Shown: one piece after another, positions 1 to 64,000 of the stretch | Position numbering within the stretch: the stretch's first letter is position 1 | Layout of the letters: each line of letters opens with the position of its first letter | NCBI GenBank assembly: GCA_933228675.1 | Contig: OW121744.1 | Location: forward strand, 118,071,600-118,135,599 | Direction of reading: 5' to 3' | Length of the DNA: 64,000 bases | Source of the DNA: Stomorhina lunata | Taxonomy: Eukaryota > Arthropoda > Insecta > Diptera > Rhiniidae | Notes under the pieces: generated by a model | The model's database searches: none | The model's input: the letters and a program-made list of their open reading frames with translations, nothing else | What the model was told of the DNA's origin: nothing | Made by a program: the position numbers and the translations under genes

Positions 1-796
1 AATTGTTGTTATTGCCACCCACATACACTTGGATATTTCTAGTCATATTCACATTCATAGCATCATCATATAGCAAAAAACATTAAGCCGCTGGGAAAAG
101 TACGTAGGGGGTAGATTGCAAAAAATTATAGAAAAAAAAAATATAAACGAAACTTTATGAACTCTTTTCTGTTGTTAAATGAATACAAATGAATTTTTAA
201 ACGTTGCAATCCCAACTTCATGCCAACCAACCTACAAACATTTCCAATAAAAACGTAAAAGGTCTACATAATATTAAGTAAAATCGAAAAAAATGTTACA
301 CAGAAAAAAGTGTAAAAATATACAAATACTAACACATATAGACATATGTATTTATTTTTACACTAACATTTTTTACACATCCACATTTTTGCACACACAT
401 TAACATTTTCGTATACATTACATATAAACATGTTAAAGGCGAAAAAATCTACAATCATGTCTACTCTACTAAAGCCAGATTTATGCAAAAAGTATATGAA
501 TGGAAGTGCTTCATCATACTTTTTGTGTAAGAGGAGTAAAACTGTTTGGAGTTGTTATGCGGACTTTATTATCATAATGATGCACTTCAATGAGACACAT
601 ATTGCACGTCCGCATAAGTACATCCATACTTTTACAAATACACAAACAAACACATGATGTGGCGGGATTCCCACTCAGAAACATATGCGGGAGTTAAAAT
701 TAAACAAAAAATTTAAGAAAATTTCCAAAAAGAACAGGGGTTTTCAGATCATATTGTAAATTTTTAAGATCCCAATGTGGAAAGGGGGATAGTAAT
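1..796. other. AT-rich intergenic DNA, no gene seen
   Basis: This stretch is low-complexity AT-rich DNA with scattered ACACAC/ACATA runs. An open frame at 430-657 has no recognisable domain and a composition like its surroundings, so I do not call it. The end grades into degenerate copies of the satellite that follows. Confidence 0.5.
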
Positions 797-2190
797 TCTA
801 TAAAAAAAGTTTTGGATAACAAGTTTTTCTATAGGAAAAGTTATGGATAACAAGTTTTTCTATTGAAAAAGTTGTGGATAACAAGTTTTTCTATAAAAAA
901 AGTTGTGGATAACAAGATTTTCTATAGAAAAAGGTGTGGATAACAAGATTTTCTATAGAAAAAGTTGTGGATAACAAGTTTTTCTATAGAAAAAGTTGCA
1001 GATAACAAGTTTTTCCATAGAAAAAGTTGTAGATAACGAGTTTTTCTATAGAAAAGTTGTGAATAATAAGTTTTTCTATAGAAAAAGTTGTGGATAACAA
1101 GTTTTTCTATAGAAAAAGTTGTAGATAACAAGTTTTTCTATAGAAAAAGTTGTAGATAACAACTTTTTCTATAGAAAAAGTTGTAGATAACAAGTTTTTC
1201 TATAGAAAAAGTTGTGGATAATAATTTTTTCTATAGAAAAAGTTGTGGATAACAAGTTTTTCTATAGAAAAAGTTCTGCATAACAAGTTTTTCTATAGGA
1301 AAAGTTCTGGATAACAAGTTTTTCTATTGAAAAAGTTGTGGATAACAAGTTTTTCTATAGAAAAAGTTGTGGATAACAAGTTTTTCTATAAAAAAAAGTT
1401 GTGAATAACAAGTTTTTCTATAGAAAAAGTTGTGTATAACAAGATTTTCTATAGAAAAAGTTGTGGATAACAAGATTTTCTATAGAAAAAGTTGTAGATA
1501 ACAAGTTTTTCTATAGAAAAAGTTGTGGATAACAAGTTTTTCTATAAAAAAAGTTGTGGATAACAAGTTTTTCTATAGAAAAAGTTGTGGATAACAAGTT
1601 TTTCTATAGAAAAAGTTGTGGATAACAAGTTTTTCTATAGAAAAAGTTGTGGTTAACAAGTTTTTCTATAGAAAAAGTTGTGGATAACAAGTTTTTCTAT
1701 AGAAAAAGTTGTGGTTAACAAGTTTTTCTATAGAAAAAGTTGTGGATAACAAGTTTTTCTATAGAAAAAGTTGTGGATAACAAGTTTTTCTATAGAAAAA
1801 GTTGTGGATAACAAGTTTTTCTGTAGAAAAAGTTGTGGATAACAAGTTTTTCTATAGAAAAAGTTGTAGATAACAAGTTTTTCTATAGAAAAAGTTGTGG
1901 ATAACAAGTTTTTCTATAGAAAAAGTTGTGGATAACAAGTTTTTCTATAGAAAAAGTTGTGGATAACAAGTTTTTCTATAGAAAAAGTTGTGGATAACAA
2001 GTTTTTCTATAGAAAAAGTTGTGGATAACAAGTTTTTCTATAGAAAAAGTTGTGGATAACAAGTTTTTCTATAGAAAAAGTTGTGGATAACAAGTTTTTC
2101 TATAGAAAAAGTTGTGGATAACAAGTTTTTCTATAGAAAAAGTTGTGGATAACAAGTTTTTCTATAAAAAAAAGTTGTGGATAACAAGTT
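797..2190. repeat. Satellite array A, 31-bp unit, about 45 copies
   Basis: Head-to-tail tandem array. The unit is a variable half GTTGTGGATAACAAG followed by the shared half TTTTTCTATAGAAAAA. Copies at the left edge (797-1450) are more divergent (AGATAAC, CTGCATAAC, CTATAAAA variants). Copies at 1550-2160 are nearly identical, the pattern expected when unequal exchange homogenises the middle of an array. Length divided by period gives about 45 copies. There are no spacers, so it is not a CRISPR. The shared half links it to arrays B to G in this window. Frames reading through it encode only repeat peptides. Confidence 0.97.
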
Positions 2191-4040
2191 GTTTACCCTT
2201 TATATGCTTAATGTAATGATAAAAAAATTCCTCTTTAAACATTACCCTGTTATTGTAATCCCTTGGCATGAATATGTATGTAGTAGTACGTACATTAACA
2301 TCCAAATTTAGAATGAATATGTTTATTCAAAAACTCTTCAATATTTGTTGAAGTTGAAATGATTAAAATTTGAAAAACGAAAATTATGATTTTGTTTCCT
2401 ATTTTGTTGCTTGTGTGTGCTCCTGCCGCTGATGTTCATGTTGTTGTTGTTGGTTGAGTAATTAAAATTTGTGCGAGCATTTGAAATATAAACACTGAAG
2501 TATTTTTTCAGTGAATACGAATAATTTCAATATCATTAAGAGTCAGTCCCATCTAGACAACAATGGAAAAATCCGAAGGAGCAGCAGCTGCAAAAAAGTC
2601 TGTCATTGTGACAAAAGAAGTTGTTGACTTGATGGATTAAAAAAAGGATATTTTTTTGTACATTTAAAGAGGTAAAACTTCTTACATCTTTTATTAAATT
2701 TTAGAAAGAAGGAAACACAAAGAAAGGAAAGGATTACTTACAAAAATAAAGAATTTAATGTAAACCAAATTTGCAATATAAACTGTTATATTATTATTAG
2801 CAATAATTGATTTTGTACTAATGGTTTTGTTGATTAATCTAAGCCTTCCTGCCAGTCACAATTATCATTAAGAATAAATCGTTAAAAGTAAAACCATAAT
2901 TGCATGATACCACTCTATCATGTTATTTTACCGCTACATACTGAATACACAAGGTATATGAATTGGATAAATGATTTCATAAAAGTTTTCAATGTGTTTT
3001 TTTAATTGTTATTAAGATATGTAAAAAAATCAACAGTGTGTTTATAAGATATCTATTCAATTTTATGAAAAAACAAGGTTTGTTTTCTTTTAAAGACAAA
3101 ATTTCATGACTTTTAAAATTTCATATTTTGAAAAATTCCAAAAATAATTTGTAGCAAGTGAAATAAATTAAAATTATTTCGATTTATTTGCACACTGTAA
3201 TAATATAGATACATTTTGTAGTAGTAACTTGAAACGCCAAAAAGTATGCACATAAAAAAGAACTTTACCAAATACTATCATCATGATGAGCAGCGTCATT
3301 GTTTGCACATGAAACATCAAAGGATTTTTATATTTGCTCTACTTACAACTATAAAAACACAAACACGTACGCATACACCTACAGAAATGTGCAAAAATAA
3401 ACTACTTATACACCCTCTAGCTCCTGGACATAACCATTTTGTATCCTATTTTTATCCCCCAATAATACATGGTCCACACAATTCTGACTTAAACAGAATT
3501 ACAATTTTATTTTAATTTGCATTTAAATGAGCTTAATAGTAAATATGTATAAAAAACCGAGTGCTCTCACAAAAGCGATACTATCGGAAAGATATTGTTC
3601 TATAAAGGATAAATTGGCAAAGGAAAAAATAAAAAAAAAATTGTTACATTCGTGAAAAACACAGAATTCTGCAAAAAGGTAAAAAAATTGTTAAAAAGTT
3701 GCTGAAAAAAGAAGCTTGTTAAATGATGTTCAGTTGTAATGTTGGTTTGTCTATAGACCAATTGTGTGGTTAGGTAGTCGAAGCATCACCATGCAGCTAT
3801 GGTCAATTTCATGCACACACACTTACATAGATACTCTTGAGCTCACTCAGTCACTTATAGAATAAATGATTCCATATGAGTTCGTTTAAATAATACCACA
3901 TTATGTGGGTTGCAAAGAGAAAATTGCAATATTTCTTACTTAAAGGCCAATATTGTTATGCTACATTTATTGTGAATATAAAGGATAATGATTCTTCTGT
4001 AAAAATTGGTAAAAAAGAACTGAACCCCAACACGTAGAAA
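2191..4040. other. Intergenic DNA between satellites A and B
   Basis: AT-rich spacer with no confident gene. It contains one short open frame in good context (2563-2640, listed separately) and a longer frame at 3246-3515 that lacks any domain. The right end (from about 4040) shades into degenerate copies of array B. Confidence 0.45.
2563..2640 (+). CDS. Possible 25-codon small ORF or lone first exon
   Basis: An ATG in good insect context (ACAACA before ATGG) opens 25 codons ending at TAA. The peptide begins MEKSEGAAAAKK and ends EVVDLMD. Its composition (Ala, Lys, Glu, Val, Asp) differs from the Ile/Phe/Asn/Lys/Tyr-rich junk frames around it. A TCAGTC initiator-like sequence lies about 20 bases upstream, but there is no clear TATA box. 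It could be a small peptide, an upstream ORF, a 5' exon of an unseen gene, or chance. I do not recognise it. Confidence 0.15.
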   Translation: MEKSEGAAAAKKSVIVTKEVVDLMD

Positions 4041-7000
4041 GTTCTCTTTTAGCTAAAGAGCAAATTTTGAATAACAAATCTTATATAAAAAAATATATAT
4101 TTTTAAGAAAATTGTGGAACATAAATTTCTTACAAAAAAAAAAGTTGTTTAAGTGAGGTTTTCATACATATGATTTTCTCTAGAAAATCTTATGAAACAT
4201 AAGATTTTCTATAGAAAAAGTCGAGGGACATAAGTTTTTTTTATAAAAAGTTGTGGGACATAAGTTTTTCTTTAGAAAAAGTTATGCAACATAAGTTTTT
4301 CTATAGATAAAGTTGTGCAACATAAGTTTTTCTATAGAAAAAGTTGTGCAACATAAGTTTTTCTACAGAAAAAGTTGTGCAACATAAGTTTTTCTATAAA
4401 ACAGGTAGTGCAACATAAGTTTTTCTACACAAAAAGTTGTGCAACATATGTTTTTCTATAGAAAAAAATGTGCAACATAAGTTTTTCTATAGAAAAAGTT
4501 GTGCAACATAAGTTTTTCTATAGAAAAAGTTGTGCAACATAAGTTTTTCTATAGAAAAAGTTGTGCAACATAAGTTTTTCTATAGAAAAAGTTGTGCAAC
4601 ATAAGTTTTTCTATAGAAAAAGTTGTGCAACATAAGTTTTTCTATAGAAAAAGTTGTGCAACATAAGTTTTTCTATAGAAAAAGTTGTGCAACATAAGTT
4701 TTTTTTATAAAAAAGGTAGTGCAACATAAGTTTTTCTACACAAAAAGTTGTGCAACATATGTTTTTCTATAGAAAAAAATGTGCAACATAAGTTTTTCTA
4801 TAGAAAAAGTTGTGCAACATAAGTTTTTCTATAGAAAAAGTTGTGCAACATAAGTTTTTCTATAGAAAAAGTTGTGCAACATAAGTTTTTTTATAAAACA
4901 GGTAGTGCAACATAAGTTTTTCTACACAAAAAGTTGTGCAACATATGTTTTTCTATAGAAAAAGTTGTGCAACATAAGTTTTTCTATAGAAAAAGTTGTG
5001 CAACATAAGTTTTTCTATAGAAAAAGTTGTGCAACATAAGTTTTTCTATAGAAAAAGTTGTGCAACATAAGTTTTTCTATAGAAAAAGTTGTGCAACATA
5101 AGTTTTTCTATAGAAAAAGTTGTGCAACATAAGTTTTTCTATAGAAAAAGTTGTGCAACATAAGTTTTTCTATAGAAAAAGTTGTGCAACATAAGTTTTT
5201 CTATAGAAAAAGTTGTGCAACATAAGTTTTTCTATAGAAAAAGTTGTGCAACATAAGTTTTTTTATAAAAAAGGTAGTGCAACATAAGTTTTTCTACACA
5301 AAAAGTTGTGCAACATATGTTTTTCTATAGAAAAAAATGTGCAACATAAGTTTTTCTATAGAAAAAGTTGTGCAACATAAGTTTTTCTATAGAAAAAGTT
5401 GTGCAACATAAGTTTTTCTATAGAAAAAGTTGTGCAACATAAGTTTTTCTATAGAAAAAGTTGTTCAACATAAGTTTTTCTATAGAAAAAGTTGTGCAAC
5501 ATAAGTTTTTCTATAGAAAAAGTTGTGCAACATAAGTTTTTCTATAGAAAAAGTTGTGCAACATAAGTTTTTCTATTGAAAAAGTTGTGCAACATATGTT
5601 TTTCTATAGAAAAAGTTGTGCAACATAAGTTTTTCTATAGAAAAAGTTGTGCAACATAAGTTTTTCTATAGAAAAAGTTGTGCAACATAAGCTTTTCTAT
5701 AGAAAAAGTTGTGCAACATAAGTTTTTCTATAGAAAAAGTTGTGCAACATAAGTTTTTCTATAGAAAAAGTTGTGCAACATAAGTTTTTCTATAGAAAAA
5801 GTTGTGCAACATAAGTTTTTCTATAGAAAAAGTTGTGCAACATAAGTTTTTCTATAGAAAAAGTTGTGCAACATAAGTTTTTCTATAGAAAAAGTTGTGC
5901 AACATAAGTTTTTCTATTGAAAAAGTTGTTCAACATAAGTTTTTCTATAGAAAAAGTTGTGCAACATAAGTTTTTCTATAGAAAAAGTTGTGCAACATAA
6001 GTTTTTCTATAGAAAAAGTTGTGCAACATAAGTTTTTCTATTGAAAAAGTTGTGCAACATATGTTTTTCTATAGAAAAAGTTGTGCAACATAAGTTTTTC
6101 TATAGAAAAAGTTGTGCAACATAAGTTTTTCTATAGAAAAAGTTGTGCAACATAAGCTTTTCTATAGAAAAAGTTGTGCAACATAAGTTTTTCTATAGAA
6201 AAAGTTGTGCAACATAAGTTTTTCTATAGAAAAAGTTGTGCAACATAAGTTTTTCTATAGAAAAAGTTGTGCAACATAAGTTTTTCTATAGAAAAAGTTG
6301 TGCAACATAAGTTTTTCTATAGAAAAAGTTGTGCAACATAAGTTTTTCTATAGAAAAAGTTGTGCAACATAAGTTTTTCTATAGAAAAAGTTGTGCAACA
6401 TAAGTTTTTCTATAGAAAAAGTTGTGCAACATAAGTTTTTCTATAGAAAAAGTTGTGCAACATAAGTTTTTCTATAGAAAAAGTTGTGCAACATAAGTTT
6501 TTCTATAGAAAAAGTTGTGCAACATAAGTTTTTTTATAAAAAAGGTAGTGCAACATAAGTTTTTCTACACAAAAAGTTGTGCAACATATGTTTTTCTATA
6601 GAAAAAGTTGTGCAACATAAGTTTTTCTATAGAAAAAGTTGTGCAACATAAGTTTTTCTATAGAAAAAGTTGTGCAACATAAGTTTTTCTATAGAAAAAG
6701 TTGTGCAACATAAGTTTTTCTATAGAAAAAGTTGTGCAACATAAGCTTTTCTATAGAAAAAGTTGTGCAACATAAGCTTTTCTATAGAAAAAGTTGTGCA
6801 ACATAAGTTTTTCTATTGAAAAAGTTGTGCAACATAAGTTTTTCTATAGAAAAAGTTGTGCAACATAAGTTTTTCTATAGAAAAAGTTGTGCAACATAAG
6901 TTTTTCTATAGAAAAAGTTGTGCAACATAAGCTTTTCTATAGAAAAAGTTGTGCAACATAAGCTTTTCTATAGAAAAAGTTGCGCAACAAAGCTTTTCTA

Positions 7001-7140
7001 TAGAAAAAGTTATGCAACATTAGTTTTTATATAGAAAAAAGTTTTAAAATTAAGATTTTTTAGAAAACGTTGTGGAACCTTAATTTTTCGTAGAAAAATT
7101 TGTAGATCTAATTTTTTCTTAAAAAAGTTTTGGAACGTAA
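4041..7140. repeat. Satellite array B, 31-bp unit, about 95 copies
   Basis: This is the largest array in the window. The unit is GTTGTGCAACATAAG plus the shared half TTTTTCTATAGAAAAA. Both edges (4041-4200 and 7010-7140) are degenerate and the centre is nearly uniform. A variant block carrying GGTAGTGCAAC, CTACACAAAAAG and ACATATG recurs near 4400, 4700, 4900, 5260 and 6530. A second block marked by CTATTGAAAAAG, ACATATG and AAGCTTTT occurs near 5575 and 6040, 465 bp (15 units) apart. These recurrences show multi-unit amplification on top of the monomer period. Confidence 0.97.
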
Positions 7141-7855
7141 GTATAGAACAGTAGTCCGATCTGCAAGTGAATGTATTTTTCTGGCTATTTTTTGCAAATT
7201 AATTGCTTCATCTTTTTTGTATGTATTTTTTTTTGAGGAAAAATCGTAGAATTTTTTGTTTTTGTTTAAACTTTGGGCTCATTTTAATTTCATTTTGGTT
7301 TTCCCATTTTTTATATAAAACTCATCAACAGATGCTTAACCATCAAAGGCCTTTTAAGTGGTTTTTCAATGAATTCCTAGGCTGACAGTAATATATATAG
7401 TCGAAATGTAGCATATGTGTATGTTTAAATTTCCATTTGTGTGTGTATGAGAGAGCGCAAAATTACAAAAGTGTCTTTATTAAACGGCAGTATTAATATC
7501 CTGTAAGTGCATTGGATTAAATTTTTAATAATATTCACTGTTACATTTAAATGCCTTTTGTATTGAATAAAAAGCAAGAAAGGGAGATTTTAAATAAACA
7601 AGGAAAATTTTCTTGTTTAAAGGCGATTCATTCATGTGTTAGTGAAAATGTGGTTAAAAACGGAAGTGAAATGTTCAGCGAATATTTACCAAACTATCCT
7701 TTGTGTAGTCGTACTTACGTATATATTAATGGGTTAATGTTTAAGTATTAAACTCAAAAATATGTTGTTAAAGGTAACATTTTTCTTAGTTGTAAATGTT
7801 AAGTTTTTTATAAAAAAAAATATAGAATAATTTCTTAGAATAAGTTGTAAATAAT
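7141..7855. other. Spacer between satellites B and C, no gene seen
   Basis: T-rich spacer. Open frames at 7203-7385 and 7551-7751 have no recognisable domains or coding-like composition. From about 7800 it grades into degenerate satellite C units. Confidence 0.4.
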
Positions 7856-8280
7856 GGGTATGTACTTACTAGAAAAAAGTGGATGATAAGTTTTTATATA
7901 GAAAAAGTTGTGAATAGTAAGTTTTTCTATAGAAAAAGTTTTAGATGATAAGTTTTTATAAAGAAAATGTTGTGGATGGTAAGCTTTTATATAGGGAAAG
8001 TTGTGGATAGTAAGTTTTTCTTAAGAAAAAGTTGTTGATGATAATTTTTTTATAGAAAAAGTTGTGGGTGATAAGTTTGTCTATAGAAAATGTTGTGGAT
8101 TGTATGTTCTTACATAGAAAAAGTTGTGCATAGTAAGTTTTTCTTAATAAAAAGTTGTCGATGATAAATTTGTCTATAGAAAAAGTAGTGGATGATAAGT
8201 TTTTTTTATATAAAACGTTGTGGAGAGTAAGTTTTTCTTAATAAAAAGTTGTGGATGATAAATTTTTCTATAGAACAAGT
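7856..8280. repeat. Satellite array C, left part
   Basis: Divergent tandem units of about 31 bp with variable half GTTGTGGATGATAAG (also AGTAAG and GGTAAG forms) and the shared half TTTTTCTATAGAAAAA, often as TTTTTATATAGAAAAA. It stops abruptly at about 8280 where an unrelated dispersed element begins, and the same unit type resumes at 11723. The two parts are therefore one array split by an insertion. Confidence 0.9.
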
Positions 8281-9632
8281 AAGAGTGGTATATTCGGCTT
8301 TGCCGAATCTTGGATACCCTTCACCAATGGTGTTCCAAAAGTACTTAATGTAATTCGTAGCAATATTTGGTTATACTAGTATTATATGCAAAGAGTCTTT
8401 AAAATTAAGAGTCGGAAAACGAAAACCTTTTCGGTGGCGTCATCATCTAGAATAGTTATGCACCCAAAGGTTAGGTTGGGCAGGTGGCTGATGTCTAGGG
8501 AAGCTTCACTTGGGTTCTAAAGTGGTCCCTTTGTGAAAGATAATGATTACTAGACTACAAGATTTGATGAAGTTTAAGTATTCTGGCATGCATTCTTGAT
8601 TAGTTATGTAAAACTCTGAAGTTAGCGGACTGATTTAGGTCAAAGCTTTAACAATGATTGTCAATGTATACAAGCCTTAAAATTATAGGGTATACACTCT
8701 TAGTTTTAGATACATACGTGAAATATACAGCTTTTGAATGGATGGTTATCAGCTTTGTCGGAAAAGTTTACTTATTAATTTGAAGTTAGTTAATTAATTA
8801 AAATGAACACTTCATCAATAATATTTGGGATGTATAGTTCTTTCGATCTGTCCGATGGATGTTTGGAAAGTTTTGCTCTAGTTCTTTGTGCAATTTTAAT
8901 GTAATTTAATTTATCAGCATTAAATCGATTCCCGGTCGGGTTTATATGGGAGATTTCACTAAATGTGAATAGAGCTCGCCCATTTTCAATATCGAACTTT
9001 TCAAAAAATCAGAAATACTTTTGTAAAATGTTGTCCCTCTAGAAAGTTTATTTTGGGCGCTATTGTCCTGAATATCAATATTGTACAACGTCTTTATACT
9101 AAATGTCATCATCGTATCTATTATAATTTGTCATTTATTAGCTACTAAGAGATTGCCTTAGGCGAAGTTTTACGGGATCAATTGTCAAACGTGAACGGAT
9201 TTCTCCCAATTGCAATTAAAAAATTTAAATTTTTGTTGATATGTGAGATACATACATATGTAGGTTTTGAACGGATATCATGTAATTAGCTGCATTTTTG
9301 TACTTCCTAAGAAGATTACCTATAATTTGATATATAATACATTCTCAAATGTTATCATAATGTTCAAAAGTCAGACACAAAATTAAGATAAATGCAGTGT
9401 GTCTGTCTGCTAAAACCAGATTTGTGGAGCTCCTGAATTGTCCCACCCTGAATTTCAACATTGTCGATCAAAACATTATCGCTTAAACGCTAAATTATAT
9501 CTACCACAAATTACAGAATGCATCAGGATTTAGATAATCCCCTGCGAAGGACGCTATTAAACTTCATCAAAATAAACATCTGAGATATGGACAAAACAGG
9601 AGCTCCAAAAACTTGACTACAACAGAAAAAAG

Positions 9633-10670
9633 GACAGACAGGTAGACGGACGGACATATAGACGGACGGACAAACAAACAGACGGACGGACGGGCATACA
9701 AACAGACGGACGGAGGTCGCGAAATCGATTCTTGTGCCGATTCTGTGTTGATCGGTACAATTTGAATGGTATTCATAATCAGATTTGTGGAGTATATATA
9801 TCAGATTTTAGAAAATCCTCCCATAAAGAACGATGTCAAATTTCATCACAATCGGTCCATAAACACCTGAGATATCGCTGAAACAATACTTACAAAATGT
9901 AAACAAAATTTCTTAGACACGTACTTTGGGCAATTTGCTGTACATCAAATGTAGTGTTATGGCGATATCTCAATTGTATATAGACCGCTTTTGATAAAAT
10001 TTAATAACGTGCTTGGTGGGGGAATTTCCTAAAATCTGATATAAAATTTATGTAGGTCCGTACTAAAGGAGGATAGTTTTTCCTATTTCTGCATTTAATT
10101 TTTTCAACAAACATTCTCTAATGTGTTCTTTGGGCAATTTGCGATACATCAAATTCAGTGTTTTGGCGATATCTCAGTTGTTTATGGACCGATTTTAATG
10201 AAATTTTAGAGTGCTTTGGGAAAATATTTCCTACAATCTGATATATAACATGTTATCACATGTACACCAGGAGTATCTTTTTTCTCTTGTTATTTAAAAG
10301 TGTGTTTCAATCAAAAATTTTCAAATTTTCGTCTAATTTTTGGTATTTTTTCGATATTTTCGGTGTTTATAAACCGATTTTAATGAAATTTAATAGCGTT
10401 CATTGCGGGAGAATTTCCTAAAATCTGATATATAATTTATGTAAGTCCATCCTCCAGGGGCTTCAGGAACTTGATTTCAACAGACAGACAGACAGACAGA
10501 CAGACAGACGGACAGACAGACAGACAGACGGACATCGCTTAATCGATTCTCCTCCCGATTCTGAGTCGATCGGTATAATTTTTATGGGGTCTACGATCAC
10601 TAATAAAAAAATTACAAACGGAATCACAAACTTATAATACCCTTTCACCTATTGGTGAAGGTATAAAAAG
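9633..10670. repeat. Copy 1 of a 1.04-kb tandem duplication
   Basis: It starts at GACAGACAGGTAGACGG and ends with the ATACCC hairpin and ATAAAAAG. It aligns with 10671-11722 at an offset of about 1038-1052. By eye the differences are few: single-base changes such as GTATATAG versus GTTTATAG, plus length changes in the GACA tracts. Minus-strand frames over the GACA tracts read as runs of Ser-Val-Cys-Leu and are not genes. Confidence 0.92.
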
Positions 10671-11550
10671 GACAGACAGGTAGACGGACGGACATATAGA
10701 CGGACGGACAAACAAACAGACGGACGGACGGGCAAACAAATAGACGGACGGACAGACGGACGGAGGTCGCGAAATCGATTCTTGTGCCGATTCTGAGTTG
10801 ATCGGTACAATTTGAATGGTATTCATAATCAGATTTGTGGAGTATATATATCAGATTTTAGAAAATCCTCCCATAAAGAACGATGTCAAATTTCATCACA
10901 ATCGGTCCATAAACACCTGAGATATCGCTGAAACAATACTTACAAAATGTAAACAAAATTTCTTAGACACGTACTTTGGGCAATTTGCTGTACATCAAAT
11001 GTAGTGTTATGGCGATATCTCAATTGTTTATAGACCGCTTTTGATAAAATTTAATAACGTGCTTGGTGGGGGAATTTCCTAAAATCTGATATAAAATTTA
11101 TGTAGGTCCGTACTAAAGGAGGATAGTTTTTCCTATTTCTGCATTTAATTTTTTCAACAAACATTCTCTAATGTGTTCTTTGGGCAATTTGCGATACATC
11201 AAATTCAGTGTTTTGGCGATATCTCAGTTGTTTATGGACCGATTTTGATGAAATTTTACAGAGTGCTTTGGGAAAATATTTCCTACAATCTGATATATAA
11301 TATATTATTACATGTACACCACGAGTATCTTTTTTCTCTTGTTATTTAAAAGTGTGTTTCAATCAAAAATTTTCAAATTTTCGTCTAATTTTTGGTATTT
11401 TTTCGATATTTTCGGTGGTTATAAACCGATTTTAATGAAATTTAATAGCGTTCATTGCGGGAGAATTTCCTAAAATCTGATATATAATTTATGTAAGTCC
11501 ATCCTCCAGGGGCTTCAGAAACTTGATTTCAACAGACAGACAGACAGACG

Positions 11551-11582
<32 letters not shown>

Positions 11583-11722
11583 GACATCGCTTAATCGATT
11601 CTCCTCCCGATTCTGAGTCGATCGGTATAATTTTTATGGGGTCTACGATCACTAATAAAAAAATTACAAACGGAATCACAAACTTATAATACCCTTTCAC
11701 CTATTGGTGAAGGGTATAAAAA
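10671..11722. repeat. Copy 2 of the 1.04-kb tandem duplication
   Basis: Same content and order as copy 1, very little diverged. Its terminal hairpin (11689-11717) keeps the perfect GGTGAAGGGTAT arm, whereas copy 1 has lost one G (10637-10664). Array C resumes immediately after it. Confidence 0.92.
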
Positions 11723-12210
11723 GTTGTGGATGATGAGTTTTTCATTAGAAAAAGTTGTGGGTGGTAAGTTTTTCTATAGAAAATGTTGCGGATGGTAAGT
11801 TTTTATATAGAAAAAGTTGTTGATGGTAAGTTCTTCTATATAAATAGTTGTGGATGGTAAGTTGTGGATGTTAAGTTTTTCTATAGAAAAAAATGTGGAT
11901 GTTAAGTTTTTCTATAGAAAAAGTTGTGGATGATAAGTTTATCAATAGAAAAAGTTGTAGATAGTAAGTTTTTCTATGGAAAAGTTGTGGATGGTAAGTT
12001 TTTGTATAAAAAAGTTGTGTATGATAAGTTTTTTTATATGAAAGGTTGTGGATAGTAAGTTTTTTATATTAAAAAGTTATGGATGGCAAGTTTTTCTATA
12101 GAAAAAGTTGTTGATAGTAAGTTTTTACATAAAAAGTTGTGTATGATAAGTTTTTCTTTAGAAAAAGGTGTAGATGGTTTTTTTTTTTATAGAAAAGGTG
12201 TGAATAGTAA
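11723..12210. repeat. Satellite array C, right part
   Basis: Continuation of the divergent 31-bp satellite with GTTGTGGATGATAAG-type halves and CTATAGAAAAA halves. Units vary in length (for example TATAAAAAAGTTGTG), and the array fades out near 12210. Confidence 0.9.
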
Positions 12211-13420
12211 GTATCACTTTACAATTTCTTAAAGTCACATTTTTATTCTTGATACTTGCACTTTTCCTAGATAATTTTTGTCTGCAATTGTCTTTTGTGT
12301 AACTCGTCCTTTTGTGTGGTCCTTTTCTTATTTAAGCCATTCGACAGTTAAAAAAACTATATGAAGGTTTGTTTGAGCATGTCTTCATTTTTATGTTAAT
12401 TAAATAATGATAATGAAGTGGTTTTTATTGTAAATACTTTCTGCTATATGATGTTAATTATTATAATGATGATGATGATGGTGGTGGTAGTGATCCGACT
12501 ATAGACAATTGACCATTTCGTTGTTAAGTTTCTTTTGTTGTAGATTTTCATATACATTTTCCTTTTCGTTGTATGTTTCATTAAACAATATGTACTTTTA
12601 TTATATGAATTCTTTTTGGAGTAATAATCCATAAGGATTGATTAAGAATAAATGGAAATTATTTGGAAATGTTTTTCAGTTTTTAATGGTTATTTAAATA
12701 AAAGTAATTAAGATCAACCAAAGAATATTAAAGGAAACATTTTAATATTAATGTGAAGCGTAGGTATTATGGAATACTTAAAAATAATAAAAAAGGGTTA
12801 TTTTAATCTATGGAAATCTTACCTCTTAATGAAAAGAATATGTCTTTGGTGTAGTAAATTAATAAAACGTAGTCTTAGGTCAATTATTTGTATCTTTTCC
12901 ATCTTTTGTTTAGAAAATGTATCTTGATATTCCTATCAGGTATTCAGTGGTAGAAACATTAACGTGTATGGGAATATGTATGCATATGTATATAAAATAC
13001 ATTTATAAATTCGAAACAATTATTCTATTACTCCATTCATTCTCATATGAATTTTGCTACAAGTGTTTAATTTCACACACTCAAAAGTTGGAGTTTTACC
13101 ATTTCCATCAGCTGCATATGGTAGAATTTTCTACATTTATAAACCACTTAATTACTGGTATGACAAAGTTTAGCATTTGGTCAAAAATGAAAAAAAAAAT
13201 CCGAAACAATTTTCCAAATACTTCAGTTGAGTTTTAACAAGTGTCAGATAGAGTTGAAGTTTTAGAAAAATAGTAAAAAAACTAAGAATATTTATAAAAC
13301 AAAAATTTGAATTGTGCTCAAATTTGTGTTACTATAAAATTAAAACTTTTTGATAAGCAAATTATATAAAATATATAAATTGAGCTTATAACTAATTTCT
13401 CTAAAAACGTTGTTATTAAA
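12211..13420. other. Upstream region of the ppk gene, no other gene
   Basis: AT-rich DNA with a short ATG/GTG microsatellite near 12465-12490. Open frames at 12444-12632 (minus) and 12917-13237 (plus) show no domain. The promoter of the downstream channel gene presumably lies here, but I cannot point to a convincing TATA/initiator pair. Confidence 0.4.
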
Positions 13421-16400
13421 ATGAACAATAAACGCAATAATAACATAAAATGTTATGATGAAATGCATGAAAATTATGGGGAAGAATCTTCTACTCAAAC
13501 CTTAATGACTAAAGCAAAGCATCAGAATCAACCTCCCTATCATCATTATATACCAGACCGAGTGTCTAAGGTAAAATCTGGAAAAATGTTAAATTCTTTA
13601 CAAAAACCTGTAACTCAAGTAAAACCATATGAAAAATCAATACAAATGCAGACGAACAATAAACAATTGCAGAAACCATTTAATAACCAGGGACTGATAA
13701 ACGCTGGCATTCCCCTGACGAGAAACATCTACAACAATAACATTGACAACAATTTGAGACGCATACGTAAGCCCTCGGTATGGTTTGGAAAAGAAAGGCA
13801 TCAAACCATAAGAAATAAATCTAGAAATAATGAAGACGACGACTTGAATACGAGTAACTTGATGCTGAATGCAGAAAATACTCAAAATACTGGGGATTTA
13901 ACGCCACACAGAGTTTTCTCTAAAGGAAGATTAGTGTCGAAAGTCAAAGGGTTCATTATCGAATTTCTGCAGGATTCGTCTATACATGGTTTTGTGTATT
14001 TGGCTAAAATTGGCTTAAGTTTGATAGAAAGGTAAAAATTAGAAATCATAAAACAAAACAAAAAAAAAAAACTTTGTTAATACTTCATACGAATGAGTTA
14101 TATATTCTAAACAAATTTAATAAATATCAATCATACGTAACTGCTGCAAAGTATGCAGTAGAAAATTGACATTTAAAATCCTTTAAAACGGTTTAGTATT
14201 TATGTAATTTTAATTTTGATTTTTCTGTGAAATATTTCAAATCGTAATTAAATTTTAAAAACATTTAAGCAGCTTAAAGACGTTTGATTAATAATTTAAC
14301 CATTCATAAAACTCATACGTTATTGTTTGATTTGAGTTTTCCCTCAAATCTTTTTAAATTCAACTTAAACATATGCACGTGAAAAAAAGTTTAAATCATT
14401 TATAAACTTTTATTTCCATGTAAAAGGATATAATAAAACCCGAAGCAAGCTGATTTATTGCCATGGATTTTTCGAGATTAAACTGAAAGCACATAAAAAT
14501 TTTTAATTAAATAAATAAGACAAAAATATTTGTAATAATTGGAAAAATAAATACGTACAATACTACATATATAAATATTAAATCCCTTAACATTGCAATA
14601 AATTTAGCTATAATCCATAGTTTTGTTTTAAATGTAAATAAATATTTTTATTTAAAAAATAATAAAATTTGAAACGAAATACTTCATGCATTTCCAAGTA
14701 AAATATAAAACAAAAAAGTTATAAAATAAATAAATCCATCAAATATTTTCTCTATAATATTAACTTTATCATAAAATCATCTACTATTAATTTTAGCTAT
14801 AAAAATTTATTCTTAAACATTTATGTTTTTTCATATTTCTACTCCCATTTCATTGAAACATTTTTAGGACATTGTGGTTTGCATTTATTTGTGTGGCCAT
14901 ATTTAGTATTATTTCACTTAGTCATCGCACCTGGCAACGTTTTCAAACCTCACCCATGGTCATATCAATGGATCGTAATAAATTGGTTTGGAATACCAGC
15001 TTTCCATCATTGACTGTGTGTCCTCATAAACGCATCGATGAGCTTAAAGTTGAGGAATACATTATGTAAGTATTTTCTACACTTTACATCTGTATCAATA
15101 GACTTCACACATATACACAAACACACACTCACACATATATATGAATATTCCTGCTCCTGTTGCTAACCACAACACAACATGAACAGATTCATTCGTAGTG
15201 GATTAAAATTTATTGGTTCTTTTGGCTGAACAATTTGGGGGTACGAAAAAAATTAAACCACGATTGAATGGAAAAGAAAAATTGGGATTTGCTTCTGAAA
15301 AAATAAAATGAAAACGGAATAGTAAAAATGGAAATTAAACCGAAAATTCAAAATAATTATCGCTATCAAATGGGAAAAGACAAATGAGTTGTTGAAATTG
15401 AAAGAATAAGTTTAAAATTTGAAAAGTTTGTCTATTTTGCCAAATAACAGTTGAATTATAGAGGAAGACAAAATGTGTTCCCTTAAAAATACTATCGACA
15501 ATTTTATTTTGAAATTGAAAAGTTACTTTAATTTTCCACAAAAATTTATTGATTATATCGCTTTTTGAAAGGAAAGTTATCGATAACTAGAAAAGTTATC
15601 GATAACTTTACTTTTCTATAGAAAAGTTATCGATAACTTTGCTTTTCTATAGAAAAGTTATCGATAACTTTGCTTTTCTATAGAAAATTTATCGATAACT
15701 TTGCCTTTCTATAGAAAAGTTATCGATAACTTTGTTTTTCTATAGAAAAGTTATCGATAACTTTGCTTTTCTATAGGAAAATTATCGAAAACTTTGCTTT
15801 TCTATAGAAAAGTTATCGATAACTTTGCTTTGCTATAGGCAAGTTATCGATAACTTTGCTTTTCTATAGAAAAGTTATCGATAACTTTGCTTTTTTATAG
15901 AAAAGTTAACGATAACTTTTCTTTTCTATAGAAAAGTTATCGATAACTTTTCTTTTCTATAGAAAAGTTATCGATAACTTTATTTTTCTATAGAAAAGTT
16001 ATCGATAACTTTATTTTTCTATAGAAAAGTTATCGATAACTTTACTTTTCTATAGAAAAGTTATCGATAACTTTACTTTTCTATAGAAAAGTTATCGATA
16101 ACTTTACTTTTCTATAGAAAAGTTATCGATAACTTTACTTTTCTATAGAAAAGTTATCGATAACTTTACTTTTCTATAGAAAAGTTATCAATAACTTTGC
16201 TTTTCTATAGAAAAGTTATCGATAACTTTGCTTTTCTATAGAAAAATTATCGATAACTTTGCTTTTCTATAGAAAAGTTATCGATAACTTTGCTTTTCTA
16301 TAGAAAAAGTTATCGATAACTTTGCTTTTCTATAGAAAAGTTATCGATAACTTTGCTTTTCTATAGAAAAGTTATCGATAACTTTGCTTTTGTATAGAAA

Positions 16401-18029
16401 AGATATCGATAACATTGCTTTTTTATAAAAAAGTTATTGATAACACAAAAGTAATCGATTATTTTTCTATACAAAAATTATGGATAAATTTTCTTTTCTA
16501 TACAAAAGTAATATTTAACATTCCTTTTTGATAGAAAACCTAATGGGGAAAATTTTTTCGTTTGATAAAAGTAATAACTTTTGTTTTCAGGTCTCATCCC
16601 GACGTTTTCACATCCGAGGAAGATAAAGAAGGCTTTAAGGTTTTCGTAGATAAGCTGGCACGTCTCTCATATGATAACATAGAATATCTGCCCATGAACA
16701 AAACCTATGGAATAACAAGCGATAAATATTTGGATTTACTCTATGAATTAAAATGGCAGTTTGAACCGGAAATCAGCAGTGGAGCTGCCGTCAAAATGTT
16801 TATCTATGAAACCCAAACGGAATTTGGCATTTGTCATTCTGTTAATAGTCTGGTGGCGCGCTATAACTCCTATGACTATTGGAAAAATAATGAATGGGAT
16901 ATATTAGATCACGGCGAAAGGGTAACTGTTCACCCATTAGATGGTGAAATTTATGCTCAGATTATAAATCTATCCACAGCCTATGATGTCTACTTCCACA
17001 GTTCAGGAGATATACCGAGTATATCAAAGCAACGTTATACATTTCCTGAAACCGACTATACCACAGTAGAGTTAATTGCTCTGGAGATTTATACAGATAA
17101 GGCAGCTAAAGCGTGAGTTTCATTGACAGATTTGTTGATTGTGGTTTTTGGGCATAAAACCTTTACAAAAGTTCCTTTGTTTAGATTTTCCACTAAACAG
17201 CGTAAATGTCGTTTTAAATATGAGGCTGAGGAAATGCTTACAGCTCCTGTTTATAGTTTTGGCTTGTGTTTGGCGGAATGTCGTTTGTTTTTGGCTTTAA
17301 GAGTTTGTAGTTGTGTGCCTCATTTTTACAGGAATACATGTAAGTTTTCCAAAAAGCCACTGTCTAGTGGTGATTGGTATTTGGTAGTTTATATTTAAAA
17401 ATCTTTTTATTTTTCATGAAATTTCAGTACGTAATGGACGTGTTTTACCCATATGTGGTTTGAGGGGTTTAGAGTGTGTGGCTAAACTAAAGAGTAAGTG
17501 GAGTTTAAAGGAGGCAAATTTCTCTTTAAAAGTATTTCTAAGCTTATATTTAATTGTTTGTATTATGTTACTAATTTTAGGGGAAATGATTTCTCTGAAA
17601 TCGAATCGCTATAAAATTGACTGCAATTGTTTGGCCAATTGTGATGATTCCAACTTTTTTGTTCAATCTTATGTGAGTATCTAAAATAAAGAAATTACAA
17701 AAATTATTTTTGGGTTTTAATTTTCTATTAAAATTAATTATTGAAACTCGTTCTTATTTTAGCGTTCTCGTGTTTGGTTCTTGGGAGCAAACCTACAATG
17801 GGGCATTATAGACTATCCTAAAATGCAGCTGCGTCGTAATGTTATTTTCTCATTTGCAGATGTTTTGGGTATGTCTAAATGGGTTTCATTACTTATATTT
17901 AAAAATATTCTTTATATTACAGTTTATATTGGTGGCCTGGTGGGGTTTTTTCTGGGTTGCAGTGCTCTTAGTTTTATGGAACTCATATATTATTTTACCA
18001 TAAGATTTGCCCGAAGATTAATGGCTTAA
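13421..18029 (+). CDS. Pickpocket-family DEG/ENaC channel subunit, 8 exons
   Basis: Degenerin/epithelial-type sodium channel subunit, a trimeric plasma-membrane cation channel; insect relatives act in mechano-, chemo- and water sensing. My exons are 13421-14031, 14868-15065, 16591-17112, 17185-17339, 17428-17493, 17581-17672, 17763-17868 and 17923-18029, all with GT-AG borders and matching phases (1857 nt, 618 aa). Visible marks are the N-terminal gating motif SSIHGF (H189-G190), TM1 at about 206-222, FPSLTVCP (249-256) at the start of the ectodomain, RKCRF (450-454), cysteines 472, 476, 485, 487, 505, 512, 532, 534 and 538, and TM2 at about 576-608 with GGLVGFFLGCS containing the G-x-S selectivity filter (595-597). 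The N-terminal cytoplasmic part (185 residues, Asn/Lys-rich) looks long for the family. Introns at 17494-17580 and 17869-17922 are multiples of three without stops, so simple ORF calls read through them. Which ppk orthologue it is cannot be told. Confidence 0.9.
15574..16540. repeat. Satellite array D inside ppk intron 2
   Basis: Tandem 31-bp units, about 30 copies, lying wholly within the 1525-bp intron 15066-16590. The unit is the palindrome-bearing half GTTATCGATAACTTTGC plus TTTTCTATAGAAAA. I count about 25 intact TATCGATA octamers at 31-bp spacing. That octamer is the known DREF core, and CGATA is the BEAF-32 core in Drosophila. Variant linkers (TTTGC, TTTAC, TTTTC) are clustered, showing local spread of variants. 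The array ends in degenerate copies about 50 bp before the splice acceptor. Confidence 0.97.
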
Positions 18030-18106
18030 ATTATAATAATATTTTATTTATATCACAAATTAATATCAATTAAATATAAAACGCTTTAAAGCTTACTGAT
18101 GCATAA

Positions 18107-18112
18107 AATAAA
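18107..18112 (+). terminator. Candidate poly(A) signal of the ppk gene
   Basis: AATAAA lies 78 bp after the ppk stop codon in AT-rich 3' DNA. It is the first canonical hexamer after the stop, but the region is so AT-rich that chance is possible. Confidence 0.4.
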
Positions 18113-19049
18113 ATCTCTGGCTTATAAAAATGAATTTAAAGTTTTTTCTTTTACTTTTCTTCTTTCAAATCCCTTTGGAGTTTTAAATAATTTGCCAAAA
18201 GTGTCTGCCCTTGTTGAGCAATCACCAGCCACCACCAACAAACATTAAGTCTGTAAAATTAAAATTGCAAATTATATGCAAATTTTAATAAATATTCACT
18301 TTTTTCCTGCTACAACAAAGGTTCTAGCAAAAACACTCACGTGATTTTCTTTTATGAATGAATGAACAAAAAAAGAAAAATTGTCTTGAAAAACTTTTAT
18401 TTCGCCAGGGAAATTTTAAGCACAAAAATTTGCAGGAACTACTAGAAAAAAATTATTTAGCGGAAGTTTAGATTAAAAAATAAGAACAACAAATAATGTC
18501 AGGAAAAATGATCAGCTTTAAGAATTAAATTAAATAAAATAAATGTCACTTGCATAAATTAGACAAAATAAGGAAAATTGAAGGGAAATGCGATGAAAAC
18601 ATTTATTTAATATTAAAGAACATTTTTTAACATCACATACATACATATATTTACGTTTACTATATATATATAAAAAAGATGCATGTATGTAAATTATATC
18701 TTGAAATATATATATACATAAATGCATATCATTATCCTTTCATTCAAATCGTCTTTAGTTACGAAAGACACTAATCAATTTGTTGTCGTAATGACATTTG
18801 ACAAGCGGGAAATGCTGCAGTTTGTTGAATAAGTAATTGCAAAAAACTTCTATACAATGCATCTAGACGTATTTATATGCATAAACATTAGGGTACACCT
18901 TATTTTCCAAAAATGCAAAATCTGCCCTTTACACTCCCCCCTTCCCGAGAAATTTTCTACATAACAAAAAACCATGTTATGGAAAATTGTATGTATTTTT
19001 CTTCATACATCGGAGTGCATACTTGTTTAGTTTTATATAGATAAGATAA
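18113..19049. other. Intergenic DNA downstream of ppk
   Basis: AT-rich DNA with a TATATA-rich stretch around 18650-18720. Nothing gene-like is seen. Confidence 0.4.
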
Positions 19050-19780
19050 ATTCAAACAATTTTCGAAATTCGTCGACTCTTTGGGGTACCTGTCACACGT
19101 CTATAAGTTGATATAAAAAAGAGGTCTACTAATTTTGGTTGAAATCAGTTCACTCCAAGCCTGCCTTGGGCCCCATTTTTCACCAATTTTTTTGTCAATG
19201 TATAAGCCACAATTCTCTTCAGAATTTTATATAGTTCTATTAATTGATCCAAATAAGGGTTGAGATCCCTTGACTCTTTGAGGTATCTACCTGTCTTGGA
19301 CTCTCATTTTTCACTTATTATTGTTCTCAATAAGCCAGAATTTTCAACAGAATTTGAAAAAAAAAAAAAATAGCATACGTCTATTAGTTTATCCAACTAA
19401 GAGTTCAACCAATTTTGGTCGAAATCCGACCACTCCTTGGAATACCTGCTTTGGACCCCCATTTTTCATTTATTTTTCTTCTCAATATAATCCGCAATTC
19501 TCAACAGAATTTAATGAAATTCTGAACACATCTATTGGTTGATCTAATTTTGGCTGAAATCTATCGACTCTTAGGGGTCTTACACCTAAATTTAATTTTA
19601 TTAAAAAGTTACGCCTAAACGACTGCAATAATTTTTGGTTAAATTACGCATAACTTTTTTCAGAAAATTTTGAACTTTGTTCTACGATTGGTAAAATTTG
19701 GTAAATTTTTTTCACTCAATCTAAAGAAGACACTTTCACCTTTCAGATGGTTATAGGGGGAGTACCGAAAAACCATCGAT
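19050..19780. repeat. Degenerate tandem repeat, part of a dispersed family
   Basis: A phrase of the type TTTTGGTYGAAATC followed by ACTCTTTGGGGTACCTG recurs at about 19060, 19136, 19258, 19413 and 19549 with intervals of 76-155 bp. Each copy is followed by CCCATTTTTCA and AATAAGCC-like text. The right end (GTTACGCCTAAACGACTGCA, then CTCAATCTAAAGAAGA) matches 35705-35945. So this is a dispersed repeat with an internally amplified segment. No coding frame is visible. Confidence 0.65.
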
Positions 19781-22700
19781 AATTTGACAATTTTCTGTGT
19801 TTATAAAGAAGTTTTAGTAGAAAACTTATTCCTATTTTATGTGTAAAATGTCATATTCTTTGAAAAAGTATTAAATATTTTTGTTATTGAAAAAGTAATA
19901 ATGAAATTACACCGTTTCCATTTATGTGTGATATATAGACAAATATTTATATTACAAATTTCAAACTAGAAATTTTATGATTTTGATTTTACTAAAAGTT
20001 TAGATAACCTTTTTGGCTCAAATTTTTAACGTTTTTTTCTTCTCCTATCAAAAATGGTGTGATTTTTGTTTATATCGACAATATCAACTGATGATAAAAC
20101 TAGAAAAATAGAGTAAATGCTGATGTTGACATTTCATTTAATCATAAAATATTAAATAAAAAAAATTCCTGCTTTTGTGTAGAAATTCAGAATATGTTCA
20201 TAACTTGTATGAGGTTTTATGTTTTTATTAGGGGTAACTACGAAAATTTAGACTAAAACTAAATAATACTCATACCAGACAAGTGTTTGCTAAATAACAA
20301 AAGTGGAGGGGGAAAAGGAAATATAAAACCTACTCAAAGTTGTATATAAAAATATTACTTATACAAGTATTGGTATGTATGTATAGGTATGTATGATTAT
20401 GTTTGTTCTGCTTTAAGTCTTACAATGATAAGTAATCGTTGTTATTATTTGTTTGTATATACATTTGTTTTCTTTTTTTCTTTTTTTTTTCTCTCAAATA
20501 AATAAATACTAAACAAGGATCACATCATCAGAATGTAACTTAACATAAGTGGTGGGGTCAACTATAAATGTAAAGTTATAACCTCACGCACACACATATT
20601 TAGTTTAACAATATAATAAAATCAGCAATTACATCTAATTTGACATGGTTTTATAGCATACTTCTAGGTTGTGTCATATGATATGATGAGTTGACAAAAA
20701 AATTTGTATTTTGGAACAAATTTTCTTATAGATAAATATTTAACAGCCAAAGTTTGAATGAAAGTACATAAACAAAATTGAAAATAGGCAATCAGTAAAT
20801 TGTTACATTTATTATTAGAACTCTTTTCGATATAAATAAATACTTAAGTACTTGGCTTTTGCTTTTATTTTTATCCACTTTTGCAAATTATTTCTAAGTA
20901 CTTAATTTATATGTCTATTGATAACTAGGGAACATTATTAGCAGACATTGATAATTTTATGGTATTTAAAAGAAAATCAAAAATTTTATAAATTAGTTTA
21001 AGGATTAAACTAAAAGTTAATGAGTGAGGAAAATTAACGAATTTTTTAACACATGAAAATGTTCTATTATAAGTGGTTAGAAGTTTCGAAAACTTTAAAA
21101 ATTTTAAAGCATAATTTTTTAACTTAAGTTATAAAAATTCTTAAAAAGTTTAAACATTAATGAACTTTAAATTCTTTAATTTCCTTTTTTGCCCCTTTTT
21201 ATCAAAATCACACCTTTCTATTACTAATTATTCAAACAAGTACTTATTATTATAAATTTTATGCTTCCAGACACAACATTAAAAATCCTTTTACTTTTAA
21301 TAATTTTCTGTTTTAAATTTCAAATGACTCACATGTCGTAGAAAGTTTTTGAGTTTTTGTCCTAAAGCTAGATACTGAACTGGAATGCAGTCATAGCAAA
21401 TAAAAAGTACCTTTTCATCTAAGTCCTCTGTTTTTGTTTCGGTTTTTGCTTGTAATAATTTCCTTTTTATTTTTGCATTTATGAATATTTATGCAAATGT
21501 GTTAATGGATCTGCCATAATAAAAACCAATACTATCACACATACACACCCACTTTCAATTACATCAAAAACACCTCAGTTGGTAGAAGATGATATAAGTG
21601 GTTTTATTCACACCCAACAGTTTTGAAAGAGAAGGCTGTGGTATGGATTTCTATAGGTCACAAAGATTATTTAATTCTCTAGATACAAGTCGAGATACAA
21701 AAACTGCCTACTATGTTATTCCAAAGTTAAGTTAATATTAAAATAGCTTAGTTTAAATTGAAAGTTTCCTTTTCGAACTGTTGGGTATAAATATATGGTT
21801 ACATATATATAAGCCACTTTTTCAAAACACCAAACATGTGTGATTGAAAGTGTTTATATGTAAATGTCTGATTCTGTTTGTATTTGTGTGTGTATACATT
21901 TACAAGTTTTGGGGTAAATTAAGTCATAAGGTGCTGTGTGACAAACCTTTTAAAACTCACTTGGGACAATAGACAATTACATATGTATATTACTTGTTGG
22001 TTACAGGGTTTTGCCAAAAACTGTTATTAGGATTAATAAAATCCGGTCAAATCAGAAACTCTAAGTAAAATTAAGAAATCTTAGACCTGAAGTCAACTTT
22101 TATCTTAAATTTAAGAAAATTTAAATAATTTCAAACAAATGCTTCTTTATAAAATCTTGAAAATTAACATCTCTCATTGCAAACCCCCTTTTGCATATGC
22201 ATATTTACTTTCTCTGTACAAATACATCCATCTGCTGTTCGGTCCGTTCGTTTAAGCTTAAACAGAAATGGACTTGTAACTGTTTATACTTTTTCTCTAT
22301 GCCCGAGTAATATCAAACATATTTGTACAGGTTGAGTTGAGTTGTAATAGTCATAAGTCCCTTTTTCTACCCCTTACCCTCAGTCATCAGACAAATTTTC
22401 AATTTGCATATGCATATTTATAATGTTTTACACATAGACAGACATTTACTGTTTTTTTTCCTCAACAACCAACACTTACACACAACAGTATGGAATTATC
22501 TTTGTAACAGTACCAGAATTCAATATTTGTGGGTGTGGGTGTGTGATGTTTTATCATTTGGGTTTTGGTGTAAAAATTTTTAACAGACAAAGAGAATTTT
22601 AAATTAATCAACATTTTTGTTTCCCTCTTTTACAACTTTAAAACTACACAGGGATAAAGATACATATGGAGGAAAAGGGAATGAGAATGATGTAATATAC

Positions 22701-23179
22701 CTAGTGTAAAAGGATTTATTTTAAAATACATAAGTATTGTATATCATACAGCAAGGGAGGAAGTAAAGGATTAAGGCAGTGGGAGTAATTGTTGGTAACA
22801 AATCTGTTTTTAAATGTATGAACAGGAGATACGAAGAGTATCATGTTTTGGATTAACAACCAACACCTGCATCCATTTAAAACAGGATTTTTTAATTTAT
22901 TTAAAGTTCAAAGATAGATTTCAATGAAATAAATTAAATAAAGTAGCAACGTAAATAAATAGATACGGATTCAAATGAATAATATGAAATTAATTAGCCA
23001 TGAAGTTTTTCTACAAAATAGAATGCACTTAATACCAAAAATACATACATATATAAAACTAGTGATAAATTAGATTAAAATTAATCCTATTAAAAAAATA
23101 AAACCACAAATGAAAATAAAATTTTAATGGAAATAATATATATTGATAATAGCATTAGATAACTAACATTGTTTTACTG
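19781..23179. other. AT-rich intergenic DNA, no gene seen
   Basis: About 3.4 kb of AT-rich sequence with short (CA)n and TATA-rich patches and no frame longer than 60 codons. A copy of the recurring motif GCATACTTCTAGG lies near 20657-20670. I see no gene. Confidence 0.4.
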
Positions 23180-23917
23180 TAGATTTTCCATAGTTATGAT
23201 ATTACTGCTTTTCCATAGAAAAGTTATCGATAACTTTGCTTTTCTATAGAAAAGTTATCGATAACTTTGCTTTTTTATAGAAAAGTTATCGATAACTTAA
23301 CTTTTCTATAGAAAAGTTATCGATAACTTAACTTTTCTATAGAAAAGTTATCGATAACTTTACTTTTTTATAGAAAAGTTATCGATTACTTTACTTTTCT
23401 ATAGAAATGTTATCGATAACTTTACTTTTCTATACAAAAGTTATCGATAACTTTACTTTTCTATAGAAAAGTTATCGATAACTTTACTTTTCTATACAAA
23501 AGTTATCGATAACTTTACTTTTCTATAGAAAAGTTATCGATAACTTTACTTTTCTATAGAAAAGTTATCGATAACTTTACTTTTCTATACAAAAGTTATC
23601 GATAACTTTACTTTTCTATAGAAAACATATCGATAACTTTACTTTTCTATAAAAAAGTTATCGATAACTTTACTTTTCTATAAAAAAGTTATCGATAACT
23701 TTACTTTTCTATAGAAAAGTTATCAATAACTTTGCTTTTCTATAGAAAAGTTATCGATTACTTTATTTTCTATAGAAAAGTTATCGATAACTTTGCTTTT
23801 CTATAGGAAAATTATCGAAAACTTTGCTTTTCTATAGAAAAGTTATCGATAACTTTGCTTTGCTATAGGCAAGTTATCGATAACTTTGCTTTTCTATAGA
23901 AAAGTTAATGATAATTT
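23180..23917. repeat. Satellite array E, same unit as array D
   Basis: About 23 tandem 31-bp units with GTTATCGATAAC plus TTTTCTATAGAAAA, containing about 18 intact TATCGATA octamers by my count. The block 23771-23907 is identical to 15741-15877 of array D, including several private variants (CTATAGGAAAATTATCGAAA and GCTATAGGCAAG). The two arrays are therefore copies of one another rather than independent expansions. Confidence 0.97.
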
Positions 23918-26900
23918 TGATTAAATATAAAAAAAACTGAATGACTTTGCTATTGTATGAGTAGAATCATTTTGTTACAAACAATTTAAGCTTTACTTGT
24001 TAACTTAACTTTAAGTCAAAGCTAAACATGTTACTAAGCCCTTAGGAATGAGTCTGTTGTAAATTACTCGCTTTAAATCTTACAAATAAGAATTTTTGTC
24101 ACTCATACGCCCTGATGCACATTTTAATTTAGTTAAAATCTTGGAATGACTTTACACTAAATAATACAACAACAAAAAAGAGCAACAATAAAGCAAAATA
24201 GTAACAAGATTTTTTCTATACACTTACAACCTTTCTTCCAGAATATAGTACAAAAGAAACTCTACCTTTTCTGAAGAGTTTTCCAAGGCATTAAACTGTT
24301 TTTTAGTTATCGTGGTAAGGAAATTCTACAGATAAACTTTAGTTAACATTGAGTTTACTCCCTTCTAGAGCGGGGAATGCACTTTGTTATATACGTTTGA
24401 ATATGTGATGTACTACATTTATGTATATGTTATATTTTTTATGTGTTTTAGTGTCATGTCAGGATATTTTATTAAGTTGAAATAGACGACTTAAATAAAT
24501 CCCTGTCTTGTATTCATGAGAATGCGGGTCTTAGAGAAAATCGGCAACAAAAAGTCGTTTTAGTTTTTTTGCTTAAGTTTTTTGTTTAAATTCATTTATT
24601 TAACTGTTAACTGCTTTCATATGTGTATTGCTTCGTCTTACATTTTATGTGCACTACTACTCATTTATACATCTACTCAACTTAACTTATGTCTGTGTCT
24701 TTCATTTTTTTCCTTCATTTTCTTACTCCTTTAAGTCATCAGAGTGTAAGTGATGTTTATTTTTTGTAGTTGTATGTTTTAGTAGGGAGATCTTCTTATA
24801 GTTTTATTTATTGTAATAAAAACCTGCAGTTTCTGAGAACTGTATATTTAGTGTCAAAAACTGGGCAAGAAATTAGTCACTTCTTTGTTTGAAATCATTG
24901 GAAGATAATGGTAAGTAAGAAAACTGATTCTAGGCTATTGAAAAGTCAAATAACAGAGACTTGTTGAAATGATTTCGGAGAGCTTCTTCTCCTGAAAGCT
25001 GCAGGGTGGTTGTATCTGTCCTAAACATATAAATGTGTGAGTCTTAAGATGCACATATACATCTTTGTTTTGTTTATTATTCCATACATTTTATGTTGAT
25101 TAATTGTTTCATTTTAATTTAAATTGCAACTTTTACAACTCTGTATCAAAATGGAAAAGGGGTTTTATTGCTTTTTTCTTAGCATTTTCTTAGTGTTGTC
25201 ATGTGTTATATATGTGTATAGTATAAATGTGAAGTTTGTAATTTTTTCAATTGTAATTAAAAGAGATGATTTTTAAACAAAGAGCATATGTGATGTATAA
25301 TATTTTTCATTTTCTAGAAAATAAAGTGATTTGAAAATAGTAGCATTAAATTTGAAATGTTTTTAAAATATTTCTCTACATTTTAAAATCTAACATTTAT
25401 CGCAAAATTTTAAAGAATTTTTATTTAAGTTGAATAATTTCTATCAAAGAAATTCTAAAGACATTAAATTCATTCACTTCCTTAAAGCGTCTTGATTATT
25501 ACAACGACATGATAAATTTATAAAATGATTATAACTCATAGTGAATTATATAAAAAGTAGGTCAAAATTTACTTTTAACTCCATAACATATATTCAGTCT
25601 ATTTATTAAATAGATGTAGCCAATCGAATTTGGCTCATTTTCGGCCCAGTTTGTCTGCAGCAAAAATTTATGTATAAATCACCGCAATAATTTTTTCCAT
25701 ACTAAGCCTCCCCCTTAAAAATAAATGATTTGTCTAGGATAATTGTTATTTGGTTTTTATTATATTCATATCGTGCTATATTTTTATATATTAATAAATT
25801 GTTTTTACTCCCCTTTTTAAGTAGATTTGAAAACATTTTTTTTGTATATAATCCCAAAACGAAACGTATAATAAATGTGGAGCAAAATAACTGGTCATAA
25901 AGTAAATGACTTTTATCTTTATTTCTATATTAAAAAAAAACATTGGCTTTTTGGGGAGGTTGGACGGTTGCAGCTACCACTAAAAGTAACGAGCAAAAGT
26001 TAAAACAAATTGCAGACAAAAAGTTGAAAAAAAAAACAATCATATTAATATGTTGGCATAAAAAGTAACACCCACACTTATGAAATAATTTTCTATGGTA
26101 ATATTTAACAGAAGACAAAAAAAAAGAAAGAAATTATTTTTACTACTGGAAAGTCAAAATAATAAAGCAATACTTACATTTTAGCCGCAAAGTGATTAAA
26201 AACGGAAGTGTGTCAGAGGGAGGAAAATGAAAGAAACATGAACACATACATTTATACATGCCAAAGGAATTTAGGAGAAGAAAAATAATTATAACCTCAA
26301 ATTTGTCTAATTTTTCTTTTAGCAATAAGAATACATAAGTTCTTTAATTTAGAGTAAAAAGAGATTCTGTTTTATATATTACGAGTATATTTATGTTATA
26401 ATGGTTTTGGTTTCTCACACCTTCACTTATAAATACATGAACAGCATCTGTATATATATGTGTATATGCATGGGAGTTATATTCATAGATAAATGAAAAA
26501 CGATCTACTTTCTCATATAAGTTAAAAAAAACCAGAATTATTTTTGGCTTTTTCCAATTTTTCTTTTGTAAAACCCATTTTTATTATTTTCAATTTGTTT
26601 TAAACAAATAGTCATGCATTATTCTTTTTCATAATCCCTTAGTCTCTACAACAAATAAGTAAGTATTTAAAACTTGTTGAAAAAGTTTACAATCGAACAA
26701 TAAAAATGAAAATAAAAAGGTATTAAAGAAGCTTAAATCATATAAAGAATAATCCATAGCTCTTATTGAATATTATTTGGTTAGATAAATACGAGTTTTT
26801 AAAGGCTAGATATTCCTAGATATTTAATTCTTATGTTTCTTACCGGAAACATCAAAGTGTAGTTATCATAGACAGTCGTTATTGCCCAATAAAGCAATCT

Positions 26901-27442
26901 GTTTGATTTTAAACTCACCAAATTTTTTTAGCTTTAAAATAGCTTCTTTTTGGAATACTATATTTCTTTTCTATATCCCCTTTTGTTTCATAGATAAAGT
27001 CTTCTTTTTAACAGTTTTTCATCTATTTGTTCCCTTGTTATAAATTTGTGTTTTAACATTTTTCATTTGCATATTTTTTTTACTGGCTTTTTAATATTTA
27101 AATATTTGCAAAAGAAAAAAAGTTCAAATAAAATAAACCAAAATACCTTTACACCCTCTAAATGGTTTTTGAACAAAAAGGAACTCTATCAAAACATAAC
27201 TCTTTTCGCAGAAAGTGTCTATTAGTGATTTATGTAAAATAATTTTGAAATATTTATTTACCACTTTGTTTTCTTTAATAGAGTAAAAAGGAAAATATTT
27301 AACATGCTTTTGTATACATTTTCAATGAGTTCTGATAATAAAACGTTTTGCATAAAAGCAAAAATATTTAATTTAAATCAGATGTAGCTCACTTCCGGTT
27401 CATTTCCATTTCTGTTCTTGTTTATTTCTAGGTTGAGAAAAA
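23918..27442. other. AT-rich intergenic DNA, no gene seen
   Basis: About 3.5 kb without a supportable gene. Small minus-strand frames at 25930-26118 and 26143-26325 have no domains. Confidence 0.4.
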
Positions 27443-27616
27443 TACTCTATAATATAAAGATGTTGCACTTCCATATATTGATTTGCCGTATGGTCATTTT
27501 GAGGCCCTATTTTGAGGCTCTATGCTCCACTGGGAGTCAGAAGAGTCAGGGATTTTTCAAAATGGCCATCATTTTGAAAAATCCCAAAAAATAGAGTATA
27601 CCACTTTTACTCTAAT
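27443..27616. repeat. Short dispersed repeat flanked by ACTCTA
   Basis: It starts ACTCTATAATATAAAGATGT and ends ACCACTTTTACTCTAAT. The reverse complement of 58738-58837 matches both ends and the internal phrase TGATTTGCCGTATGGTC. This copy carries about 70 extra internal bases, including a 16-bp-arm hairpin GGGATTTTTCAAAATG / CATTTTGAAAAATCCC (27548-27584). ACTCTA at both borders of both copies suggests these are true element ends. Confidence 0.65.
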
Positions 27617-27739
27617 TTGAAAACAACTTTTGAAAATAATTATCCAATGAGAGAAAGCCAAGGCACACACACGTGCTCTTGAAATGTATGTTTGTTTGTG
27701 CGTGTTTGGGTGTTTCATTGTTTAATTTCACAAACAAGT

Positions 27740-28545
27740 AAGAAAGTGCCCAACCATACGATACCCTTCACCACTAAGGCCAAAGGTGCTTTTTTCCCTG
27801 TATAAAGACAAATATTTGCTAAATTTTGCCATCATACAAACATTTTCCCAAAACTTATATATTTAAGCTGATTTGGACTTATATGAGAGCTAGGGTCAAA
27901 TGTGGACTGATTATTTCAAAATTTGGCAAATTGATTACAGTTTTTATAAAAATTATGTATGCAAAAAATAATATCAAAATTCTCATTATCTTTAGATTTA
28001 GGAGCGTTTTAATGATATTTGTCTTATTTAGTGTGTTTTGGTAGAAAAGTTTGTATGGGAGCTATGGTAAAATGTAAACCGATTTCAACAAAATTTGGTA
28101 CAGTGATTTTGGTTTACATAAGCAGTATTTGTTTCAAATTTTATAAAAAATATTGATATTTGTCGCCAAAATATCAATTCCGGAAAGTGGGAGGTACTTT
28201 AAAAAATGCAACGATTTTGACGAATTTCAAAAGCCATTATTGATATTTGTCGCCAAAATATCAATTCTGGGAGGTACCATAAATAATGCAATGATTTTAA
28301 AGAATTTCAATAGCCATCAAAACTATCAAAAAAATTATCTGTGCAAAATTTCATCAAATAATTTTTAAAATTGAGACCTATACTTTGATTATATGGGAGT
28401 CCAGCCAGACGGACGGACTCAGAAAGTGGTTCTAAGCCCATTTGTATACTAAAAATTGGGTCTAAGACAAATATTTCTATGCGTTACATACATCAGCACA
28501 AACTTATAATACCCTTTCCGCCTATGGTGGTAAAGGGTATAAAAA
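27740..28545. mobile_element. Dispersed element with terminal ATACCC hairpin
   Basis: It opens with CGATACCCTTCACCACTAAGG and closes with the hairpin ATACCCTTTCCGCC / GGTGGTAAAGGGTAT (28509-28540). Inside it has the phrases TATGGGAGCTATGGT, AAACCGATTTC and AGACGGACGGACTC found in the 8.3-11.7 kb and 54.7-55.9 kb elements. An internal pair of direct repeats carries TTGATATTTGTCGCC at about 28150 and 28235. No coding frame is seen. Confidence 0.7.
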
Positions 28546-28569
28546 TGTTTGAAGTGCAATATCAATATA

Positions 28570-29010
28570 ATAGTCTTTGGTTTAGGTCTTGACTTAGGTC
28601 TTTATATTATTTTGCCTTTGGTTTAGGTCTATACTTAACTTAAAATTCGGTTATGAGTTCAGTTCTAGGTTTCGGTTATGGGTTCAGTTCTAGAAATGTT
28701 CAAGATTCACTTTTGGATCTACTTTTGAGCATTAAATTAAATTCAAAATTCAGTTCTAAGTTTAGTTATTATTCACTTCCGGTTAATTTCATTTACTTAT
28801 ATGTTCAGCTCAAGGTTTAGTTTTTGGTTCAGTTCCAGGTTAAGTTTCTGATTCAAATTTCAGTTTAGCTCTAAGTTGATTTCTATATTTACTTCTAAGA
28901 TAAGTTGTAGATTTAATTCTGCTTATATTTAGATATAATTTAATACTTTATTCAAGATTTAATTCTAGATTCAGTTCTTGGTTTTAATTTACCTTCAGTT
29001 CTAGTCATGT
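28570..29010. repeat. Degenerate minisatellite, TTCAGTTCTAGGTT-like
   Basis: Imperfect short repeats of TTCAGTTCTAGGTT, TTCGGTTATGGG and TTTAGTTCTAAG type fill this stretch, many copies with a period of roughly 12-14 bp. No gene. Confidence 0.6.
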
Positions 29011-29284
29011 TTTAATATTTTCTTGGAATTTTACCAATACATGTATGTCAATCAATTTTGGAAAACTGTTATTTTCAAAATAATTTTTCTCAAACTTTGA
29101 CATATAGTGAAAACTGTTTGTTTTTGCTTTTGTTTAGGCAGCATTTGCAGTTGATGTTATTATTGTGGTTGTTGCTATTTAAAGCTTTGTTTATTCAACC
29201 GTTTCCTGTTATTTACTCAGTACCTTCACACATATACATACATACGCATATTTATTTAAATTAGTTTAGTAGGGATATTACTTT

Positions 29285-29473
29285 TTAAATATTTTTGTTA
29301 AATATAAAAATTGTTATAATAGAAGATATAAAACCGGATGCGTATAAGTATGTATCGTATGGACTCCAAAACGGCTGGGCCGCTTCTTCATCACCAGTAA
29401 CAGTGCGATGTATAAATGACTTCTTTTTGTAGCGTTTTAGCAAAATATCTTTTTTGGGAACAAAATTCGACAT
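29285..29473 (-). pseudogene. Mariner-type transposase fragment
   Basis: The minus-strand frame contains LLKRYKKKSFIHRTVTGDEE at residues 11-30. This fits the conserved mariner stretch around the first catalytic aspartate (RK-FLHRIVTGDEKW), with D28 in the catalytic position. The downstream SPYDTYLYAS resembles the later SPDLAPSDYHLFAS region of mariners, which suggests an internal deletion joined the two parts. The remainder does not align and the terminal repeats are not obvious, so this is a dead relic. Assignment rests on motif recall, not on an alignment. Confidence 0.5.
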
Positions 29474-31049
29474 TATTTAAGAGATTGAAAATTATGTGGG
29501 AATATTTCTCAGCTGCTTTTTAAAATTTGTTTTTAGTTATCAATTTTAATAATGACAATTTTTTTAAAAATTTGTTATTACCCTAATGTAATTATTAATA
29601 TGCATGTGTTAAGTAAATTTAAAAGTATATTTGTTTTCTTTTTTTAAAACTCCTTCCACACTTTTTTACTAACTTACATTCTTGTAGTTTTTTGCAAGCC
29701 TTGGCTAAATTGAAACATACATATGTACTCGTGCTTACAAAATTTAAAAGTATAAATGTATGTGTGTATAATTCGTTTGTATGCTAAATACTAGTTTTGC
29801 TTTAAAACATTAAAAATAGTTGTTGGCCTGTTGGGCTGTGACGTTTTGTTGTTGTTAGTTTTATTTTCCTTGTATAAGTTTTTCCTTCGACATGTTTTCA
29901 CCTGTTTCCCTTTGCACCAAAAAGAAAAAAACAACAACAAAAACATATAGAAATATAACATAACCTCATGATGATGATGTTGTGGTTGAGCAGAGCTGTT
30001 GCATGTGTAGTTGTTTTTTAGTTAATAGAGTAAAAATATGTATGAAACAGCAAAAACAACTAAGTAGCCAAAGTTATATTTATACATAAATACATTTATA
30101 TACCCATGAACATATGGGCATTTCTATATAAATTTTTTTTTTGCAAAAGTCTTTGGTTATATTTAGTTATTTAAGAAATAAAAAATTTCAGGAAATAAAA
30201 ATAAATTTTAACTAAAATGTCTTCACTTTAAATGTGCATGATTATTCCATAAGACGAATTGCTCATATTTTGAAAAACTCTACATAAATGTTTGCCTACT
30301 TGTATACAAATAATTTGTTGTTAATTTTTTTTTTTATTGTGAAGCTTTCACTTTGACATTCAATGTGCAGAAAATGCTTTTGCCAACGGCACAGTGAAGC
30401 TAAAAAACAAAGCAAATAAAACTACATATTTTCCTACATTTATATATAAAACTATTTTACACACAGACATACATTCAAACTGTAGTAGAAATAACTATAT
30501 AAATAAATATATAATATGTTTTTTAATTCTTTGTAGCTTTTATTTGCAGTAAAGGTAACCTTTACTTTTTTTTAGCTTATTTTTCGTCATGTTTTTTTAG
30601 TTTTTCGTTTGGCCAAAATGAAAAGGCCTTTTTGTTTATACATTTGTTTGTTTGTGTGAGTGCAAGTAGTGGTGTGTACTTTGTTTTTGTTCTTTTCTGC
30701 CATTTAGTGGCAACACTAGTTTTTGTATGTTTGTTTTATAAGATTTTTTGCTGGTACTTTTTGTAAAAACTTTATGAAAAAAACCGCGTAAAACAAAAAG
30801 TCTTTTTGCGTGGTTTATGCAGAAACAAAAACTTTGAAAAATGGGGCGTTTTGTATGCGAGTTTTCTAAAAAAAATAGCTACCAAAATTAGGCCAATTGG
30901 TTTGTTAATAAATGAGCATAAAAATGTAGATTTTAAAAAGGAAAATGTTTTATAAAAACATGCCGCCAAAAGGCTACAAAGAAACTAAAAGTTTCATTAA
31001 ATTACGAGTGGATATAGAAGTACTAATTATAACACCATTACGTATGAGT
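29474..31049. other. AT-rich intergenic DNA left of the hAT element
   Basis: No gene or clear repeat is seen beyond short homopolymer and CA/TA runs. The frame at 30772-30969 (minus) has no domain. Confidence 0.4.
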
Positions 31050-31394
31050 CAGAGAACTTCACTTGCTGATTAAAAAACATTCAACAATAACAAAGGCACA
31101 AAAAACTTGTCTTTTATTTGTAAAAGATCAAACTTGCCTACACACACTCTTTTGCTGTTCATTTTAAAGCAATCGAACATATTTCCCTTCATTGAAAATG
31201 ATTTTCTTTAAACTGGGAGTGAATGAATTAATCAAACTTGTTCGAACTTGTATACATGTTGTTCATTTTAAGGCAATCGAACAACTCGCAATTTGATAAA
31301 CATTGAAATGCAAAAAGCAAGAAATCATTGTGTATGAATTTGTTCAAAGGCAAGATTTTTTTTTTTAATTTTAGTTTACAGTGGTTTTTGATGT

Positions 31395-31589
31395 CTATTC
31401 GTATTGTCTAGACAAAATAGGTAATTTTTGTAAGAAAATGTTAATTCTGTTTGCAATTTGATCTTGCAAGTAATATTTATTATTACTATCGTCAGCTAAA
31501 ACGCAATCCGCCCTATCTAAGAATTTAAAAATTTTACAGGAGAAGCAAAAAATTCTATCAGTCAGCATGCTAGTAAAAACCGTTAGCAC
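31395..31589 (-). pseudogene. Fragment resembling a second hAT transposase (TTF-type zinc finger)
   Basis: The frame includes DRIFCFSCKIFKFLDRADC, which fits the start of the TTF-type zinc finger (x-x-FCF-C-K-LF) found in ZMYM1/DUF4371-like hAT transposases. It sits in the non-coding left flank of the Hermes-like element and is out of place there, so it looks like a nested remnant. Its outer limits are unclear. GTTAGCACCTGGGTCTCCCG just to the right (31582-31601) could be one end. The match is short and could be chance. Confidence 0.35.
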
Positions 31590-32221
31590 CTGGGTCTCCC
31601 GCTAGTGTTGTCAAATATTCAACATATTTAAAAACCAGGTTTAGAATAATTCGAAAAATAGCTATTTTTGAGAAACCTTTTGTTTAATTTTTTCAATAAT
31701 AAAGCATTTAATAAAAAAACAAACAAAAAAATTTATTACAATTTCTTAACTATTAATTCAGTAAATAACATAAGGGTATATATAAAAACGTGAGATCATA
31801 TCAAAAATAAAAAAATAATTCTAAATTCATACATATCTTGGTTTAGTAAGGTTTCTTTTACACATTCATTAAAAAATGTATTTAATTAATTCTTTTAAAT
31901 TTCATTTCATACGAAAACTGCAATATATTAATTTAATAATAAAAAATTAAAAATCAATTCAAACTACGCCATTTCCAGTTGAAATTGGGAAATACAAACT
32001 GATATTGAGAAAATAAAATTTGAAAATGAGAAAAATAAATTAAAAAAATTCAAAGTGAAAAAAATTTAAATTTAAAAATAGGTTTTTCGATTTGTATTTT
32101 CTCAGCTTCAACATGAAATGGTGTATAAATGTGTTTTCAAAATTATGATTATCAAAAAAAGTAACAACTTAAAAATGTTATTCTTTTAATTTTAATTAAT
32201 AATAAGGCAATTTGATATCTA

Positions 32222-34072
32222 CTAAGTTTCAAAATTTTTAAAATATGAATTAAGGAATAGTAAGCTATTTACAGATTTTGGTCCTAGACGGCTTCTCTTT
32301 TCCGTAATAACATTTCCAGCCAATGAAAATGCTCTTTCTGCTGCTGCACTGCTAGCAGGAATAGCATGAATTTGCAGTGCAATTTTTGAGAGGTTTGGAA
32401 AAGACTTTTCTCTTGATTTCCACCATCTGATTATATCAAATTCTTCACTGAGTATAACATTTTGACTGCAGTACAATTCAATTTCTTCTGCAGGAGAATT
32501 AGTACTGCAAAAGTTATGGTTTGGAATCAATTCAGAAAAAAAGAAGTTAATATCTTTTTGGAATTTGGAGGGAGTTGAAGTTTCTATGTCTCTTGAAACG
32601 CTATTCTCTACAATGGAAAATTGCGTAATAGATTCGGGGGTAGATGGAATTTCAGTTATAGAATGCGTTGATGTTGATGGCAATGACAATGCATTGTTGT
32701 TAATTAAAGAAATGCAAAAATTTTTAATTTCATGCAAATCGACATGTTGAAATTTGTTAGCAGGCGGATATAAAAAAAATGCTGTTTTATGCCATAAACT
32801 TATGTTTGCTAACCAAATTTTGTCGATATTGCTAATAATATTTTCCTTTAATGAAACTATGGCACTTACATCTGTAGTCCTAGGAACACATAGTTTTTTG
32901 ACTTTTTGAATAGACGGTATGACATAATATAATGAGGGGGAGCTGCATAGTTGCAATTTTTGAAATATGGTATCAAAATCATCGCACAAATCCACTAATT
33001 CTTTGAGGGTTGAAATACTAATTAGTAATAATCGCTGACTTTCTTCCTTCTCTTTCAATATTTCATTTATATGGTACCAGTTATCTACTATAGATTTAAA
33101 CATCGTGAAATTTGAATTCCAGCGGGTGGGGCATTCATTTTTCAACGATGTTGGTAGTTGGTGCTGCAGGTTGGCTTTTTTAAAATACTTTACAATTTTC
33201 TTACAGGCCTCTATTAATTCTTTTAACTCATCTGTTTCTTTAAAAGAGCGGTCTAAAACATTCGCAAATAGGTGGCTGCTGCAATTAAGTCGTACATTAT
33301 TTTCTAGTGCTTTAATAACGTTCGATCCTCTATCCGTTATAAATTTTATTTCATCTATATTGTTAATACCAAATTCCTCAAATAAACTGTGCAGTTTGCT
33401 TCTAATATTGGCACCCGTCGATCTTTCGAAATCCATTGATTTCAGCCCCAAAATAATGTCATAAAATTTGAAATTTTTTTGGTAGTGAAAAGTTACTCCC
33501 AAAAAATGTCTGTGTACAAAATTATCTGTCCAAAGATCAATTGTTGCAGATGCGCCTCCGCTTTGAACTGCTTCAGATATCTCGTCCTTGATTTCTAATT
33601 TCTTTTCATCAGCGAACTTCTGCGTATTACGGGAAAGTGTTATCGCGCTAGGAAGCAAATCTTCAATATCAACTTGTTCTCCGTACTTAGCGCCAACATT
33701 AATTAGAAACTTTGCCATTTTCATGAAACCAGAACCACTGATAGCAGAAAAAGGCTGACAGTCCTCACTTACCCATTCTACACAGATCTTATCAGCCGCT
33801 TTTTTGTCCTCTACTACAACTCTTTTCAAAACAGTCGGCTCTTTCAGCAATTGACAACATTTATGGCGGCTCAAATTTGATGTTTGTTTTGGCATATACT
33901 TTAAAACGTTGGAGCATTTTCTGCAATATAAAAATCCCTCCAGTACTTGCTCGTTCTCCTTAATAATATCGCATAATATGGTCCACATTACACTCTTTCC
34001 TTTACGACGCGGCGACAATGAGTAAACGTTACTGTGAATTTGGCTTATAATAACATTTTTTTCATCTGCCAT
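32222..34072 (-). CDS. hAT transposase, Hermes/hobo type, apparently intact
   Basis: A single 616-residue open frame, close to the roughly 612 residues of Hermes. It catalyses cut-and-paste transposition and acts in the nucleus. A BED-type zinc finger spans about 30-73 (C50, C53, H70, C72/C73). The RNase H-like core has the acidic triad D179 (in ATIDLWTDN), D247 (in KFITDRGSN) and E579 (in SSAAAERAFSLAGN). The CxxH motif C264-H267 and the tryptophan of CPTRWNS (W318) are also present. These sit one residue before, or a few after, the equivalent Hermes positions. The hAT C-terminal dimerisation region is present (about 530-612). The first ATG gives an N-terminus that aligns in register with Hermes (SPRRKG-x-MW). 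There is no internal stop or frameshift, so activity is plausible; Lucilia Hermit is another close candidate relative. Confidence 0.95.
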   Translation of the reverse strand: MADEKNVIISQIHSNVYSLSPRRKGKSVMWTILCDIIKENEQVLEGFLYCRKCSNVLKYMPKQTSNLSRHKCCQLLKEPTVLKRVVVEDKKAADKICVEWVSEDCQPFSAISGSGFMKMAKFLINVGAKYGEQVDIEDLLPSAITLSRNTQKFADEKKLEIKDEISEAVQSGGASATIDLWTDNFVHRHFLGVTFHYQKNFKFYDIILGLKSMDFERSTGANIRSKLHSLFEEFGINNIDEIKFITDRGSNVIKALENNVRLNCSSHLFANVLDRSFKETDELKELIEACKKIVKYFKKANLQHQLPTSLKNECPTRWNSNFTMFKSIVDNWYHINEILKEKEESQRLLLISISTLKELVDLCDDFDTIFQKLQLCSSPSLYYVIPSIQKVKKLCVPRTTDVSAIVSLKENIISNIDKIWLANISLWHKTAFFLYPPANKFQHVDLHEIKNFCISLINNNALSLPSTSTHSITEIPSTPESITQFSIVENSVSRDIETSTPSKFQKDINFFFSELIPNHNFCSTNSPAEEIELYCSQNVILSEEFDIIRWWKSREKSFPNLSKIALQIHAIPASSAAAERAFSLAGNVITEKRSRLGPKSVNSLLFLNSYFKNFET

Positions 34073-34296
34073 ATTTGTATGTGTTTCACGGCGTATGCAA
34101 TTAAACTAAATTTGATTCAATAATCGGGCACGTGACAATAAAAAACAAACAAAAGACAAACTCCTTTTTGCAAATGATCAAACTTGTCCACGCACTCTCA
34201 TTTGTTTCAAATGAAAACAATTTTATGTGTTTGTTGCAATTTTTTTTATTTCAACTGTACTTTGTTTCGAATTTTATTTGAGTTGTGTATGGCATA

Positions 34297-34738
34297 CAGC
34301 GTTACCGCTGACAAATTTGAAAAAGTCGCAAAAAAAGTCGCTTTTTAAAAAAAAAGTCGCACTACGCACAAAAAACAAAAATAAAATAACAGTTCATACC
34401 AAAATATTATTTTAAATGTATAATAGAGTCTCCCAAAATATTGAAAGTCATTTTACAGAAAGACGTACCCCTAAAATTGTTTACATCTGACCCTTATAAT
34501 CCAAATACAAATATATTCTAAGTAGAAAATTTTTTTTAAAACTTGAAAAAACCCTTTATTTTTCCCATGTACATAATTTGAGATATTTAAATATGGGCTA
34601 AAAGTAAAAATTTTAAATAATTTTGTAAAAAGGAATCAAAAGTCGCAAAAAAGGGTCATGGAAGAAAAGTCGCAGGTTTCGTCGCAGGCCCTTGAAAAAG
34701 TCGCAAAATGCGACTTTAATCGCATAACGGTAACGCTG
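34297..34738. mobile_element. 442-bp hAT-type MITE nested in the Hermes-like element
   Basis: Terminal inverted repeats CAGCGTTACCG (left) and CGGTAACGCTG (right) are flanked by a perfect 8-bp direct duplication ATGGCATA (34289-34296 and 34739-34746), the hAT signature. No coding capacity. Subterminal AAAGTCGCA motifs occur about three times near the left end and about five times near the right, mostly in the same orientation. It lies about 225 bp upstream of the transposase ATG and so may interrupt its promoter or leader. The intact target duplication suggests a fairly recent insertion. Confidence 0.93.
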
Positions 34739-35704
34739 ATGGCATAGACGACCAAAGAGAGGAATGTGATTGTTGTTGTAAGCGAAAGAGAGTATACACT
34801 GGCAGAAGCGCGAATCAATATCACAATATATGCTCTATTCAATTATACAATTAGAATGTTATATAATTGTTATATAATATATATAATAATTATACATACA
34901 CATTTTTCTCTACTACGTCAATTAAAAAGTTACCAAACTAATAAAAAAAAATCTTATAAACCACTGTGCATTTTCCAATGCGTATTCCTTCTAATTTTGC
35001 CTTTGATAAACAAATTCAAAATGATGAAAAATTCAAATAAGCTCACTTATCAATGTTGAATTGTAAATGTTGTTTGTATTGTTGGCATATTATATTGCTC
35101 AATTCATATAGACGTTCGGTTCAAACATGTTGTGTGTGTTAATGAGAATAAGATCGTTTGGACACGATGAATTTACTGCAAGCCCTTCTCTTGCCTGTGC
35201 GAACTTGTTCATAAAATGCTTTTGTTAATTATTCACAAAATCAGAATTTGATTGTACACTAGAATGAATATGATTTTTAATCACGTTGAATTTTTCTTTA
35301 TTCTTTAAAATGAACAAAAATTTTTGTGCTGAATGAAATCAAGAAATCCCGTGATTTTGAAGTTCTCTGATTCAAAGCTAAATAAATAATACTCATACGC
35401 ATAGTTTGAATATGAGGGGACGTTTAAATATTTGTGGACTGCTAATAATTATTTGGTAATTAAATGAAATAAAGTACAGTTGTTTGTTTTTAGACATATA
35501 ACAATATTTTAATTAATTTGAATACATTCATAAAGAGATTTTTTCTCATTGGAATTATTAAGCAAATGCAAGAATTACATATGGCCTTTGCTTAATAATT
35601 CCATTTGTCTTTAATTAATATATTTTCATATAAAAAAATCAATGTACAAGTCTCAACTCTAAACGGAATGATGAATGATGAAATTCAACACAAGTCTATT
35701 AACT

Positions 35705-35945
35705 AACTCAAAAAAGAGGTCTACTAATTTTGGTTGAAATCCGTCGATTCATACGGGACTTACAATTAAATTCAACTTGATTAGAAAGTTACGCCTAAAT
35801 GACTGCAACACATTTTTGCTTAAATTATGAGTAACAATTTACATGACTTTTTCCAGGAAATTTTGAATTTTGTTGTGAATTTTTTTCGCTCAATCTAAAG
35901 AAGAAACTTTCATCATTCACATGGTTTTGCTGGGAGCACCATGAA
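35705..35945. repeat. Second copy of the 19-kb dispersed repeat
   Basis: It shares AAAAAAGAGGTCTACTAATT, GTTACGCCTAAATGACTGCA and CTCAATCTAAAGAAGAAACT with 19120-19750, in the same order and orientation but without the internal amplification. Confidence 0.7.
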
Positions 35946-38900
35946 AAACCGAGCCAACATAGTTTTTGTCCAAAGAAAAAAGAAAACACTGAATTTTGTT
36001 GATCTTATTTGATTTCCAGATATCTCCTAAACTATATACGAAATTAAGATATTTTCTTCTGTAGACTAAAAATTTAAGTAAATTGACATCAAGGTTAAAG
36101 CTGTGAAACTAAATTCGATGCATGAGCTACTGAGTTTGATGAAAAATTTCATCACTTTTCATTTTAGAACATTAAGCACATTTCAATACCTTTTTTCAAC
36201 ACATAATAAATTTCTTAAAAATAATTATTGATCCTTAATATCTAGACTCTCATCTATAAAACTGCATCATTAGATTTTTCAAATGGTTTTTTGCAGCAGA
36301 AATTTTAGTGATCACAGATTTTTGCTTAAATTGCTCTATCTTTTTTTAGTTTCTAAAAAAATAGCACTTTTATGTTTCATATAAAATAATCGCATTTTTA
36401 TATTTCTATATAAAAATTTTCCAAAAATTAGGTTTTAGCTTAAATTTTTAAAATTTTTTTAGTGATCACATTTTTGCTTATAGAAAAAAAAAAATTTTAA
36501 AATTTGGTTTTATTACGAATTTTAAAATTTTTGTTAATGATCATAAATTTTTGCCTAAATGGATCTATCTCCTTTACTTTCTAAGAAAATTGAAGTTTTA
36601 TATTCATATATATTAAAAATTAAAAATCTTTTAGGTTTTAGTAAAATTTCTAGCAAATTGTTTAGAGTATATCAAATAACAATTGCTGCCATCTTTCTTT
36701 ATAATCAATCGTTATAACCATATTTTAGTTTTTGTTAATATTAAATCCAAAAATTTCAATACAATTGATGAATCTATAAATGAAAAATTTAATGTTTAAT
36801 TCCTTGAATTTCAAATGCAGGCCAACAGATTGATTGATAAAATAATATGACCAGCAGTTAAGACAGCAATTTGGATACAATAATAGAGTCACTAGATTAA
36901 AAAATCACAATCTAAATAATATAAATAATAAATCAGTACAAGAGTTTTATATCTGTGGCTTGGTGCTTAAAGTTCCAATGTTAAAAAAATCGTTTTGAGA
37001 AAATTTGATTTCAAGTTTTTATTTTCCATGTAAGTTCATAGAAATATTTCTCAGAAAAACCCTTATAAATCTAATCTGAGTTAAGTTAGAGTTAAGCTGT
37101 TGAAGCCAAATAAAAGAGGGTAAAGAAGTGAATTTAATGCAATGATTAACTCAAAATAGCAACAAATTGACATTGGCCCTTTTAGCACCAAGCCATAGAT
37201 ATATTACTATTATAGTTAAGAAATATTGTATTGTATCTTGTAAATTAATAACATAGCCAGTTATTACTTTCCATTTTTTACTATGTTGAAACTATGTGAC
37301 CGCACATATATAAATATAATTTAAGTTTATCATATCATCTTAACGATATTAAAGATTAAGACTCTTTGAATGTATTTCTTTACAAAAATCAAGGCTTATC
37401 AATTGAATAGTTGGTCCTGTTATTTGCAACATTTATTTAAATACTTTAAGTATGTATGTGCTGTTGTTGTTGTTGTTGCGTTATTCGTATTTATATTTAA
37501 GTGTATTTATAGTTCAATCTAGATTTAATATGATTGCATTTAACATATCGATTGATTGGTATGTTTCGTTTATAACATATTTACATATGTATAAGTACAA
37601 CCATCCATCCATCCATCTATACATCGATTTATTCATTCATTCTTCAATTCATGTGCATAAAGATATTTGCTTTGTACAATTGTATGTTTATATTGTAAAT
37701 ATAACTTTTATATAAGTATATAAATGTGTATATGCATATAAGAAATATATATTTGTATATTTATTCATTTGTCAGTTTGTATATGTATATAATAAGAACA
37801 TTACCATAAAGTTGGTAATGTTGGTTTTGCAAATAATTTCCTACGAAAATTGCCTTTTATACAAAAGACTTCGACATACATAAATACTAACAAAAACATT
37901 AAAATATTCAAAGAAGGATATGAATACTTGTATTTACTATATGCACATTTAAACTAAAGAAGTATGAAAAGTTATTTAATACAAATTATTGTACATTTTC
38001 TAAATATTAATGTTATACAACATTTTACTACTGCCTTTATATATCACTAACAGTAAAATTTTAATGTCTTTGTATTGAAACTGTTTATCGGCTTTTCTCT
38101 TTAAATGCAAATGATTGTGAATGTGTGTATGTATATGTGTGTGTTTGAGAGTAGTTATATTGACGTAACTATAATTGTTAATGTTTATGGTATTTGTAAC
38201 TGTTAAGTTTATGCTCTTAATGTCAATATAAATGTACTATAAGTATAAATATCCTTTTGTCTTTAAATCTGATTATATATGTTTGAGTGTGTGTGTGTGT
38301 GTATTTGAAGTGTTTAAATGCAACATATACAAAATGATTATGCATATATTTATTTCTACATATTTATCAACATTTAAAATTCGATTGATTGTTATAGATG
38401 GATTTGTCAAATGCACTTTATAATTTAAATAAAATTATGACATTATAAATGTTTGTGAATACTTGATGTGATACCTAAATAACTAAGTATTTGAGTGTAT
38501 AATAAATATATTTTAACTCACATTAATAATAACTTCCCATGAAGTTGTTTTAGCTGTACGATAACAAAAAGCTCCTTTAATGAAATTATGTAAATGTGTA
38601 TAAAGTTTTGCATGACTGACAACAAAAACGTATGATTGATTTTATAATTATAACAAATTGTTAAGCAATTGTAATACAAATGCAGTAAATAACAATTTAA
38701 TTAAAAAATCAATATATATTCTTAACATTTTTTTTAAATGGTTTAATTAAAAAAATACAATTTGCAATAATTAAATAACAAATGTGACAATAATGACCTG
38801 GATTATTCTAGATAAGTGATAAATTAAAGGGATTTAGTGGTTGTATACAAGAGATAATGCACAATTTTGTTCTTCACTGTTTGAGTTGTTTAATTATGTT

Positions 38901-39629
38901 ATGAAAATATTTTTAAGATTAAGCATAAAATTATGTAAATAAATTCGACTAATATAATAATATTGCATATCATTAGGCCAATGTATAAGCTTCAATTATT
39001 AATCATATTTAATAAATATATATACATATTTAAAAAAAAGTTGAAAAATAGGGTGTTCGTTTGAAAGTTAAAACTTTCAAATCTTTCTAAACATTTGTTA
39101 TAGTCAAACTATAAAATTATGATGGTAATTACTCATAGATTATAATACATCAAATTGTAAAAATGTAATTTTTGCATTAATTCTTTGAAAACTTTACATT
39201 TTCTCGAAACTTTTAATTTGCATAGCATACTTTTAGGCTTGTTTCTTGAAAAAGAAACACTTCGCACGGAAGTGTCCTGTGTGTTTGTGAGAAAGAAAAG
39301 AGTATGATTATATATATAATTATATCTCAAAAGGTTATTAATACCTACACAATCATAAGTGGAAATGGTTCACAAAGTTAATACCGATATTTAAAGTCAA
39401 AATATTCTTCAAGGCTTATATCTCTCAACATTTTCCTAATATCTATATTTATGATTAAAATTCTTATTTTGAATACAAAATGACAAACTTTAGATAAAAT
39501 AATAGATAATATTTACAAAACCCAGCCAAAATTGAAACTTAAAATATTTTCTACAGTTAATTGGCTAAAAATTAACACAATAAGCTCAAAGCAAGAGAAT
39601 TAAAATAAATAAGAATTCAATACCTAAAT
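35946..39629. other. AT-rich intergenic DNA, no gene seen
   Basis: About 3.7 kb. The segment 36300-36610 has three diverged copies of a phrase AGTGATCACA-TTTTTGCTTAAAT-TCTATCT. (GTT)n and (ATCC)n-like short repeats lie at 37460-37620. A motif copy GCATACTTTTAGG lies at 39223-39235. No coding region is supported. Confidence 0.4.
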
Positions 39630-39970
39630 CAAGGGTGCCCAAGCCCTATGCGCTTGGTACTCATTTGGTTTTGTAAAAGCTCGTAGCTATAGGATATGTG
39701 TTTCAGTACTCACACACGAAATACACAAAAAACTTTGTCTTATTATTATTTTTATTGTTCTTCATTGTATAAAAGCAAGTGAAAGGCAACATTACTTTCG
39801 TATATTTTGCTCGTAAACATTGGCAACAGGGATCATCAATGACGATTTTGTTTTTGTTGTACGTTTTATTTTCCTTTTAATGTTTACAACAAAAAATTTA
39901 GAATAAAAATTAGTTTTTCTTTAAATGTATTGGTATTTGCTCTTTCATAAGGAATTTTTGGGCAACCTTG
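39630..39970. mobile_element. 341-bp hAT-type MITE
   Basis: The left end CAAGGGTGCCCAA and right end TTGGGCAACCTTG are inverted repeats with one mismatch. The flanks ACCTAAAT (39622-39629) and ATCTAAAT (39971-39978) match at 7 of 8 positions, consistent with an aged 8-bp target duplication. There is no coding frame. The end sequence differs from the nested MITE at 34.3 kb, so it belongs to another hAT family. Confidence 0.8.
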
Positions 39971-40762
39971 ATCTAAATCATAAATAAATGTAAAATAAAA
40001 GAAATCGAAAAACTTTACAGCCACAAAAACCAATAACAACTTCACACCTTTTTCATATGCAGCAGCAACACATCAAAGTTTCGGCGTTGAAAAATATAAT
40101 ATTTTAGCTACAAAAATACTAAAACACCAATACTTACACATAGCAAACAAATACAAATAGACAAGCGAAAAACATGACTCAGTAGCTACAGCAGGACGAA
40201 TACAGGATGAGCAAAATATCAACGTAACCATTTATCTTCGAAAGGAAACCAATTGAAAGTCATTGATGTGTAAAATATATGTTTTTACCATGAACTTACA
40301 CTTTTCAGGTTTTAACTTTCTTCTCCTTAAAACTTTCTTTTATACAATATTTCTTTTTCATTTTGCCAAAAAAAAAATTAAGAAAACAGCTTTTTGTTGT
40401 TTTTCTATTTTCTAACGAAGATAAAGAAAATTTAAGCTGGGGATAAAGAAAATATTTTATTATTTTATTTGAGTTTTTGAAGAAAAAAGAATTTTTTATA
40501 AAATTGAATAATAAATGAAAAATATTGTTTTAAATTAATAAATAGTTTGAAATTTAAATTTTGTGAAAATATTTAACACTTCATATAAAATAGAATTTTA
40601 TGAAATATGAAGATTTTTAATTTAATTATTTTATTCAGTAAAAAAATGGTAAAGTTTCTATAATGATCTTTTCTATACAGAACAAAAGAAAATGAAATTG
40701 TGGAATTTTATGATTTTCGAAAAAGGTTTAAATTTAAGCACTTGCTCCTTTAGTGGAAGAAG

Positions 40763-40803
<41 letters not shown>

Positions 40804-41515
40804 GAAGCTTTTGTAAAAGTATAACAAATACTTGTGTCATTTTTTAAATTTCGATGATGAATATAAATTAAGTGGAAAAATACAACCTAAATATAAAATG
40901 TAACTAATACCAAAAAAGAATTGAAAAATGTTTAGAGTAATAATAACAATTCAAAAAATTTAGCACTTAAATGTTAATTATTTAGAAAGCCCTGAGAGTC
41001 TCAGAGGAAAAGAGCTAACCATTATTTCACTAACCACAAACAAACCTATTCAATTTTCTTATGATAAATACAGAAAATGAAAATCATTATTTAAACAGCA
41101 AAAAAGTAATTTTTCTAAAAAAAAAAATATGAACTAAATACTTATAAATATTTGTTGTAGCTATTAAGGCAATTGTTTGGTTTTGTTGTTAATGAAAATC
41201 TTTTGATAAGTTTTAGTACAAAAAAAAAAAAAAAAGAAAACAATTTATATTTCAGCAACAAACAATACCAATATTTATATAAAAACTGAATAATGTATGT
41301 CTGGAAAAAATCTCGGACTTTAGGAAAAACGAATTCATAAACAAAACTCAAACACATTCAAACAAACATATACACATAATATTTTCTGATACATAAATAT
41401 AAAAATATATCAAAGTACAAAAAAGTGATTAAGTCATTTGTTGTTAAAGCAACAAACTACCCAAAAAACATTTTTGTTCGACAATAATGGGAAAAAATTT
41501 TCTCAAACAAAATAG
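39971..41515. other. AT-rich intergenic DNA with a short (TA)n
   Basis: It contains a (TA)n tract of 38 bp at 40764-40801, bordered on both sides by AAGCTT. No gene is seen; the frame at 41142-41357 (minus) runs through a poly(A) tract. Confidence 0.45.
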
Positions 41516-43095
41516 AAAAATTATGTGGAAAAACTTTTGATAACAAAATTTCCGTGTAAAAATTTTCTAAAAAATTGTCTTTGCAAAAATTTTTGATAAA
41601 AAAATTTTCTATAGAAAAATTTTTAATAATAGAATATTTAATGGAAAAATTTTCTACAGAAACATTTTTTATTGAAAGATTTTTGATAAAAAAAATTTTC
41701 TATGGAAAAATTTTCTATAGAAAAACTTTTGATAAAAAAAATTTCTTTGAAAAATTTTTGATAAAAAAATTTTATTTAGAAAAATTTTTGATAAAGAAAA
41801 TTTTCTATAGAATATTTATTTTCTATATAATTTTTTTTTATTTAAATGTTTTCTATATACAATTTTTTTTATCAAAATTTTTTTTATATACAATTTTTTT
41901 ATCAAAAATGTTTCTATAGAAAATATTTTTTATCAAAAATGTTTCTATAGAAATTTTTTTTATTAAAAATATTTCTATAGAAAATTTTTTTTCTATAGAA
42001 AAATTTTTGATAAAAAAATTGTATATAGAAAAAATGTTGATAAAAAAATTTTCTATAGAAAATAAAAACATTTTGTATAGAAACATTTTTGATAAAAAAA
42101 CTTTCTATAGAAAAATTTTTGATAAAAAAATTGTATAAAGAAAAAATTTTTTATAGAAAAATTTTTCTATTAAAAATTTTTTTAGAAAATGTTTTTCTTC
42201 AAAAAGAAGTGTATTTGCATTTGATCCCAAACCTGTTACATTTATTTATTAATGTAACAGATCAATTTATTGATAAAAAGCCAAAAAATGTTTGCGGAGA
42301 AACCAAATTCCTCGACGCGTTTCGACGCAAACATTTTTTGGCTTTTTATCAATAAATTGATCTGTTACATTAATAAATAAATGTAACAGGTTTATGATCA
42401 AATACAAATACACTTCTTTTTGAATAATATTTACATCCCGACTAATTTGTTATTTTTTGATAAAATGTTTTTCTATAAAAAATATTTTTATCAACAATTT
42501 TTTAGAAAAATTTTTTTTATCAAAAATTTTTCTATAGAATATAAAAAAATTTTCTATAGAAACATTTTTGATAAAAAAATTTCTATAGAAGCATTTTTGA
42601 TTAAAAAATTTTCTATAGAAAAACTTTCGATAAAACAATTTTCTATAGAATATTTTTTTTCTATAGAAATTTTTTTTTATCAAAATCATGTTGATATACA
42701 TTTTATTTTATCAGAAATTTTTCTATAGGAATTTTTTTTTATCAAAAATGTTTCCATAGTAATTTTTTTTTTATTTTCTATAGAAAAATGTTTGATAAAA
42801 AATTCTCTATACAAAAATTTTTGTTTAGAAAATTTTCTAAAAAGTTTTGATAAAAATATTGTCTATAGAAACATTTTTCATAAAAATATTTTCTATAGAA
42901 AAATTTTGTTATAAAAAAATTTTCAATGTATAGAAAATTTTTTTATAAAAAATTTTTCTATAGAAAATTTTTCTATAGAAAATCTTTCTTATTTTTTATA
43001 AAATTTTCTATAGAAAATTTATTTTTTTTATAAAATTTTCTATAAAAAAGTTTGCTGTACAAAATTTTTTTATAAAAAAATTTTCTATAGAAAAT
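41516..43095. repeat. Satellite array F, degenerate, orientation-switching
   Basis: Imperfect units of about 30 bp combining TTTTTGATAAAAAAA with TTTTCTATAGAAAA. Orientation switches repeatedly: TTTTTGATAAAA at 41540-41815, TTTTATCAAAAA at 41860-41970, forward again at 42000-42170, inverted at 42480-42535, forward at 42550-42650, inverted at 42670-42765, then forward. A long foldback (42198-42424) interrupts it. Long frames on both strands (41575-41919, 42420-42728, 42450-42701) are repeat artefacts rich in Phe, Ile, Lys and Tyr. Confidence 0.9.
42198..42424. repeat. Foldback: 99-bp inverted arms, 29-bp spacer
   Basis: The left arm 42198-42296 and right arm 42326-42424 are inverted copies with only about two or three mismatches. 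Each arm contains a smaller palindrome CTGTTACATT / AATGTAACAG. The 29-bp spacer includes CGACGCG, which is unusually GC-rich here. No target duplication or transposase is evident. It may be a foldback transposon or a palindrome made during array rearrangement, and would form a strong hairpin or cruciform. Confidence 0.93.
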
Positions 43096-46000
43096 ATATG
43101 ATATTTAATAATATCAGACTTCTTGATTTAGTGGGTATCTTAATTTAAGTGTATGTAACTGTAATTTCTGAGTACTTATGTACGTGTGTGTGTTTGTATA
43201 AATATATCATATATGTGTTGGTTTTGGCTGTTTGTAACATAAATCTTCGTGCACTAGTATTCAGTAGTGGTCGAAATTCTATGGAGAGTAAAACCAGTTA
43301 TTTTATATACAGTTGAGACTCCTAGAGAGTTTGTGTTGGTTCAAAGGATTTGTTGCTTTTGTTGATGTAACTGCTTTTAAGAGCTTTTTTTCTTCTTAAA
43401 GTCCCACAAACACTCACACACTTGCAAACTCGTTGAGAAATATGAAAAAAATATCCTGCTTTATATACAATTTTCTTTATGAGAACAACAGAATTTGTAA
43501 TAACTTTGTTATAATAATTTGTAATGTTGGCTACTCGTCGTGGTGGTGGTTTTGTTGCTATTGCTGTTATAGTATTAAATATTCTAGCATGAAATTTTCA
43601 CTGGAACCTGCCATATAAATGGTGTTGCTATACTCCTGCTGTTTTTCTTTATGTGTAACTGCTTACAATTTGACCTAGTAAAGATTTATATGCAATTATG
43701 ATTTTGATTAAGTAAAAATCAAGTTTTTTTTCTGTTACTGTTTTCAGAATGTATTTATGTTTTTTTTTTTTGTATGATTTCAAACCTTGGCGATTTTCTT
43801 TAGTAAAACTTTTCTAATTTGGTGAAATTTATGAGTTAAGTTTTAGGTTTATGGGTTTTAAAAAAAGATAAAATAAAGAAGTATAAACAAATTAAACTTG
43901 AGTTATAGATTTGGATTGGAATTGAGTTTTGATTAAGATGGGTTCTGTTTTTTTCTTTTTAAGAAAAAGTTTTAAATTTTTGGATTTTTTTTAATAAATC
44001 GGTTCTGCTCTGAATGTGATTAATATTCATAAAAAAATATATACAACTTTTTCATTTTGTCATTAGAAAATGACACTATTTTCTAAAAATCGTTTTAATT
44101 TTTTCTTTATAATTTTTATGTATAAGTAGATAACTAAATATATAGGTATATAAATTTTAATAGACCATAAACTGCACTATAAATAAATACATTTGAAATT
44201 TATCACAAAAGCTATTAATTTGACAACGACTTTTATTATTTTTATGGCCACTCAACCACACAGACAAGCCAAATATGTATGTGTGTAACTTGTAAAGGAC
44301 TTCTGGCACAAATACTAATTGGGTTGACATTTAATTGCCATATTTTGGAAAGTTAATAGCTTTATTTAAAGATCCCTATATTTTCTTGCTGAAAAGGAAC
44401 ATGACATTATCTTTGCTGTTAAAATATGTTAATATTAGTAAAGAAATAAAAATATTGTAATAAATTTTACAGGTGCTTATAATTAGGTTGAAAACCTTGA
44501 AATTTTGTGTATAGAGAAGTTCAAACTAAATTTAAAAATTTTAAGTTTTCTTTAATATTTTATTAAATTTTTTATAACATATTCAATGTCTCAAAAAGAA
44601 AACTCGTAAAAATTTGCCCACATTTTTATATTTATGAATTTTTTAAGAAGTCTGGTGGATTTTGATTTTTTCAGTTATAAAAATTATGTTCTTATGCTAC
44701 TGCCCACTTGGGCATTCCTATATTTTTCCTGTCCTATTTAAAGCTTTAATCTGTATGTCTGTCTGTCTGTCCATCTGCTTCTTATATTTTATCTTGTTTA
44801 TTTCTCTTTTTCCTATAAATTGTTTCCTTCTAGACTAAGTAAGATGAATGTATATTTTTATAACATTTTATCTAGTCTTTAGTATTTATTTAAAGGCTTC
44901 TTTACTCGTTGGCTGTCAAATAAAATGTTTCATCTCTTCTTTTTTTTTTTTGAATTAACAAAGCAAAAGACTGAGTTGAGATACAAAATCTCAGAATTCA
45001 ATGGAAACTTAAATATTTTACCACCAAAATCATCAATATTTTGCTGACCCTTCTTTAAGTTAAGAATTGTGTAGCATATTTATGGGGTTTTTCTTATGGT
45101 TTTATCAAGAAAAATCTATAAGAAAACAAATATTTTATTAACTTTATTGATGTTTCTTTAGCTTTAACTAAATTAATAATTTTTTTGTGGTTTATTTAAG
45201 GTTGACATTTGTTTATTGGGGATAAATTTCTTTGGTTACTTAAGAGTTTTATTTATGTCATTTTACTGTAACCTCAAGAATAACCGAAGAAAAAGAATTG
45301 TTAAGTTAAGTACAGCTGAAATTTTGTAACCAGGAAATGCTCCTTGACCCATTTTTTGAACAATTTGTAACCATTATTTTCTTTGTCTTAAAAATACATT
45401 CTAAGATTTACAAGTAATTCAAGAATAGTTTCCATATATTTGATTTAATAAATAACTAAGTTCAGTATGGCTGATTCAATGACTAAATGTTTAATACTTA
45501 GATCTAGACTTATGACTTCACATAATCCAGCCACATTAACGACCTTATAATATCTTTTCATTTTTTATTCAATTTCATCCCTTCTTTCACCATAAAATAA
45601 AATTCATGCTATTTATTACTGTATTTTTCTTTAACATTTCCTATACATAAATACATACTTTTTTTAGACATACATTTTTGTTTCTTAAACGTCCATTTAG
45701 AGGGTTACACCAACAAAGTCATTGATCAAATTGTGATTTTATATAAAATTGAATTCAATAAGCTTCATTCATTCAATCAGTTTAAGTGTTAAAGATAGAT
45801 GATTTAGGAAAAAAGGATGGTAATTTAATAGAAAAAGGGACACTTTGTTAAAGCTTGTCCTTTAAGTAATTTATCAAATAATAAAAGGAAATTTAAAACA
45901 ATCAAAATACTTGAATCAAAAGAATGTAACATGAAACTTTTATTGATGTATTTGTGTGTAAATTAACTCATATACATATGTTTTACAGAACGTATAAGTG

Positions 46001-46777
46001 ATATTTTAATAATTACTTATTAATCATACGTTATCCCTTGCTAAGACTTCAATACAAACACTGTTTCTGATTTTTCAATTAAATTGATAATAATCGCAAT
46101 TTTTCTTGTTTCTGCCTTCCTTAATTTAAAGTAATTTATTTAATTCCTTAACAGAATGTTTAATTTATGTTAAGCCTATAAGCTTTGACTTCCCTTTATA
46201 TAAATACATATGCATTTCCGCCATTAACCATCCAAATATATATTTTTTTATTTGTAAGTAATCAGAATTTTTCGTTGTTAAAGTCACGTCCTTTTTGAAA
46301 TGTAAAGGGTTTTTTTCAATCAAAGTGATAATAAAAAGGGGTGCACATGTATACACAAATCCTACCTTTGTATAATTTCATTTACTCCTTTGTAATCCTT
46401 GTATTATTGAGGGAAGCGTAAATAAAGAAAAATAATAATAATAATAATTCTTCTTTAGAAATATTTTATAATGGCACTTAATTTGCCAAAGAAAGTATTT
46501 TTTTGAAGGCAACGATGACTGGCTTTATAATGTAAATTTTTAATAAATGTTAAACTTGTTGAATAAATGGAAATTTTGTATGTATTTAAAAATTGCAAAA
46601 TATTAAATGAAGTTTTGCAAACAGGGTTGGTTATAGAAATTGTTATGAAAATATAAATTTAAAAAATTACATATGAAAACGTTTTAAATGAAAATATTTA
46701 AAAAAATTTTATTATTAAGTTAAAAGTTTTTGTCTCTGCTAACTATTGTATAGAATTCGTTTAATTCAAAATTAATA
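43096..46777. other. AT-rich intergenic DNA, no gene seen
   Basis: About 3.7 kb of AT-rich DNA. The only notable spot is a short GTCTGTCTGTCTGTCC run near 44758-44772, reminiscent of the GACA tracts elsewhere. No coding region is supported. Confidence 0.4.
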
Positions 46778-48213
46778 TTATAGACTAGACATCATAGAAT
46801 TACATTATAAACTAGACTGAATTGAATAGACGTCATAGACTAGAGATTTTGTACTAGACAACATATACTAGACATTATATAATATATATCATAGACTAGA
46901 CATTTTAAACAAGACATTATAGACTAGACATAATAGACTAGACTTATCGAGTTGACATCATAGACTGGACATTATCGAATAGACATCAAAGGATACACAT
47001 CATAGGTTAGACATAATAGAGTAAACATCATTGACTTGACATCATAGACTAGACATCAGAGACTAGACATCTTACAATAGCAATCATAGAGTTGACATCA
47101 TAGACTAAACATCAAAGAATTAACATTATAGACTGTACGTCTAAGACGGAATATTATAGACTTGATATCATAGACTTGACATCATTGACTAGACATCATA
47201 GACTCGACATAATAAAATTACCATCATAGACTAGACATAGTAGAATAGCAATCATAGAGTAGACATCATAGACAAGACATCATAGAATTAACATTGTAGA
47301 CTATATGTCTTAGACGAGACATCATAGACTAGACATCATAGAATTAACATCATAGACTAGACATCATAGGCTAGAGATTATAGACTAGACATCATAGACC
47401 AGACATCATAGACTAGACATCATTGAATTAACATCATAAACTAGAGATTTAAGACTTTATTGAATAGACATCATAGAGTAAACATCATAGACTAGCCATT
47501 ATAGACTAGATATTATAGACTAGGCATTATAGACTAAACATTATAGACTAGACGTTGTATAATAGCAATCATAGACTAGATATCATAGAATTGACATTAT
47601 AGACTAGACGTCTTAGATGAGACATTATAGACTAGACATCATAGGCTAGACATCATAGACTGGACATCATTGACTAGACATCATATACTAGACATCGAAG
47701 AATAGCAATCATAGAGTACATATCATGGACTAGACAGCGTTTAATGGAAATCATAGAGTAGACATTATCGAAGAGATCGTAGACTAGATATGATTAACTA
47801 GACACCAAAAACTAAAGATCATAGACTAGACATGATAAACTGGAGATCACAGTCTTGATATTATAGACTAGACTTCATAGAACAAATATCATAATCTAGA
47901 CATCATAGACTGGGCATCGTAGAATTTACATCAAAGACTAGACATAATAAAATAACAATCGTAGAGTAGACATCATATACTAGATATGATTCACAAGATA
48001 TAATAGACTAGAGATCATAGACTAGACATCGTAGAATAGCAATCATAGAGTAGACATCAATACTAGATATCATAGACAAGACATTATGATAAGCATCATA
48101 GAATAGACAAAATTAACATCATAAACTAGACATCATAAAATAGCCATCATCAAGTCTTGTGTACATCATACAGATCATAGAGTAGACATCTTAGACTAGA
48201 CTTCATATACTTG
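46778..48213. repeat. 14-bp minisatellite, GACATCATAGACTA
   Basis: About 1.4 kb of imperfect tandem copies of GACATCATAGACTA, on the order of 100 units, with variants such as GACATTATAGACTA, AACATCATAGAATT and GCAATCATAGAGTA. Variants are interspersed rather than homogenised, unlike arrays A and B, so the array looks old or is built of short sub-blocks. No open frame runs through it. Confidence 0.93.
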
Positions 48214-49559
48214 ACCTATATTAGTATTTGTAAATTTGCAAGTTTTTTACAATCTTTAGTCTTCACAACATTAACACCTAATATTGAACACATACATACA
48301 TATACATTTATTATTGTATATGTGTCTTTAGTATATTTTTAAATTTACACCTTTTAATATAATTGAAAAAATTTATTAAATGCCATGAATTTTTCGCACA
48401 CCAACAAATATGTTTATTAATTTTCTCTTTAATGTCTTTTTTTTTTGTTAAACAAAACTGTTCGTCTTTATTTCCCGGATGTGTAATTCCTTCCTGCTGC
48501 TTGTCATTGTCTTGTATTCACTGCTGTTGTTTACTGCAGCTGTTGTAAGTTGACATGTTGGGTATTTAAACGTTTGTTTTTCTTTTCGTTTTTTCTCTGA
48601 AAATTTTATTAATATATGCAAAAATGTTTATATATGTTTATAAGTGTGTGTGTGAAGAAAGACATAAGTAAGTATGTATGGGTGCTTATTGTACATACAC
48701 ATGTTTTCTTTAGTATTATGTATGTATTTGTATTTTATATTTATTTATGTAAAAAATACTTTTATTTTTATGAATTTAAAACTGACAGCCCGCCTTTTGC
48801 CAGAGATACTTTCATAGGAAAATATTTTGTATTTGTTGTTGTTATAATTGTCGTTGTTGTTGTTACTTATACTGTAGTTTGTTTTGCAACAAACACACAA
48901 ATACAAATTTATGTGCATAAATAATGAATGACATTGAAAGTCTATTGTTGTTGTAGTTGTTGTTTAAACGTTTGTATATCTTTACATACGAAAACATTTG
49001 TATGTATTTATGAAAGGATTTGTGATTGATGTACATTATACATATGAGTATGATTGTATGTGGTTTTGGCACCATCATCAACTTTATGATGATGTGATAT
49101 TGTTGTGACGTTGTATGTAATAATATTAAGTGAAGTGATTTAAAATATATTTATATTTTCGTTATATACTTTTTATTTTTTTTAATTGAAGTTATTACAG
49201 CACAAAAAGCGAGAAAACGCACACATACAACAACTGAAGTGTGGAAATAAATCATAAATAAATGTGGTGCAACATTTTGCCAAAGTAATGTTCTTGAGCT
49301 GAAGGACGGGAAAAGGATTCAAGCAAGAATTTAATTTTTAATGTAAATAATTTTTTTTGGTAAAAAGAAATGTGAATTATTTTCTTCGCTTTGATTGAAA
49401 TTGTAGGGGGTGAATATATTTATAGGGTTTTAAGGCAGTGCAAACACTTTCGTTATTATTGAAAGAAGAAAATGTAAACGATATTTAAGAATATATTATG
49501 TAAATTCACTTTATTGAATGAAGGCAAAACTGTGGTATCAAATATATTTATATACATAC
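48214..49559. other. AT-rich intergenic DNA, no gene seen
   Basis: (GTT)n and TATGTATG-like microsatellite patches occur at 48640-48740, 48833-48865 and 48945-48963. Frames at 48363-48548, 48616-48924 and 48863-49081 have no domain. Confidence 0.4.
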
Positions 49560-49787
49560 AGGTATGTGATGGACATTTCTCGTTTTCAAATCGATCGATT
49601 TCAGAAATAGTTTTTAGCTACTTTTAGGTTATTTCCTTCCAAAAAATGAAAATTTTGGCTTTAATCCTTTTGACTGATATTTTATCTTTCATTTGGTTTA
49701 AATTTTTTGGGAAAATAACAGAAAATTATCTCAAAAATATATCTGAAATCGATCGATTTGAAAACGATCGTTTTCCATCACATACCT
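49560..49787. mobile_element. 228-bp inverted-repeat element (MITE)
   Basis: The left end AGGTATGTGATGGA and right end TCCATCACATACCT begin inverted repeats of about 54 bp that also share GTTTTCAAATCGATCGATTT. The centre is AT-rich and non-coding. I cannot find a target duplication, so the class is open. Confidence 0.75.
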
Positions 49788-51583
49788 TATATTGTTACTT
49801 TAATATAGAAAGGCCCTAAGTAGTTTTTCATTCAAATTGCTTTTTAAAGCTTATTTTTAAAAAACTTGAATGTAAATAGTTTTTAGGTCAATAATAATTT
49901 TAAACTAAAGCTTTCAAGCTTAATATGAATGAGCTATAAGAAATGATCAAAATATATTTATTTATAAAAATTTAAATTAATTCAGAAAGCCCAAATGTAT
50001 GCAATATATTTTTCTTGAAAGTATTTCTGCCATAAAAGTTTTTATAAAACAAATTTCCAGACTTTTTATAAAAAATTTATAAATGTTAATAATTTACAAA
50101 CTCTTAATAAATCATTAAAAAACTGTAAGAAAAAGTTTTGTTTATTAAAAAGTTTGCACAATCATGTGCTAACCATAGTCTGGAATTCTTAACTAAAATC
50201 TATTTCAAACTTACATGTTACCATAAATGTCGATATATTAAATGTATAGGGAATAAAATCATGATTAAGTACAACTACATTATAACAACCAATACATGCA
50301 TACGTAGACATAAATTTTGCCTAAGTTCAATAACAAAACACACATGTTCCATTTTTAAACACTTGCAAAATCTATACAAAAGTTACCTGGTCTATAAAAA
50401 ATTTATCAGTGATTCCTTTGGCCATTTTATTTCCTTTACAACACACCTATGTAACTAAAAAGTGTAGCATACTTTCCAACAGACGTCTGTCTGTAGTTTA
50501 TTGAATTTTTTGCAATTTATAAGCTTCCAGTTTTTCTTTATAGCCTTAACATTGGCCCTGAATTGAGTGTTTGGCTTTAGAGAAAAAATTAAAAAAAAAT
50601 GTAGAAATTGAATTTCTTAAGGTAACTGAATACCAACAATAGCTTATGCCTTAGTCATAAATAGTTGGCTAGACATAGGATCGATTCTTTTTGTTGTTGT
50701 AGAGATATATAGATGTGTTGAGAACATAAATATTTTGTGTTAGACTTTCAGAGCTATTCAGTCTGGGGAGCAGCTACTTTTCCAATGACATTTGTCTTGT
50801 TTTAAGGAATTACTGGAATATAAGGATTTTTATATAAAAGTAATAAGGACTCTAAGGATAACATGTCAGTGGCAATGTACTTTAAATAAGAAATAATTTG
50901 AGGTTATTAATATATATATACTTAATGTTAAAATTGTTAAAAAAAGAAACAAATTTTATACAGATAAATGCATTAAAACTCTTAAAAGAAACCGCATCAA
51001 AGCAAAAATCTTTTTTTAATTTCATTTATTTAAATAATTTAAAAATTAAATCTGCTTCAATATAAAAAAATTTTTACTTTAGCAAAATATACATAATTGT
51101 TTTTTTTGTCACATTTCCCCTTAAGCTTTCACATAAATATTTATATACAATTTTATATTTTAAATTTAATTTAAATGATTTGCTTTCATTTGTTTGTGTT
51201 AACTGCATATTTTCAACAGAAATAATAAAAAAAATTTAAAAAACTGATTATTAAAATTTATGTATATACTCGTAAACTTTGATTTTGTTCTATTTAATTA
51301 GAAAAATAAGGAAGATAAAGAAATTATTATATTTATATTGTTAATCTTGGGCGAAATCGATGAATTTGATATCGATCGAAATTTAAGATATTTCAAAAGC
51401 ATTTGTGTAGCATACTTTTAGGAAAATATAACAAATTGAAATTGACTACATTATAACTTATTTGTCAAACGTTTCCAGATAGTAAAATAATTTAAATTAA
51501 ACTAAGTGTTTTGAGAAACAAACCGATTTGTTTAGATATCAAATTTTATTAAACTTCTTGCTAAATAAATTATTTTGAAAATC
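49788..51583. other. AT-rich intergenic DNA with isolated repeat ends
   Basis: No gene is seen. Copies of the recurring motif GTGTAGCATACTTT lie at 50462-50475 and 51405-51422 (the latter followed by TAGG). The frame at 50138-50458 has no domain. Confidence 0.4.
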
Positions 51584-51693
51584 CCTAAGGTATGTTACAC
51601 AATATTTGCTTAAGAGTTTGAGTTTTCGATCGAATTCTATGATATGAACCCATTACATATCAAGATACATTAATCGTCTTGCATACTTTTAGG
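51584..51693. mobile_element. 110-bp mini-element with CCTAARRGTATG ends
   Basis: It starts CCTAAGGTATGTTACAC and ends GCATACTTTTAGG, an imperfect inverted pair. The inner phrase following the left end matches, in reverse complement, AAACTCTTAAGCAAATATT near 58090-58110, next to ACATACTTTAGG. It is therefore one copy of a small dispersed family. No target duplication is seen. Confidence 0.5.
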
Positions 51694-51701
51694 AGCTCTG
51701 A

Positions 51702-52005
51702 TTAACTTTAAACACCAAAAGCCGAAGACTTTTAGTAATTTTCGTAAATATCACGATCATTAATGAAACTCTATAGAAAACCTTTTGCTAAAAAAATGTT
51801 CCTTAGAAAATTTTTTGATAAAAAAATTTGTTATAGAGAATTTTTTGAAAAAAAATTAACTTTAGCCACCAAAAGCCGAAGACTTTTAGTCATTTTCGTA
51901 AATATCACGATCATTAATGAAACTCTGTTGAAAACCATTTGCTAAAAAAAATGTTTCTTAGAAAATTTTTTGATAAAAAAATTTGTTATTTCTATAGAAA
52001 AATTT
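51702..52005. repeat. 154-bp tandem duplication at the edge of array G
   Basis: 51702-51855 and 51856-52005 are near-identical. Both contain AAAAGCCGAAGACTTTTAGT, CGTAAATATCACGATCATTA and then the first units of array G. The duplication thus joined single-copy DNA and satellite DNA in one block. Confidence 0.85.
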
Positions 52006-52985
52006 TGGATAACAAAAATTTCTTTAGAAAAATTTTGGACTGAAAAATTTTCTATAGAAAAATTTATCTTAAAAAAAATTTTATGGAAAAGTTTTTGATA
52101 TAAAAATTTTCTATGGAAAAGTTTTTGATATAAAAATTTTCTATGGAAAAATTTTTGATGAAAAAAATTTCTTAAGAAAAATTTTGCATTAAAAATTTTT
52201 CTATAGAAAAATTTTTGTAAAAAAAATTTTTTATGGAAAAGTTTTTAATATAAAAATTTTCTATAGAAAAATTTTAAATATAAAATTCTTTATAGAAAAA
52301 TTTTAAATATAAAATTTTCGATAGAAAAATTTTTGATAAAAAAAATTTTATAGATATATTTTTTTATAGAAAAATTTTTGGAAAAAAATGTTGTATAGAA
52401 TAATTTTTGATATAAAATAAATTTTCTATAGAAAAATTTTTGAAAAAAAAAATTTCTATAAAAAAATTTTTGAAAAAAAAAATTTTCTATAGAAAAATTT
52501 TTGCTGAAAAATTTTCGATAGATAATTTTTTCATAAAAAAAATTCTATAGAAAATTTTTATAAAAAATTGTTTGCAGAAATATTTTTTATAAACAAAATT
52601 TCTATAGAAACATTTTTGATAAAAAAAAATTTTGTAGAAAAATTGTTGATAAATAAATCTTAATAGAAAAATGTTTGACAAAAAAATGTTTGATAAAAAA
52701 AAATTTTATAGAAAAATTTTTAATTAAAAAGTTTGCTATAGAAAATTTTTTGATAAAAAATTTTACTACAGAAAAATTGTTTTTAAAAAATTTTTTTATA
52801 GAAAAATTTTTGATAAAAACATTTTTTATAGAAAAAATTTTGATAAAAAAAATTTTTGATAAAAAATTTTTTTTAGAAAAATTTTGGATAAAAAATTCTT
52901 ATAGAAAAAGTTTTGATTAAAAAGTTTTCTATAGAATTTTTTTTTATACAGAAAAATTTTTGATAAAAAAATTTTCTATTGAAAT
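51765..52985. repeat. Satellite array G, degenerate AT-rich units
   Basis: Units of about 28-32 bp of the array F type: TTTTTGATAAAAAAA with TTTTCTATAGAAAA and many length variants. Mostly one orientation. Frames at 52487-52681 and 52675-52920 are artefacts of the repeat. Confidence 0.88.
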
Positions 52986-53010
52986 TTTTGTATTTATTAG
53001 ACATAATATA

Positions 53011-53075
53011 TTGGGTTGTTTGGAAAATAATTTCACTATTTTCTTGGAGTTTTCAATAAAATTTTGTAAGATGTG
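53011..53075. mobile_element. Possible mariner end
   Basis: TTGGGTTGTTTGGAAAATAA directly after a TA resembles the terminal repeat of irritans-type mariners (TTGGGTTG followed by AAGTAATT). No transposase or opposite end is seen nearby, so it is at best a solo end. Confidence 0.35.
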
Positions 53076-54745
53076 ATTCCAATGAACCTTTTTAAAAAAA
53101 CTTTTTTAAAGCTTTTAGTAATACTAGTAAAATATTAAAACTTAAAAAAAATTTCTTCTCACTACAACAAAAAAAAAAAAAAAAACGAGTAAAGTAAAAT
53201 ATCGATGAACATTTTTAAACTGCCTGAGAATAAATTTTAAACGAACGCATTAAAACAACTGCAATATTAAACTACATATAAATGCCCCTAAAAGTATACT
53301 ATACCAAAAACAGTCAATGCTTCTTTTAAACTTTTCCATTAAACAAAACTATTCTAAAGTTTTTTTTTTCAGAAACGTTTCAGCTTAATGCCAAAAAACA
53401 TTTCCTCGTTTTTTAAATGTTCCATCTATAGAAAATTAAAAACTATTGCAGAATATGCGTAAATATATTGTAGATTTTTTGCGAAAATCTTTTTTTTTTT
53501 TCATTTTTGTTATTTGGCAGTTTTGTTATCAGACAATTACTTTTGTATTGTCTAAAAAAGTATATAACAAATAAACGCATGAACACTGTTATACATATTT
53601 TAACTTTAGCTGGTCTTTTGGACGCAGGCATAAAACTGACGCCAATTTTGAATTTTTCATATATGAAACATTTAGAGGAAACTTTTTGCAATCATTGAAG
53701 AGATTCACTGGTTTCACATTAAAATGTTGATTTTTTTAGTTTTCGAGGAAATAGTGTTTACAGTTCACAGTATTTGGAAAAAAGGAAAAGATTTATAGAA
53801 AACAAATAAAATTTAAGGTTTTAAGTTACTTTGGGCTTGTTTTAAAAGGTAAGTACAGTGAAACTGAAATAAGAAATTCTGGTAGATAATATTTCAAAAA
53901 TATTTTTTTATATGTATATAAATTATATATCAATTTGACCCACTGTGCATGAACTTGCATAAATAACAGAATTCCTGTGAAAAACTTTATGTTCCCTATT
54001 TGTATGTTTTATTTTTATGTTTTATAAACATTTTTTATCCTAACTGATGGCTTAAGCAACAACATCATCCAAGAGAATAAAAATATTTAATACTTATTTA
54101 ATGCCATAAAATAAAATTGCATATTGTACATGGAGTAACTTACTTTATTTAATAACAGAAAAATACTGGAAATTGTCATGCGAAGTTTCAAAATGAAAGA
54201 TGCATTATCATGTTTTTCTAAGGAATCCTTTCAATAAATGTGTTTGTATTTGTTAAATGTGCTATTTTTTTTCATAATAATTCTTGTGAAATGTTCACAG
54301 GAAATAAAAGGAAAAGGATTTTCAATGGAAAAAATTTTATAAAAAAGCAGGAAGTTGCTCATAAGTTTAATGCAATAAAAAATGAGAAAATAAAATTAAC
54401 ATTAAATATTAAAAATACGGTAAAAGTGAAAAATTGTATATATATTGTTGGTATTAGTATAAGGATTAACTTGTATAGTTATAAGGATAATTAGTCATTG
54501 CATGACCTGATTTTGAAATGATATTTAATTAGCTGTTTATCTAAGCCTTGAGTAAATCAATTAATGACCTACTAGACCAATATTGATTTTTGTATCTGTT
54601 TCTAATTCTAAAACAGAAAAGACTACTTTTGCATCTCAACTATTCCCAAAACTAGGGTGTCAGATATTTATTTTAAAATTACAATTAGGGAAGGAATTAT
54701 TCAATTGTGCTGGTTTAAAAATGTTGAGAAATATTAATTTACAAA
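53076..54745. other. AT-rich intergenic DNA, no gene seen
   Basis: It contains an inverted copy of the recurring motif (CCTAAAAGTATAC, 53287-53299). Frames at 53507-53698, 53443-53691 and 54240-54494 show no domain. Confidence 0.4.
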
Positions 54746-55950
54746 TAAGTTCGGCTGTGCCGAATCTTATATACCCACCATCAAATTATGTACCTACGAG
54801 GTTTGAGCTAATTCAAAATGTGGACCGAATTCGAAAAAAATTGTTACACTAGTTGGTATTGTTGGTAAAATATTATGACAATATTATCTTAGTGGTTTCC
54901 CTAGTATTTAATTTGCGCAATATTTGATCCCATTACCGGGTATAGCTTTACATTAATAAGCTGTTAAATACTTTTCGTTGTGCTTAATTTGTAGTTAGGA
55001 TAAACATGTTGATAGTAAAACGGCAGATTCATGTATTTTGTTAGGAGTTAATAATGGCTCTACCGTATATAAAGTCTGGACTTGACATTGATTGATAGCT
55101 ATTTAATTTCGTAAGAGTAATCTTAATATACTGAATGTACATCCAAATCTGTTTGATTTTAGATATAAAAAGGGGATGTTATATATATAAGAACTATAGC
55201 TAAATGTTGACCGATTGTCACAAATTTATATAAATTTATACTGGCTAGTATTTATATAAAGCTTTTTTTTGTAAAATTTAGTGGGCATAGCTTTTTTTAA
55301 TAGCTTTTAGCTGACGTTTGTGGCATTTTAGTAGTTTCCGGGGGTGGTTTTTATATGAAAGCTATGGTCAAATATGAATCGATTCCTATAAAAATTGATA
55401 TACTGATATATGATATTGCATAAAACTTCTCTGTTCTAAATTATTTCGTCATAGCTATTACAATTGTATTCAATTTATCTGTCTTAAGGTGATTCCCGGG
55501 GAAAATACTTTTGTAAAATTTTGTCCCTCTACCTCATTTTTGTAAGGCGCTATCGTGCTTTCTGTTGAAGGACAGACGTACACAGTTTTTATATGAGAGC
55601 AATGGTCAAATGGTGACCGATTGTGAAAAAATTGGCTAGTATTGACATAAGACATCCTTGTACTAAATTTATTTGCATTTAAGTGTATTTTAGGTGGAAT
55701 TTAGGCTGTTTTCGTAATAGTTTTGTTATATGTGAACCGATTTCGATTTAATTTTATACGCCGAATAATGATTATGTAAAACTTCTCTGTGCTAAATTTT
55801 ATCGTCATATCTGATTTAATTTGTCATTAATGGCCTAGGCGTGGTTATACGGGAGCCTCGGTCAAATGTAAACCGATTTCACCCAATTTCGATACCAACA
55901 TTTTCTTTCGTGCAAGTCATATCGTGCCGACAACAGACAGACATCACTCA
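54746..55950. mobile_element. Dispersed element, relative of the 8.3-kb element
   Basis: It starts with the palindrome TTCGGCTGTGCCGAA and then TATATACCCACCATC, the same plan as the start at 8294. Shared phrases include ATACTTTTGTAAAAT-TTGTCCCTCTA, ATTTGTCATT and ACGGGAGC-TCGGTCAAATGTAAACC. It ends at ACAGACAGACATC without the terminal hairpin, so it is truncated. No coding frame. Confidence 0.65.
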
Positions 55951-56443
55951 ATCATCGTAGAATTTCATAAGCATTCGGAATATACATCAATTTTGGATTT
56001 TGAGTAAATATTAATCTTTTTGACTGTGGGTAAAAAAAGTATTGCTCTGAAAACCTTTTTAAGTCCGTTTGTCCTGTTTTAGAGACATTACAAATTTTCA
56101 GAACTCCTGTTAGCATAGATTTGCCTATCCAAAAGTTCTGCCCATTATTTATATTCTGTGCTTCTGCATATGCATGTGTGACTGTATGCCTCAATGCGTG
56201 TGTGCGTGTTGGATGGTAGTGGGAGAATACGTACGTCTGTTGGCGAAAGTTAGACAAAAGAGCAATAAATCCTTTAAAAATACTGACATGACATGACAAA
56301 CTGGATTACAGGAAAAAGAAAACGGGGATTATTAAATGTAGAACATGGCAGAGAAAAAAATTATTCATTCGTAAAAGTTAAGTGAAGATTTGCAAGGTAA
56401 CGACGACTGAAAAACATGTTTTACTTGATAGGAAATATAATTT
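55951..56443. other. Spacer, no gene seen
   Basis: The minus-strand frame 55952-56299 (115 codons) has no domain and overlaps the end of a repeat; I do not call it. Confidence 0.35.
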
Positions 56444-58234
<1,791 letters not shown>

Positions 58235-58370
58235 AGAATGTATTGGAACATTCATGAACTTTCGTAAGCCGCATTGTTAGTGTAAACAACGACTGCAGCT
58301 TTTAGTTTGCGTCTGCAGAAAATGCTAGAAACTTCTCTACTATATAAGGCCAATTATTGTGGGAACAGTT
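58235..58370 (+). promoter_or_regulatory. Heat-shock-type promoter: two HSEs, TATA, initiator
   Basis: The distal element at 58246-58263 reads GAAcaTTCatGAActTTC, four perfect alternating 5-bp units of the heat-shock factor site. A proximal element at 58318-58335 reads GAAaaTGCtaGAAacTTC, four units with one mismatch. TATATAAG follows at 58341-58348 and CAGTT, initiator-like, at about 58365, about 25 bp on. Proximal HSE just upstream of TATA, with a second HSE some 70 bp farther up, is the layout of fly hsp70-type promoters. The transcript would run rightwards, but only tiny frames follow. It could drive a noncoding RNA (hsr-omega type), a gene with its coding part beyond an intron, a broken hsp gene, or be an LTR. 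Confidence 0.65.
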
Positions 58371-58737
58371 TTAATTGAGACGCGTATAAGAGAACAGTGT
58401 GACTGAGAAGATTTGTAAAGCAGTTTTGTTAAGTTTATTTACAGTTTTTGTGAAAGTGTGTTTGAAGTGATTAACTCTAAAGTTAATAAAAATATAACTT
58501 TGTAAAACTACATAAATTGTTTTATTTTTGGATTCTGTTGTTTGCAAAAAGAACAAAATAAGGATAATATAAATATATTGCACTCCATACGTATTGCAAG
58601 TGTCAAATGTGAAAATAAAGTGGATAAAGAACAATGAAAAACACATAAACGCACAAACAAACATACATTTCATGCGCACATGTGTGTGCCTTAGCCTTCT
58701 ACTATTAGATTATCGTCTCCATTAGTTGTTTCCTAAT

Positions 58738-58837
58738 TAGAGTAAAAGCGGTATACTCTCTTTTTTATGGGACTTTTTAAAACGACCATACGGCAAATCA
58801 GTGTATGGTAGTGTAACATCTTTATATTATAGAGTCT
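58738..58837. repeat. Second copy of the ACTCTA-flanked dispersed repeat
   Basis: Reverse-complement match to 27443-27616 over both ends and the phrase GACCATACGGCAAATCA, without that copy's internal hairpin. It lies about 370 bp downstream of the inferred heat-shock start site and may interrupt that transcription unit. Confidence 0.65.
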
Positions 58838-60829
58838 TTGATATAACCTAATTTATCCATAATAATTGTTACTGATGCCTGCCTCTCCAAGCGTCTGGAC
58901 GGCTGTGTGCTTTCTTTTATAAAGTAGGTTATACTCCTATAGGTCGAAATAAATTTCCAACATTTTAGCTTATATATATCAGTAAAAATTTTTGGTATGG
59001 ATTTGATTTTAATATAAAAGTTGTTTGTTATATTGGGAAAAATTTGTCTGTGAGGTGCACAAAATAATGGAACGATTTGCTTCTAAATCAAAACGATTTC
59101 TTCATAGAACAAAAAATTGTCGTATGGAAAATTTTATAAAATCTATTAAATACTATATTTAAAAAATAGTCCGCGGTCAAAAACGGACCATTCTCGTTAA
59201 ATCGACTCTTATGAAATTTTGATGGCACCCTAAACTAAGCGTTGTGGGTATCATAAGGTCGGCATGAGCATATTTATAGTATATACTTGTTATTTCGTTA
59301 AATTTAACGTGTTTCCTTAATGTGAGCTGTTTACGTCTAATAAATAGATATTGGTAGTCAATCACAAATAATGTTTTATTGATTTAATTTACATTTATTT
59401 GGTTGTCGTTTCTTTTTTCTTTTTTTAACGAACCTTATTACACCCCTTTTTATGTTCAAAGAATGTTTTATCGAAATCTGTATAAAGAAGCATAAAAAAT
59501 AAATAATTTTATTATTTTGAGACCATATGTTACTATAACGATTTCAATTACTTTACAAACACATTTCGATTATTGACAATGCGAAAGTAAAAAATCTTAA
59601 CATATCAACACTCCTTGTGAAAACATCTTTTGCATGTTTTCTAGATGTTAAAAACACTTCCTTAACAAGCCACCACCAAAGCTACCATTGAACATTAGGC
59701 TCTATTAAAAAAAAAAAGATATTGGTAATAGAAATAAATAAACAAGAATTACTTAGAACATAAAGAAATTTCTAAGATATATTACCCTTGGCAAAAAAAT
59801 AATAATAATAAGTTAAGCAAATTGAAGAATGAAAAAAGCACCCACTTAATAGGGCACAGACTTTCTACAAATGCAATAGTCCTTCCCTTTCCAAAATCAA
59901 CAAAATTTGCATATTTATTTAAAAAAAAAAAAATGAAAGAACGTATAGCTACAAATATAAATGACTGGAAATACCAGCTACTCAAGCATTTCCTGTTTAT
60001 ACTCACATATCTTTCCTTTATTGCCTTTGTCTCTTTTTACCCGTATCCTTAACAATCCTTGTTAAACTTTCGAGTAGTTTAGCTCTGAAAATTCTTCGAA
60101 TCCATTTGATATTGTAATGTTTTTCCTTCGTTTTCTATTTTTTGGCAATATATTTTCAATAGCAGCAATAGAACAACAATTGCATTGAAGCTTTAGACTT
60201 GGAACTCAGGGTTAATATTATGCCATAATATTTATTGCGACATTTTTTTCCGGTACCAACATTCAATGTCTTGCTTTTTAAATGGTCGGTCTTTACTTTA
60301 CAACATATGCAAACATTAAAAGGATGAGGATAATACAACAAAACAGAACGCCGGAGCAGAGAGTGGAAAGAAATTTGAATAGCGGAAACGGAAATGGCGT
60401 ATAGACACTTCAGTCATGTTGTTGATAGATACATATTTACATACACACACGAGTACATCTCAACTATATCAGTCCACTATTGAGGCAGGTTTATGTGTGT
60501 ATTTGTTAGTAGATGTGTGTTTGTATTTATTTTATATAGACATCAATGTTTTGTAATAAAACTAAACAATGTTGAGATAAAAATTTATTTTAAAATAAAT
60601 TGAATTTGATATAAATTGCTAAATTTTCTTGTTATATTATTACACATTTTTTTTAGTATATATTGATAAGATAATAAGAAGGAATCTTAAAAACAATGAC
60701 ATTTTAGAAACAACTTATTTTTTTTTGCTTAAAGATGAGGCAAAGGCAACTTGGACAAATTGGTATCAATACATAAATCGGTTTAAGATTATGAAAGACT
60801 GAACAATTCTTGACTCATAGTTGAGCATA
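58838..60829. other. AT-rich DNA, no coding region recognised
   Basis: If the heat-shock-type promoter is active, its transcript would cross this region. I find no conserved domain in the frames at 59177-59365, 59782-60006, 59822-60052 or 60156-60341. Confidence 0.4.
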
Positions 60830-62570
60830 GGTCCTCAACTATCCTTTCAGACTTCAGACTTTGCTGCTTGCAACTCAATTGATCTGCTTCATGTTCTAGC
60901 AGGTGTACCAACACGACGGCCCATTCCTTGTGGATTTCAACTAAGCGCTTGTCGATGTTTGTATTTGGCCTTCGAAATGTGTGGCCTATCCAACGCCATT
61001 TCCGTTGACATGCCCCTGTGAAAGCAAGGTATGTTAAAGTCGCGTTAAGTAAATTATCATTACTTATGCGATTCGGCCACCATATGCTAAGGATTTGCCG
61101 TAAGCATTTGTTTGCAGTTGTTTATCGATGGCATTTGTACGTTTCCATGTTTCGCGGGCGTTAGTTGTATATTCGTAACTTAATTGTTGTTGATATTTAA
61201 TTGCTGAGATTTCCAAATAGCTCGAAGAATGCCGAATGCAGATTTCGCCTTATTAATACGCTTTTTAATATCCTCTGCGCCACCTTTAGTATATACTAAG
61301 GTAATTAAGATACATTCAATAACCTCGTTATCCACACTAAGATGTCTCAACGGGTTTGTGCCATAGCCTCCGGGCATAATCTTTGCCTTGGAAATATTGA
61401 TTTCCAGCCCAGTTGTCCGAGATTTAGCAGTGATAACGTTAGATTTCTCTTGAAGGTGGCCTGAGCTTTAGCTTATACGACATATGTCATCGGCATATTC
61501 CAAGTCCTGTAGTTGTTTAAAACCACATAGAGCCATGTTTATATACCATATAGAGCCATATGTCGATGACGAGGATAAAACGTATAGGTGACAAGATACA
61601 TCCTTGCCTTACTACAGTAGTAGCGGAATTCATTATAGTGCTCTAGTACTATTCTTATTGTGTTGATTAGATCAACACAAGAAAAAATTACTAGACTGAG
61701 TACTTTGATCGGTATTGGTAAGTGTTATACCTTGAATTTATTGCAGTCTTTGGGGTCACCCTTTTTTGGTACTTTGACTAGTGTAGCCTCATTCCAGGAG
61801 ATTGTGAAAGTCAATTTATTGCGAAAGCCGACCAGATGGACTGATATCTTTAAATCGATTCAGGAAGTGATTTAAAGTCTATTAGTGTAATTAAAGGTGA
61901 GTCTAAGACCAATATACTTAAAATACCCTTTCCACCTATGATGATAACGGGTATATAAATGAACAGACAAAGATACAGATATATACATCTAAACAAGGAT
62001 GTTAGACCTACTTACAATAGTGTAGGTTTAACACTTCTGTTATCCTTGTGGAGCATAGGGCCTCATAGTGTGTGTACGTTCCATGTCGCAAACTTTAAAC
62101 TTTTTTTAATGCCTATATTAGGTTTTATAGTCCGATTTCTTCGGATAGAATTGGTTTCATTCCTCAGGATGTTCTTGCATAGATTAGGCACCTCCAAAAT
62201 TCAGTAGTATATTCTGTAATGCTGTTTATTTCCATGCTTAAAACATCGTGTTCAGTCAATGGATGATGAGTCCAAAGACAAGAGCCACGTTTGTAAAGCG
62301 AGCCGCTCGATCCGAAACTGACGCCATTTGAACAGGCTTTACAGTTTCGTACTTTACCAAGTATAATTATCTAAGACCTTTAGACCAAATACGTCGGAAT
62401 GGCTCTAAGATAACTCCCTCTCATGTTAGCCCTTACCTAGAATTCCACTCTGGTTGTTTACCGCATCATCAACTAGGTTGTTTAGGTTTCCAGGATGTAC
62501 CACGAGTAGGTGCGAGTAGGAATTGAATACAGTTATTACCTATTAGCAGCACATCCAGGCAACAAATGCA
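60830..62570 (-). pseudogene. Decayed non-LTR retrotransposon (LINE): APE and RT remnants
   Basis: Reading leftwards on the minus strand, the order is that of a LINE ORF2. KFATWNVHTL (62065-62095) is the start of an APE-type endonuclease, followed by a stop. WNEATLVKVPKKGDPKDCNKF (about 61730-61800) is the start of the reverse transcriptase. VRQGCILSP (61584-61615) and the YADDI catalytic box (about 61483-61497, followed by a stop) come next. KSAFGILRAIWKSQQ (about 61195-61240), ETWKRTN and then RWIGHTFRRPNTNI (about 60957-60998) are the C-terminal part. Most of the endonuclease is missing, and an ATACCC hairpin of the dispersed family sits in the gap (61923-61954). Several stops and frameshifts make it non-functional. 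The GC content is higher than its surroundings. Clade not determined. Confidence 0.8.
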
Positions 62571-64000
62571 TCCCATTTACATCCCAGGTTTAACACTGAA
62601 CTCCCAAAAACTTTGTTACAAACTATATAGCAAACCAATAATGCCCACAATTTAAAGTTTCCATTAGCCATAATACAAAAATCTATTACATCTCATTACA
62701 AGGCAAAATAAATAAAAATCTAACATAAATTTTGTACAATGTGCAGGCGTGTTGACAAGATAAAGTCCTTTTATATTATATCATTTCAATTTCAATAAAA
62801 ATAAAATTTCATTTCTTTTTCGCTTCGAAAGGAACTTTAGAAAAAGTTTTCGCTTTTTTTTTTTGTTAAGGGAATAGTTATATAAGAAAGAAAAAATCTA
62901 TGTAAAAATTATTATTAACTTTTTCTATGTATTAAACAAACAAGGTCATTGAAAGTATTTATACGTTAAAACTATTAAATATTTTTTTATTTCAATTTTT
63001 TTACAACATTTAACTACTTTTTCGCTTTGGCTCTGTATATGTGTGTGTGAAAAAGTTTTGCTCTGTTTTCTACAACTTTTTATTTTACAGTTTTAAGCCT
63101 CAAAGTTCGTTTCAACTCTTCAGTAGAGAGTTTTTCTGATTTCCTCCCTCATTCGGTAGCTTTAAGTGCAAGAAATCATAGTTGAGTAGTCAAAGGTAAA
63201 TACTGTATAACAGTTTAATGTTGAGTGAAAATATTGTATAAAATAATACAAAAGCAAAAGAACGAAATGAAAAAAATAAAAAAAAAAAAAAAACGAAATA
63301 AAATGAAAAAATAATATTGTAAAAATATAAGTTATAAGGATACTTAATATGTTTGTTATTTGCTGCAGGGTTTGTTTGGATGCTCGTTCGTTCATTCGTT
63401 TGTTCATTTATTTCCTAAAGTTTGCAAATATGAAAGCATTTGCTGTTATAATTTTCTTTTAGAAAAGAAAAACTGAAAAAACAAGAAGTGAAAAAAACAA
63501 ACAATTGTTAAATTGTAACAAAACGAAATTTTTTTTCAACTAAAACATTTAAAGGAAAATTGTTAATGTAGGTTAACAAATATTTAATATAAAAAGTTGT
63601 TGAATTTAAAAATAATGACTATGATGCAGGTATTTTAAAATTTAATTATAAATTTCATTAAAATGTTCTTTTGAAAAAATATGAACCATGATTTATTTTG
63701 TTCAAATTGTAAAATTAATAAACTCAACAAATTTATCTTACCATTAACAAATTGCTACTATTTACCCAAAATATTTAATTTTACAATTTTATAGGTTTTC
63801 AATCTTTTTTGAGAATGGTTTGATAAAACTTTTGTTAAGACAAATTCTGACAATGCTAGAAAACACTTAACTATTTAGCTATATAAAATTTAATTACCCA
63901 AAAACATTTTTATATTCAACACAAATTTTATAGCTAACTCATATGATAGAAAAGAAAAATGTACCCCGTTATGTGTTTTAGTGCGTTTGAATGTTTTAGA
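62571..64000. other. AT-rich intergenic DNA, no gene seen
   Basis: Poly(A)/poly(T)-rich DNA with a long interrupted A tract around 63270-63310. The frame at 63162-63407 (minus) reads this tract as Phe and is not a gene. Confidence 0.4.

Follow-up and report, generated by a model that had tools for sequence, protein, structure and literature searches.

No named satellite with the two-module layout described in the earlier note was met in the literature searched. Among the closest described systems are the Meloidogyne satellites (Mestrovic et al., 2013; PMC3694981), in which the monomers diverge except for a short constant motif, junctions fall in the motif, and a role of the motif in rearrangement is proposed. 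The satellites of Stomorhina lunata described here resemble them in that a short motif is constant across otherwise divergent satellites, and differ in that one Meloidogyne box resembles the CENP-B box, whereas the candidate box here is an A/T-flanked CTATAG palindrome. The Helentron HINEs of Crassostrea gigas (PMC7492417) carry monomers averaging 140–180 bp, mostly up to 5 per array, with shared flanking modules; their likeness to the present arrays lies in the many short, scattered arrays and in the coexistence of related and unrelated repeat modules, whereas here few flanks are common between loci and the median length of 48 complete arrays is ~1.2 kb. The Tetris foldback element and TIR-220 satellite of Drosophila virilis (PMC4079207) similarly link inverted structures, MITE-like ends and satellite arrays, whereas the arrays examined here, except for one local inverted duplication, were not found to have terminal inverted repeats in common. 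The short euchromatic arrays of Drosophila and Tribolium (PMC10048060) also lie among gene-bearing regions, as one array here apparently does in an intron, whereas here dispersed arrays make up ~16% of a 140-kb random sample.

Why certain short sequences turn into satellites is an open question, and a constant palindrome beside a changing half may mark the piece through which arrays grow and recombine. Our preferred reading, to which we assign a probability of about 0.5, is that the arrays share a common descent, forming a dispersed satellite superfamily in which the CTATAG palindrome serves as a common amplification or recombination box. The common descent of the arrays is well supported; the box role of the palindrome is what we infer. 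Satellite monomers in Meloidogyne are longer than 28–31 bp. In comparison with that genus, the unit here is 28–31 bp and its exact motif copies number near a million.

In the window, that is, the whole 64,000-nucleotide stretch analyzed here, the earlier note had placed seven related arrays with a unit of about 31 bp, and all seven are covered by TRF rows. The ~31-bp unit was confirmed for arrays 1–5, all read on the + strand. Array 1 (796–2190; TRF 796–2190) contains 45 copies of a 31-bp unit with the partner half GTTGTGGATAACAAG, and array 2 (4041–7142; TRF 4166–7142) ~96 copies of a 31-bp unit with the partner GTTGTGCAACATAAG, its left edge (4041–4165, + strand) being degenerate, as array edges are in general. 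Array 3 is indeed split, as had been noticed: its left piece (7856–8280; TRF 7879–8280; 13 copies, partner GTTGTGGATGATAAG) is separated from its right piece (11714–12212; TRF 11718–12212; partner GTTGTGGATGGTAAG) by an insert of ~3.4 kb (8281–11713, + strand) that contains an internal tandem duplication of ~1.05 kb at 98.8%, and the first 4.7 copies of the right piece (11718–11863) have CAATAG, not CTATAG, as their consensus. Array 4 (15574–16540; TRF 15588–16444, with degenerate rows to 16528) has the 31-bp unit GTTATCGATAACTTTGC plus TTTTCTATAGAAAA. An open reading frame near it (16562–17116) matches PF00858, and in our reading array 4 probably sits in an intron of an amiloride-sensitive sodium-channel-like gene. 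Array 5 (23180–23918; TRF 23208–23918) consists of 23 copies of 31 bp, GTTATCGATAACTTTAC plus TTTTCTATAGAAAA.

A clean 31-bp unit is missing from arrays 6 and 7; both are degenerate arrays of ~15/30 bp in which a CTATAG half accompanies a TTTTTGATAAAA half, and the lag-15 identity about equals the lag-30 identity (0.65/0.65 in the left and 0.59/0.54 in the right part of array 6, and 0.61/0.63 in array 7). Array 6 (41516–43095, no strand assigned; TRF 41512–43094 in several rows) shows 8 strand switches among 24 oriented halves and is split by a palindromic, MITE-like dispersed element (42190–42440, no strand assigned). For array 7 (51765–52985, + strand; TRF 51771–52975 in two rows), the left boundary is duplicated together with its flank (51704–51770 and 51858–51924).

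The seven arrays have one CTATAG half in common, as had been claimed: TTTTCTATAGAAAA occurs in 161 exact copies in the window and in none of 100 dinucleotide shuffles, and 191 of the 199 CTATAG occurrences fall within the array intervals first reported. The proposal of a single superfamily is equally upheld beyond the window, since the whole 728-Mb genome contains 928,301 exact copies of TTTTCTATAGAAAA compared with 32 of the reversed control, and CTATAG occurs 256 times in 14 random 10-kb stretches (140 kb), where the next of the 64 same-frame palindromic cores occurs 3 times. Such arrays occupy 15.8% of these stretches and were present on each of the five long contigs sampled. Related units are arranged head to tail in tandem at many separate loci, with periods of 28, 29, 30 and 31 bp all represented, and the family has to be considered when the genome of this insect is assembled, masked and annotated for genes. 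In the literature, the 14-mer TTTTCTATAGAAAA occurs in two papers that are apparently unrelated, as judged from titles and the beginnings of abstracts.

The earlier note had further held that the other half differs by locus, which is true of the family and not of arrays 1–3, where GTTGTGGATAACAAG, GTTGTGGATGATAAG and GTTGTGCAACATAAG are not separate modules: they lie 0–3 substitutions from a family consensus and are a single half drifting by substitutions. The locus-specific forms make a substitution ladder (GATAAC, GATGAC, GATGGT, GATGGC and GATGAT), and the exact partner form of array 1, when joined to an exact CTATAG half, has 19 places in the genome, all inside array 1. AGTTATCGATAACT and GTTGTGCAACATAAG are both partner forms of the family. 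Elsewhere, the CTATAG half does join unrelated partners, as had been put forward for checking: it is in the consensus of 8 of the 14 arrays from random stretches, beside partner cores that include CATATT, CGTG, TTATCA and GGCGATCACC, and at least six partner types stand beside it in arrays not found by the motif. A short motif is therefore common to otherwise unrelated monomers, and the array-specific consensus units indicate local homogenization, each array carrying its own forms. The consensus lacks CTATAG in 6 of the 14 random arrays and in 6 of 15 neighbor rows, indicating that the palindrome is favored and not required.

Inside class-G arrays both halves vary, at 0.094 per site in the partner half and 0.064 in the CTATAG half. 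Three of the six core columns are as variable as the more variable partner columns (0.144 for C, 0.122 for the second T and 0.112 for G, compared with 0.046–0.069 for the remaining three), so single CTATAG copies are not protected. Between class-G arrays, the fixed differences fall in the partner half only. In 11 class-G arrays found without a motif-holding pattern, although these neighbors adjoin motif-found arrays and the window pieces were chosen in the earlier note, the ratio of partner to CTATAG differences was 20:0 when fixed and 355:258 within arrays (Fisher 2.8e-5); it was 19:0 in 13 class-G arrays found by such a pattern, the L009–L015 and L033–L043 arrays having been located with patterns that include the CTATAG half. 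With 12 distinct changes weighted by the within-array column rates, P = 0.0028 for all of them falling in the partner half, and P = 7e-5 for the same changes all falling in some 9-column stretch; the window arrays alone gave a weak result (6 changes, P = 0.05). These tests apply to arrays of the class-G register. The evidence for a constraint on the CTATAG half is thus mixed: the divergence of the two halves, whose equality would have spoken against that idea, is similar within arrays and entirely one-sided between class-G arrays. The asymmetry is partly a labeling effect, in that the half still reading CTATAG gets named the conserved half. The contrast between variation within arrays, in both halves, and between class-G arrays, in the partner only, gives a direct means of asking whether amplification, not host function, selects the motif, and ~0.93 million exact copies in many separate arrays would give such a test unusual power.

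The building block is a half-unit of ~15 bp with the A/T scaffold TTTT-core-AAAA, and most of the arrays seen are dimers of two half-units, 28–31 bp long. In the mechanism that we propose, unequal exchange or replication slippage would enlarge the arrays, and sub-families would recombine at their common sequence, the CTATAG palindrome. Monomers without the palindrome would found fewer new arrays, so that it would remain constant between arrays though freely mutating inside them, with the partner half as a passenger; the palindrome may act through bare homology, a hairpin or a protein site. Abrupt partner changes were seen twice among 1,788 partner segments, once between unrelated partners (L035:3026) and once between related ones (L033:497), in each case across an intact CTATAG half flanked by complete partners; the detector needs CTATAG on both sides and so sees only changes between CTATAG halves. 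Three further junctions were identified by eye. Where the CTATAG half is the only common sequence, partner exchange there is expected anyway. A stronger version, in which TTTTCTATAGAAAA is a cis-acting amplification box through which arrays mainly start, expand and swap partners, its mutants arising freely but seldom founding arrays and the partner being a passenger, seems to us rather doubtful; if true, the satellite would be a selfish system in which a definable motor of ~15 bp carries replaceable cargo and drives one of the commonest sequences of the genome.

Plain common descent with local homogenization, in which the CTATAG half is an ancestral half-unit left unchanged in the younger sub-families and no box exists, is a real possibility, to be held tentatively. 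The 15-bp half-unit periodicity of arrays 6, 7 and L048 fits an ancestral monomer of ~15 bp, diverged cores occur in several of the random arrays (TTATAG, CTATATAG, CTAAAG and TTAAAG), and inside arrays the two halves change at similar rates; however, the class-G fixed differences are confined to the partner although both halves mutate, and CTATAG is kept beside many unrelated partners.

It is unlikely that a mobile element (Helentron/HINE, foldback or MITE) spread the arrays as its central or terminal repeats. The presence of arrays on every one of the five long contigs sampled would suit such an element, as would the inverted array pairs (L009, L010 and L051) and the 232-bp inverted duplication that flanks the L048 array and has a dispersed MITE-like arm as its inner ~38 bp. 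The arm shared by L048 and L031 also carries TTTTTTGATAAAA, which resembles the partner half of arrays 6 and 7. Palindromic elements of an apparently related kind lie inside array 6 and next to the L046 array; the one inside array 6 has 80 matching pieces in 40 scored of 471 candidates. Against this, no common carrier was found when 96 complete flanks of 300 bp, taken from 58 arrays, were compared: 17 flanks resemble another flank and only 7 resemble one at a different locus, 6 of the 7 lying in two recurrent dispersed elements, with one pair (L045–L048) showing a 137-bp similarity. With 7 of 96 flanks cross-locus, the Helentron/HINE layout of a repeat type between a specific pair of common flanking modules was not observed. 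A foldback-transposon model drawn from the inverted pairs is not favored, the 2.25-kb spacer of the L009 pair, the one spacer tested, matching only itself at length genome-wide and few flanks being in common. In the L048 arms, the outer ~190 bp had no further match in 40 scored of 136 candidates. A hAT transposase was also noted, which shares 57% identity with a protein of Bactrocera tryoni and 52% with a transposase of Musca domestica.

Distinctly improbable, in our view, is that the palindrome is kept as a putative binding site for a chromosomal protein homodimer, with a host function and not as an amplification aid. The fixed 14–16-bp palindrome, its ~31-bp spacing and its great abundance in the genome would agree with such a site, but single copies are unprotected, CTATAG columns vary within arrays, and many arrays lack CTATAG. 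Convergence of simple A/T tracts without descent, which the earlier note had named as an outcome that would undo its claim, draws on the A/T-rich scaffold and on the many small palindromes expected in such DNA, and is refuted at the level of the core because CTATAG exceeds the next palindromic core 256 to 3 and the reversed control reaches 32 against 928,301.

The suggestion that several variable halves are partly palindromic applies to the GTTATCGATAAC class, where the partner half is a clear palindrome, and not to the GTTGTGG class, where the second-dyad score is only 2–4 of 6; in most A/T-rich arrays the dyad pair does not exceed letter shuffles. General upkeep of a palindrome in the partner half was therefore rejected. 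For hairpin-primed copying, also raised earlier, the evidence is no more than suggestive: in the 8 single strands tested, folding is better than in shuffles (z −2.0 to −9.5), and a local inverted duplication has one array at its center, but most arrays show few strand switches, and among 254 double mutants compensating changes across the CTATAG palindrome numbered 16 versus 11.8 expected, no clear excess. Quasi-palindrome correction by template switching, which predicted such changes, is therefore unsupported. Helical phasing was rejected likewise, as the four periods found allow no strict phase. A literature search on Stat92E and satellites listed nothing relevant; TTC-N4-GAA presumably resembles a STAT-type site, and TATCGATA presumably resembles the Drosophila DREF site.

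The window occupies C11:118071600-118135599 in a genome of 728 Mb (104 contigs). The arrays that the earlier note had joined into one modular satellite superfamily were all recovered by TRF without the use of any motif, with slightly shifted edges, and 191 of the 199 CTATAG hexamers in the window fall within them as originally delimited. The 31-bp unit holds for arrays 1, 2, 3, 4, and 5 but not for arrays 6 and 7, which are degenerate and give identity peaks at lags 15 and 30. TTTTCTATAGAAAA is present in 161 copies in the 64-kb window, as compared to none in 100 dinucleotide shuffles, and one stretch of array 3 carries CAATAG in place of CTATAG. Array 3 is divided by an insertion of ~3.4 kb (8281-11713) with an internal tandem duplication (~1.05 kb, 98.8%) and ACAG-type microsatellites; the last ~57 bp of this insertion were found again near the array of L048, a locus outside the window, and at other loci. 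Array 6 is divided by a palindromic dispersed element. From our reading of the flanking exons, array 4 appears to be intronic, within a sodium-channel-like gene.

Genome-wide, exact copies of TTTTCTATAGAAAA number 928,301, versus 32 for the same letters reversed. Arrays with this kind of unit (at least 200 bp, selected on period, A+T content, and the presence in the unit of TATAG, CTATA, or AAATTTT) were present in six of 14 random 10-kb stretches and occupied 22.1 of the 140 kb (15.8%). The same 14 stretches contained 256 copies of TTTTCTATAGAAAA, spread over five of them, whereas, of the 64 palindromic cores that share the TTTT-core-AAAA frame, the runner-up had three copies; therefore, the shared half is not an accident of A/T tracts, and this alternative is ruled out.

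The half of the unit that varies, the partner half, had been described as replaced or evolving at each locus. Arrays 1, 2, and 3 each differ from the family consensus by 0-3 substitutions, so that their partner was not replaced within the window; each locus has its own form by substitution. The exact combination of GTTGTGGATAACAAG with the CTATAG half was found at 19 places in the genome, all within array 1, and a GTTGTGGATAACAAG-type pattern with three free positions at 94 places, which we grouped into 12 loci; the partner forms GATGAC, GATGGT, GATGGC, and GATGAT occur at places other than array 1. In arrays elsewhere that were not found by motif, the CTATAG half is indeed joined to several quite different partners (CATATT, CGTG, TTATCA, GGCGATCACC, TCGATA, and others). 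For the GTTATCGATAAC class (2,907 exact places of the pattern with a free spacer), the two palindromes are retained and the variation lies mostly in the spacer, in loci that had been selected with both palindromes.

For class G, the 31-bp arrays that include pieces of the window, the monomers of 24 arrays were each aligned to the consensus of their own array. The within-array variation per site was 0.094 in the partner half and 0.064 in the CTATAG half, where C, the second T, and G reached 0.144, 0.122, and 0.112, respectively, as compared to 0.043-0.199 for the partner columns. All 39 fixed consensus differences between the 24 arrays lie in the partner half, with none in the CTATAG half. In the subset of 11 arrays whose discovery did not depend on a CTATAG-half pattern, the fixed differences were 20:0, against within-array counts of 355:258 (Fisher 2.8e-5). 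Since arrays of one locus are not independent, the fixed differences were collapsed to 12 distinct changes, which, with the within-array rates as weights, all fall in the partner half with P = 0.0028 and all inside some 9-column stretch with P = 7e-5; the corresponding values for the six changes in the window arrays alone were 0.05 and 0.013. In class T, another array class (13 arrays; within-array variation 0.100 and 0.080), every one of 10 fixed differences lies in the spacer, a result that says little because 10 of the 13 arrays were selected with both halves fixed. Counting against constraint, the consensus lacks CTATAG in six of 14 random rows and six of 15 neighbour rows, where TTATAG, CTATATAG, CTAAAG, CTTTAG, and other forms replace it, and the CAATAG stretch of array 3 counts in the same direction. 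Equal divergence of the halves, which would speak against the conserved module claimed in the earlier note, is thus nearly reached inside arrays but not between class-G arrays. We read this contrast as a bias acting at the founding or sweep of arrays rather than as protection of individual copies.

Two partner changes were detected in 1,788 partner segments, both outside the window. At L035:3026, CTAATCCTATCGTCAAC-type partners are followed by AGTTGTGGATGGTAAG-type partners across a single intact TTTTCTATAGAAAA, so that unlike partners directly adjoin; at L033:497, the switch is smaller and between related partners. By eye, the junctions at L035:2083, L042:950, and L014:2690 lie at or beside the CTATAG half; of the remaining places displayed, two (L014:3200 and L033:700) are degenerate, and one, in L028, is the end of an array. 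At L042 427-954, a 23-bp unit is missing 8 bp from the partner half of the adjoining 31-bp class-G unit, and the two arrays are joined directly.

For hairpin-primed copying, also put forward earlier, the evidence is only suggestive. Two-unit single strands folded into hairpins with a large advantage over shuffles in six of the eight cases tested (z -4.9 to -9.5) and with a weak one in the other two (z -2.0 and -2.4); in each of the three class-G folds, the stem is made by successive CTATAG halves, and the loop by part of the partner half. In addition, the array at L048:7761-9830 runs in plus and then minus orientation and lies midway between the arms of a local inverted duplication (232 bp, 99% identical; one arm at 7539-7770, the inverted copy beyond the locus end), as fold-back copying from inside the array would yield; the outer ~190 bp had no other match among 40 scored candidates of 136. 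However, orientation switches are scarce elsewhere (0-6 per test; eight in array 6), and compensating pairs across the CTATAG palindrome showed no clear excess. We therefore prefer, by inference, a reading in which unequal exchange or slippage of the ordinary kind would change the arrays, together with recombination at the CTATAG half that they share, and fold-back would happen occasionally.

Dispersed satellite arrays are already known (PMC10048060; PMC7492417), and in Meloidogyne, short conserved motifs are common to divergent satellites, with monomer junctions within the motif (PMC3694981). The family described here is of this kind, but it differs in its short dimer of half-units built on a single palindrome, its abundance, and the within/between contrast. 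The repeat was not found under any name in the literature searched. In Lachnospiraceae/Clostridiales MAGs (L058-L065), 2-3 copies of a palindrome around TTTTTCTATAGAAAAA occur at 32-33-bp spacing, with spacers that differ and are partly alike in L060, L064, and L065; the cluster occupies one place in the single MAG genome checked. Its core is the same as that of the insect satellite, yet the two are presumably unrelated.

Likeness to another flank was seen for 17 of 96 complete 300-bp flanks (58 arrays), for 10 of them solely within their own locus and for seven at another locus, and six of these seven likenesses are due to two recurrent dispersed elements; the L048 array at 7761, with its right flank cut, is partly outside this count. 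Arrays of the same sub-family lie inverted, with separations between a few hundred bp and ~2.3 kb, at L009, L010, and L051; the 2.25-kb spacer at L009 had no match at length except itself. A MITE-like palindrome lies inside array 6, and it also adjoins the array of L046. A ~38-bp arm that is apparently related in kind ends at the L048 array; copies of this kind also exist with no arrays nearby (L031). Because the MITE-like arm holds TTTTTTGATAAAA, which resembles one partner half, some half-units may, to judge from sequence likeness, derive from such an element. An imperfectly palindromic element of ~230 bp is present at window 49559-49787 and at L015 548-777 (91% identical), in the latter case 43 bp from the array.

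A separate array of ~104 copies (window 46780-48215) has a consensus of 14 bp, ATAGACTAGACATC, and lacks the CTATAG scaffold. A hAT-type frame of 616 aa (window 32222-34072, minus strand) carries a Hermes-type DNA-binding domain (PF10683) and a hAT dimerisation domain (PF05699); its named relatives come from Bactrocera tryoni (57%) and Musca domestica (52%).
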